A stretch of 64,000 nt of DNA, taken from positions 54,977,812 to 55,041,811 of the forward strand of contig CM049314.1 in the NCBI GenBank assembly GCA_026874595.1, written 5' to 3'. Made by a program: the position numbers and the translations under genes. The DNA comes from Sipunculus nudus. Lineage: Eukaryota > Annelida > Sipuncula > Golfingiida > Sipunculidae. The notes below the pieces were generated by a model. That model searched no databases, was not told where the DNA came from, and saw only the letters and a list, made by a program, of their open reading frames with translations. Below, one piece after another: positions 1 to 64,000 of the stretch. Position 1 is the first letter of the stretch, and each line of letters begins with the position of its first letter.

Positions 1-1455
1 ATGACCCATGGGTCACTTGTTTTTTACTGTGGTTGACTTAACAAAATATGATTAAATGTACCAATAGGGTTTACACAATAGCTAGGTGGCTACAACTAGT
101 TTATGTTACCTTTTTCTTTGACATATCATTCCACCTGCAGGCATCACTGGTTCAGGCAGACTTGCTGACTTGGTGATGCCAGTTCTGACTGCAGCTTCAA
201 CTATGAGAGCCAGGGCTGCAGTGTGGCTGCTTTTCCATTTCTGTAATGACTATGTTATTGATTTTCAGGATTGTTGTAATACTAGTAATTATATATATGC
301 CAGCAGTGGTAAAATTTCATAAAATAAATGTACATTGTCTGAAATAAGTAGTTCTTTCAGCAGTTATTTTGATTTGTGCATGTGTGTGTGATTGTGTGGT
401 CTAGTTCTTACATTTGCTATTAATTCTTTCAATTTGTCCTCAGTACCAATTTTTAAATAAAATTGATGTTTCTTACTGTTTTTACATAATTTAATTAGAT
501 GTAAAAATGCTAGTATGTTGATCAAAATATAAAATTTGCCAAATAAGGAATATTTACCCTGCCATACATGTGCAGTGAACCGACAGGATCTGCCCATCAG
601 CTTTGTACAGCACAATACAGGCCTTATACATGGTTGCACGGTCAGACTGGAGTTGGCTGGGAAGTACATCTGCCTTTAGCTAGCAGTAATTGCTATACTT
701 ATAATACAGTACCTTCTGTACATGACCAGGTTTGTGTGAGGGCATCGCTCTCAACAAAGTATTCGTATATGTCCGGCCACCCCGGCGCAGACCAGCATCT
801 GGGATTGTCTGACCACAGCGAACCCTCAAAAGACTTAAATCTCGGAGTTTTGGCCTTGGGTGGCCTGACTCATTTAAATTCTTATTGCAACAGGGCCCTG
901 GTCCATCAAATAAAGCCTCGTAAACCCGTTTCCTTGTGCAGACGACCTTGTTTATAAGCCCTATTTGGTTATTTAGATTAGACTTGCGGTGATGATTTCA
1001 GACTGAACACATGCAGACATGTACATTATTCATCAAATAGATGCCGGAAAGGCTCGATTTAGCAAGGTATATAAGAGCGTATAGCGCGCGCTAAGATCCT
1101 TAAATTGTGTTATCAAGAGCATTTGACTAGAACAGACGGTTTTTCATCACACGAGCGACATCTGTTGACGACGACTGACAAGCGTTCGGGACTAGTTTTT
1201 CAACAGAAAAAAAAGATCAAACTTTCATGTCAAGATTAAGGAATAAAATTATGTATTAATGTGAAGTACTTGTCTGATTGTCTGAGGTGTATGTTGTTTC
1301 TTTACTTATGATTGCTCAGCAGAGGACCGGTACACGCAGTGCGCCTACTCTCGGGAACGGCAGGGCATGTCCCACCCTTCCGTCAGAGGTCGTTTCCACT
1401 CAGTATATATGGTATATAAAATAATAAATTATTAATCGATGATCGGTCGTTTTTA
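1..1455. other. non-coding left flank
   Basis: No gene is recognised here. A TATA-like stretch (GGTATATAAGAG, about 1065-1076) sits upstream of a segment without any long ATG-started frame, so a promoter call cannot be supported. A 129-codon frame at 568-957 shows no domain, no signal peptide and no splice context and is treated as chance. Confidence 0.4.
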
Positions 1456-1704
1456 TCCCCCCCCCCCCTTGCCTCAGCGGAGCGGGGGCTATAGTGATCA
1501 GCTCCGCCCGTCTGTCCTTCTGTCCGTCCGTAAACAATTGTCTTGCGACGCGATATCCCAAAAAGTTTTAATCGGATCTAGGCTTCGTCCTCTCACCCAT
1601 ATCTATGCAGGTGTCAATTTTGGTAAAGATCCGTAAAATATTTTTTGAGTTATTGCGTCCAAACCAAATCTCTGCGGCGGCGGCGGCGCAACCGTGCCTA
1701 AACC

Positions 1705-1737
1705 ATAGTATCTCCAGACTTTGTCTGGCGATACTAT
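1705..1737. repeat. 15-bp stem hairpin inside the Helitron-like element
   Basis: Arms 1705-1719 and 1723-1737 are complementary at 14 of 15 positions around a TTT loop. The right arm (GTCTGGCGATACTAT) occurs again near 3780, just before the element's 3' hairpin, so this is probably an internal or older terminal structure of the same family. Confidence 0.6.
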
Positions 1738-2149
1738 AAAATAAGAATGCCCCTTTACCCAATCAAGCGAGGATAACGATAAAATACACCTGCCTTGTTA
1801 ATTATAAATGGATTTAAGTAATATGTGCTAAGAAAGTGCATTGCATATAAATGTTTGTATGAAAAGTATGAAAATTCATAAATAAAATCATAAATGTGAC
1901 CTAAACCTGTTCACATAAATAGACCTTTTAGATATGCCCGCCATTTTAAGGAAATACGCATTTGGGAGATGGTTAAGATTTGAAAATTCATAAAAAATGC
2001 AAACAATTTAGATTTCAAATAAATATCCACAAAGGAATCAAGAGTGAACAAAACCTAATGAGATCTGGAGACCCATAAGATGCACCTACCATTATAAATA
2101 AAAGTAGATCCCATTAAAACTTTTTTTCAGAAATGGTGTCGCATGTAAA

Positions 2150-2326
2150 ATGTAAAAATTTTGCATTAAAAAAAAGTCATACGAAATAAAAAAATCATTC
2201 AGGTGTGATACTTCAAATTGTAGTAGCAGGTGCATCCTATTGGTCTTCTGAGTTGATTAGGTTTTGGTCACACTGAGATGATTTTTTTTTATTTCGTATG
2301 ACTTTTTTCATGCAAAATTTTTACAT
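2150..2326. repeat. inverted repeat (48-50 bp arms)
   Basis: Left arm 2150-2199 and right arm 2279-2326 are inverted copies with a few indels; ATGTAAAAATTTTGCAT at 2150-2166 pairs with its complement at 2310-2326. A further inverted match links about 2045-2093 with about 2220-2270. This could be a MITE nested in the Helitron-like element or a fold-back structure of the element itself. Confidence 0.6.
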
Positions 2327-2749
2327 TGTGATTTTCCCCCAAAATTCTTATATATCTCAAGAAATTCTCAGATTTCTTTCATATTATGCATATACATAAA
2401 CTCGGGTTATGGGATGATGTGCTTTAAAATTGGGGTCATGACCTTTACTAGGAGAGTGACCTTGACCTTGAATGGGGTCAAACTTGGGGGAAAATCACAT
2501 AAAATTCTTAAATATCTCAAGAAATCTTGCACGGATTGATCCAAAATTCAACTTGACCGAAGATCTTAGATAGTGTTGTCATGTACCGGAAACTGGTGGC
2601 GCCACCTGTTATTCTTTTCTTGTTTTCGTGCCATTTAATACCCCCATCATTGCAACTTGACAGTACTGTGAGCATAATAAGTCTAAAACTTAAAGACAGA
2701 TTGGGCTGAAATTGTGCATGTACATTGATCTTGGATACCCCCACCTTGT

Positions 2750-3620
2750 GTTCAAGACTGGTGGTGCCATCTGCAATCGTTTGCCGTGGCGTCCATCTGT
2801 ACATGTGCCTTGGGTGAAAATTGATCATATCTCCTGAGTGGTCCAAGGTATCGGTCTGAAATTTCACGTCCATCCGTCTCGGAAATTTTACTCGTAAACC
2901 AGACAGGTGGCGCCACCTACCCTCCCTTTTTGTAGAATAAATTTATGCCCTTTTCTGAGGAGTGATTTGCACTATTAGCCTGAAATTGTCCATCCATCTT
3001 TGAAAGTTTTCTCATAAACCAGACAGGTGGCGCCACCTACCTTTCCCTTTTTGTAGAATAAATTAATGCCCTTTTCTGAGGAGTGGTTTGCCATATTTGC
3101 CAGAAATTGTGCATATCCATAGATCTTGGACTCCTTCATCTTGTACATAAGACTGATGGTGCCATCTTCAATCATTTTGCTGTGGCGTCCATCTGTACAT
3201 GTGCTTTCGGTGAAAATTGCTTTTATCTCCGGAGTGGTTCAAGGTATTTGTCTGAAATTTGCCATGTCCATCCATCTTTGAAAGTTTTCTCATAAACAGA
3301 CAGGTGGCGCCACCTACTTTCCCTTTTTTGTAGAATGAAATAATGCCCTTTTCTTAGGAGTGATTTGGCCTATTGGCCTGAAATGGGGCATATCTATAGA
3401 TCTCGGACTCCTCCATCTTGTACGCAAGACCTGTTGCGCCATCTGCAATCGTTTTGCCATGACGTCCACCTGTATATTTGTTAGATGAAAATTGCTCATA
3501 TCTGAGGAGCATTCAATTTTTTGGTCTCCAATTTGGCATGTACATCCATCTTGGAGAGTTTTCTCGTCAACCAGACAGGTGGCGCTACCTACCTTACCAT
3601 TTTTATAGTATAAATTCATC
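2750..3620. repeat. ~275-bp tandem repeats
   Basis: The block CAGGTGGCGCCACCTAC recurs near 2904, 3024, 3300 and 3575, and a second block (GGTGCCATCTGCAATC and variants) recurs near 2760, 3155 and 3435. Spacing is close to 275 bp except for one shortened unit at the left. The GGTGGCGCCACC core is itself palindromic. Central tandem repeats of this kind are common in bivalve Helitron-related elements. Confidence 0.7.
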
Positions 3621-3822
3621 CCCTTTTCATTAGAGTGGTTCTCTTTATTGGCCCCAATATTTGGTTTAAAATATTGTTTCTCAAGCTGATAGATGGAAGA
3701 AACAATAGTCCCTTGCCAAATGTCAGTATATGCTGCTGAAGATGTGGGGGACTATTCTTAAAGGGGGGATTGCTTAATTGTCTGGCGATACTATGGCACC
3801 TGCGGTGCCAAGAAATATCTAG

Positions 3823-4772
3823 TTTTTTTCCCTACATGTAGCTTTGTCATGTTTCAGACTCGTAATAAGGCAAAGTACACATTTCTCATTTCAGTCACTT
3901 TCCGTATTGGCAGTAGATTAGGTTCTTTGATTAAGCCTGCACAAAGTTGATCGTTATTGATTTTGGTCAATTCTGTGACTGTGAGTGTGTGATGGTGTGT
4001 ATACACATTTCTCACGTTCCCGTTTGGCGGGGATTCAGTCCTCTGAACTTTTTTAGTTAATCTTACAATTACTGAATATGATTTTACAACCGATTCCAAC
4101 TACCAAACGTGTTTTCCAACTTCTTTTATAACCTATCAGTTTATAATGGCCAAAAGAGTAAGTAACTATATAAAATAATTACAATAATAAAAATAATAAT
4201 AATAATAATAATTAATGATAATAATTTAGTAGCCATTTCTCACTTAGATATATCAAAGGCCTTGTGACATTTTTTTTTCTATATGAATTGTTTTATTCTG
4301 TTCCGGCTTAAAGATGTTCTTTTCGTTGAAACCTAACTTGACCCATGGGTGGCAGTGCTTGACATCATTGTCGTAAACATGCCTCGTGGAAACCTTAAAA
4401 GGTTCCGTTCCACTACGCTTCGTTGTTGTTTACTTTGTAATAATTGAAGCCAAGCCATGTTTTACCTCGTAAACAAGACTAAAGAGAAAACGTCTATTAA
4501 TATAAGCTTAGTGACTTTTTCTACGGTGTATGGGAATGATAACTAAAACGTTTCCATCTGTCATAACACTTGTTTTCTCTTAATGCACATGTGCGCTATG
4601 TTACCTGTATATTGGACAGCGGTTATATACGTCAGGTTTCTATTAAAACGTTTGGCAACTTGTCGTACGATGACATACTATACGGATGTATAAATATACA
4701 CTCGCTTTCATACAAGTATCAATACTTCATTGTGCCACACCTACTCAAGAGTTTTTTCTCAGCCCGTCCAGG
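3823..4772. other. upstream region of gene 1
   Basis: No coding signal is visible. It contains an (AAT)n microsatellite (about 4188-4213). A TATA-like TTATATAC lies near 4622, about 150 bp before the start codon of gene 1, as the only weak core-promoter candidate. Confidence 0.35.
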
Positions 4773-4836
4773 ATGAAATCGTCGAAATGGTTACCGTTTG
4801 TACTAAACATCGTGATCCCAGCTATTACTCACGCAG
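4773..4836 (+). CDS. gene 1 exon 1: signal peptide
   Basis: The exon starts with ATG and encodes MKSSKWLPFVLNIVIP and a few more residues ending in THA-G: a basic N-end, a hydrophobic core and small residues at a plausible cleavage site. The donor GCAG|GTAAGA is strong and leaves phase 1, as required by exon 2. Confidence 0.7.
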
Positions 4837-7800
4837 GTAAGAAGTATTGTGTTTATACATATGTGTGTGTGTGTGAAAAAAAATATATTATCTAACGTCT
4901 ATTACCTAAAGATGCTCTCTTAAATCTTTTATAAAAACAATAAAGAAAACTCCGGTCTCTTTGAAAAAAGTATGGTTGTTTTGTTTGTACTGTAGTGTTA
5001 GTAACATTTTGGGTCCGCCAAAATAATCCAAACATATTCAACAACTTCACAAGGACATCTGACGGCAAAGCACACTCACAAGAGTTTAGCAAGGGGCGTT
5101 TTTCAACTTGTCACTTTTCAGCTTCCGCACAGATGCAATCTACCACCTTAAGTTTTCTGTTTGTCAACAATGGTTCATGTACCGTCCTCACTTATAGTTT
5201 GTAGATAAACAAGCTCAAATAGTCATCACAGAGGCGTCATAAGAACTGTAAACAAGAGTTACCTACTGTTCTTTAATATGTACTCAGAGTAAGCCAGAGA
5301 TTAAAAAAAAAATTTCACAAAAAGGTAAGGTGAATAGCCGGCTTTAATAAACAACCAAAGGCCACTTTGCAAGACAAAGCCAATTGACAAATGTTAATCG
5401 GACCTGTTCAAAAAGATATGTGAAAAGTATGGCAAGGCAGATATTTATCAAAATCATAAAAGTTAGAAAATTAGTAAAATGCTGGCTACAACATAAAAAT
5501 AATATAAGTGAAATTTTTCGTTATATGCATTATGATAAGATGTAAAAATTGAATGCTTTTTATGACTCAGTTCATAATAAAAGCTATTCACAACAAATAT
5601 TTCTTTTAAAGAATAAGATTTAACGGTTATATCTCCAAGAATTCATAGAAATTGCGAAGTTGAAACAAGACTTCCATGTATCGGTCAATTGTAGGATCAT
5701 AATTATCTGATTTTTTGTTTGCTACCCGTCAAATGCCGATCATTGAAAATAAGTAATGAAAAACTACTTTGAAAATCAGGCTCTCATTAAAATTAAATGT
5801 GCGATATTTTCACAAAAATCCTCCCGTCCACTGTTGTGAAAATCTGATAACAAGCTGGAAAGCTGTGGACCTGAGGTATCGAAAAGTTCCAACATAGGCT
5901 AAACTTTGTAGAATGTGAGTAGGATGAATACATTATCTAGGAAAGTTCATTGCGTATGGAAGTCATCCATATCTTTAGCCTGTATCTCACTCGGCTGCGA
6001 CAGCATTGCGACAAATTGCGAATTCATTCGCGAGAGAGTCTCAGAATTGCCTTAAAACATTCGCGGCGGTTCTCAATTTCCTCGCGTGATTCGCAAAGTG
6101 TCGCTTACTCGACGCACCAATTTTGAACATGTTAAAAAAATTCGCAAAATAAAATTTCTCGCAAAATATTCGCAGAGGCGTCGCTTTTGTCTCAAACCCG
6201 TCTAAAATATGTTTCGAACTATTCTCAAGTCAGTTTCTGCGAGTCAGGAATTGCGAGACAACTTTGCTATATGCAACTTACGCTCTTTACACAGCGCTTT
6301 GACTATAGGCCCACTGCCTATATGGTAAGCCCTGTTTGTTATGACCTCGTATCCTGAATTACTACACCAGAGGGGAGCACTGTATTTTTGTCCAATCAGA
6401 TGAGACTTGTGCTGGAAGACACGGCCAAGTGAGGAATACACGGAGCCAATCATATTCATTTCGTTTTGAGTGACAGCTCATCGTCCCTGTAACCGTCTCA
6501 ACAGGCCACAGGCTCGGAGAGAATTGCCGCAGACGTGGTTTGCTTAGGGCCTCAAGGCACATAGGATGCCAAGCCGGTGAGCTGTAATTCAAACGAAACG
6601 TAACAACAAAGGCTGCGTGCACACCTCGCTGGCTGGTTTCAGTTCTGCAGACAACAGATACATGGCTACGCTAACACGTACAGTCATACTTTCAGAATCG
6701 AATCGGTCGATGATGCGAGAATGCAGCGGGAGCAATTAAAATTAGACCGTAAACGGTCTTCAAACGGCGCTTGAAGCGCAGCTGTGGGCGGAGCCAGGAT
6801 GCCTGTCGAGTGTTTGTTTATTGGCATCTGGTTGGCTGCTTTTCACATCATACGCACATGTTTTTCAGCGGACAACGAACCGCCATCTGGTGTCTAAATA
6901 TAGCATAAACGGTCAAAGCTGGCAGCGTGAAAATCAGTTGCTTCTTTAGAAGCGTAAGATTTCCACTGCCTCGGGAGCGTATATGCAACTGCATTACAAA
7001 TATTTGGAGATAAAAATGAGAATCTGACAACTGGTCGCGAATTGTCGTGCGAATATTTCACAAATGTCGTGCGATTGTCTTGTGAACATCGCACGACATT
7101 CGCACGACGGGTATACGAACTCCAGCCGAATTTTGTGCCCAACACTCGTACGATGTTCGCAAACATGTCGGAAATACGATTCAGTGTGATTGCAAGTGAA
7201 AATTGTGGCTAATTCGCGTGTTTTCTCGCAATTGTCGTGTCTTCAACTATTCGCAAGCTGTCGCATCCCAGTGAGATACTACCTTTTGGTTTACACAATT
7301 CAGTGTAATTATTGTCAAAAACTGTAAATAAAAATATTTTGACTGATGTATAACTGTATGACAATACCTCAATTTTTTTGTTTTTCCTTTACTATATTTC
7401 TATCTACCCTAAAACTAAAATTTTCAATTTTGGTTCAATAACAAATTAAAAATGTCACTTTCATCATGAAATACAAAGAGAGGAGAAAAACAAGTTTGAG
7501 ATGTAGATGAAGTTTAATATTAGTACAGTTAAAAGTGGCTTGCAGTTATACTGTGCTTAAATTAACGTTCCTTTCAACAATTTTTGAAATGTTAGAAATA
7601 ATGTGAAAATAAATGAAAAGTGCGAAAATATGTATACCGTCGGAAAGATCATTGTACAAGGTTTAAAATAATAATTTTTTTGTATGGGGTTCAATTATGA
7701 ATTTAAACCATCTTTTCCATTGATTTAAGATATAGTTTTTTTTTAATAATTCCTTAAATCATAATCTATCTGCATGGTGCTGTTTGACGCTTTAGTGTTT

Positions 7801-9196
7801 TTTTTCTACCGAGTCAATTTTGTTCACGACAGACAGGCAACCACTTACAAATGCAGCAGGGTCGATTATGAGCCCAGGTTACCCGAACACGGCAGCCCCG
7901 GGTCTGAGCGAAACGTGGACGATCCAGGTAGAGGGCGCCACCTACATTTTCCTCCATCTCAGAGTGAACTTACCTTCTGTCCCCTGTGCCGCTTCCGTAG
8001 ACGTGGCCGACCAGGATGAAAATCTTCTGAACCAAGATAATCGATGTGGTCAGGGAACTGTTGCCATGACAGCGGTTGGGAACACTGTCTACGTTCAGTT
8101 CTCGACTGAAGCTATACCCACTACGATCAACGGCGGGTTTCAGCTCAATTACACAGGTTGGGAAAACGCTTGAATATCAAATACGAATTTAGACTATTTA
8201 ATACGATCCGAACTGGATCACGTTTAGTTTCGGAAAAGTAACGATGCTGTCCCATTAATCAACACCACACTGTTCGATTTTTTATTGGTTTGATGGAGGC
8301 ACATGATATAATTAAACTTGCAATAGCTAGACTCGCTGTACTGCGGGTCCTGGGTTTGTAATCAACCCCTCTGCTCGCTCATCGTTGAACCATGACAGCT
8401 GTGTAGACTTACACGGCAAAGATCGTCCTGGAGGGGACTAAAGTCAATGACAGCGTCTTGTTCGTTACATGTAACACTGTTAATATATTTTTATTATTAT
8501 TGTTCTATAGAAGTTCTCAGCCTTATATTTGAAATATTTAGTGATACAGTAGCATAAAAGATAGTAAAAGATAATACATGTATCAAAGGACTGAGTCCAA
8601 GCTACTCAAAGCATATGAAGTGTTTCTGTGTTTTTGTTCACAACATAACTCAGGCAGACATGAATCAATCATTGAACGTTATCATGGTAGAGTCACAATT
8701 TATAGTCGATTATGCATGAATAAGCTGGGAATATTGACCGAATAAGTGAATGGCGGAGGCTTGCATTCATTAATTAGAATGTAGAATTCTAATTGTACTA
8801 TAAACTTACATTATAAACGTTGAATTTTACAGAAGATAGTCCACATAAGATAAAAACTGAACAAAATCATGTTGCATGGCCGGTTTGTTGTGTTAACAGT
8901 ATAAAATGGATGCTGATATAACGATCATAAAATGTACAGGTCATAGAGTGCAGTGAATCTGAATTTCTCTTTGTAACCCAGCCCAGATTCCTGATACAAC
9001 TGTCGCCGCAATGACTGAAGCAGCTACGATACCAGAGGAGGACCCGTACAACATCATCACAGGTTTATCTGTTCTTTAATTTAAATATAGAACATTCTTT
9101 TTATTCAGTTATTTTCATTTGAGGTCAATTTATCATCAAGGATGGGTGATGACTTTTTATATAAATCTATTAAATATAGTAATATGACATATTTTT

Positions 9197-9257
<61 letters not shown>

Positions 9258-11608
9258 GTGTAACCCATTTACAATTTAATTTTTTTTAAATAAGGTTTTG
9301 TGTTTTTAGAAACGATAACTTTTAAACCAGGCTCAGATTTGTTTATGTATAAATCTTATTCTCTGAATAGCAGAAGGATGATAATAAACATTGCTCATCC
9401 ATTGAAGCTAAAAAATGGGGGGAATATATACCCCAATTTCCCCTGTATTGGCGCCCCTGCTTTTTTTTCCTCATTACTGATTCAAGAACAAATGAACTAC
9501 GGTTAGGACGTAGCCTAGAGATTTAAGCGTTTGAATACGGAGAAGAAGAGCCTCGGTTTGAACTCCGTCAGAGCCTGAGAGGGAAAATTATGAAATCTCG
9601 ATAGTACGAGATATGGTTAACGTTTTAATGTCTGGTTATGACTTTTTGATTGTGTCTTGCTCCTTGCGTATAAAAGCTGAAACCCAGAGGACGTAATAAT
9701 ACCCCATTCATATCATACGTTTATAAACTGCTCATGCAACAGACTATGTCACCGAGAGGCCTAGCGTCATTACGACCAGATTACTGGTGCCAGAGTGTCT
9801 TTACCACTAAGTCTGAGGAACGCATTATAAGAACTTATGAAGATGCAAATATTTTCGTCATTTCTGACAACGCTTCATGGCCTACATGTACACTATCAAA
9901 CAACAAACCAGACCAATCGTTAGCATTTCTTGTGTACTTTCTAATAATACCAAACATGAGCGAGGATAGTTCCGTTTTAACCCAGCACGTTTGTTGAATT
10001 TATGACCGCATGAACACAAGCATGGCTCGCACGGGTTACAGGAAGCAGAAAGATACAGGAAATGACCCGTTTCCATGGAGACGGTGTTTCAGTTTGGGTT
10101 GTGAGCTCACATGTATACTATTGTGTAAATCATCATTCTTAGCATAATTTTTATATTATGGGCCGTTTACCACATTATGAATGCAACCTGGTGCAAGACC
10201 ACTGCGATACATTCCTCGATATTACTTGTATCACGACTCGAGTAGGCTTACCAGCCCAACTATCCGATTGCCTACTGAGTCGGGATGTCACGGCTATGAC
10301 AGGCCATGGACTTATCCTTAAAAACAATGACATTATTTGCTTTGATTTTGATACTGTGGTTCGCTTTTTACTCGTGATGGTTTCAAATTCTAGGTATTCG
10401 CGAAAGCAAAATAATTGCAAAAACGAAACCTTCGTGAATAATACACCTATTCTTCACAGGTGATTTATAATATATCCTCTTTTGAAGTATATGTATGTTA
10501 TCCACGCGACAAGGCCTGTTGGTTTAAAAAACGAAAGACAAAGGATTGATATGATTAATAATATTAATAAAATATATTTTATGTTACTTGTAATTTAAAG
10601 ACGATATATACAGTATAAGATCTCTCTTGTTATCTGCATGTAGGGGACAATTAAGAACGTCTACTCGGTGTCGTGTGACCTCGTCAGATTGTTAGGACTG
10701 AGCGGAATTTTAAATAATCGATATGATAATGCATATTCCATTTGTACATTACTGCATTGAATGAGCGCATAAATGGCATCCTCGTGAAACAGTTAAATAG
10801 TTAAAAAATTGCGAAATATTAGCCTCGCGAACGTGAAGGCGACCACAGTTTGTCTTTGTTATTTATATGATCAGATTCCGTTAAATTTGTTTTAAATTAA
10901 ATTTTCTCTCTGTAATGTTAGACTCCATTTCTGAGACAGCTGTCGCTGTCATGGCTACCGATACTACTCCTCCACTCAACTTTACAACGACTCTAACCGT
11001 TGGCGAGGACGGCAACGTCGCAGGTATAACATTTATCCTTATACAACCTTTATACTTTGCTAAAGCGACCTGCTAACGGCCTCGGACACTTAGCTTTCTG
11101 TGTCCGTTTTTTTGACAAGAAATATCATTACACTTGGTTTTCTGTGTCTGTTTCTTTGACAAGAAATATCATTACACATGGTTTTCTGTGTCCGTTTCTT
11201 TGACAAGAAATATCATTACACATGGTTTTCTGTGTCCGTTTCTTTGACAAAAAATATCATTACACTTGGTTTTCTGTGTCCGTTTCTTTGACAAGAAACA
11301 TCGATTTTGTTATAGCTCATTAGATAAAAGAAGAAGTCTAACTTATGTTTAAGGGCCAGGTAGAAATCGGTGCCTCTGGCTTGTATTTTATTTTATCCAG
11401 TCCATTTTTGTATTTAAATAATTTTAGAAAAAGATAAAACAAGACATATTTTATGTTTTTATTATTTTATCTTTTGTCCATTGCAGCATCCGGTCTAAGG
11501 GAAAACACTTACAACAGCCTGTGTCCTGGCAGTTCATCCGGGTCTCTGCAGCCTATGATTGGAATTACTTGGAGTTTGCTTGTTTTGCTGGAATGGCTAG
11601 TTATGTGA
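4773..11608 (+). CDS. gene 1: secreted CUB-domain protein with GPI-type tail (5 exons)
   Basis: Exons are 4773-4836, 7833-8156, 8982-9062, 10922-11023 and 11487-11608 (693 nt, 230 aa plus stop). Every junction is phase 1 with GT/AG borders, and no stop interrupts the joined frame. Residues 1-21 form a signal peptide, 22-130 a CUB domain, 131-190 a Thr/Ala/Pro-rich stalk, and 191-230 end in a short SSSGSLQP segment plus a hydrophobic stretch running to the stop. That tail fits a GPI-anchor signal, although it contains one Glu and could be a short membrane anchor. The likely role is an extracellular surface-bound binding protein; the ligand is unknown. The CUB keeps only one cysteine pair (C73, C93). 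The stalk, tail and downstream DNA are homologous to gene 2. Confidence 0.72.
4837..7832 (+). other. gene 1 intron 1
   Basis: This 3.0-kb intron runs from a GTAAG donor to a CGACAG acceptor. Most of its second half is occupied by the TIR element at 5982-7279. The rest is AT-rich and shows no exon-like frame. Confidence 0.6.
5982..7279. mobile_element. 1.3-kb TIR/fold-back element rich in TCGCA motifs
   Basis: The ends are inverted copies: GTATCTCACTCGGCTGCGAC from 5982 matches the complement of the sequence ending GTGAGATAC at 7279, with about 20 of 23 bases identical. Both subterminal arms are crowded with short motifs (TTCGC, TCGCA, TGTCGTGCGA) in both orientations, like multiple transposase-binding sites. 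The central part has no transposase frame, so the element is non-autonomous. No clear target-site duplication is seen, so the superfamily is unassigned. Confidence 0.65.
7833..8156 (+). CDS. gene 1 exon 2: CUB domain
   Basis: A symmetric phase 1-1 exon carries the whole domain. The CUB hallmarks are G-S-I-x-SPGYPN (residues 31-40), the ETWTIQV strand (48-54), the alternating hydrophobic strand YIFLHLRV (59-66) and the C-terminal GGFQLNY strand. The first canonical cysteine pair is missing at both positions (one expected just before W50), while C73 and C93 remain as the second pair. A secreted or membrane-bound recognition role is typical of CUB modules; no catalytic function is implied. Confidence 0.82.
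8157..8981 (+). other. gene 1 intron 2
   Basis: AT-rich intron between a GTTGGG donor and an AACCCAG acceptor. No repeat family or exon is recognised in it. Confidence 0.55.
8982..9062 (+). CDS. gene 1 exon 3: stalk exon A
   Basis: An 81-nt phase 1-1 exon. It encodes a Thr/Ala/Glu-rich segment (IPDTTVAAMTEAATIPE) that matches the beginning of exon 4 (ISETAVAVMATDTTPP) in both protein and DNA. The two exons are therefore duplicates of one stalk cassette. The alternative acceptor 5 bp downstream gives an immediate stop, which supports this border. Confidence 0.65.
9200..9253. repeat. (TA)n microsatellite
   Basis: A pure AT dinucleotide run of about 50 bp, in intron 3 of gene 1. Confidence 0.95.
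9501..9600 (+). mobile_element. tRNA-derived SINE-like fragment
   Basis: GTAGCCTAGAGATTTAAGCG resembles a pol III A box, and GGTTTGAACTCC about 35 bp downstream resembles a B box, in tRNA-like spacing. The cloverleaf is decayed, so this reads as a SINE head rather than a working tRNA gene. Confidence 0.45.
10922..11023 (+). CDS. gene 1 exon 4: stalk exon B
   Basis: A 102-nt phase 1-1 exon (DSISETAVAVMATDTTPP followed by LNFTTTLTVGEDGNVAG). It is the same length and phase as exon 5 of gene 2 (DSIPKRTTVL...PNFSTTFSIEEGSTIPG) and aligns with it throughout. NFTT gives an N-glycosylation sequon, and the Thr richness suits an O-glycosylated stalk. Confidence 0.68.
11092..11307. repeat. 44-bp tandem repeat, 5 copies
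   Basis: The unit contains TTTCTGTGTCCGTTTCTTTG and recurs exactly every 44 bp (markers at 11101, 11145, 11189, 11233, 11277). It lies in intron 4 of gene 1 and is pyrimidine-rich on the coding strand. Confidence 0.9.
11487..11608 (+). CDS. gene 1 exon 5: C-terminal anchor and stop
   Basis: Acceptor TTGCAG|CA joins in phase 1. The exon encodes SSSGSLQPMIGITWSLLVLL and a few further residues before TGA (11606-11608). A small-residue site followed by a hydrophobic stretch that ends the protein is the layout of a GPI-attachment signal. It aligns with the last exon of gene 2 (SSTGSPQPVVGIPIMFVMLA). Confidence 0.65.
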
Positions 11609-12844
11609 AACTGGAACCCCTTCTTGTTTGTTAATACAATAGAGTAATTCTTTAAACGGATTTTTTTATTTATGCAGATAATGTGCTGATGACGTGTACT
11701 CTGATAACGTCACATATGTGCTTTTATGTGGGGATGCACGTGATAATGAAATATATTATAACATCCTGCAAAGTTAAAATACAACCAAAGAGCATATCCA
11801 TTATAATCGGCAATACTTTGACCTGTACAGGTTGTTAATGCTCGTACGTTATTACCAAAGGTAGGATATATGTTATAAGGTCGGGTTCAAATGAGAATGT
11901 TCAAATTCAAGGCGCTTAAAATGAATTTTCATCTTTACTCAATCTGATATGAAGGTATATTTTAATTAATTACTTAATATGTGAAATATTCATTATAGAA
12001 AGTTTGGCAAAAACCGTATGACATTATTCATAATGAAAGCTTTTTCCTGATAATTACCATTAAAATAACATCTTAGAACTGCATTTGCATTTGAAAATTA
12101 TTTGTATATAATTAGATACAAATGAAGTGTTACTGGTAGCCCTGCGTTTAAGTGTAAATGTGAAATCTTTCGATTCAAACTTTAATATATTTTATATATG
12201 CGTATATTTTATATATACGTATGCGATAGGAATAAGGAAGCCATGCGAGAGGAATACCCTGTCACTGGCGTCAAAGTGTGGAATTCCCCGTCCATTACCA
12301 TGTGCATGCGTTTCCAATCGCTATAGTGACCCATCGAAATGTGCTTTCTACTTGTAGGTATATAAGCATACCTACTGCATGCGCATATATGGAATGTCAC
12401 CATTACTTGACTGAATACTGTTACAACCCATATTGTCACATCCTGCAAATATTGAAATGACGGAAATATTTAATAATAACGGCCAAAACCAAATTTTCCA
12501 TTTAATTTAAAATTAAAATTAAAAAACTACGTTACTTTTTTTTTATCTGGTTTGTGCATGTGTCTGTATATCTACTTTGCGATGCCTTAATTCTCAGCAT
12601 GAAAGAAATGACAGAATTATGTAATTTACAACATTAAAAGTGGATACATATGCTTATAACCAGATAAGCAAGTTAACATTAGGCTAAACCTGCTGACTTC
12701 TTATAAATCTAATTGCCTTGATGCAGTACCGAAATAAGATAATGACTGGTCATTCCTAGGTCAAGACACATTCTGTACAGTAATAGCCGGTGGGTGACTC
12801 GTTTGGTCACCGTTTCAGAGATAATGGCGTAGCAGGACATATTC
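11609..12844. other. gene 1 downstream region
   Basis: DNA at about 11690-11765 aligns with DNA at about 30965-31040 downstream of gene 2 (shared GTCACATNTGTGCTTT and GTGATAATGAA blocks), so the duplication included 3' flanking sequence. No canonical AATAAA lies close to the stop. The remainder is AT-rich with no recognised feature. Confidence 0.5.
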
Positions 12845-13640
12845 AATTAAGAGACACCTAGTGTACCCAACCCTCCACCAGGGCAAACCGTCACTACTCT
12901 TGAAACTAAGGGACACCGAGGGTACCCCGCCATCCAGCAGGACAAACCGTCACAGCTCTAGAAACTAGGGACACCGAGGGTGCCTCGCTATGCAGCAGGA
13001 CAAACCGTCACAGCTCTAGAAACCAGGGACACCGAGGGTGCCTCGCAATGCAGCAGGACAAACCGTCACAGCTCTAGAAACTAGGGACACCGAGGGTACC
13101 TCGCCATGCAGCAGGACAAACCGTCACAGCTCTTGAAACTAGGGACACCGAGGATACCTCGCCATGCAGCAGGACAAACCGTCACAGCTCTAGAAACTAG
13201 GGACACCGAGGGTACCTCGCCATGCAGCAGGACAAACCGTCACAGCTCTAGAAACTAGGGATACCGAGGGTGCCTCGCCATGCAGCAGGACAAACCGTCA
13301 CAGCTCTAGAAACTACGGACACCGAGGGTGCCTCGCCATGCAGCAGGACAAACCGTCACAGCTCTAGAAACTAGGGACACCGAGGGTACCCCCGCCATGC
13401 AACAGGACAAACCGTCACAGCTCTAGAAACTAGGGACACCGAGGGTACCTCGCCATGCAGCAGGACAAACCGTCACAGCTCTAGAAACTAGGGACACCGA
13501 GGGTGCCTCGCCATGCAGCAGGACAAACCTTTACAACTCTACAAAACCCGCCATCCACCAGGGCAAACCGTTACACCTCTTGACACTAAGGGACACCGAG
13601 GGTACCCCGCCATCCACCAGGTCAAACCGTCACATCTAGA
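12845..13640. repeat. 58-bp minisatellite, about 13 copies
   Basis: The unit holds GGGACACCGAGGGTACC, GCAGCAGGACAAACCGTCAC and AGCTCTAGAAACTA. Spacing is 58 bp, with near-identical central copies and diverged edges. GC content is well above the surroundings. It lies between gene 1 and gene 2. Confidence 0.95.
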
Positions 13641-14627
13641 TCGTTTTCAACATTTACATTAGAAATCTACATATCGAATGAGGGCATGTGATATGGTCTC
13701 CCCTCCGCTGCTCCCAACTACATGTACCTGAATAGACCTGAACAGATTACTTGCTGAAGGTCCCATCAGGTGTCGCTCTGGTGCGTTCAGTAGCATAAAG
13801 AGGCACCTGGTGGTGGGCGGTTGTTACGGTCAGATCGTGTGTAGTGTCGGGAATGAGGTGACAAGTAGCTTATGAAATTTTATTCTAGGTAAAAGGTAGA
13901 GCAAAACACATGAACCCATAACATTGGCGGTTTAGACACGCTTTAAAAAGTGCAGTATCTACCAATTTAGGCTGGATGTATCCGACAACCAGTAACAGGT
14001 CCCAAGGCTTCACCTTGTACACTATACAAAAAGATTATATTATAAAAGTCTGTGTTTCCTAAAAATCCTATAAATCAAGTAGGTAAGAAAACCTTTGTAT
14101 GATATAGATCATATATTTTGAGTTTGTTTGTACTAGATTAGAAGAAGGCACAACTTAGACATTTATAGCAAAATATAAGCAGGATATTGCTGACTACACA
14201 TAATATCATGAGGAAAAGGCATCTGTGAAAAAGAGATTGGGGTGCGGGAGGGGGGGGGGGGGGACTTCTGTTTCTTATTTAGGCAGAAAGGTTCATGACT
14301 CTAGTATAAATTTATCGGTACAAAATTCTGAGCGTAGGACTTTGGAACATTAACATATCAAGGAACATTTCAAGGGCGTATTCAACGGCGCGCGTCCCTC
14401 CTCTCTGATGTATAATGCTTCATGGATCAGTTAAAGTTAATTCACGTGACGGATGCATACATTTACACAATAGCCTTACCTCTGTTAATTTCAGAATATA
14501 TAAAATCCTTCTTGGTGAATGTGTTTGACTTATTTATATTACTGCCCATGAAAGGTAAACTGTCAAGCTAACGTCTTTTCTCTCGAGGTTTCTTTCAATT
14601 TTCAAGTAACTTCATGTAAAGAAGGTC
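13641..14627. other. intergenic DNA
   Basis: No gene or repeat family is recognised apart from a G14-16 run near 14254. Confidence 0.4.
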
Positions 14628-15195
14628 CCAAGAACACCATCAGTCACATTTAAGGCGTTATACAAGGTTTTTACCACTGCAGATGTCGGTTACCATTGTA
14701 ACGATTCTTGCAATTAGTACTGGAAATCATAAAAATAGCAGTGATTCGACTTATCCAGAATATCAGATGGACACTTTTTAATATATTTTTAAAACCTGGG
14801 ACAATAGACCACCAGGCAAGTATTATATCGTCCGCCTCACCACAACACTTGCACATACTGCATCTGAGTACTTGTATTTGTCAAATTTATATTTATAATC
14901 TTAAAGGGGATGAACCCAGCAAGTCCGACACGCTCCTCGACACAGCGCGACGCAGGCCGACAAAGAAATAAGGCGACACACAACGACACTTGGTTGTGTC
15001 GGTTTTCGTCGCCTAGTAGGCCGTGAAGCGTGTCGTGCGGCCAAAGTAACAAACCAATCGTCCGACACACTTGCGACACACATTGGGGTTCACGACCCGG
15101 AGATTGTCGTGTGTTGGCCAGAAGTAGACCTTTCTCGGTCTGTTGTCTGTTGCAAGTGTTCAGCAATGTATTTGGGGGTAATTGCTCTAGTAGGA
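14628..15195. repeat. 565-bp segment duplicated at 19950-20514
   Basis: This stretch is essentially identical to 19950-20514 (a few substitutions such as T/G near 14707). Its left edge (CCCAAGAACACC) and right edge (CTAGTAGG) are abrupt and do not coincide with an obvious transposon end. This copy continues rightward into a CGACAC-rich element, so it is probably the source. Confidence 0.9.
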
Positions 15196-15816
15196 GTTTT
15201 GTGGACGCCTGTGTCTATTTCCACCACCAAGCTAATGTAGAAATAGAAAGAAACAACAGATAAGAAGAATACGACATTCATGTTGGGTTAAGGACTGAAG
15301 ATATGGCAGGACCAATGCAAAACAACAGGAAATTGCCTCCTGATTGGCTGGAACGCCTAAAAGTGTCCTTGATATTGACCCACTCACTCCACGTCGTACT
15401 GCGTGTCGGTATGTGTCGTGAAAAGTACGATCCGTGTCGAGTTGTGTCGGGAAGAAACCGACGCAACCCGACACGCGATTTCATCGCACGACAAATCGAA
15501 CAAATCGAACAATGCAAAACCGACACGCGTCAAATCGGATGTCATCTGTTTCGTAAAGCGTGTTGAGATACGTGTCAGGACGGTGTCGGTTTTGGTTGGG
15601 CTTAGAGGGGTGAACCAACCAAGCGGTGAACCGACCAAAGCCTACACGCAAGGCCCGCGATGCAAAGTCGACACGCTTCTTGTGTCGTGTGCTTCTCCAC
15701 GACGTGTCGTGAGAGCTGGTCCACTGCCACGACACAGGCGGAAGTCGCGACACACCGGGCGTCATCTGTGTCGTAAAGCGTGTCGGGACGGTGTCGGCCT
15801 TGGTGGGTCCACGCCA
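14905..15816. mobile_element. CGACAC-rich fold-back element(s)
   Basis: The left part begins GATGAACCCAGCAAG and is packed with CGACAC. The right part is packed with GTGTCG and ends GTGGGTCCACG, roughly the inverted complement of the left end. An internal junction near 15600-15650 repeats the same ends (GGTTGGGCTTAGAGG, GGTGAACCAACCAAG), so there may be two elements abutting: about 14905-15612 and about 15612-15816. No transposase frame is visible. Exact ends and target duplications are uncertain. Confidence 0.5.
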
Positions 15817-16084
15817 GTCAAGCTATTTTATTCTTTATTCTAAGACACTGGCGAGATTTCACTGACACTCAGAGGTGATTGATAGTTTGACTGAAACTTT
15901 TAGATTTTAGAAGCATTCATCTTTCTCATTTTATACGTTACTGTGAATACAATATAAGTAGATGACATTTTAAGCATATTTTTCCACAAAAAAAGTCATT
16001 ACAACTAAAGCGTTCTAGTTTGATGATGAGAAGCCGAGAAATTACGTGTACTATTCTCTAGCTCCAAAATACCCCCTCAGTGTA

Positions 16085-16213
16085 CAGTGGAACCTCTGAA
16101 TAACGGACACTGACATTTTGCCCGTAAAACAGAGGTATCCTTAATAGGGAGGTAATAGATTTTGCGAGGAGTTGCCCTTAGTACAGCGGTGCTCGTAACA
16201 AGAGGCTCCACTG
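16085..16213. mobile_element. pogo/Tigger-like MITE with TA duplication
   Basis: Terminal inverted repeats CAGTGGAACCTCT and AGAGGCTCCACTG match at 12 of 13 positions, and both ends are flanked by TA (16083-16084, 16214-16215). A CAGTGGAACCTC terminus with TA duplication is typical of Tc1/mariner-superfamily pogo-type MITEs. At 129 bp it cannot encode a transposase. Confidence 0.75.
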
Positions 16214-16982
16214 TAAATATGGGACATGTGCCTAAGCATCTTTGGCCCATTCCATTTTAAGGGGATAAAAATGCACACACAAACACATACACACACATAT
16301 ATATTGAATATTTTATTATGACTTTATATAGGAATTTCAGTATGAAAGATCAGCTTATTTTCCCCATTACCGTACAAAAGGGAAATATTATACAGGTGTG
16401 GATTATAAAAGCACAAACACTCCTGCTTAAACGACAACATACGCTAGATACCTCGATCCAATCCGTTAAAAATGCTGAACGGAGCAGATAATGTCTTTAA
16501 AACCGGCACGATATCATAATGTATATAATAAGATAATGTAAATAACTGAGGCTTTATTTAGTATGACCGTAGACGAAAATAGCTTGGCATTTGGTATGAG
16601 GAATTGAGGTCTACAGTACGAGACTATGCATGGCCGGGCATTCTCTGGGCCGAGTTGACCCGCTGGGTACATATAGTTTGCGTGCATACCAACAGATGGC
16701 TCTGCGATAGCCAAAATAGTTTCTCCTCTGCGTTTATGCGGCAGTTTCACATATGATCCTCTGCAGGAAATATTTGCCATTGTTAGTGGGACTTCAGAAC
16801 GGGCAATTCCGAGGTCTTTGCTATAGAGGAATGGGTGACAGAGATTAAGTACTAAACCGTCACATGTAATACAGATAAAAGGCGCGTTTACACATTATAA
16901 TAATTGGAGAGAACTGATGTAACTTTCCGGCGCGGGCAGTGTGTCAGCAGTTTTAGTTGAAACGTAAGCATATACACGCAAG
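16214..16982. promoter_or_regulatory. presumed 5' flank of gene 2
   Basis: This stretch has a CA/TA microsatellite (about 16274-16305) and no convincing frame. An ATTATAATAATTGG segment near 16896 is a weak TATA-like candidate about 90 bp before the start codon, with a GC-rich patch (CCGGCGCGGGC) between. The transcription start cannot be set from sequence alone. Confidence 0.25.
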
Positions 16983-17043
16983 ATGGGATGGAATCCGGTA
17001 ACATGCGCAACACTGCTGGTGATGAGTGGCTGCACTGTTACAG
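16983..17043 (+). CDS. gene 2 exon 1: signal peptide
   Basis: Encodes MGWNPVTCATLLVMSGCTVT followed by a phase 1 donor (ACAG|GTAGGT). The hydrophobic core is short, but the position, the phase and the absence of other candidates fit a signal exon. Confidence 0.6.
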
Positions 17044-18314
17044 GTAGGTCAGCTCCTTAAGTCCTACTTGATTCCCACTTTTTGTGTGTCCAAAGTATTC
17101 CTTATTAAAGTTCTTTGTAACAAATTACTTAATCGAGTAACTTTTAAGTTTTAAAACAATATTTTTCCTAGCCGAATGTATAAAAAGATCGGCTCGGCGG
17201 TTCTTGTTGTCTTATCCATTCACTGAGAACCCCCCCCCCCCAAATGTATGAAAACTCAAGTCACTTAGCCCCCCCCCCCCCCCCCCCCCCCCGCGCTCAG
17301 CTCTGCTGTAATACTTGACGTGTATTAGTGTTTATCTACCACCAGCTTCAAAACATACAAATGGCGCACTCGCACTTATCCTTTTTCAGGGGCGTAGCCA
17401 GGATTTAGGGAGGGGAGGGGGCCATCATGCGGATCAAGAAATTCGAAAACGGGGGGGGGGGGGGTGGGGGGGGGGGGGTGCTAATATGAAAACGGTTATA
17501 TATACAAGTATATATATATATATGTATATTATTATTATTATTATTATAATTTTTACTATACTTTATATATTTTAGTGTAGGAAAATATATATTTTTTATT
17601 TTCAATTATGAACCATACTTTAATTAAGGTAAGTTACAGGTACATGGGAGGGTATGGGAGGGGGTTTCCCCCTCACATATTGGGAAATTTTTGAATATTC
17701 AATGTAAAGAGGACATTTTGAGGCAATTTTTACAAAAAAATGAGGATTTCCTGTTCCCTTATGTCTTTGCCTTATGTAGTCAAACTGTAGAGAGGTTCAG
17801 TATTTAATATTAATATTTCTTCAAAATTAGGATATAAAATTTCAATCGTTTTTAAACGAGTCAATGGCTCAAAAGCGCAATCACGTTTGTAACTATCAAA
17901 ATATTATACCTTTAAATGTAATGCTCTTGGTGAAATAACTGATAATCTGAATTATTATGTCAAACTTTGCATTTTACCGGGTTCCGTGGTCTTGACAGCA
18001 CACAGGACTCGTAAGAACTCAGCACTGATCGCGAGTTTGAGTACCAGTGTTACCAGAGGAACCGTAAGATTGTTCACGGTCGACCCTAACCAGGGCCCAG
18101 TGCCCAATCGATCTGCAGTTGTTCTGCAGCTGTTCATAAATATCCTTATACTCCACTTATAAATTTGAACGTAATTGTAACTGCAGATAATTTAAATAAA
18201 GTCTTATTGCTTATTAATAATAAGAAATATGAAAAACGAAAATTAATCACGAAAATCGGAAATTAGATAAATTGAGAGATTTTGTAGCTCAATGGGGGCC
18301 GCACGCTGATTTAA

Positions 18315-18357
<43 letters not shown>

Positions 18358-21300
18358 TAGATTAAGTGAAATTCCGAAAGGACGGCGAGTACTGGATGTG
18401 ACCGGGGCAGCGGGGGGGGGGGGCATGGCCCCCTGCGGCCCCCCCTTGGCTACGCCCCTGTTTTTCATAACATGGCCTGGAGAAACTATTCCCCATCAAA
18501 TCTGTTCTACATAGCTGTGTCCTTGTCAAAGGATGTAGGTCACAGGCCCAGTATTTTTTCACCTCTAAAACAAGCATCAAACAACCCATTCATTCACTGC
18601 CTGTTTGGTCCAGAAATGAACATTTAGTGTCGCTTTGTTCGGAGAAAATGGTTATCACCCTGCCCCCTCTCAGGCTTTCACATCCGGAATAGAGCTGCAA
18701 CAGCCGTTATTCTCAGCCGCTGTGATGTAATCGTCCAGTTCTGTACTTCTGCTTGCTGCCTCATTTAGACAATTGTACGATCAAACGTTTGAGAGTTTAA
18801 AATTAAAAATAAATCCTATTGATAATTTTAAAGTTGATATAATTTTTAAGTACAGCTATAGAACTAGCGATGATTGATATCCTCTATGAAAACAAAAATC
18901 AAACGGATCATCCCATTAGGCCAAAAAAAAATAAATAAATAAAATGGTATGGTTCTCAGGCACTCTTTTTTCAGAAATCAATGCGGGCGGGCGGTATTTT
19001 ATTTTTTACCTTTTTTTGGATGTTTCGATGAAAAATGTCATATGATCAGAGAAAAGCATGAAAATAACAGGGTTTTTTTTTGTCTAATCAGGTAAAATTA
19101 CTACATAACAAGGGAAATCATATCAAAATTGTATTATTTTATCTTCTTGGAGGATAAAAATAAAAATAAAAATGTCTCATGTGGGGGGTTAAAATTGACG
19201 CGGGCGGTGCCTGAGAACCATACCTTTTATTACTTATTATTTTTTATTTTTGCCTTAGCTGGCGTATAAATATATTGGTAAATTTCAATCAACCTAGGGC
19301 ATATATGTCAGTCCAAGGAATGTCACTTCAAAGCTTCTTTTTTCTCAATGTGATATCAAATCGGTTCCGTTTCGCAATACATAAATCGAAACACCCTTGT
19401 GTATATACGTAAACATGTGACAGAAATCAGTTGTGTTGGACGTGATGCTGTGAAAATTTCCATAATGCCTTGAACATGATAGCCCGGATTTATTTCACAG
19501 TGGTTTTAGTCTGCTAGCCACTTGTCGGAACTTTAAATCTGAAAGTCACACGCTTTTGAATGTAAATGGTTAAAAATATATCGTGGGATCTAAAGGGTGC
19601 AGCCCCACCCCATTAAATGAGCCGCAAATTTCATTTCATTTTTTTTTTTTTTTTGAGGTTTTCAACCAATTCCTTTGCGGTCTGGATCTCCTCCTTTTCG
19701 GATCATATTACCTTTGCAGATGTTCTTTTTGTCTTCCTGGTTCCCTGGATTTTATTCTTCCTGACTTTTCCAATGTCCCGGATACGCCTCTGAGATATAT
19801 ATATGTACCTCATTTAGAAAATAATATCGTAGTCAACATGCAAAATAAAAAAATGCCCCAATTAGCTCTTTAAAAAAAAACAGATTTGATATTCATCATG
19901 TCCAGGCACCTTGCTTGCTGAGCAAATGTGAGGGGACAATACACAGACCAAGAACACCATCAGTCACATTTAAGGCGTTATACAAGGTTTTTACCACTGC
20001 AGATGTCGGTTACCATTGTAACGATTCTGGCAATTAGTACTGGAAATCATAAAAATAGCAGTGATTCGACTTATCCAGAATATCAGATGGACACTTTTTA
20101 ATATATTTTTAAAACCTGGGACAATAGACCACCAGGCAAGTATTATATCGTCCGCCTCACCACAACACTTGCACATACTGCATCTGAGTACTTGTATTTG
20201 TCAAATTTATATTTATAATCTTAAAGGGGATGAACCCAGCAAGTCCGACACGCTCCTCGACACAGCGCGACGCAGGCCGACAAAGAAATAAGGCGACACA
20301 CAACGACACTTGGTTGTGTCGGTTTTCGTCGCCTAGTAGGCCGTGAAGCGTGTCGTGCGGCCAAAGTAACAAACCAATCGTCCGACACACTTGCGACACA
20401 CATTGGGGTTCACGACCCGGAGATTGTCGTGTGATGGCCAGAAGTAGACCTTTCTCGGTCTGTTGTCTGTTGCAAGTGTTCAGCAATGTATTTGGGGGTA
20501 ATTGCTCTAGTAGGAAAATGGTTATCACCCTGCCCCCTCTCAGGCTTTCACATCCGGAATAGAGCTGCAACAGCCGTTATTCTCAGCCGCTGTGATGTAA
20601 TCGTCCAGTTCTGTACTTCTGCTTGCTGCCTCATTTAGACAAGTGTACGATCAAACGTTTGAGAGTTTAAAATTAAAAATAAATCCTATTGATAATTTTA
20701 AAGTTGATATAATTTTCAAGTACAGCTATAGAACTAGCGATGATTGATATCCTCTATGAAAACAAAAATCAAACGGATCATCCCGTTAGGCCAAAATAAA
20801 TAAATAAATAAAATGGTATGGTTCTCAGGCACTCTTTTTTCAGAAATCAATGCGGGCGGGCGGTATTTTATTTTTTACCTTTTTTTGGATGTTTCGATGA
20901 AAAATGTCATATGATCAGAGAAAAGCATGAAAATAACAGGGTTTTTTTTTTGTCTAAACAGGTAAAATTACTACATAACAAAGGAAATCATATCAAAATT
21001 GTATTATTTTATCTTCTTGGAGGATAAAAATAAAAATAAAAATGTCTCATGTGGGGGGTTAAAATTGACGCGGGCGGTGCCTGAGAACCATACCTTTTAT
21101 TACTTATTATTTTTTATTTTTGCCTTAGCTGGCGTATAAATATATTGGTAAATTTCAATCAACCTAGGGCATATATGTCAGTCCAAGGAATGTCACTTCA
21201 AAGCTTCTTTTTTCTCAATGTGATATCAAATCGGTTCCGTTTCGCAATACATAAATCGAAACACCCTTGTGTATATACGTAAACATGTGACAGAAATCAG

Positions 21301-21501
21301 TTGTGTTGGACGTGATGCTGTGAAAATTTCCATAATGCCTTGAACATGATAGCCCGGATTTATTTCACAGTGGTTTTAGTCTGCTAGCCACGTGTCGGAA
21401 CTTTAAATCTGAAAGTCACACGCTTTTGAATGTAAATGGTTAAAAATATATCGTGGGATCTAAAGGGTGCAGCCCCACCCCATTAAATGAGCCGCAAATT
21501 T

Positions 21502-21537
<36 letters not shown>

Positions 21538-23296
21538 AGGTTTTCAACCAATTCCTTTGCGGTCTGGATCTCCTCCTTTTCGGATCATATTACCTTTGCA
21601 GATGTTCTTTTTGTCTTCCTGGTTCCCTGGTTTTTATTCTTCCTGACTTTTCCAATGTCCCGGATACGCCTCTGAGATATATATATGTACCTCATTTAGA
21701 AAATAATATCGTAGTCAACATGCAAAATAAAAAAATGCCCCAATTAGCTCTTTAAAAAAAAACAGATTTGATATTCACCATGTCCAGGCACCTTGCTTGC
21801 TGAGCAAATGTGAGGGGACAATACACAGACCACGGTCATAACCATCAACCCAGCCCCCTTCCCCGAAACAAGGACTATGCCTCAAAATCTCCTCCTCCCT
21901 TTATCACAACATATCATAGTTTCATATTTATGAATATTTAAGATATATAAAAGTAACTTTTGCCAAATTTTTGGACAAATAATTGTTTTTCTTTTTTTTT
22001 CAAACCTTTAATGTCACCTAAATTTTACAACTATTCAAATACACACTATATTGTAAGCTATTATTAATGACAAATCACTGAGGTAATAAGCGCAGAACAA
22101 ATATTAATTTTTCTTAATATGAGATGCCTAGTTGAAAGATTATTGAGGAAATATGAAAAAAACTATTATCTGGATCACGGAAATATCTCACAATCCACTG
22201 TTTTAAAAATTATGCATTGTATTTTGCGTTGTGAAAAGGTACTTTTTCTCCTTTCTAAGAAAGGTTTATGACCATGACAAGTCCATTTTTTGTGGAAAAA
22301 AACTTTTAAAATCACGATAAAAGCTGCACTTTCGCGATTAATATGCACGGAGTAACTCGTAATTGTCGTGCTTATTCAGTTTAGATTATGTTATATATTG
22401 TATAAGACTAGTGGCGCGGTCTATATTTTTCTAATCCTTTAATTTAACTTTATTTAGCAAATTAAAATAAGCGCCTTCAGTCATTTAAAACAAAGCTATT
22501 GCTATCCTCTGAAGTTGAGACCAGTTCTTAAAACGTGACTATAACCGTTGTTATGTAGCAATACAATTGCTTCTTTTGATTAAACTTCAACACGGACAAA
22601 TGAGTTGTGTGTGCTTTTTGCCTTAGAGCCATATGGGTCGCACATGAATAAGTCCAACCTATTCTGTTGTTTTCATTCATTTAGTACCAGAGTCCACAAC
22701 AGAATGTATGTTTCGTCCCAGAACTATGTTTAAATCATACATATATTTGAACAGTTTACACCACAATGACGTCATAAAACTGCTGTGTGAGGTTTTCATG
22801 ATAAAAAAAGTTCCGCCAGAAATGAAATCAAACCGTCCGATTATGAATTCAGCATACGGACCTGAATTGCTGAATCTCCCTTAAGGAAATTTTTTATAAA
22901 TATATTTCTAGGAAGAGCAAGGGCATCTCCTCTGCCGCCCTCAGACACTTTTACGTCACTTCCGGTCGGGAACTTGTACCACAGAGAGGAGCCTGTGTAC
23001 CGGTCGTCCTTGGACGATTGGTCGAATGCCATGTACATCGTGGATCCGTCCGATCCCATACGTCAGGCGGCTAAGATTGTGAGGTGGGAATACTACGCAA
23101 GGAGAAACGGCGCAACCAGTTTGCTGGTAACTAATCTTAAATTACCCAGCTATTCTGGCCCCCGATCAGACTATATTATTAGGGAAATAAATGTTATCAT
23201 TAGTGGTAGTTATTCATCAGAAATTTTTTCCCTGAAAAAAATGGTTTCAGAATGAAAATAAGAATATACGTCAAGTGCACTTTTTTCAACGTATTC

Positions 23297-23336
<40 letters not shown>

Positions 23337-26300
23337 GTTTTTATTATAAGGGTAGTGTCATGTTAGAAACGTGTTACTTATATCGAGCCTAAGACCGGCA
23401 AAGTTTAAATAAAAAACCTGCATAAAAAAATCCATGCCATAAATCAGATGGCCAAGCCTCAAATGTAAAATACCATGGTCACATAATTGTAGACCACTTT
23501 CAATTTTCTATCAATTTCTTTTGTTTGAAGGTGTTCAGGAAAGCCAATGAAAAGAAACGCTATAGACTTGTTTCCAAAAGCAGTTACACATCAGGACGAG
23601 GTTTCAACAAATTTCGGGTCTGTATGCATTTATATTACTGTGTAATTAATGTGAGATGTTATAGAGCCAAATAATTCACGTATTAGGTATACTTCATAGT
23701 GTAAAGGAGTTACGTATGCATGCGAGTTGCTTCTCAAATTTTACGAGCACATGTATTACAGACGTAATAAAGACGTCTTAATGATGCATTTTTTTCAATC
23801 TGTGCATTCAATGTAAAGAATGTGTTTGCTTGGCTACAATTGTGACATCTCCAGGCAAATTTACAAGTCTGAAAAATATGTTAAAAAACATAAATGTAAA
23901 CAAAATGTGGATGGCACTACCAGTCTTGCACAGCTAAGGAGTTGTCCATAACCAATAAGTTTACCAGGATTTCAGAAAGAGCCATGCAAACATTAAAGTA
24001 TGAATTTCACACGACAGCTTAAAAACGTTATAATTTCGCATTTGTGTCCGCAACTGGCTGGTTCGATTTTCTTCATATTTTGCATGGTAGTATGTAGAAA
24101 GATGCATGCACAATATCTTAGTTTTATGGCTGAATGCAAAATTTATATTTTGCAGCCCAGAACACTAACATAAGTCTGATTTTTTAAGTGCTAAAACACA
24201 AAACTTGCGTAACCTTCAATAAACAAAGATTTACCAAGGACTGACCAGGATATTAAGTAAAAAGTTTCTAGGTCGAGCGGTTTCAATGGCAAACCGTAAT
24301 TCCTGAGTAAAAAAAAACACACAATAAAGAAATGCGTAAAATTATGGAAAAAGCTGATGGCACCACCATTTGTGCATGGCTAAAAGGGCCATCCATGGTC
24401 AATAAGCCTTCCGAATTCAGAACTATCCATGCAATTACTACTGCGACATATCAAAAGTATAAATTTCATATATCATCAGGTGTAAATATTAAATTTTCGT
24501 AATTGTTTCGCAACAGTTCTGAAGAACTAGCTGGGCAGATTTTCTTCATTTTTTTGCATGGTAACAATGTATATATGCAGTTGATGTACATTGTTTAAGT
24601 TTTCCAGCCCAGAACACGAACACGTCTGGTTTTCGAAGTGCTAAAACACACAAAAACGTACATGACTCGTAAAATATAGGTCACATTGAGATTTACCAAG
24701 GAGCTACCTTAATATTAACTAAAAAGTTTCTACATCAAACGGTTACGATTTGTGCCTTGTTAACCATTGACAGACATACGACGGACAAAGGGTGATCACT
24801 ATAGCCCAGATGACATATGGTCAGCTAAGCCTATAAAAATGGGTCATAATATTTGAATAACACGAGGAATTTTATCAATATATATAACCTCTTTTTAACT
24901 TAGAATTAACTTGTACAGTTCTCTTATTAACTTACAGAACATGGCGGGGAGGTTTTCTATGTGGAATTGACACTTGCTTGCATTTACCGACAAAACAACG
25001 AAACTCCCGGTGTGGCCGATGTGGACAAGTCTTGGCATCTCAAACTATCCCATTTTTCGCGAAAATACTGTGCCTAAGGCCAAAAAGATAAAAGGTATGG
25101 TTCTCAGGCACCGCCCACGTCAATTTTACCCCCCCCCCCCCCCGCATCAAAAATGTTCATATTGATTTTCAATAGAAACTTACAAATTTTGAGCTTCAGC
25201 CGCTCAAATATTTCTTTCAAGAAGAAAAAATACAATTTTGATGAAATTTCGTTTGTTATGTACGGCTTTTACCTGTTTAGCAAACATATTATGTTATTAT
25301 CCTTTGTCCTGATCATATGACATTTTAATTGAAACATACAAAATAAGGTAAAAAAATCGCCCGCCCGCATTGATTTCAGAAAAAAGTGCCTGAGAACCAA
25401 CTCTTATTCTTTTTGGCCTAACAGAGACGTGGTATATGACGCTCTTTGGCGCAGCGTCTGACCTGAAACACTATAAAGCCATTTGTATGATTCATACATT
25501 CATCTAGTGCTTCAAGTACCTGTGTGCCTCCGGTCCGAGGCAACTAGAGAACAGCCGTGTATCAGCTATTCATCTGTCACTGACGTAACGATGCCCTGGC
25601 TCAAATCTGTGTTATAAAAAGTTTGGTCGATTTTATCCAGCACACGGCGCGCCTGACCGCGGTTAAATTCCAGTAAGCTGACATTGCAGCACGGGGCCGC
25701 ATACTCCTAATAATGCCCCTTTCACACACAAAAAGTTTTCATAACGATTTGGGCACGTGCTTTCACATGTGTATCTAGCACCAACGCATGAGGTGTTCAC
25801 TTCACATCTGGAACAATGTAATAACATGCGGACACATGCCAATGCGCTTGGAATTTTGAAATGTCACTTGGTTGCTGCTTGAAAATGAAAGCTAGGTCAA
25901 AACCGTTTTAGAGTTTTAGGCCAAAAAAATAAAAGGTATGGTTCTCAGGCTTTGCCTGCGTCAGTTTTAAACCCCCGCATGAAACATTTGTATTTTGTTT
26001 TTCATCTTTTAAGAAGATAAAATAATCCAATTTTGATACGATTTCCTGTGATATGTAGTACTTTTACCTGTTAGCAAAAAAAACCCCTGAAATTTCATGT
26101 TTTTCCCTGATCATATGATATTTTTTATCGAAACATACCAAAATAGGTCAAAAATGAAATACAGCCCTGCCCGCATTGATTTCTGAAAAAAAGTGCCTGA
26201 GAATCATACTTTTTTTATTTTTTTGGGCTTAACACATTAACCTAATGGATAAATGATTCGCATTCAACACGGTCTGTAACCACCTGCAGGGGCGGATTCA

Positions 26301-29300
26301 GGAATTTAGAATGGGGGGGGGGCACGTATCGGGTGAGCCAAGGTGCGGGGGGGGGGGTAAAATATTTTTACCTGAGGTTATTGCCAAGGTGCAAACATTT
26401 TTGAAAATTGTGTTTTTAATCGTGCAATCAGGGGTCGCTTGAATGAATTGTAAGCAAAACATACATTGTAACTGTTCTATACACTTGGTGTACTATAATT
26501 TTTTTCTCCAGATTTTGTTTTGTCAGGTCGAAAAAGGCGCCCCCCCCCCCCAAAAAAAAAAAAAAAATCCGCCCTTGATATGCTATGCTGGATTCAAACC
26601 ATTTCGGCTGAAATTGTTTAAATGCTTTGGTTTGCCGCTTGAAGGCTCAAGTCGCTTTGGACAGAAAAAGTGCAACAATGCAATACTTGTCCGGTAAAAC
26701 TGTCCTTACTTTCCATGACTGGATTAACTAGCATGGACCGTAAAGAATTATTAAATTAACGAGGAGTATAAAATGATTGTTTTTCTGAAAGTTTATTCAA
26801 CCACAGCCCCATTCCCTGCATCCAGGATCCTGGATCCTCAGCCATCAACAAAAGATTACACATATTGCCGACGTACTGACGGAATTATGTAATTTTGCAC
26901 TGTGAACATAATGTTTTGATATCCACATAATTAATAAACAATTGAGTTTGATTTAGCTTTTCAATATAGCATCCGAGTTTTATCTTAGAATGAATGGCGG
27001 CTGGATTCAAATGGGTAGGCTCAGAAAAAAAAAAAAAACAAATACGTTATTTAATTCCCTTCTGATTATAATGAATTAGTTTGCCGAAAGATCTTAAAAA
27101 TATATTGTCTTCTTGCAGCCAAACGGGTCTATTACCGTAGAACGTGGTGACTTGCTAGGTTTCTACTTCCCTGGACAGAGCATCATTCCATATGATGGCT
27201 TTGAATGTCTCACCAACCGGACGCTCTACGTCAAATCACCGAGTCACGTCACTGAGGGAAGCTCGTATGATTTCTCAACCAAACACACCGGATGGGATCC
27301 CTGCCGCAAGTACTCCGTCCGCGCCCAGCTTGTTACTGGTCAGTCTTTTTATAATTTATTTTATTTTAAACCCTTTATCGTGTTCATATTTCATTATTCT
27401 TCTTTTTTTTCTTGACTTTGTTTATGCTTTGACCAAGTAGGCCTATGTTTAGGACAGTTGGCTAGGAACCACAACAAACATTCTTTGGATTGTTATATAT
27501 AATGCTTGCAGGCTGTCAACTTTCTATTGAAATGATCGAAAATGACCAAACAGTCCATTCTTCATTTAGTAACAAGTTTTGGTTGTAATAGTGGTCTAAA
27601 CCATCTGTATCAAACATACTCAGTAAATTCTGACCAGAAATATAATAGCGGGTACAAAATCCAAGATCTGGTATTATTGCACGTGCAAATAAGGGCCAGT
27701 ATAAATGTTATGATGAATGTTAACGAGAGAAAAACTATTTTTAGTTTCTTACATGTTATTGTAAGAAACTATAAAAAGATTACATATAATACGTCGATCA
27801 TCATATATTGTTCTTGCTGCGGCTGCGAACATATGCAGAAGGGAACTGCGTACTGAAAGTTAATCAGAGGTGAATCTTAGGGTGCTAACAGACATAGGAA
27901 CAGATAAAACTCTTGCCATTCAAACTTTTGTCCCCTCCAAACATAACACAAAATGGAGATATGCTAAACACCATATTAAGCTGGAGGGGTATACAGATCT
28001 GCCGAATACCTACAAAGATAATCACCACAAGAAGGATCATTATATCTGTGATCTGGGGAAAGAATTTAGGGCTCAAAGCCAGATATCGTCAGTTTGAATC
28101 TCAGCCGAGGAGCGGTGATTTTTTTCACGGTCCGTCCCCCCACAGGGTATAGGCGTTCTGCAGGATTAATTGGAAGACTGTATTCTAAAGTCGGGTTGCA
28201 CTCATAAACGAGTGCGCTTTTCGGGCGTTCCTCGGTGTTATGACCCAGCAATGGGGAAGGATATGCAACCAGGACCCGCAGGTGCGATAAACAGAGCCTG
28301 ATTGGCAGTAGGTAAATCTTGTGTTTCTGCCCTGTCACGTAGTACAAAGCCGAAATGGAATACTGCAGATGTACTTAGAAGTTAGTTTGTCCAGCGTTAA
28401 TAATGAAAGTTGTGACCTCCACCAAACAAAATATATAAAAAGGATCATTGCGTGGTCAGAGTGCCCTCAGATTTTGTTGCTATTTAGCTGAAAGATTTGC
28501 CACTCCATACATTCCCCTTCCCTGTAAGCAGTAAACATTGCGTGAATTTGTTTTTAATATTATTAGTAAGTATATGTTATTGAACATCCCATCTCTTGAT
28601 AAATAAAACTAAAGCGTACACCTGATTTTGTTTCACCCTATTTTAAACCCAAAATAATCCTGAAAGTTTTTCAAATATAAGTATGTTTAATGATCTAATA
28701 CATACTTTTAGTTATACATGAAATGAATGTTGTTGATTCATGCGCTATATCGATGCATTTACGTATAAATTATACATATAATATATAGTATAAATTTTAA
28801 TAATTCCCTGAAATAGTCGGATTGCTGTGTATGCATAAAGGTGCCGAAAGGGTGTTATCCTGCCATCACATAACCTTGGTAACTCATCTTTGTAGAGATC
28901 ACTCGAGCTGAGCAGCTTGTGTTACTTCACAATAATGTCGACTTGTAATCAATCACTCAGCATATGTTAGACGCATTGCCAAGACCTAAAATTTCCGTCT
29001 CTCTGGTATTTAACATATTTAATTTACCTAATGATTATTTAATTCAATAGATCGTCTAGACTATGACATGCCCACATGAATATAAGAGATGAAATCCAGC
29101 AGGCTTAATAATAATACATCATGCTTATCATACGAATGAGTTCATCTTCACACAACAAATGTTACCCCGGATATCGCCGACAAACAACATCACTGGCTTT
29201 TGATGTTAAGATTTTTCTTACATTTTATAGTAATGTCTTCGTTGCACATGTAAAAATATTCATATTTTCTCTCTGCCATAGACTCAATTCCCAAAAGGAC

Positions 29301-30857
29301 AACTGTTTTGATTGCTGTCCAGAGAACGACTCGACCGAACTTTTCAACGACTTTCTCCATCGAGGAGGGCAGCACAATCCCAGGTTTATCCTCTCTTTTA
29401 ATCTCTTATATATTATTTAATATTAATTGTAATCCAGGATTAAGATGAGAACCAGTAGCGGCATGTAATGTTAGAGAAATCTGAAATGTTGACCTAGAGT
29501 TAACCTTTATCAGTCGTAATATGAATGGATTCCTGGCTATACACAACCCAACTAACCATTTATCACACATGATCCAAATCAACGGCAATAAAACATCAAC
29601 GGTGTAACAAAAATAAAGGAAACGTTTTTGCATTTTATGAACATCTCGGAATGCACAGGTCTTAGTTTGATTCCTTTTAATTAATTAGGTACATTTCTTA
29701 TCGCTTCACTGATTTTTAGTATTTTACTCAGCACCTTTTTTTTGCATCACACTAGTGAAATTGACTTCCATGTTTTCAGATAAGAAAAAGTGTTATTTTT
29801 ATTTAAAAACCTAATGCCAAACACTTAAAAAACGTAAAAATCATGCAACATGTTTAATTTACCTAATGATTATTTAATTCATTAGATTATCTAGACTATG
29901 ACATGTCTGCATGAATACAAGAGTTGAAATCCAGCAGGCTTAACAATAATACATTATTCTTATCGTACGGATACGTTCATCTTCACTCAACAAACGTTGC
30001 CACTGATACCGCCGACAAAAACATTATTGTCTTTTGATGTTAAGATTTCTCTTTCATTTTAAAGTAATATATTCGTTGCACATGTAAAAATATGCAAATC
30101 AAATTTTCTCTCTGCAGCCATAGACTCAAATCCCAAAAGGACAACTGTTTTGAGGGCTGTCCAGACTACGAATCGACCGAACTTTCAACGACTTTCTCCA
30201 ACGAGCAGGGCGGCACCAATCCAGGTTTATCCTCTCTTTAAATCTCTAATTGTAATCCAGGAATAAGATGAGAACCAGTAGCGACATGTAATGTCACGAG
30301 ATATATGACCCAATGACCTAGAGATAACCTTTATCATTCGTAATATGAATGGATTCCTGTCTATAGTCAACCCAACTGAGCATCCTAAAAGTCTATCACA
30401 CGTACATGATACACGCCAACGGCAATATAACGTCAACGGTGTAACTAAGATAAAAGAAACTTTTTTTTGCATTTTATGAACATCTCGGAATGTACAGGTC
30501 TTAGTTAGATTCATTTTAGTTAATTAGGTACATATCTTACAGCTTCATAGATTTTTAATATTTTACTCTGCACAGTTTTTTTGCATCACACTAGTGAAAC
30601 TGACTTCATTTTTCCACATAAGAAAACGTATTATTTTTTATAAGAAATCTAATGCCCAACAATTAAAATACGTACAAATCATGTTAACATGTATCTTTTT
30701 ACATTTACTATTCACGATTATATGCCTGATCATTGCAGCCTCCAGTCCCAAGGGAACTTTGAACATCAAATCGACCATCAGGAGTTCAACCGGATCGCCA
30801 CAGCCTGTGGTTGGAATTCCAATCATGTTTGTAATGCTGGCGGGGCTGATTTTGTAA
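16983..30857 (+). CDS. gene 2: secreted GPI-type protein with beta-sandwich-like ectodomain (6 exons)
   Basis: Exons are 16983-17043, 22912-23126, 23531-23617, 27119-27338, 29282-29383 and 30739-30857 (804 nt, 267 aa plus stop). Phases 1, 0, 0, 1, 1 all match, with GT/AG borders and no internal stop. Residues 1-20 look like a signal peptide. Residues 21-195 form one ectodomain with WEYYARRNGATSLLVFRKA, YRLVSKSSYTSGRG and ERGDLLGFYFPGQ: the pattern of a beta-sandwich module common in marine invertebrate secreted proteins that I cannot name with certainty. Two cysteines (C151, C183) may pair, and NRT at 154 is a sequon. Residues 195-228 are the stalk and 229-267 the GPI-type tail. The duplicate exon at 30124-30224 is left out because it breaks the frame. 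Confidence 0.7.
17227..17292. repeat. poly-C tracts
   Basis: Two C-runs (about 12 and 23 bases) separated by ordinary sequence. On the minus strand they are G-runs able to form quadruplexes. Confidence 0.85.
17387..18460. mobile_element. hAT-like TIR element
   Basis: The ends CAGGGGCGTAGCCA (17387) and TGGCTACGCCCCTG (18447-18460) are perfect 14-bp inverted repeats, a terminus common to non-autonomous hAT-type elements in animals. G-rich subterminal blocks lie inside both ends, with a (TA)n run inside. A clean 8-bp target duplication is not seen. The two ends could belong to a deleted or nested pair. Confidence 0.6.
18645..19950. repeat. 1.3-kb direct repeat, copy 1
   Basis: Near-identical to 20515-21832; the main differences are poly-T length (about 19640 versus 21504) and scattered substitutions. 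It contains a complete PIF/Harbinger-type MITE. It starts AAAATGGTTATCACC and ends ATACACAGACC. Confidence 0.93.
18919..19254 (+). mobile_element. PIF/Harbinger-type MITE, copy 1
   Basis: Ends start GGCCAAAAAA and end TTTTTGCC, with the inner inverted repeat GGTATGGTTCTCAGGCAC matching its complement near the right end. Flanked on both sides by TTA. A 3-bp TWA duplication is the hallmark of PIF/Harbinger. Length 336 bp, non-coding. Confidence 0.8.
19950..20514. repeat. inserted copy of 14628-15195
   Basis: It sits exactly at the junction between the two 1.3-kb repeats. Left junction CAGACC/AAGAACACC and right junction CTAGTAGG/AAAATGG show 1-3 bp of shared sequence with the source. This suggests a templated filler at a duplication breakpoint. 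Confidence 0.88.
20515..21832. repeat. 1.3-kb direct repeat, copy 2
   Basis: Second copy of 18645-19950, with a longer poly-T tract at about 21505-21536. After 21832 the sequence becomes unique (ACGGTCATAACC). Confidence 0.93.
20789..21124 (+). mobile_element. PIF/Harbinger-type MITE, copy 2
   Basis: Same element as at 18919, copied with the 1.3-kb repeat. TTA flanks on both sides. Confidence 0.8.
22912..23126 (+). CDS. gene 2 exon 2: start of ectodomain
   Basis: Acceptor TTTCTAG|GA joins in phase 1; donor CTG|GTAACT leaves phase 0. It encodes residues 21-92: a Pro/Ser linker, an aromatic- and charge-rich stretch (SSLDDWSNAMYIVD) and the strand KIVRWEYYARRNGATSLL. Codon content and composition differ clearly from the AT-rich flanks. 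Confidence 0.72.
23127..23530 (+). other. gene 2 intron 2
   Basis: This 404-bp intron contains an (ATT)n microsatellite at about 23298-23337. Nothing else is recognised. Confidence 0.6.
23531..23617 (+). CDS. gene 2 exon 3: ectodomain middle
   Basis: An 87-nt phase 0-0 exon (VFRKANEKKRYRLVSKSS then YTSGRGFNKFR). The strand-turn-strand pattern YRLVSKSSYTSG continues directly from exon 2 and into exon 4. The donor CGG|GTCTGT is weak, but only this border keeps the frame. Confidence 0.62.
23880..24790. repeat. diverged ~460-bp tandem duplication
   Basis: About 23880-24335 and 24336-24790 align with many substitutions: GATGGCACTACCA versus GATGGCACCACCA, CAGCCCAGAACAC in both, AAGTGCTAAAACACA in both, GATTTACCAAGGA in both. 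Only two units are visible. Confidence 0.75.
25078..25418 (-). mobile_element. PIF/Harbinger-type MITE, copy 3
   Basis: Starts GGCCAAAAAG, ends TTTTTGGCC, flanked by TAA on both sides. The internal order is reversed relative to copies 1 and 2 (the GCCCACGTCAATTTTACC side is on the left). It contains a C15 run. Confidence 0.8.
25919..26228 (-). mobile_element. PIF/Harbinger-type MITE, copy 4
   Basis: Starts GGCCAAAAAAATAAAAGG, ends TTTTTTGGGC, flanked by TTA on both sides. Same orientation as copy 3 and more diverged (AATCATAC at the right inverted repeat). Confidence 0.78.
26287..26577. mobile_element. second hAT-like MITE
   Basis: Left end CAGGGGCGGATTCAGG and right end AAAATCCGCCCTTG are inverted copies over 11 of the first 12 bases. 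G-runs lie at the left and C/A-runs at the right. No clean target duplication is seen. Non-coding, 291 bp. Confidence 0.5.
27119..27338 (+). CDS. gene 2 exon 4: end of ectodomain
   Basis: Acceptor TCTTGCAG|CC joins in phase 0; donor ACTG|GTCAGT leaves phase 1. It encodes residues 122-195 with GSITVERGDLLGFYFPGQ, a strand motif typical of this kind of beta-sandwich module. Cysteines C151 and C183 and an NRT sequon at 154 fit a secreted fold. Confidence 0.75.
27339..29281 (+). other. gene 2 intron 4
   Basis: A 1.9-kb intron with a perfect hairpin near 27738-27777 (AGTTTCTTACA arms) and a SINE-like segment near 28030-28350. Frames within it have no support. Confidence 0.5.
28030..28350 (+). mobile_element. 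possible SINE-like repeat
   Basis: CAGTTTGAATCTCAGCC near 28089 resembles a degraded pol III B box, followed by a GC-richer body (CACGGTCCGTCCCCCCACAG, AACGAGTGCGCTTTTCGGGC) unlike the intron around it. No A box or target duplication could be fixed, so the call is tentative. Confidence 0.25.
29282..29383 (+). CDS. gene 2 exon 5: stalk exon
   Basis: A 102-nt phase 1-1 exon with acceptor CTGCCATAG and donor CCAG|GTTTAT. The peptide DSIPKRTTVLIAVQRTTRP then NFSTTFSIEEGSTIPG aligns with gene 1 exon 4 and keeps its N-F-S/T sequon. It is the copy that preserves the reading frame into the last exon. Confidence 0.68.
30124..30224 (+). pseudogene. duplicate stalk exon with 1-nt deletion
   Basis: Aligns with 29282-29383 but is 101 nt long: one T is lost in CGAACTTTCAACG (TTTT in copy 1). 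A second, stronger acceptor (TCTCTGCAG) opens 6 bp upstream, in the same frame. Including this exon shifts the last exon, which then reads PPVPREL and a stop, removing the anchor. It is either a dead exon or an alternative exon making a soluble form. Confidence 0.6.
30739..30857 (+). CDS. gene 2 exon 6: C-terminal anchor and stop
   Basis: Acceptor CATTGCAG|CC joins in phase 1. It encodes SSTGSPQPVVGIPIMFVMLA then GLIL and TAA. Small residues followed by an uncharged hydrophobic end without a cytoplasmic tail are characteristic of a GPI-attachment signal. A possible AATAAA lies near 31293. Confidence 0.7.
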
Positions 30858-31609
30858 TACTCAGATGGTTCTTTGTAATTGGTAAACATGTTAAAAGAAA
30901 ACAAACAACACACAATTCCCCCCTGTATCTGAGTAATAACGTTGACATTTTTTAAGTAGGCTGCAGAACTGGTACTCGTATGATGTCACATCTGTGCTTT
31001 AACGTGGAGGTTTGCTTGTGATAATGAATATATTATAGCCGTTAAGTAATTAAACATCTCAATTGGATACCTTGCATGGCGAAAACCCACGCTTAAACCT
31101 GGACTTCCTGTTAATATTTATATTTAATTACCACTTTTTTTTAGTCCGGTCCTTTGAAATTTATGCCCCTTTGATATTACTGTTTTCCACAGTTATGTAT
31201 AGTATCTGGGTTTTTTCAACTGGCGATGCGTCTGTTCCTTTGTGTTTTGGTTGATGTGTACATATTGGTTATCACCCTAGAAGTACCGTTGCAAATAAAA
31301 GCAGTTATCGAATGGATCTGGAATATAGTTTGCTTTCATTGATGTATCCTGCAGATATCCAGTTTAAAAATTCAGCGTCTTCTAGTGAATATGGTTATTG
31401 ACAATCGCCCAGGTTAAACCCTTAAAGGGACATAAGCAGGAGCAGAATTATAAGATAAGATATCATTTATTGCCAATAAGGAATTTGGGTGTCAAGCAAC
31501 TGGTATGTGGCACAACTAACGAAATAATAATATCAATAATGATAATAATAATAATAATACTGTGTAAAATGTATATGATTAACAACTAGAAAACAAACCA
31601 ATGCTTTAC
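30858..31609. other. gene 2 downstream region
   Basis: DNA at about 30965-31040 is homologous to gene 1 downstream DNA. An (AAT)n microsatellite lies near 31532-31558. No further coding signal is seen. Confidence 0.5.
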
Positions 31610-32260
31610 ATATGCTTATTGAATAAATACACTGAACTGGGCATTAATGAGTCCCTGAAAAGATTTGTTTTTCACATGATGGACTGTATTCGTCTTCCAG
31701 ATTTCAACCTTTTGATTGCTCCACTCAACGGATGCTCACTGCTCATCATGGTTTAAAACTTACTCGGTACCTTTACACAATGCATACTTTCAAAATTTTC
31801 TAAGTCTGTACCAATAAAACGTTCTCTGGCTTTACTCGTTCTTTCCAATCTTTCTTTGTAAGCGACACTCAGTATTTTCTTATCAATATGAAAGCATTTA
31901 AATATTCTAAGAAAGAACATCCTATGACTGCCTTTTTAACACAGAACGTCTGTGTTATCTGACAACTTAAGTTTATCGTCAATAACAGTACCAAGATATT
32001 TATACTGAGACACAATCTCCACAGCAGAACTATCAATGAAAACAGGGTAGTAGCATGCAGGTCTGTTTCTGGTTTCAATTACAAGTTCTATGGTTTTGTT
32101 AACATTTAGTAAAAGATGATGTTTATCACACCATGAGATAGGGTTTGCAATTTCTTTACTATTATGCCTATTCTTTCGCACTATCAATTCTGTTTTGTTA
32201 TATACGAAGTTTCCAGTCAAAACCACCCCATCATAAACTCTCAGTAGCTCGCATACGGCT
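31610..32260 (-). pseudogene. non-LTR retrotransposon reverse transcriptase, 3' remnant
   Basis: The minus strand reads LTGNFVYNKTEL, WCDKHHLLLNVNKTIELVIE, VSQYKYLGTVIDDKLKLSDN, then after a stop HRMFFLRIFKCFHIDKKILS, EHPLSGAIKRLKSGRRI and KTNLFRDSLMPSSVYLFN. These are the thumb and C-terminal blocks of CR1/Rex1-like LINE reverse transcriptases: L-N-x-x-K-T-x-E-L, Y-K-Y-L-G-x-x-I-D, and the terminal F-x-x-S-x-x-P-x-x-V motif. It has several stops and lacks the catalytic region upstream, as expected of a 5'-truncated dead insertion. Confidence 0.8.
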
Positions 32261-33540
32261 GTTTAACATTTTGTTATTGTTCTGCCTGTTTGTAAACAGT
32301 CCACCAATGTCTGTTTACCAATACAAGGCCGCGTGATTGGAGGTCCGATTTTGTGCAACAGATCCCAAGGTGTTGCGCCGCACCACGCGATGTCTCAGCC
32401 AGCGGGAACATGTATTGAATTTTTTGGGCCAAGTCAGTCAATTGACTAACTTTGCTTAATGCATCTCTTGATTGTCAGGTGCTGTCAACGCGCCCTGTCC
32501 GCTTGTTTTAACACACGTGTACAGGAGTAAGCCAACGGTTTCAGGACAAACTTCTGGTAGGTACTAATTTATTTCAAAGAGAATAAGCTATATTTCGTGT
32601 TAATTCAACAGACTTTCAAGGTGATTGGGCCCCTTTAATTACACAGGCGCAGTCTGCAAATATTAACGAGTGACCAGATAATTTAATAGAACTATTCACC
32701 TGACCCTGGGCACTAACACCAGCTGTATAAGACAAAAAGCCTATATAGTTAAAGATATAAATATTTTTTATAGTTTTTATAGAATATTCCTTCAAGTTAA
32801 TGGACATTTAAGACTGGTCACTTTTGGTCTCTCGGGTTCGGCTGAGTAGGAAAGTCAAAAATAAGCGAGAGGCTCTCTTCACATTTTATGCGATTCATTA
32901 CTTCCAACACTTAACAATGAAGCTTATTATTAGCACAAAGCAGATAGCTACTGATAGCTATGTTGTTTATCGTCCTTCGTGTATTTGCCCTTGGATAAAT
33001 AGTCCATATCTTTGTAATGGTTTATACATAAAACGCCGACCCTACTGTTAACATTAGCTCCCCGTTCTGAGCGTTCACGCCACTTACAGATTTTATTTGT
33101 ATGGTATATACTACTGAAAACATATAGATCATTCATTGTCTGGTTACCTTTGTTTTGCTTAGTAAATGCCGCAGCTTATTCAGTGGTATCAGTGACATTA
33201 TCTAATGCCCTACTGGGTATTTGTCTTTCTTGGAATTTTCTCAAAGAAAATGTCTAATTATCATCAGTGTCATCAAACACATCATTTTATTTTAGGGTAG
33301 ATAAAATCAGATAAAACTTTCAATTTTAAAATAATCTCTGGATTTGTAAGAGTAAATGTATGTTTTATGCTACAAAATGTTTTATGTAAAAAAATTACCT
33401 TACCCTTTTTGGGTATAAATATAATAAAGTAAATACATTATACCTTAGATTTTTTTTTATATTAAAGAATGTTACGGCATCTTAAGATCTTCATGATAGT
33501 GGAACTTTTCTTGATTTTTTTCCATTTGTTTTTACCCTTT
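32261..33540. other. non-coding DNA
   Basis: Apart from the candidate exon at 32479-32556, no feature is recognised. It is AT-rich with scattered short frames. Confidence 0.4.
32479..32556 (+). CDS. possible exon of a further gene
   Basis: A 78-nt stretch between ATTGTCAG and a perfect donor (CTG|GTAGGT), open only as a phase 1-1 exon (GAVNAPCPLVLTHVYRSK then PTVSGQTSG). Phase and length resemble the stalk exons of genes 1 and 2, and it is richer in GC than its flanks. No neighbouring exon could be linked, so it may be chance. Confidence 0.2.
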
Positions 33541-34080
33541 TTTACGGTTTTATACGCTTTAATATGATACATTACGTTTTGTTATGATCCTGTACAAGAT
33601 CTACCACGATTGGATAATCGATTCTTTACCATTCAATCAAGATTTATTAAGAGTCTATGACGATCAGTTGCGATCTTTTACGATGATCACGATGTGGATC
33701 TACGATCTCTTCCACTCGCTTACGTTCCCTTACGTTCATAAAGTTCTTTTACCATTGTTGCCTTCTATTAAGATATAGGATACAAATAGGAAAAGATCGG
33801 TATAAAAAGAAAGTAGATTTTGCATTTCATCAGTTTGTCCAGTGACTCCACTTGGGACACAAGGATACTATCCTACTCTGTATTACGATATCGTCACTTA
33901 ACTACGCATTACTACTCGCTGAAAAAAAAACTTCTTTATGATTGTAGGAAATTTAAGCAAGTTTTACATTTAAATATATCTCATGATTACGGAGATCCCT
34001 CGTGATCACCACGAGTTTGATCTACGAGCTGTCACGCTCTAGAAGGTAAGATGCGATCTTTAAACGATTTTTTTAAATAT
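33541..34080. repeat. segment rich in ACGATC/GATCGT-type motifs
   Basis: Short motifs such as TACGATC, ACGATGATCACGAT and GCGATCTTT occur many times in both orientations between about 33590 and 34070, echoing the motif-crowded arms of the elements at 5982 and 14905. Terminal inverted repeats could not be fixed. Confidence 0.35.
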
Positions 34081-34104
34081 GACCAACACGTAGTAATCGT
34101 GGTC

Positions 34105-34222
34105 TGGTGTTAACGGAGCATTAGTGGTAGAGCAAACCACCGGCAATCGGAAGGTCATGGGTTCGATTCCCATACCAAGTTAGCCGGTTTATCTGAGTAT
34201 TCATGCAATGAACAAGAATGGC

Positions 34223-34258
<36 letters not shown>
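34105..34258 (+). mobile_element. tRNA-derived SINE head with (CT)n tail
   Basis: TTAGTGGTAGAGC (A-box-like, about 34122) and GGGTTCGATTCCC (B box, about 34160) lie at tRNA spacing; a (CT)n tract begins near 34217 and runs into (TA)n. The acceptor stem does not pair well and no CCA-side stem is present, so this is a SINE head rather than a tRNA gene. Confidence 0.65.

Positions 34259-34311
<53 letters not shown>
34217..34311. repeat. (CT)n(TA)n compound microsatellite
   Basis: About 42 bp of CT repeats followed by about 52 bp of TA repeats. Confidence 0.95.
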
Positions 34312-34312
<1 letters not shown>

Positions 34313-35998
34313 CACTGAAGAAAAACAAAACTGTAAATTCACTACAGACTGTTTCACGGGATGCCACCCGATCCTCAGGTGGATGTTGTTAGAATACAGA
34401 ACATAATATATATCAGATAAAAATTCAAGTTTTATTTATCCATTTTTGTTTTAGCTGTTTACTTTATTTCTCGGCGCCATGAGTCGGTGAGTTTATTCAA
34501 TAAGGTTTCTCAAGTATTCTGCTGACAAAATCATATCCACTCATTTAAAGTCGCATTCGAATTCCCATCGTAAAATGCTCGAAATCATATTGGCAATAAT
34601 CTTTGTAAGTATAGTATAGTAGAAGTATAGTAAATAGTAATAAGTCTTAATATGATTTATATTTTAAGAATGACAAGAATATTTACAACTAACTGCCTCT
34701 AAACGCTCGTTGACAAGATGTTATATAAAAGAGATCACTTTAAAGTTTTGGGCCGTGGGGTCAAATTAATACCTCATTAAATACTTAAATAATAATAAAT
34801 ACCAGTACGCGCGAGGGTCACGATTACAAAGGATAAACATTACTTTTATAATTATAGAAGCAATCGTCTATATTGCATGCCCTTATGACACTCCAGGCAT
34901 GGCAGTTATAAATGGTATTTAGCCACGTTTTTCCATTAGCACTCGCATCAAATATCAAATATCGTTCGCATCAAATATCAGAAAAAACGAGTGTTGCGAG
35001 GTTTTGGCGACCATGTGGCCAGGATTACATTGAATTACATTGATTACATGAAAAATACATATGTAATAACTTTGTCAAAACCGTGTGAGCTTTGGGCCAA
35101 CATTCGGCTGGGATTACCTATTCTTAATTATTATGAAACATGCACATGTAGCAAACATTGTCAAGATATATACACATGCCAAATACTAATGTTTTATGTG
35201 AAGATGGGCCCGAACCATACTGCTACGAAATAGGTCCATCCATGGTTGTATGTGTGTTTCTTGTTTGTTATGGTTATATTTTTTATATGATATGCGAATA
35301 TTTGCTCTTACACCTTGACAACTGTTGATGCTTCAGAATTAACAAGTAAAATGATGTCAGATTTATCTGACTGAAATCTAAGAACGGCTGGCCCTTGTCT
35401 ATGCAGAACCCTGACATTGCCTAGGGCCCAGCCTGTTACAGGCCTCACATGATTACCAGCTCAATCAAAACAGCTCTTCACACCCAACAGCCAAATCTAA
35501 CCTGCCATGAAGGAACGTCAAGGAACTTGAGCTTAACAGAGGCAGCGCAGAACCCCATCAACGCCTCTCCCTCAAACTTGTTATGACTTGTATGAAGTGT
35601 TTTCCAGTATTTAGGGTGTTATGTATGAAACAATTATGCTTCAAGTCATTGTTCTTTCTTCTTCTTAAATGAAATAACAACCTCCGGGCGCTCTCATGGT
35701 TTATTTTTTATTTTTCTTTTTTTTAGTTTTTACTTTTTATATATATATAAAATAAACAAATGCTACAACTAACAACCTATTTGTAAGAAACTATACAATG
35801 TGTTTATTACTAACAAACTGACTGCTGGATATATACAAGATCTATAACTCTTCCAGGGAACCGCAGGAGTTATAAATCTTAATTAAATCCGCCTGGTTGG
35901 GGCATCACGGTACTCATTCTGGAGGTTTACTTATGCTATGTCTGTAGCATGTGCTGCTAGCTTTTACTGGCCTTGTTTGCATACACGTCAAGGTCTCT
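34312..35998. other. non-coding DNA
   Basis: No gene or known repeat is recognised. The part near 35390-35580 is less AT-rich (GGCCCAGCCTGTTACAGGCC) but has no open frame of note. Confidence 0.4.
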
Positions 35999-36514
35999 CT
36001 AATCTTGGAGTACACATCCCCTTATACTCTTGATGCATTTCTTAACGCCCGGTTGGTTCAAATGGACACCATCGTCCAAGAAATAGCGCTCAGAAAGTTT
36101 AAAAGGATATAACAATAGGACGGTTTGGCCACCATCTGCAAGAGTAGTTTCACGATATTGGTTGCAAGATCCCATTTTCTGGCAGAAATTGCTAGGGTAC
36201 TGCATGATGCCCACAGTGGGGGGGGGCGCTATTGGGGAGTGGGGGCAAGCATTCTAACCACGGGATCCTCAAGGATGCCCTGAACTAATTGTGCCACTGT
36301 CACAGGATGTGGCCTAAAACTTTTTGCATTACCTTCAAACTTATTATCATAATTTCCAGTTGAAGACAGCTAATTGCCCCCCCCCCCACACACACACACA
36401 CCCCCCACCCCCAATGAAACAACCAATGTGGGCTTATGGATGGCTACAAGGTCCCCAACTTTTAACCCTGCGTTTAACCTGCGAGTCCCCTGTGATCAGC
36501 GCAGACTGGCTCAT
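35999..36514 (-). pseudogene. SGNH-hydrolase-like pseudogene
   Basis: Read on the minus strand, an ATG at 36514 opens MSQSALITGDSQVKRRVKSW, with the block I G-D-S motif. After a stop and a poly-C/CA insertion the frame resumes with HPVTVAQLVQGILEDPVV, and it ends with ERYFLDDGVHLNQPGVKKC, where D-x-V-H is the block V catalytic pair. SGNH hydrolases are lipases/esterases, and such domains also occur in some LINE and mollusc-specific repeat proteins. At least two stops and a microsatellite break it, so it is not functional as it stands. Confidence 0.55.
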
Positions 36515-39497
36515 TTTTATTTATTTTTTTTTGGCAGGGCACGAGACTAGGAATTAAATCTAAGTGGATACCAATACAATTTGCAATTCAGTTTTGCCGT
36601 GAAGCGCTGGCATGGCGGTAGTTGCGTGAACTGAATTCGTTTGGAAGCCAGGCTTATTATAAAATGCAAGAGCACTCTGTCTTTACTTAAACTGACAGTC
36701 GCAGGAAAACGCTAAATGAAAAATAGCGGTACTTACGCAAAGGCAACGGATGTATTGTGTTTCAAATCCCAAGGCGTGAGGTTGTACGGGGCTGGGTTCA
36801 AGTAAAGAACTGGCAATTCAACGCCGAACGAAAGGCTTGCCAACCAGCTTGCACTATCCACGGTTGAATACCGCGCCAAATTTCTGTGTCGCGGTATCAA
36901 CAGGTGTTCATTACGCTCGCTGAGCGGCAAAATAATTTATGTAAAGCTTGAATACTAGGCAAACAGTCTTTTATAGACCCCCCCCCCCCCCCCCCGGCCC
37001 AATTTGTATTCTCGTTTATGCGGGATTTGCCCAGAACGAGGCTGGAATACCCGAAGTAGACGGATGGTGCGAATGTGATCCCCAATTATCGCTCAATTTT
37101 CATACGAAAGTTGTCCCGTTTACACCTGTATAATTTACACCTAATAAGGCAGAGCCCGACTTAAGCGACCAAGGTGAACCTTACTCGACATTTTCTCACA
37201 AAAAAAGACACCTTTTATAACACTTAATAAAACACATTAATTGCAAAAAAGGAAAAGAAAAGTTTTTTCCCATCTTACAGGGGGGAATACATTAAACAAC
37301 TTGCATTTTGTACCCGCAATTTATGATTGCTAAATGTGCGACATGCCCTATAAGCAGAATGACAAGTTCTGTTCTTGTGAAGTATAAACAAATTTACAGT
37401 GGATACGTAGAATCAAGATTATCAGCTACATTCTAATATTTCAAAGGCTTTCTGACTGTGATCAGTATTGTTGTGCATAGTCGGTATTTTGACAAATATT
37501 CATGTTTCGAGCATATACGCATTTGAGTCTTATTTTGACAGGCAGGCAGTGGAAAGCGCCGTAACAAACACATAAATTGGTGAGTACAGATGGGGGGGGG
37601 GTCGAATTACATGGTCTCACCTTTCCAGCTGCATGATTTAATATGATTGGACAATCTTCAGAAGCTGCAGTCGAGAGACTGCACCGAAACCGAATCGATT
37701 CAATGACCATTAACCAAGCGTACCTTATACATAAAACTGTATAAACTTTACCCCAAATTTCTTAAACTTAAAAAAAAACGCAAAATATAAACGTTGATGC
37801 CATTCAATATTTTCTAAATATAATCCTTCACATGATTCTTATTGTTCACATAAACGCACACACACACAAACACACACACATATAATTCTATATATATATA
37901 TGGTTAAAATAAACCGAGCAGGATACGGGGTCAGTGCAAGTACAGAGAAGGGCCAATGTCAAACTTAGTCTGAATATAAAAGGTGAATTAATTTTTCAAA
38001 CGACACGAAATTACTTCAATGTTATAGTCAGAAGGTCTAGATAAGTCAATACAAAACAAAGGAAAATGGCCCTGCGTTAAATTCTATCTCTAAATGGCCT
38101 CCGTCTCAAGGTCTACTGGCCGTAGCGCAGCGCCACCATGCGTCTTTGTATGAGATTAATCATCCTTATTTCTCATCTTGATGTCAGAAGAGAACAAATC
38201 AACTAATTTTCTACGCCATCCGGAAAAACTGATGTGGATAACGTGACGTCGCTGTCGTTTGAATAGCCCTGCATAACGTTGATCAAGTGAAAACCAGCTG
38301 ACAATCGGCCGGTTTCAAAATAGTAACGTTAAACTTTAAAAACCTCCATGTGGACACCTGCATTTTCTTTCTACCAGATAATGGAACATTGAAATATGAA
38401 ACATTTTCACCAGGTTCGATCATATGGATCACTAGGTACAATCAAATTCGTTCAGTAGTGAATTTCCTTCGAAGCAAACTTATTAATTTTGCAAAATTTT
38501 TGCAAATTCTTGTTCAAGATTGTTGCTACATAGAACCTGATAGAATGTTGAGGAACGAAATACTAATAGGCCAGAATAATGAGACAAGCCAGAAAGTGGA
38601 CGTGTTTGATGAGGACCCCGCAGTGAACAAGATACAATATAGCCAGGCAAGAATCATTCTAAATCATAATTGTGTTATAACTTTTAGAGTGAATAGAAAG
38701 ACACGCATGTGTGAAAAGATTTTGCAATGACAAGTAACATGAAATATGTCCAGTAAAGTAGAATAAAATGCAACCGCTGCAGATATAAGGCATATTTCTA
38801 AAGAGCTGTCAGTACTCTGTGTTACCGGAGAATGTGGTTTTACCGGTTATACCATCCGTAAAATAAAGGTAGAAAATCAATAATGTAAGCAAATGTGTTA
38901 GTTAAAGAAGAAAAATCAAGTTGAGTAAAGATTTACTGACATACGAAGCTGTCACGAAATGCTTGAGATCTAAGAAATAATCCCTTCTCCCAATCTCTGA
39001 GGGCCTCAGGTGCTCAACGGGCCAAATAATGTACGGGTGTAGTATGTCTGTGCGTTGGACGCAAGTTATACGTTTTTTTACAGACAAAGCAGCACCTCGG
39101 GAAAAGCAGCGTCGTGGCTCATACAAACGCACTTGAAAATGCAAAATAGCCGTTGAAAATGACGACGTATTATACCAAAGCCAATTATCCTGTTCCCACA
39201 CCAGGTTATAAAAAAAGTGTTCAGGGTGAACTGTCATGACTAATATTTCAGATAAAAGTATATGAACTAAATAAGATAAAAAAACAGGCACGTGATGGGA
39301 ACAGCTGATATTTATGCAACCAGAGAATGCTTTTTAATGGTTGGCATAGCTCAGTATTTGTTACCATAGAAACTTTTAAACAGATGAACCCGCATGCTTT
39401 TTCAAACACTCCAGAAAACAGTCCTAAAGTAAACACCTAATTATTTGTGCAGATCTGCCTAAGAAATCTAAGGTAGGAGTTCAATATTATTTTATTG
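36515..39497. other. non-coding DNA before the repeat domain
   Basis: Contains a C17-type run near 36979, CA/TA microsatellites (about 37857-37902) and a 126-codon frame at 38350-38730. That frame follows a good acceptor-like TTTCTTTCTACCAG but shows no domain. No gene is supported. Confidence 0.35.
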
Positions 39498-39945
39498 TTT
39501 GCCGGAAATCTTCGATTTCGGCAAGCATCTTGCTCAGTTGCGTATGTCTGTTTGTTGCTTGCCGGAAATCTTCGATTTCGGCAAGTTGGTTGGTCAGTTG
39601 CGTATGTCCATTTGTCTGTTTGTTTTTGCTTGCCGGAAATCTTCGATTTCGGCAAGTTGGTTGGTCAGTTGCGTATGTCCGGTTGTCTGTTTGTTTTTTT
39701 GTTGCTTGCCGGAAATCTTCGATTTCGGCAAGTTGGTTGGTCAGTTGCGTATGTCCGGTTGTCTGTTTGTTTTTTTGTTTGTTTTTTGCTTGCCGGAAAT
39801 CTTCGATTTCGGCAAGTTGGTTGGTCAGTTGCGTATGTCCATTTGTCTGTTTGTTGCTTGCCGGAATCAAAGATTTCGGCAAGCATATTGCTCAGTTGCG
39901 TATGTCTGTTTGTCTGTCTGTCTGTTTGTTTGTCTGCACTCTCCT
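39498..39945. repeat. array of six ~28-bp palindromes
   Basis: CTTGCCGGAAATC-TTC-GATTTCGGCAAG recurs at about 39499, 39559, 39630, 39706, 39790 and 39858, spaced 60-84 bp. The T-rich spacers share GTTGGTTGGTCAGTTGCGTATG and differ mainly in GTTT/GTCT repeat number. The right arm lacks one C relative to a perfect palindrome. Single copies recur at 44455, 52077, 53630, 55183 and 55261, next to the satellite modules. Confidence 0.92.
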
Positions 39946-40710
39946 GGCCACAATTTTGCCACAATCACCTTAAAACTTTCAGAGATGATGGAGAATTAAA
40001 TTTCTAGGTGCCCTATTGTTTTTGGTTAAAATAGGTCAAAGGTCAAGGTCAAGGTCGTCAAAAATTCTCAAAACGGTTTTTTCTTCATATCTTTGTGACT
40101 ATTAGTCGTATCTACTTCAACAATAGCTCATTTTGATCGTCATTCCAAGGCCTGTCATCTGGTGTGTAGCAGACTCAAATTTGCCGTAACCATGGTTACA
40201 AATTTTGGGGGGATAGTCATGATATTCGAATATAAGGGGTCTTATTTTTCTAACTTTGTCAGTTTTAAAGCTAGAGTGATCTAGTTTTTTGCATCAGGTA
40301 GCATTCAACTAGTACTACAAGATTTTATAACAAGTATTGCAGTATCTCGTAAAATATCTCGTGAATAGAGATATTTCGAGATTTCATTCATCTTGCGCCA
40401 AAGGCCACATTATTGCAGGAATCTTTCTGAAACTGAAATATTATAAGTCCTATACTAGTATCTCGAAATTGTTTTTTCATTTTTTGAATAGGGCCGCTAG
40501 GGGGCGCTGGATGCGAACCTCCCGAACATATCATATTTTGGCCATATCTCCAAAATTATAAGCCTCAATTACATAAACTATAGCTTATTTTCTTCCTCTG
40601 AGTTTTCTCCATAACCAAGTGTAGTCATCTGGTCACTATTTTGTGACGCTTTGTCAGTGTGTCTGTCTGTTTGTCAGTTGTCCGCAAATTCGCCTGCTTG
40701 CTCTTGCGTC
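39935..40710 (+). repeat. module A (also at 63225-64000)
   Basis: This block begins CTGCACTCTCCTGGCCACAA. It carries AGGTCAAGGTCAAGGTC, a perfectly palindromic GTAACCATGGTTAC (40196-40209) and a CTCF-like site (40494-40510). It is almost identical to the window's last 776 bp, at an offset of 23290 bp. Confidence 0.9.
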
Positions 40711-41690
40711 TCACATATAGCATTCTACAGGCCACAGTTTTGAAAGAATCCTTTTGAAACTATTACATCTTAAGTCTTACACTAATATCTCGAAACCAAT
40801 TTTTCATTTTCCGGATATGGCCGCTAGGGGGCGCTGAACTTGAACCTCTCCCAACATATCATGCTTTGGCAATATCTCCAAAACTATAAACCTCAGTTAC
40901 ATAAACTGTAGCTTTTTTCTTCCTTTGAGTCTTCTCCATAACCTGGAGAAGTCATCTGGACTCAATTTTGAGTCACTTTGTCAGTGTTTTCGTCTGTTTG
41001 TCAGTTGTCCTCAAATTGGCCTGCTTGTTGGCTCTTGCGTCTCACATATAGCATTCTGTAGGCCACAGTTTTGACGGAATCCTTTTGAAACTATTACATC
41101 TTATGTCTTACACTAATATCTAGAAATAAATTTTTCATTTTCCGGATATGGCCACTAGTGGGCGCTGCACATGACTCTCACACACATACCATTGTATTGG
41201 CCATAACTCTACACCCAAAGCCTCAGTTACATAAGCTATAGCTTATTTTCTTCCTTTGAATCTTCTCCATAACCTGATTAAGGCATCTGGTTTCAATCTT
41301 CTGTCACTTTGTCAGTGTGTCCATCTGTTTGTCCGTTATCCTCAAAGTTGCCTGCTTGCTGGTTCTTACGCCTTACATATAGCATTCTACGGGCCACAGC
41401 TTTGACGGAATCCTTTTGAAACTGAGACATCTCATGGTATACACTAATAATAAGAAACGCATTTGTCGTCTTCGGAATATGTCTGCTAGAGGGCGCTACA
41501 GTCGAGCCTCCCTAGTATATCATTAATTCGCCATACCTCCAAAATTATAAATCTAAATTACATAAATTATAACTCATTTTCTTCCTTTCAATCTTCTCAA
41601 TCACCAGGTTATGTCATCTGGTGTCAATCTTGTCTCACAAAGTCAGTATGTCTATCTGTTCGTCTTTTGTTGTCAGCTTTGTCTACTTGC
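40360..41690 (+). repeat. ~330-bp tandem repeat, 4 diverged copies
   Basis: Marker CTAGNGGGCGCT recurs at 40498, 40825, 41156 and 41487 (spacing 327-331). Each unit also has TAGCTTATTTTCTTCCT-type and GTCTGTTTGTC blocks and a TTGCGTCTCACATATAGC block. Divergence is highest in the last copy. Confidence 0.88.
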
Positions 41691-41809
41691 CAGTTCTTTT
41701 GTCTCATATGTCATTCTACGGGCCACATATTCCAGCAATGTCCCTGACAGTCATTCCATTAATAGAAAACCGACAATATGTTCTGTCTGTCCGTCTGTGT
41801 TTCACTTCC

Positions 41810-44356
41810 GATTTCCGGCAAGCGTTCGACCTATGGTCGTCTAGTTTTTTTGTTTATTTGTGTGTTTGTCTGCGCTCTCCTGGCCACAATTTTGCAGCAA
41901 TCGACATGACCCTTACAGGGTTGATTGACAACCGAACACCCTGGAACCCTATTGTTTTTGGTCAACATTGCTCCAAGGTCAAGGGTCAAGGTCACGACAG
42001 GTGTGGTTAACGGTTTTTGCACTATAATTTCGCCATAAATAGGCTTATCCACTTCTGCAATAGCTCATTTTTTTCGTCATCACCTGGCCTTTCTTTTGAT
42101 ATGTAGCTTACTTAAATTTGCCGTTACCATGGTTACATTTTTTGGGCAAAAATCAGGGGAATTGGAAATAACACGACCATTTTTTTGTAACTTTGTCAGT
42201 TTTTAAGCTAGGCAGATCTAGTTTTCGGCATTTTGTTCCACATGACCAGCTTGACACGACAGAACTGAAAGTTACGCCAAATCTCGCGCCATATCTCGTC
42301 AAACGAGAAAAAACGAGACTTCGCGGAAATGCTTATAACTCAGCGACTTTTACAGCTAGACAGGTCTGGTTTTCGGCATTTCGTTCCACCAAACAAGCTT
42401 GACACGACAGAGCTGCAAGACAGGCCAAATCTCGCACCTTATCTCGTCAAACGAGAAAACACGGGATTTCACGGAAATGCTTATAACTGGGCCAGTTTGA
42501 CAGCTAGACACGTCTGGTTTTCGGCATTTAGTTCCACTAGACCAGCTTGACACGACAAATATGCAAGTGCCGTTACCATGGTTACATTTTTTGGGCAAAA
42601 ATCATGGAAATTGGAAATAACACGACCATTTTTTGTAACTTTGTCAATTTTTAAGCTACAGACGTCTGGTTTTGGTCATTATGTACCTTATAGGCAGCTT
42701 GACATGATAAAACTAAAAGTCTCGCCAAATCTCGCACCATTTCTCGTCAAACGAGAGTCTTCGAGATTTCATTAAATATGACCTACAGGTTGCATTTTTT
42801 TAACAATGGCTTTGAAATTGATATATTTTGTGTTATTTATAAATATCTCGAAATCAGTTTTTCATTTTTTGGAAATAGCCACCAGGGGGCGTGGTACCTG
42901 GAACACTGTAACATATCATTTTTCTGCAATATCTAAAATAATTTTAAACATGGCACAATTTTTATCGTTGTATCTTAAACTAGGAACATTGGCTTATTCC
43001 TCCGCACATGTAGCTTTGTGCTGCCGTTACCATGGTTACCAAATTTGTGGGTTAAACTTGACGATCTGAAAATATGCAGTTTTTGGCTTCTATCTCGGTT
43101 AATATTTATGTTTCAAGGGTCTAGTTTTTTGCATGAGGCTGCTTCCCCTTGGTTCTAAGTCATTCAATTGCAAGTCTCGTCAAATTTCGCTCGGTTTATC
43201 GTCAAACGAGAAAAAACGAGATTTCACAGAAATGCTTATAACTCGGCGACTTTTACAGCTACACAGGTCTAGTTTCCTGCATTTCATAACATATGACCAG
43301 CTTGACACGCCAGAAAAGAAATCAGGCCAAATCTCGCACCATATCTCGTCAAGCGAGAAAAAAACGAGATATCATGGAAATGCTTATAACTAGGCGACTT
43401 TTACAGCTACTCAGGTCTAGTTTTTGGCATTTGGTAACATTTGGCCAACTTGACATAGTAAAACTGTGATACTTGGCGAAATCTCGCACTATATCTGGTC
43501 AAATGTGGAAAAACGAGATTTCACAGAAATGCATATAAGTCGGCGACTTTCACGGCTAGACAGGTCTAGTTTTTGGCATTCATTAACATTTGGACGGCTT
43601 TACATGACAAACCTGCAAGACTGGCCAAATCTCGCACCATATCTCGTCAAACGATAAAAAAGGAGATTTCACAGACATGCTAATAACTCGGCGACTTTTA
43701 CAGCTAGACAGATGTAGTTTTCGCCATTTCATAACATTTAGAGAGTTTGATATGACAAATCTACAAGACTGGCCAAATCCTGCACCATATCTCGTCAAAC
43801 GAGAAAACACGAGAGTACACGGAAATGCTTATAACTTGGCGACTTTTACAGCTAGACGGATCTAGTTTTTGCCATTTCGTAACGTTTGGCCGTCTTGACA
43901 TAATAAAACTGCTCGTCTTGCCAAATCTCGTACTATATCTCGTCAAGTGAGAAAAAAACATGATTTCACGTAAATGCTGATAACACGGCGACTTTTGCAG
44001 CTAGACAGGTCTAGTTTCCGGCATTTTGTAATATTTGACAAACCTGACATGACAAAACTGGAAATCTTGCCAAAGCTTGCACCATTTCCCGTCAAACGAG
44101 AAAACACGAGATTTCATGCAAATGCTTATAACTCAGCGGCTTTTATAGCTAGACAGGTCTAGTTTTCGGCATTTCATATCATTTGGCCAGCTTGACATGA
44201 CAAACCTGAAAACGTCTCACTGCTTCTTGTCAAACGAGATTAACGGGATTTCATGAAAAAATTTTGAACTTGGTCCCTTTTACACTAGAAAGATATGCAG
44301 CTGTTAAAGGTCAGCATGCATAAATAAACATATTATCCGTTTCTGCTGCCCCCACA
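41810..44356 (+). repeat. satellite module 1 (148-bp monomers)
   Basis: It opens with TTCCGGCAAGCG and a hairpin followed by CTAG (41827-41844). Next come the CTGGCCACAATTTTGCAGCA block, nuclear-receptor-like AAGGTCAAGGGTCAAGGTCA and an X-box-like GTTACCATGGTTAC. Then follow 148-bp monomers, interrupted at about 42565-43110 by sequence carrying a CTCF-like site (42879-42894). It ends with a conserved unit-end block (CAGCTGTTAAAGGTCAGCAT). Confidence 0.85.
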
Positions 44357-46278
44357 ATGTTGCTCATTCATATGACTGTTTCTACATGCACTCTCTGTCT
44401 ATCTGTCTGTATCATTTCCATTTCCGGCAAGCGCGTGACCTCTGGTCATCTTGTTGCTTGCCGGAAGATTTCCGGCAAGCATGTTGGTCAGTTGCGTATG
44501 TCCATTTGTCTGTTTGTTTTTTTGTTTTTTTGTTTTTTTGTTTTTTTGTGTGTTTGTCTGCGCTCTCCTGGCCACAATTTTGCAGCAATCGACATGACCC
44601 TTACAGGGACGATTGACAACCGAACACCCTGGAACCCTATTGTTTTTGGTCAACATTGCTCCAAGGTCAAGGGTCAAGGTCACGACAGGTGTGGTTAACG
44701 GTTTTTGCTCTATAACTTCGCCATAAATAGGCTTATCCACTTCTGCAATAGCTCATTTTTTTCGTCATCACCTGGCCTTTCTTTTGATATGTAGCTAACT
44801 TAAATTTGCCGTTACCATGGTTACATTTTTTGGGCAAAAATCATGGAAATTGGAAATAAAACGACCATTTTTTTGTAACTTTGTCAGTTTTTAAGCTAGG
44901 CAGATCTAGTTTTCGGCATTTTGTTCCACATGACCAGCTTGACACGACAGAACTGAAAGTCACGCCAAATCTCGCGCCATATCTCGTCAAACGAGAAAAA
45001 ACGAGACTTCGCGGAAATGCTTATAACTCGGCGACTTTTACAGCTAGACAAGTCTGGTTTTCGGCATTTCGTTCCACCAAACAAGCTTGACACGACAGAG
45101 CTGCAAGACAGGCCAAATCTCGCACCGTATCTCGTCAAACGAGAAAACACGAGATTTCACGGAAATGCTTATAACTAGGCCAGTTTTACAGCTAGACACG
45201 TGTGGTTTTCGGCATTTAGTTCCACTAGACCAGCTTGACACGACAGATATGCAAGTCTGGCAAAATCTCGCACCGTATCTCGTCAAACGAGAAAACACGA
45301 AATTTCACGAAAATGCTTATAACTCGGCCAGTTTTACAGCTAGACACGTCTGGTTTCCGGCATTTCCTTCCACATGACCAGCTTGACACGATAGATGTGC
45401 AAGTCAGGCCAAATCTCGCACCCTATCTCGTCAAACGAGAAAACACGAGATTTCACGGAAATGCTTATAACTCGGCGAGTTTTACAGCTAGACAGGTCTA
45501 GTTTTCGGCATTCATTAACATTTGGACGGCTTGACATGACAAACCTGCAAGACTGGCCAAATCTCGCACCATATCTCGTCAAACGATGAAAAAGGAGATT
45601 TCACAGAAATGCTAATAACTCGGCGACTTTTACAGCTAGACAGATGTAGTTTTCGCCATTTCATAACATTTAGAGAGTTTGATATGACAAATCTTCAAGA
45701 CTGGCCAAATCCTGCACCATATCTCGTCACACGAGAAAACACGAGAGTACACGGAAATGCTTATAACTCGGCGACTTTTACAGCTAGACGGATCTAGTTT
45801 TCGCCATTTCGTAACGTTTGGCCGTCTTGACATAATAAAACTGCTCGTCTCGTACTATATCTCGTCAAGCGAGAAAAAAACATGATTTCACGTAAATGCT
45901 GATAAGACGGCGACTTTTGCAGCTAGACAGGTCTAGTTTCCGGCATTTTGTAATATTTGACAAACCTGACATGACAAAACTGGAAATCTCGCCAAAGCTC
46001 GCACCATTTCCCGTCAAACGAGAAAACACGAGATTTCATGCAAATGCTTATAACTCAGCGGCTTTTATAGCTAGACAGGTCTGGTTTTCGGCATTTCATA
46101 TCATTTGGCCAGCTTGACATGACAAACCTGAAAACGTCTCACTGCTTCTTGTCAAACAAGATAAACGGGATTTCAGGAAAAAATTTTGAACTTGGTCCCT
46201 TTTACACTAGAAAGATATGCAGCTGTTAAAGGTCAGCATGCATAAATAAACATATTATCCGTTTCTGCTGCCCCGACA
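44357..46278 (+). repeat. satellite module 2
   Basis: 1922 bp from one ATGTTGCTCATTCATATGAC to the next. A perfect hairpin CTTGCCGGAA-GAT-TTCCGGCAAG sits at 44459-44481, near the start. The array has about 8-9 monomers; the marker ATCTCGTCAA recurs every 148 bp at 44981, 45129, 45277, 45425 and 45573, with one 10-bp deletion near 45848. Confidence 0.92.
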
Positions 46279-48267
46279 ATGTTGCTCATTCATATGACTG
46301 TTTCTACATGCACTCTCTGTCTATCTGTCTGTATCATTTCCATTTCCGGCAAGCGCGTGACCTCTGGTCATCTTGTTTGTGTGTTTGTCTGCGCTCTCCT
46401 GGCCACAATTTTGCAGCAATCGACATGACCCTTACAGGGTTGATTGACAACCGAACACCCTGGAACCCTATTGTTTTTGGTTAACATTGCTCTAAGGTCA
46501 AGGGTCAAGGTCACGACAGGTGTGGTTAATGGTTTTTGCACTATAACTTCGCCATAAATAGGCTTATTCACTTCTGCAATAGCTCATTTTTTTCGTCATC
46601 ACCTGGCCTTTCTTTTGATATGTAGCTTACTTAAATTTGCCGTTACCATGGTTACATTTTTGGGGCAAAAATCATGGAAATTGGAAATAACACGACTATT
46701 TTTTTGTAACTTTGTCAGTTTTTAAGCTAGGCAGATCTAGTTTTCGGCATTTTGTTCCACATGACCAGCTTGACACGACAGAACTGAAAGTCACGCCAAA
46801 TCTCGCGCCATATCTCGTCAATCGAGAAAAAACGAGACTTCGCGGAAATGCTTATAACTCGGCGACTTTTACAGCTAGACAGGTCTGGTTTTCGGCGTTT
46901 CGTTCCACCAAACAAGCTTGACACGACAGAGCTGCAAGACAGGCCAAATCTCGCACCGTATCTCGTCAAACGAGAAAACACGGGATTTCACGGAAATGCT
47001 TATAACTGGGCCAGTTTTACAGCAAGACACGTCTGGTTTTCGGCATTTAGTTCCACTAGACCAGCTTGACACGACAGATATGCAAGTCTGGCAAAATCTC
47101 GCACCGTATCTCGTCAAACGAGAAAACACGAAATTTCACGAAAATGCTTATAACTCGGCCAGTTTTACAGCTAGACACGTCTGGTTTCCGGCATTTCCTT
47201 CCACATGACCAGCTTGACACGATAGATGTGCAAGTCAGGCCAAATCTCGCACCCTATCTCGTCAAACGAGAAAACACGAGATTTCACGGAAATGCTTATA
47301 ACTCGGCGAGTTTTACAGCTAGACAGGTCTAGTTTTCGCATTTTCTTACACATGACCTGCTGGACATGACAGAACTGAAAGTCAGGCCGAATGTCGCACC
47401 GTATCTCGTCAAACGAGAAAACATGAGATTTCACGGCATTGGTTATAACTCGGCGAGTTTTATAGCTAGACAGGTCTAGTTTTCGGCATTTAGTTCCACA
47501 TGACCCGCTTGACATGACAAACCTGCAAGACTGGCCAAATCTCGCACCATATCTCGTCAAACGATAAAAAAGGAGATTTCACAGAAATGCTAATAACTCG
47601 GCGACTTTTACAGCTAGACAGATGTAGTTTTCGCCATTTCATAACATTTAGAGAGTTTGATATGACAAATCTACAAGACTGGCCAAATCCTGCACCATAT
47701 CTCGTCAAACGAGAAAACACGAGAGTACACGGAAATGCTTATAACTCGGCGACTTTTACAGCTAGACGGATCTAGTTTTCGCCATTTCGTAACGTTTGGC
47801 CGTCTTGATATAATTAAACTACTCGTCTTGCCAAATCTCGTTCTATATCTCGTCAAGCGAGAAAAAAACATGATTTCACGTTAATGCTGATAACACGGCG
47901 ACTTTTGCAGCTAGACAGGTCTAGTTTCCAGCATTTTGTAATATTTGACAAACCTGACATGACAAAACTGGAAATCTCGCCAAAGCTCGCACCATTTCCC
48001 GTCAAACGAGAAAACACGAGATTTCATGCAAATGCTTATAACTCAGCGGCTTTTATAGCTAGACAGGTCTAGTTTTCGGCATTTCATATCATTTGGCCAG
48101 ATTGACATGACAAACCTGAAAAACGTCTCACTGCTTCTTGTCAAACGAGATTAACGGGATTTCATGAAAAAATTTTGAACTTGGTCCCTTTTACACTAGA
48201 AAGATATGCAGCTGTTAAAGGTCAGCATGCATAAATAAACATATTATCCGTTTCTGCTGCCCCCACA
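46279..48267 (+). repeat. satellite module 3
   Basis: 1989 bp, about 9-10 monomers. It differs from module 4 at only scattered positions, so the two arose by recent duplication or are being homogenised. Confidence 0.92.
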
Positions 48268-50264
48268 ATGTTGCTCATTCATATGACTGTTTCTACATGC
48301 ACTCTCTGTCTATCTGTCTGTATCATTTCCATTTCCGGCAAGCGCGTGACCTCTGGTCATCTTGTTTGTTTTTTTGTGTGTTTGTCTGCGCTCTCCTGGC
48401 CACAATTTTGCAGCAATCGACATGACCCTTACAGGGTTGATTGACAACCGAACACCCTGGAACCCTATTGTTTTTGGTTAACATTGCTCTAAGGTCAAGG
48501 GTCAAGGTCACGACAGGTGTGGTTAATGGTTTTTGCACTATAACTTCGCCATAAATAGGCTTATTCACTTCTGCAATAGCTCATTTTTTTCGTCATCACC
48601 TGGCCTTTCTTTTGATATGTAGCTTACTTAAATTTGCCGTTACCATGGTTACATTTTTGGGGCAAAAATCATGGAAATTGGAAATAACACGACTATTTTT
48701 TTGTAACTTTGTCAGTTTTCAAGCTAGGCAGATCTAGTTTTCGGCATTTTGTTCCACATGACCAGCTTGACACGACAGAACTGAAAGTCACGCCAAATCT
48801 CGCGCCATATCTCGTCAATCGAGAAAAAACGAGACTTCGCGGAAATGCTTATAACTCGGCGACTTTTACAGCTAGACAGGTCTGGTTTTCGGCGTTTCGT
48901 TCCACCAAACAAGCTTGACACGACAGAGCTGCAAGACAGGCCAAATCTCGCACCGTATCTCGTCAAACGAGAAAACACGGGATTTCACGGAAATGCTTAT
49001 AACTGGGCCAGTTTTACAGCTAGACACGTCTGGTTTTCGGCATTTAGTTCCACTAGACCAGCTTGACACGACAGATATGCAAGTCTGGCAAAATCTCGCA
49101 CCGTATCTCGTCAAACGAGAAAACACGAAATTTCATGAAAATGCTTATAACTCGGCCAGTTTTACAGCTAGACACGTCTGGTTTCCGGCATTTCCTTCCA
49201 CATGACCAGCTTGACACGATAGATGTGCAAGTCAGGCCAAATCTCGCACCCTATCTCGTCAAACGAGAAAACACGAGATTTCACGGAAATGCTTATAACT
49301 CGGCGAGTTTTACAGCTAGACAGGTCTAGTTTTCGCATTTTCTTACACATGACCTGCTGGACATGACAGAACTGAAAGTCAGGCCGAATGTCGCACCGTA
49401 TCTCGTCAAACGAGAAAACATGAGATTTCACGGCATTGGTTATAACTCGGCGAGTTTTATAGCTAGACAGGTCTAGTTTTCGGCATTTAGTTCCACATGA
49501 CCCGCTTGACATGACAAACCTGCAAGACTGGCCAAATCTCGCACCATATCTCGTCAAACGATAAAAAAGGAGATTTAACAGAAATGCTAATAACTCGGCG
49601 ACTTTTACAGCTAGACAGATGTAGTTTTCGCCATTTCATAACATTTAGAGAGTTTGATATGACAAATCTACAAGACTGGCCAAATCCTGCACCATATCTC
49701 GTCAAACGAGAAAACACGAGAGTACACGGAAATGCTTATAACTCGGCGACTTTTACAGCTAGACGGATCTAGTTTTCGCCATTTTGAAACGTTTGGCCGT
49801 CTTGATATAATTAAACTACTCGTCTTGCCAAATCTCGTTCTATATCTCGTCAAGCGAGAAAAAAACATGATTTCACGTTAATGCTGATAACACGGCGACT
49901 TTTGCAGCTAGACAGGTCTAGTTTCCAGCATTTTGTAATATTTGACAAACCTGACATGACAAAACTGGAAATCTCGCCAAAGCTCGCACCATTTCCCGTC
50001 AAACGAGAAAACACGAGATTTCATGCAAATGCTTATAACTCAGCGGCTTTTATAGCTAGACAGGTCTAGTTTTCGGCATTTCATATCATTTGGCCAGACT
50101 GACATGACAAACCTGAAAAACGTCTCACTGCTTCTTGTCAAACGAGATTAACGGGATTTCATGAAAAAATTTTGAACTTGGTCCCTTTTACACTAGAAAG
50201 ATATGCAGCTGTTAAAGGTCAGCATGCATAAATAAACATATTATCCGTTTCTGCTGCCCCCACA
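48268..50264 (+). repeat. satellite module 4
   Basis: 1997 bp, nearly identical to module 3 (for example TTTTTAAGC versus TTTTCAAGC near the array start; CAGCAAGAC versus CAGCTAGAC). Confidence 0.92.
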
Positions 50265-51976
50265 ATGTTGCTCATTCATATGACTGTTTCTACATGCACT
50301 CTCTGTCTATCTGTCTGTATCATTTCCATTTCCGGCAAGCGCGTGACCTCTGGTCATCTTGTCTGTTTGTTTTTTTGTTTTTTTTGTTTTTTTGTTTGTT
50401 TTTTTGTGTGTTTGTCTGCGCTCTCCTGGCCACAATTTTGCAGCAATCGACATGACCCTTACAGGGTTGATTGACAACGGAACACCCTGGAACCCTATTG
50501 TTTTTGGTCAACATTGCTCCAAGGTCAAGGGTCAAGGTCACGACAGGTGTGGTTAACGGTTTTTGCACTATAACTTCGCCATAAATAGGCTTATCCACTT
50601 CTGCAATAGCTCATTTTTTTCGTCATCACCTGGCCTTTCTTTTGATATGTAGCTTACTTAAATTTGCCGTTACCATGGTTACATTTTTTGGGCAAAAATC
50701 ATGGAAATTGGAAATGACGCGACCATTTTTTTGTAACTTTGTCAGTTTTTAAGCTAGGCAGATCTAATTTTCGGCATTTTGTTCCACATGACCAGCTTGA
50801 CACGACAGAACTAAAAGTCACGCCAAATCTCGCGCAATATCTCGTCAAACGAGAAAAAACGAGACTTCGCGGAAATGCTTATAACTCGGCGACTTTTACA
50901 GCTAGACAGGTCTGGTTTTCGGCATTTAGTTCCACTAGACCAGCTTGACACGACAGATATGCAAGTCTGGCAAAATCTCGCACCGTATCTCGTCAAACGA
51001 GAAAACACGAAATTTCACGGAAATGCTTATACCTCGGCCAGTTTTACAGCTAGACACGTCTGGTTTCCGGCATTTCCTTCCACATGACCAGCTTGACACG
51101 ATAGATGTGCAAGTCAGGCCAAATCTCGCACCCTATCTCGTCAAACGAGAAAACACGAGATTTCACGGAAATGCTTATAACTCGGCGAGTTTTACAGCTA
51201 GACAGGTCTAGTTTTCGGCATTTTCTTTCACATGACCTGCTGGACATGACAGAAATGAAAGTCAGGCCGAATGTCGCACCGTATCTCGTCAAACGAGAAA
51301 ACATGAGATTTCACGGCATTGGTTATAACTCGGCGAGTTTTACAGATAGACACGTCTGGTTTTCGGCATTTTGTTCCACTAGACCAGCTTGACACGACAG
51401 ACATGCATGTCAGGCAAAATCTCGCACCGTATCCCGTCAAACGAGAAAACACGAGATTTCACGGAACTGCAGCTAGACAGGTCTAGTTTTCGGCATTTAG
51501 TTCCACATGACCCGCTTGACATGACAGAACTCCAAGTCAGGCACAATCTCGCACGGTATCTCGTCAAACGAGAAAACACGAGATTTCACCAAAATGCTTT
51601 TAACTCGGCGATTTTTACAGGTACGAAGGTCTAGTTTTCGACATTGTGTCACATATGAACTGCTTGATTAGATAAAGCCATAAGTCTGCCCAAATCTCGC
51701 ACCATATCTTGTGCAACGTGAACAAACGAGATGTCACTGAAATGCTTATAACTCGGCGCCTTTTACAACAAAGTAGTTCTAGTTTTCGGCATTTTGTCAC
51801 ATATGACCAGCTTGACATGACAAACCTGAAAACGTCTCACTGCTTCTTGTCAAACGAGATTAACGGGATTTCATGAAAATAATTTGAACTTGGCCCATTT
51901 TACACTACAAAGATATGCAGCTGTTAAAGGTCAGCATGCATAAATAAACATATTATCCGTTTATGCTGCCCCCACA
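50265..51976 (+). repeat. satellite module 5 (shortened)
   Basis: 1712 bp. It lacks one early monomer and has more diverged monomers near its end (about 51450-51790, with a deletion near 51467). It begins with the same unit start, followed by a G/T-rich microsatellite. Confidence 0.9.
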
Positions 51977-52075
51977 ATGTTGCTCATTCATATGACTGTT
52001 TCTACATGCACTCTCTGTCTATCTGTCTGTATCATTACCATTTCCGGCAAGCGCGTGACCTCTGGTCATCTTGTT
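51977..52075 (+). repeat. unit start before the 1553-bp duplication
   Basis: The conserved ATGTTGCTCATTCATATGAC start leads to GCGCGTGACCTCTGGTCATC and then directly into the palindrome at 52077. Confidence 0.85.
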
Positions 52076-53628
52076 GCTTGCCGGAAATCTTCGATTTCCG
52101 CAAGCATATTGGTCAGTTGCGTATGTCTGTTTGTCTGTCTGTCTGTTTGTTTGTCTGCACTCTCCTGGCCACAATTTTGCCACAATCACCTTGAAACTTA
52201 CAGGGATGATGAAAAACATAATTTCTAGGTGCCCTATTGTTTTTGGTTAAAATAGGTCAAAAGTCAAAGGTCAAGGTCACGACAGGTATGGTTAACGGTT
52301 TTTGCACTATAACTTCGCCATAAATAGGCTTATCCACTTCTGCAATAGCTCATATTTTTCGTCATCACCTGGCCTTTCTTTTGACATGTAGCTTACTCAA
52401 ATTTTCTGTTACCATGGTTACGCAATTTTGGGGAGAAATCATGGAATTTCGTGATATTTTTCAAATTTGCAGCAATCGTACTGATTCTGAGATATTTTAT
52501 GTAACACAAGAATATCTCGAAATTGTTTTTTCAGATTTTGGAAATGGCCGCCAGGGGGCGTTGCAGATGAAAAAACATGAACATTTGTTTTGGTGCTATA
52601 CCTCCAGAACTATTAAACATTGGGCCATTTCCATCACAGCACCTTCAACTGGGGTCCATGGGCTTATTTTTGCGCATAGGTGCCAAAGTGCGCTATTGCC
52701 AGATTTCTCTACTTTTGGGGTAAAACTTTTGAATTTTGAAAATATGCAGTTTTCAGCTTCTAACTCTGTCAGTTTTTATGCTGGAGAGGTCAATTTTTTT
52801 GCATCTTGTAGCCCTTGGTGAGTTCTCGGTGATCCAATCAAAAATCTTGCAAAATCTCGCACCGTTTCTCGTCAAACGAGAGTCTTCGAGATTTCATTCA
52901 ATATGACCTACAGGTTGCATTTTTTTAACAATGGCTTTGAAATTGATATATTTTGTGTTATTTGATAAATATCTCGAAATCAGTTTTTCATTTTTTGGAA
53001 ATAGCCACCAGGGGGCGTGGTACCTGAAACGCTGTAACATATCATTTTTCTGCAATATCTCAAAAAATATTAAACGTGACACCATTTTTTTTGGTGGTAT
53101 CTGAAACTAGGAACATTGGCTTATTCCTCCGCACATGTAGCTTTGTACTGCCGTTACCATGGTTACCAAATTTTGGGGTAAAACGTGACAACTTGAAAAT
53201 ACGAAGTTTACCTGCTTCTATCTCTGTTGATATTTGCCATAGAAAGGTCTGGTTTTCGGCGTTAGACAGCATCCGTCTAGTTCTTAGTCATTCAATCGCA
53301 AGTCTCGTCATATCTCGCACCGTTTCTCGTGAAACGAGAACACGTGACCATTCAAAGAAATGCCTATAATTCTGTCATTTTTTTACGCCACAGACACATG
53401 GTCTGCAGCGCCGGATAGCGTCGGACACTCGCAGTCACATTCAGGGGTCGCATTGTTAGTCTCGTCAAATCTCGCGCCGTTTTTCGCCATACCACGAAGA
53501 CACTCGCCGTCGCCGCAAGTGGCGGCAGGGTCCTTACGGTGGGCGGCCGGCGTGTGCAGCGGTCCGTGACGGCCTCTCCGGGCCCCGTCTATGATCATAC
53601 ATGTTGGAGGCACAGTCCATACTTTATT
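52076..53628 (+). repeat. 1553-bp tandem repeat, copy 1
   Basis: Begins at the CTTGCCGGAAATC palindrome and includes nuclear-receptor-like, X-box-like and two CTCF-like sites (52548-52563, 53005-53020). It ends with a GC-rich stretch (about 53400-53600). All open frames in it are repeated exactly in copy 2. Confidence 0.95.
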
Positions 53629-55181
53629 GCTTGCCGGAAATCTTCGATTTCCGCAAGCATATTGGTCAGTTGCGTATGTCTGTTTGTCTGTCTGTCTGTT
53701 TGTTTGTCTGCACTCTCCTGGCCACAATTTTGCCACAATCACCTTGAAACTTACAGGGATGATGAAAAACATAATTTCTAGGTGCCCTATTGTTTTTGGT
53801 TAAAATAGGTCAAAAGTCAAAGGTCAAGGTCACGACAGGTATGGTTAACGGTTTTTGCACTATAACTTCGCCATAAATAGGCTTATCCACTTCTGCAATA
53901 GCTCATATTTTTCGTCATCACCTGGCCTTTCTTTTGACATGTAGCTTACTCAAATTTTCTGTTACCATGGTTACGCAATTTTGGGGAGAAATCATGGAAT
54001 TTCGTGATATTTTTCAAATTTGCAGCAATCGTACTGATTCTGAGATATTTTATGTAACACAAGAATATCTCGAAATTGTTTTTTCAGATTTTGGAAATGG
54101 CCGCCAGGGGGCGTTGCAGATGAAAAAACATGAACATTTGTTTTGGTGCTATACCTCCAGAACTATTAAACATTGGGCCATTTCCATCACAGCACCTTCA
54201 ACTGGGGTCCATGGGCTTATTTTTGCGCATAGGTGCCAAAGTGCGCTATTGCCAGATTTCTCTACTTTTGGGGTAAAACTTTTGAATTTTGAAAATATGC
54301 AGTTTTCAGCTTCTAACTCTGTCAGTTTTTATGCTGGAGAGGTCAATTTTTTTGCATCTTGTAGCCCTTGGTGAGTTCTCGGTGATCCAATCAAAAATCT
54401 TGCAAAATCTCGCACCGTTTCTCGTCAAACGAGAGTCTTCGAGATTTCATTCAATATGACCTACAGGTTGCATTTTTTTAACAATGGCTTTGAAATTGAT
54501 ATATTTTGTGTTATTTGATAAATATCTCGAAATCAGTTTTTCATTTTTTGGAAATAGCCACCAGGGGGCGTGGTACCTGAAACGCTGTAACATATCATTT
54601 TTCTGCAATATCTCAAAAAATATTAAACGTGACACCATTTTTTTTGGTGGTATCTGAAACTAGGAACATTGGCTTATTCCTCCGCACATGTAGCTTTGTA
54701 CTGCCGTTACCATGGTTACCAAATTTTGGGGTAAAACGTGACAACTTGAAAATACGAAGTTTACCTGCTTCTATCTCTGTTGATATTTGCCATAGAAAGG
54801 TCTGGTTTTCGGCGTTAGACAGCATCCGTCTAGTTCTTAGTCATTCAATCGCAAGTCTCGTCATATCTCGCACCGTTTCTCGTGAAACGAGAACACGTGA
54901 CCATTCAAAGAAATGCCTATAATTCTGTCATTTTTTTACGCCACAGACACATGGTCTGCAGCGCCGGATAGCGTCGGACACTCGCAGTCACATTCAGGGG
55001 TCGCATTGTTAGTCTCGTCAAATCTCGCGCCGTTTTTCGCCATACCACGAAGACACTCGCCGTCGCCGCAAGTGGCGGCAGGGTCCTTACGGTGGGCGGC
55101 CGGCGTGTGCAGCGGTCCGTGACGGCCTCTCCGGGCCCCGTCTATGATCATACATGTTGGAGGCACAGTCCATACTTTATT
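53629..55181 (+). repeat. 1553-bp tandem repeat, copy 2
   Basis: Indistinguishable by eye from copy 1 over its length, with CTCF-like sites at 54101-54116 and 54558-54573. Such identity means a very recent event or an assembly duplication. Confidence 0.95.
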
Positions 55182-56700
55182 GCTTGCCGGAAATCTTCGA
55201 TTTCCGCAAGCATATTGGTCAGTTGCGTATGTCTGTTTGTCTGTCTGTCTGTTTGTTTGTTGCTTGCCGGAAATCTTCGATTTTCGCAAGCATGTTGATC
55301 ACCCGCGTATGTTTGTTTGTTTGTTTGTTTGTCTGTCTGTCTGTCTGTTTGTCTGTATGTACACGCTCTACAGGCCACAGTTTTTAAGCAATCGCTCTGA
55401 AACTTATCCATAAACTGTAAGATCTGTTCTCCTCGGAGCCTATTGTTTTTCTTCATGATCGGTCAAAGGTCAAGGTCAGGGTCACCAAACAACCTAAAAT
55501 TTTTACTTTCTTCATATCTTCGTCAATAATAATCGTAGCCGCATAATCTGTAGCCCATTTATTCCTCACTATGTTAGCTTTCCAAGTGCTGGCAAATTTT
55601 TCCGGTCAATTGTTACCATGGTAACGTATTTTTGGGGGAAAATCAGAAAATCCGATATTTTCCTTTTAAATTTTTCATTTTTAAGGCTAGTGAGTTCTAG
55701 TTTTTTGCATCAGGTAGTATTTCATGAGCTGTTTATGATACAATTGTAAATCTCGCAAAATATCGCACTATTTCTCGTCAGACGAGAGTTTTCGAGATTT
55801 CATTAAATATGACCTGCAGGTTGCATTTTATTAAAAATGGCTTTGAAATTAATGTTTTTTGTGTTATTTATAAATATCTCGAAATTGTTTTTTCATTTTT
55901 TGAAATTAGCCACCAGGGGGCGTGGTACTGGAAACACTGCAACTTTCCATTTTTCTGCAATACCAAAAAAAATATTAAACGTGGCACAATGTTTACTGTC
56001 TTATCTGAAACTAGCATCGTCGGCTTATTCCTGCGTACATGTAGCTTTGCGCTGCTGTTACCATGGTAACCAAATTTTGGGGTAAAACTTGGCAATCTGA
56101 AAATAATAAGTTTTTTGCTTCTATCTCTGTTGATATTTATACTACAAGGGACTAGTTTTCTGCATGAGGTAGCATTCCCTTGCCACTAATGCAGTTAATT
56201 GCAAGTCTCGTAGAATCTCGCTCTGTTTTCCGTCAAACGAGAAATTACGAGATTTCACAGAAATGCTTATAACTTGGTCACCTTTTCGGCTAAAGAGGAG
56301 CAGTTTTCAGCATTTTGTTGCGTTTTGGGAGCTTAACAAGATAATAACTTATATCTCGCCACATCTCGTACCATCTCCCGCCAAACGAGAATATTCGAGA
56401 ATTCGAACAAATGTCTATATCTCTGTCATTTTAATGCCAGAGATTTTATTTTTCTATTGTTCAAGATTCACTTGACTAGTTTGAAGTGACAAAATTGAAT
56501 ATCTCGTCATATCTCGCATCATTTCTTGTCAAACGAGAACATGGGACCATTCAAAGATACGCCTATAATTCTGTTATTTTAATGCTGAAGACCTTTAGTT
56601 TTCAGCATTCGATAGCGTCTAACACTCTCGGTCACATTATGTGTTTATATTGTAAGTTTCCTCAAATCTGGGATCGTTTTTTCTTCAAATAAAAAAGTAC
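55182..56700 (+). repeat. diverged repeat module
   Basis: Two palindromes (55183, 55261), a (GTTT)(GTCT) microsatellite, GGTCAAAGGTCAAGGTCAGG, two perfect X-box palindromes GTTACCATGGTAAC (55612-55625, 56057-56070), a CTCF-like site (55910-55925) and a few decayed 148-bp monomers. The last part is an AT-rich relative of the GC-rich stretch at 53400-53600. Confidence 0.8.
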
Positions 56701-57088
56701 ATCCTATTGCCGTGACCATAAGTGGCGGCAGTATGTGATAGTAAATGTCGGCAGGGGCATTACACTTGACAGTTGGAGCCATGTTCTATGGGTGTGCGAT
56801 GGCCCATGAAGAAGACTTCTATTGTGTTGTTATCGTCTTCCTTTGATTGCTGCTTCGTAAGCTTCACAGACCAGCGCCAACCACCTGGTTGCCATGTGTC
56901 CTCAATGTAAACAACCTTTGCTGTTTTCCTTTCCCTAAGATATGTATGGTAGCCTGTTCACTTGTCCTTAGATTGTTTATTGTTGGTGTATTGAAGTAAA
57001 ATAAAATGCCAGGTTTTCCTGCATATTGATTGTAAATTGAATAAAATCATACAAGAACCAACCAATGTTCTATGACCACTATTTCAGA
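56701..57088. other. short unique stretch
   Basis: Separates the satellite modules from the 365-bp array. Nothing is recognised. Confidence 0.4.
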
Positions 57089-58925
57089 TTTGAGATCAGA
57101 ACAATTGATTTCTGCATAAACCACTATGACCAGATTTGATAAACTTTAAAGTGGTCTATATTTTTTTCTGAAGAAGTTGAGCTATATGCTTGGAGATGCC
57201 AGCCAGTGGGTGGGAATGGATTGCAATGAAACCCAAGCCAGGTGTTTGTGAAGAGTCTGGTGGAGATGAAGGGGGCTAAAACCTGTTTGACTGTGTATAA
57301 GCATAAACTGGCCTGAAATCAGGTTTCTGGGGGCATGAAATTTTTGTTTGTGGGAACAGGGTAATATTATCTTGTTTCCCTGTATATACACCCTAAACTG
57401 GGCCTAATGGCACCAAAACCAGGTTTGTGGGACCATCAGTACAGATTTGAGGGGAAAAAATGGATTTTATCTGTATATCACTATGTTCACTGTGTCCAGA
57501 TTTGGAAATTCAAACTGGTCCTAATTTTTTTTCTGATGGAGTTGAGCCAAATGCTTTGAGATACCAGCCAGTGGGTGTAAATGGATTGCAATGATACCAA
57601 ACCAGGTGTGTGTGTTGAGTTTTGTGGAGATGAGGGGGGCCAGAACCTATCTGACTGTGTATAAGCATAAACTGGCCTGAAGTCAGGTTTCTGGGGGCAT
57701 GACATTTTTGTTTGTGTCAGCAGGGTAATATTATCTTGTTTCCCTGTATATACACCTTGAATTGGGCCTAATGACACCTAAACCATGTTTTAGGGACCAT
57801 CATTACAGATTTGAGGTGAAAAAAATGGATATTCCCTGTATATCACTATGTTCACTGTGTCCCGATTTGGAAATTCAAACTGGCCCTAATTTTTTTTTTG
57901 AGGGAGTTGAGCCAAATGCTTGGTGATGCCAGCCAGTGGGTGTAAATGGATTGCAATGATACCCAAACCAGGAGTGTGTGTTGAGTTTTGTGGATATGAA
58001 GGGGGCCAGAACCTATTTGACTGTGTATAAGCATAAACTGGCCTGAAATCAGGTTTCTGGGGGCATGGAATTTTTGTTTGTGGGAACAGGGTAATATTAT
58101 CTTGTTTCCCTGTATATACACCCTAAACTGGGCCTAATGACACCAAAACCAGGTTTGTGGGACCATCAGTACAGATTTGAGGGGGGAAAATGGATTTTCT
58201 CTGTATATCACTATGTTCACTGTGTCCAGATTTGGAAATTCAAACTGGCCCTAATTTTTTTTCTGAGGGAGTTGAGCCAAATGCTTGGTGATGCCAGCCA
58301 GTGGGTGTAAATGGATTGCAATGATACCCAAACCAGGAGTGTGTGTTGAGTTTTGTGGAGATGAGGGGGGCCAGAACCTATTTGACTGTGTATAAGCATA
58401 AACTGGCCTGAAATCAGGTTTCTGGGGGCATGAAATTTTTGTTTGTGGGAACAGGGTAATATTATCTTGTTTCCCTGCATATACACCCTAAACTGGACCT
58501 AATGACACCAAAACCAGGTTTGTGGGACCATCAGTACAGATTTGAGGGGGAAAAATGGATTTTCTCTGTATATCACTATGTCCACTGTGTCCAGATTTGG
58601 AAATTCAAACTGGCCCTAATTTTTTTTTCTGAGGGATTTGAACCTAATGCTTTGAGATTCCAGCCAGTGGGTGTAAATGGATTGCAATGATAGCCAAACC
58701 AGGTGTGTGTGATGAGTCTGGTGGAGATGAGGTGGTCCAAAACACTATTTGCCTGTGTATAATAAGCCATAAGTCCTCAGCTGAAATCAGCTTTCTGGGG
58801 GCTTGAAATGTTTGCTGGTGGGAACAAGGTAATATTATCTTGTTATCATGGATATACACCCTAAAATGGGCCTGAGAACACCAAATACATGCATGTTGGA
58901 CCATGAGTACAGATTTGAGGTAACA
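57089..58925. repeat. 365-bp tandem repeat, 5 copies
   Basis: Marker AGCCAGTGGGTG recurs at 57201, 57566, 57931, 58296 and 58662. Inner units are highly similar and the outer two more diverged. Each unit carries an open minus-strand frame of about 70-113 codons, but 365 is not a multiple of 3, so frames do not run through and no family is recognised. Confidence 0.95.
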
Positions 58926-61140
58926 AATTGTCTGTCTATAAATTAAAAAAAAATCAAATATCAAACTGTTATAAACATGTATCAATATATTTAATAAAAT
59001 CTCTTTTCATCCAATGAATTGCAACTTATTTTTTTAATAAATAAACCATGATATTCAACTACATCCAGTAATAAAAAATAAAAATAAAATGAATAAAAGT
59101 TTTTTTGTTTTTGGTTGTTTTTTTTTTTGGGGGGGGGGGGGATGGTTGTGTTTTTTTGCAGTAAAATCCAGGCTTCTCTTTGGATCCCGGCGGTGGGCGA
59201 GGGTACAATGGACACCACACAACATTTGAAAGAACATTTTTTTTTCTGCTGTTATTGGATGACCAAGTCTCTATGAATTTAAAAAAAATATTTATTCCGT
59301 TATTCAAGATGACAGTGAAAATGACCCTATTTTTTCAATCATTCACCACTCTTTTCGAGCGTTCATCGAAAAAGAAAGAGCCCGTCCCACCGCATTTCCT
59401 GCGAGGGTTCGTTTCTTCAGAGTCCAAACAATCCTACCGGGGCGGGGTTTAGTCCATCTCGTCTTAAATTTGTGTCCGGGGCACGGCAAACATTATGAAA
59501 GCGGACAAAAACTTTCAAACGGCTGGTAAATGCGTTTATATGTAAACGCGGGGAATTCCCGGAGAAATCACGGAGAGATTTTATATGCAATGATACTTTT
59601 AATTACACGTTAAAATCATTTAAAATCTACCACTATATTACTCTAAAGACATTTATTCACTGTTAAATTACCGAAATAATAACCAGCGCAAACAATGTGG
59701 GACTGCCACTAACACCAATCTGGATCACCAGCTAACATTGACTACCGATCTTACATCAGACGAAAACGCTAAACACTATATATTTTTTCAACAGTTTACT
59801 GTGCAAACCGTAACAAAACCATGCAGGATATCAAATTTACAGGTTCATAAGGAAATATGATACAAAACATAAATTGTACCTTTGCTCACATTTAATAATA
59901 TCATCATGATGAATTCTCCGCGAATTCTCCAGCTGTCCGCGTTATAGATGTATATGTATTTATTAATGACAAAAATTGACATACAATTTTATGGATACCC
60001 GTATAATTGCGGTTTTCTGGACCGTCCCAGCCCACAGGTAGGATAATATGGATTCCCGACAATATTCTAATGACCGTTCCCTGAGCTGGAACGGGCTAAG
60101 AAGGTCCCTGTCATTTTTTTTAATTGTCAATTCCCAGGTTTTTCGGATAAAAAAATGGCCCAATCCTTCATTCAATCTCCAGCCTCTGCTGGCGTTCCGG
60201 GTTTAAAAAAGAGCCCGTCCCATGCCTATTTCAGCTGGGACTGCAAACTCTGGGGTCAAAACAACTCAACTACGGCTTGGGGTTACCACCTTTCCTCTTA
60301 AATTTCCATCGCGCCCGTGTCAAGTGTACCGTTATTATTCACAAACGTGCGGCAGGCGCCAAAAAATTTGACAGCACCCCTTTCGGATGCCAGTAAATAG
60401 TTTTATATGTAAAGTCCAAACCCACCACGGAACTAGGGCCTCACAATTTTTTATCTTATTACTTACCACTTCAGACTCCTTAAAAATCACCGCTTTCCTT
60501 TTTTAACCAAAGATTCCAATTTTTTAACATATATTAAATTTCACATAACAGATAACTTACACCAAGGGGACATTACAGTTAATCCGTGATGGGCAGGACT
60601 TCTTGGAATTTTATAATTCCCGGACGCAGGCTGACCGGCTGCCTTTTTTCTTCAAGGACAGCCCTAATTTAAGCCGAGACCTTAAAGGATGGTCTTGATA
60701 GGCACCTAGCTTGTCCAGGAATGAAAGGTCACGTCTCCCTTACCCAGAGGTCGGGTCTCTGTCTAACACGAACGCGGCTTCGCTTGCATTTCGGCATTCT
60801 GGACGTTCAACTCTTCAAGTTTCATTTTCAGTGCTTTTCTTATTTCCAGCACTCAAGAATAGAACTGCCAAGGATTCAGTTGGACTTCCTTTATTTTTAT
60901 TTCTGTCCAAAAATGGATTGTCCTGTATAGGATGGCTACTAATAACAACACTATTAATGTCTCTCTATCCGTCTGTCTGTCTGTCTGTCTCTCTGTCTGT
61001 CTCTCTGTCTACTCCTCTTTGACTTTTGAAAATCAGCAAGACCTTATTCATATGTGCTACTGTTTTCCCCATGATAGAGGTTTTTCATTTGATCAAATCC
61101 AAATGTTCCCTGTCTGTCTGCCTAGTAACTGTCCATCTAT
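58926..61140. other. mostly unassigned DNA with a diverged duplication
   Basis: About 59350-59560 and 60205-60420 share an ordered set of blocks (AAGAGCCCGTCCCA, CTCTTAAATTT-like, GTTTTATATGTAAA-like) at an offset of about 865 bp, at low identity. A G13-type run lies near 59131 and a (GTCT)n tract near 60966-61015. No gene is supported. Confidence 0.45.
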
Positions 61141-63180
61141 TTCGCTGTCTTATTTCCGGTCACTTCCGGCAAGCGTTCGACCTCAGGTCGTCTAGTTTGT
61201 TTATTTGTGTGTTTGTCTGCGCTCTCCTGGCCACAATTTTGCAGCAATCGACATGACCCTTACAGGGTTGATTGACAACCGAACACCCTGGAACCCTATT
61301 GTTTTTGGTCAACATTGCTCCAAGGTCAAGGGTCAAGGTCACGACTGGTGTGGTTAACTGTTTTTGCACTATAACTTCGCCATAAATAGGCTTATCCACT
61401 TCTGCAATAGCTCATTTTTTTCATCATCACCTGGCCTTTCTTTTGATATGTAGCTTACTTAAATTTGCCGTTACCATGGTTACATTTTTTGGGTAAAAAT
61501 CATGGGAATTGGAAATAACACGACCATTTTTTTGTAACTTTGTCAGTTTTTAAGTTAGGCAGATCTAGTTTTTGGCATTTTGTTCCACATGACCAGCTTG
61601 ACACGACAGAACTGAAAGTTACGCCAAATCTCGCGCCATATCTCGTCAAACGAGAAAAAACGAGACTTCGCGGAAATGCTTATAACTCGGCGACTTTTAC
61701 AGCTAGACAGGTCTGGTTTTCGGCATTTCGTTCCACCAAACAAGCTTGACACGACAGAGCTGCAAGACAGGCCAAATCTCGCACCGTATCTCATCAAACG
61801 AGAAAACACGGGATTTCACGGAAATGCTTATAACTGGGCCAGTTTTACAGCTAGACACGTCTGGTTTTCGGCATTTAGTTCCACTAGACCAGCTTGACAC
61901 GACAGATATGCAAGTGTCTCGTCAAATTTCGCTCGGTTTATCGTCAAACAAGAAAAAACGAGATTTCACAGAAATGCTTATAACTTGGCGACTTTTACAG
62001 CTACACAGGTCTAGTTTCCGGCATTTCATAACATATGACCAGCTTGACTCGCCAGAAAAGAAATCAGGCCAAATCTCGCACCATATCTCGTCAAGTGAGA
62101 AAAAAAAGAGATATCATGGAAATGCTTATAACTAGGCCACTTTTACAGCTACTCAGGTCTAGTTATTTGCATTTGGTAACATTTGGCCAACTTGACATAG
62201 TAAAACTGCGATACTTGGCGAAATCTCGTACTATATCTGGTCAAATGTGGAAAAACGAGATTTCACAGAAATGCATATAAGTCGGCGACTTTCACGGCTA
62301 GACAGGTCTAGTTTTTGGCATTCATTAACATTTGGACGTCTTGACATGACAAACCTGCAAGACTGGCCAAATCTCGCACCATATCTCGTCACACGATAAA
62401 AAAGGAGATTTCAAAGAAATGCTAATAACTCGGTGACTTTTACAGCTAGACAGATGTAGTTTTCGCCATTTCATAACATTTAGAGAGTTTGATATGACAA
62501 ATCTACAAGACTGGCCAAATCCTGCACCATATCTCGTCAAACAAAAAACACGAGAGTACACGGAAATGCTTATAACTCGGCGACTTTTACAGCTAGACGG
62601 ATCTAGTTTTCGCCATTTCGTAATGTTTGGCCGTCTTGACATAATAAAACTGCTCGTCTTGCCAAATCTCGTACTATATCTCGTCAAGCGAGAAAAAAAC
62701 ATGATTTCACGTAAATGCTGATAACACGGCCACTTTTGCAGCTAGACAGGTCTAGTTTCCGGCATTTTGTAATATTTGACAAACCTGACATGACAAAACT
62801 GGAAATCTCGCCAAAGCTCGCAACATTTCCCGTCAAACGAGAAAACACGAGATTTCATGCAAATGCTTATAACTCAGCAGCTTTTATAGCTAGACAGGTC
62901 TAGTTTTCGGCATTTCATATCATTTGGCCAGCTTGACATGACAAACCTGAAAACGTCTCACCGCTTCTTGTCAAACGAGATTAACGGGATTTCATGAAAA
63001 AATTTTGAACTTGGTCCCTTTTACACTAGAAAGATATGCAGCTGTTAAAGGTCAGCATGCATAAATAAACATATTATCCGTTTCTGTTGCCCCCACAATG
63101 TTGCTCATTCATATGACTGTTTCTACATGCACTCTCTGTCTATCTGTCTGTATCATTTCCATTTCCGGCAAGCGCGTGAC
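61141..63180 (+). repeat. satellite module 6
   Basis: It opens with TTCCGGCAAGCG, a hairpin (CGACC-TCA-GGTCG) and CTAG (61192-61195), as in module 1. It includes the nuclear-receptor-like and X-box-like blocks and about nine monomers, and ends with the shared unit-end block. It resembles module 1 more than modules 2-5. Confidence 0.9.
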
Positions 63181-64000
63181 CTCTGGTCATCTTGTCTGTC
63201 TGTTTGTCTGTCTGTTTGTTTGTCTGCACTCTCCTGGCCACAATTTTGCCACAATCACCTTAAAACTTTCAGAGATGATGGAGAATTAAATTTCTAGGTG
63301 CCCTATTGTTTTTGGTTAAAATAGGTCAAAGGTCAAGGTCAAGGTCGTCAAAAATTCTCAAAACGGTTTTTTCTTCATATCTTTGTGACTATTAGTCGTA
63401 TCTACTTCAACAATAGCTCATTTTAATCGGCATTCCAAGGCCTGTCATTTGGTGTGTAGCTGACTCAAATTTGCCGTAACCATGGTTACAAATTTTGGGG
63501 GAATAGTCATGAGATTCGAATATAAGGGGTCTTATTTTTCTAACTTTGTCAGTTTTAAAGCTAGTGTGATCTAGTTTTTTGCATCAGGTAGCATTTAACT
63601 AGTACTACAAGATTTTATAACAAGTATTGCAGTATCTCGTAAAATATCTCGTGAATAGAGATATTTCGAGATTTCATTCATCTTCCGCCAAAGGCCACAT
63701 TATTGCAGGAATCTTTCTGAAACTGACATATTATAAGTCCTACACTAGTATCTCGAAATGGTTTTTTCATTTTTTGAATAAGGCCGCTAGGGGGCGCTGG
63801 ATGCGAACCTCAGGAACATATCATATTTTGGCCATATCTTCAAAATTATAAGCCTCAATTACATAAACTATAGCTTATTTTCTTCCTCTGAGTTTTCTCC
63901 ATAACCTAATGTAGTCATCTGGTCACAATTTTGTGACACTTAGTCAGTGTGTCTGTCTGTTTGTCAGTTGTCCTCAAATTCGCCTGCTTGCTCTTGCGTC
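63181..64000 (+). repeat. second copy of module A, cut by the window end
   Basis: A (GTCT/GTTT) tract leads into a near-identical copy of 39935-40710, including the palindromic GTAACCATGGTTAC (about 63486) and a CTCF-like site (63784-63800). Confidence 0.92.

Follow-up and report, generated by a model that had tools for sequence, protein, structure and literature searches.

Two neighbouring genes of Sipunculus nudus carry similar stalk and anchor exons below ectodomains that do not resemble each other, which raises the question of how such a pair arose. Both genes lie head to tail on the plus strand of a window of 64,000 nucleotides (the whole stretch of DNA that was analysed; C9:54977812-55041811 in the 1.43 Gb assembly). 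Positions below are window coordinates, also where a feature lies outside the window, in the wider 264 kb that was searched. The models were rebuilt from the raw sequence and have five exons and 230 aa for gene 1, six exons and 267 aa for gene 2. Every intron is GT-AG, the frames are open across all proposed junctions, and the junctions between signal exon, head or CUB domain, stalk and tail are phase 1 in both genes, in agreement with the phase-compatible swap described in a first-pass annotation. The two junctions within the ectodomain of gene 2, here called the head, are phase 0. The features of the two genes are:

4773..4836, plus strand: gene 1 exon 1, signal peptide, ending in phase 1
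7833..8156, plus strand: gene 1 exon 2, CUB domain in a single exon, phase 1-1
8982..9062, plus strand: gene 1 exon 3, first stalk exon, 81 nt, phase 1-1
10922..11023, plus strand: gene 1 exon 4, shared stalk exon, 102 nt, phase 1-1
11487..11608, plus strand: gene 1 exon 5, GPI-type tail and stop
11696..11857, plus strand: gene 1 3' flank common to gene 2
16983..17043, plus strand: gene 2 exon 1, signal peptide, ending in phase 1
22912..23126, plus strand: gene 2 exon 2, head part 1
23531..23617, plus strand: gene 2 exon 3, head part 2
27119..27338, plus strand: gene 2 exon 4, head part 3, ending in phase 1
29282..29383, plus strand: gene 2 exon 5, shared stalk exon, 102 nt, phase 1-1
30124..30224, plus strand: tandem copy of the gene 2 stalk exon, 101 nt, one base missing and frame broken
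30739..30857, plus strand: gene 2 exon 6, GPI-type tail and stop
30907..31194, plus strand: gene 2 3' flank, common to gene 1 (30972-31133) and to a broken third anchor copy (below)

The similarity between the genes was judged by comparing pair scores with those of 500 dinucleotide shuffles. Scores for the stalk exons (gene 1 exon 4 against gene 2 exon 5, z 12.4), the tail exons (gene 1 exon 5 against gene 2 exon 6, z 14.8) and the 200 bases downstream (z 13.5) were each reached by 0 of 500 shuffles. The stalk exons of equal length and phase, the tail exons and the 3' DNA that had been reported as shared therefore align above chance. The first 100 bases downstream alone score at chance level (336/500 shuffles); in a local search the shared 3' flank reaches 11857 in gene 1 and 31133 in gene 2 (63% identity, E 6e-9 to 7e-9). 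The same kind of search recovers an intron patch (9648-9719 against 29059-29134, E 1.5e-4), and the 300-base intron pieces that flank stalk and tail give no alignment (z -1.5 to 1.0). Protein identity is 33% for the tail and 31% for the stalk, the motif SS-x-GS-x-QP is invariant in both tails, and stalk and tail together give a dS of 0.72, a dN of 0.54 and a dN/dS of 0.75. A DNA search of the genome with 30731-31070 returned the self-match only.

Upstream of the stalk, the resemblance is lost. The signal exons (347/500 shuffles), the 500 bases upstream (174/500) and the CUB exon against gene 2 exons 2, 3 and 4 (235, 314 and 238 of 500) all score at chance level; the exception among these controls is the 1000 bases upstream, with a z of 3.5 (3/500). 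A comparison of the CUB profile with the head profile gives an hhalign probability of 0.6%, and the ectodomains can be regarded as unrelated, as had been proposed.

Stalk exons also seem to have been duplicated in place. The flanks of the gene 2 stalk exon and of its tandem copy are 86% identical (29012-29276 against 29847-30115), and gene 1 exon 3 resembles the start of gene 1 exon 4 (z 5.5) and not the gene 2 stalk exon (z 0.7), both judged by dinucleotide shuffles. Both tails have a GPI-like shape by eye and pass a custom tail script, and from this shape the products of genes 1 and 2 are predicted to be GPI-anchored. The script is unspecific: over both strands of the 264 kb it gave 99 matches, some of them nested and genes 1 and 2 counted, and the scan was dropped as evidence for anchors elsewhere.

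The two ectodomains differ in how readily they are recognized. That of gene 1 passes the Pfam CUB cut-off (E 1.1e-5; 26.2 bits against 21.4), and its best PDB relative is cubilin (1.5e-5). In the genome it has three distant relatives near C9:33 Mb (E 0.007-0.012) and no others at E up to 0.1; behind each of the three another cysteine-rich exon comes next, and neither the tail nor the stalk profile detects an anchor in the 5-6 kb examined there. The gene 2 ectodomain has no convincing Pfam or NCBIfam match, and no convincing PDB relative was found for the head, also when a profile of four family members was used. Amidase_6 stays below the Pfam gathering cut-off in gene 2 (13.1-13.3 bits against 23.2) and matches two of the four head family members (best E 0.0013). 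The idea of a diverged CUB was rejected on the missing Pfam CUB match together with the hhalign probability. Candidate head relatives in IMG/VR (6 pattern matches) and in GTDB contigs (23) were rejected, as tblastn confirmed none of them. Within its own genome, the head has 98 exon-level matches at E <= 1, of which 82 reach 1e-3 or better (gene 2's own three included), and most of these lie on C7, C9, C4 and C12.

The closest of these head genes, A and B, lie on the minus strand at 70-118 kb, approximately 39-87 kb past the end of gene 2. Their models are read from exon order, without transcript backing: in gene A a signal exon at 87965 is followed by the exons of four heads, which reach 71595, and in gene B a signal exon at 117555 is followed by those of two heads, which reach 110078. 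The similarity to gene 2 begins ahead of its coding sequence:

16875..16982, plus strand: gene 2 5' flank common to A and B

Together with this flank, the signal exon and the start of intron 1 match gene A over 16875-17187 (61%, E 5e-19) and gene B over 16875-17163 (65%, E 4e-25). The signal exons of the three genes are homologous, with an identical splice site. Since signal exon, intron 1 start and about 108 bases upstream all match A and B, the 5' half of gene 2 appears to move as one piece. The three head exons match A and B at 67-82% of nucleotides (76-82% for exon 2, 68-69% for exon 3, and for exon 4 80% to the closest copies and 67-68% to the others). The homology stops at 27371, 33 bases past exon 4. 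Past the last head, A and B DNA in sense orientation matches the 3' region of gene 2 only at 32160-32595, and there in A alone. Because parts of this stretch recur at three further places in the 264 kb (122694-123148, 127893-128025 and 92295-92406), it looks like a dispersed repeat, and the idea that gene 2 is followed by a collinear 3' flank from A was rejected.

The heads of A and B appear to be followed by a different kind of ending. The tail profile of genes 1 and 2 finds no copy near either gene, and a scan for phase-1 hydrophobic tails finds none behind A and one poor candidate behind B. Each gene has instead an open phase-1 end exon that is acidic and Ser-Gly-rich and has no hydrophobic end:

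70430-70285, minus strand: gene A end exon, acidic Ser-Gly, with seven SG pairs
108974-108835, minus strand: gene B end exon, acidic Ser-Gly, open phase-1 exon

With gaps excluded, identity between the two end exons is 91.9%, compared with 86.4% for the flank upstream and 78% for the one downstream, and the exons differ by four synonymous and six nonsynonymous codons. On these figures the end exon is likely, though weakly supported, as coding sequence. Genes A and B seem to lack the shared anchor and to end in the acidic Ser-Gly exon, and they probably encode secreted multi-domain proteins.

The anchor, in turn, has a relative of its own. A third copy, collinear but broken, lies outside the window at 66954-68124 on the plus strand. 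Its successive pieces match gene 2 at 28628-28936 (66954-67244), the DNA immediately 5' of the gene 2 stalk exon (67374-67560), gene 1 around the tail acceptor (67697-67766; weak, E 0.005) and the gene 2 3' flank (67836-68124), and in shuffle controls the copy reaches z values of 22 and 23 in comparisons with gene 2 and of 13.8 with gene 1. No head and no CUB at E < 0.1 is found in front of it on the same strand. The existence of this collinear copy points to an anchor that is copied as a unit. It also limits where the two parts of gene 2 meet: since A/B homology ends at 27371 and anchor homology to the broken copy starts at 28628, the join falls between these positions.

27372..28627, no strand: candidate join interval between head-derived and anchor-derived DNA, in intron 4 of gene 2

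Further anchors were sought both in the 264 kb and in the whole genome, and no further intact copy was found. In the 264 kb, the tail profile returns genes 1 and 2, followed by nothing more than a half-length match (plus strand, -52135, E 0.018); with the stalk profile, the broken copy is the sole addition. The genome searches are insensitive to distant copies: one with the gene 2 tail found itself only and missed gene 1, and one with the gene 1 stalk and tail recovered the two query exons plus a single match at E 4.1, and missed gene 2. What had been taken for a cluster of GPI-type receptors consists, in the 264 kb, of two intact anchored genes and one broken copy, and does not amount to an expanded receptor family.

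The two halves of gene 2 have different relatives, and they meet within an intron at matching phase. We therefore consider it likely that gene 2 is a chimera produced by exon shuffling, joined in the phase-1 intron 4 from a head of the A/B family and the anchor common to gene 1. Points that speak against this reading are the low protein identity of stalk and tail (about 30%), the failure of the neighbouring 300-base introns to align, the z of 3.5 for the 1000 bases upstream and the weak coding support for the A/B end exon. The 5' flank, the signal exon and the three-exon head would derive from a family of probably secreted multi-domain proteins represented by A and B, and the stalk, GPI-type tail and 3' flank from the anchor unit. 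Recombination in the phase-1 intron would have set a complete head unit before an anchor unit. Both products would be routed into the secretory pathway and, once the hydrophobic tail is removed, be displayed on the outside of the cell on a short Thr-rich stalk. Gene 1 would present a CUB domain there, and gene 2 a tethered version of the head, whose soluble version A and B would release.

For want of an outgroup, no root can be placed among the three anchor copies. A reverse direction of the transfer, compatible with the chimera, is possible, though we regard it with some doubt: the anchored head gene would be the older one, and gene 1 would have arisen when a CUB exon and another signal exon came to stand before a copy of the anchor. 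The few and distant relatives of the gene 1 CUB, with no anchor behind them, are in keeping with this order, but the closest head genes, A and B, have no anchor either. The dS values (0.34-0.72) are too noisy to order the events.

It is also conceivable, if unlikely, that gene 2 is a functionless chimera in decay. A frame break disrupts its second stalk copy, the third anchor copy is not intact either, and the dN/dS of stalk and tail is 0.75, but all six exons of the model are open and their splice sites intact. Moreover, dN/dS lies below 1 in the two head exons that were compared, exons 2 and 4. For exon 2 against the closest A and B copies it is 0.42-0.59; for exon 4 it is 0.22-0.29 to three copies and 0.10 to a fourth, for which dS is nearly saturated. 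The heads are under constraint, and stalk and tail much less so (0.75).

A single alternatively spliced locus, in which several heads share one or two anchors, is quite improbable. Phase 1 at all signal, head, stalk and tail junctions on one strand would allow such splicing, but signal exon, stalk and tail are present separately in each gene, and A and B lie on the opposite strand. Least probable by our estimate, and very unlikely, is the original proposal that the whole CUB gene was duplicated and its ectodomain exons then replaced, the old promoter and signal exon being kept: head-to-tail order, the common stalk, tail and 3' flank and the z of 3.5 for the 1000 bases upstream agree with it, but the signal exon and 108 bases of 5' flank of gene 2 go with A and B and not with gene 1, the join lies in intron 4, and neither a second CUB in the 264 kb nor a CUB remnant near gene 2 is found at E < 0.1.

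As a probable chimera, gene 2 offers a well-resolved case of the assembly of a cell-surface protein: its halves can be traced to two gene families of the neighbourhood, the join is confined to some 1.3 kb, and a relic copy of the anchor lies nearby. The finding is real and instructive and ordinary in kind, exon shuffling being a well-known process. The more interesting lead may lie in the head: its extracellular domain family is unnamed and expanded, has no convincing counterpart in Pfam or the PDB, and deserves a name.

Elsewhere in the genome, this head is found in other company. The 6 kb behind four other heads were examined (L034-L037), and the arrangements there are known from exon order alone. 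PAN exons above the cut-off follow two of the four heads (3.6e-9 and 5.5e-7), a third is followed by a PAN-like exon below the cut-off and a C-type lectin exon above it (5.5e-7), and the fourth by a repeated cysteine domain with no Pfam name. A fifth place (L033) has three further head exons. Across nine loci (L030-L038, 47 kb), there is no match to the tail profile, and the best to the stalk profile is no better than E 0.64. A more speculative reading, which we hold less likely than not, is that a transferable anchor unit converted a recognition-type protein that used to be secreted into a receptor at the cell surface; soluble forms (A, B) and a tethered form (gene 2) would then coexist within about 100 kb, in an expanded domain family combined with PAN and C-type lectin modules. 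A recognition or binding role is a guess.

Extracellular modules such as CUB are shuffled as phase 1-1 exons, and the phase 1 junctions of signal, head or CUB, stalk and tail in genes 1 and 2 follow this pattern. The head itself is found as a single phase 1-1 exon at one other place (L032, the head of the L034 place), and other heads are followed by PAN or C-type lectin exons and not by the anchor of genes 1 and 2. Unlike in the usual module shuffling, the swapped unit takes in the signal exon and 5' flank, the shared unit takes in the 3' flank, and the junctions inside the gene 2 head are phase 0.

The literature search met analogues only, and nothing on this gene pair or head domain. In Botryllus, the recognition locus fuhc is described as having a secreted and a membrane form (PMC3691228), which recalls A and B beside gene 2; the likeness is one of description and not of sequence comparison. 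The nearest published analogue that we met is amphioxus FrLRR, which is described as having a predicted GPI site, a proposed exon-shuffling origin, and activity in bacterial binding and phagocytosis (PMC10199209). Like gene 2, it is an invertebrate protein with a predicted GPI site for which exon shuffling is proposed. The two differ in what was joined: in amphioxus the proposal is that a folate-receptor gene took up LRR exons (PMC10199209), whereas in gene 2, known here from its sequence, a whole 5' half would have been joined to an anchor unit at an intron.

Matches to the three-exon head of gene 2 are densely clustered in the S. nudus genome assembly, at 66-74 Mb of sequence C7, at 22 and 48 Mb of C4 and at 52 Mb of C12, and within these runs most lie in single open frames of ~170-260 aa. 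Dense clusters of CUB matches were observed at C1:50.67-50.92 Mb, C5:25.68-26.04 Mb and C17:22.14-22.20 Mb, among the 150 of 745 candidates that were scored.

Exon 4 and intron 4 of gene 2 (window 26401-28335) have a plus-strand copy at 97975-104650, in window coordinates continued past the right end. Its pieces are 84-88% identical to the window segment, exon 4 is broken across two frames, and the stalk and tail are absent from this copy. Part of intron 4 (28068-28440) is probably a dispersed repeat; sequence resembling it also lies at -48202 and 101853.

Two pairs of near-identical segments, recognized by eye, lie within and ahead of gene 2 intron 1: 14600-15190 with 19950-20515, and 18640-19960 with 20515-21830. 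Genes 1 and 2 are separated by a spacer containing a minisatellite (12879-13545; 11.5 copies of a 58-base unit). Long tandem-repeat arrays (39545-62949), with units of 71-84, 148, 331 and 365 bases, among others, occupy a large part of the window's right third.
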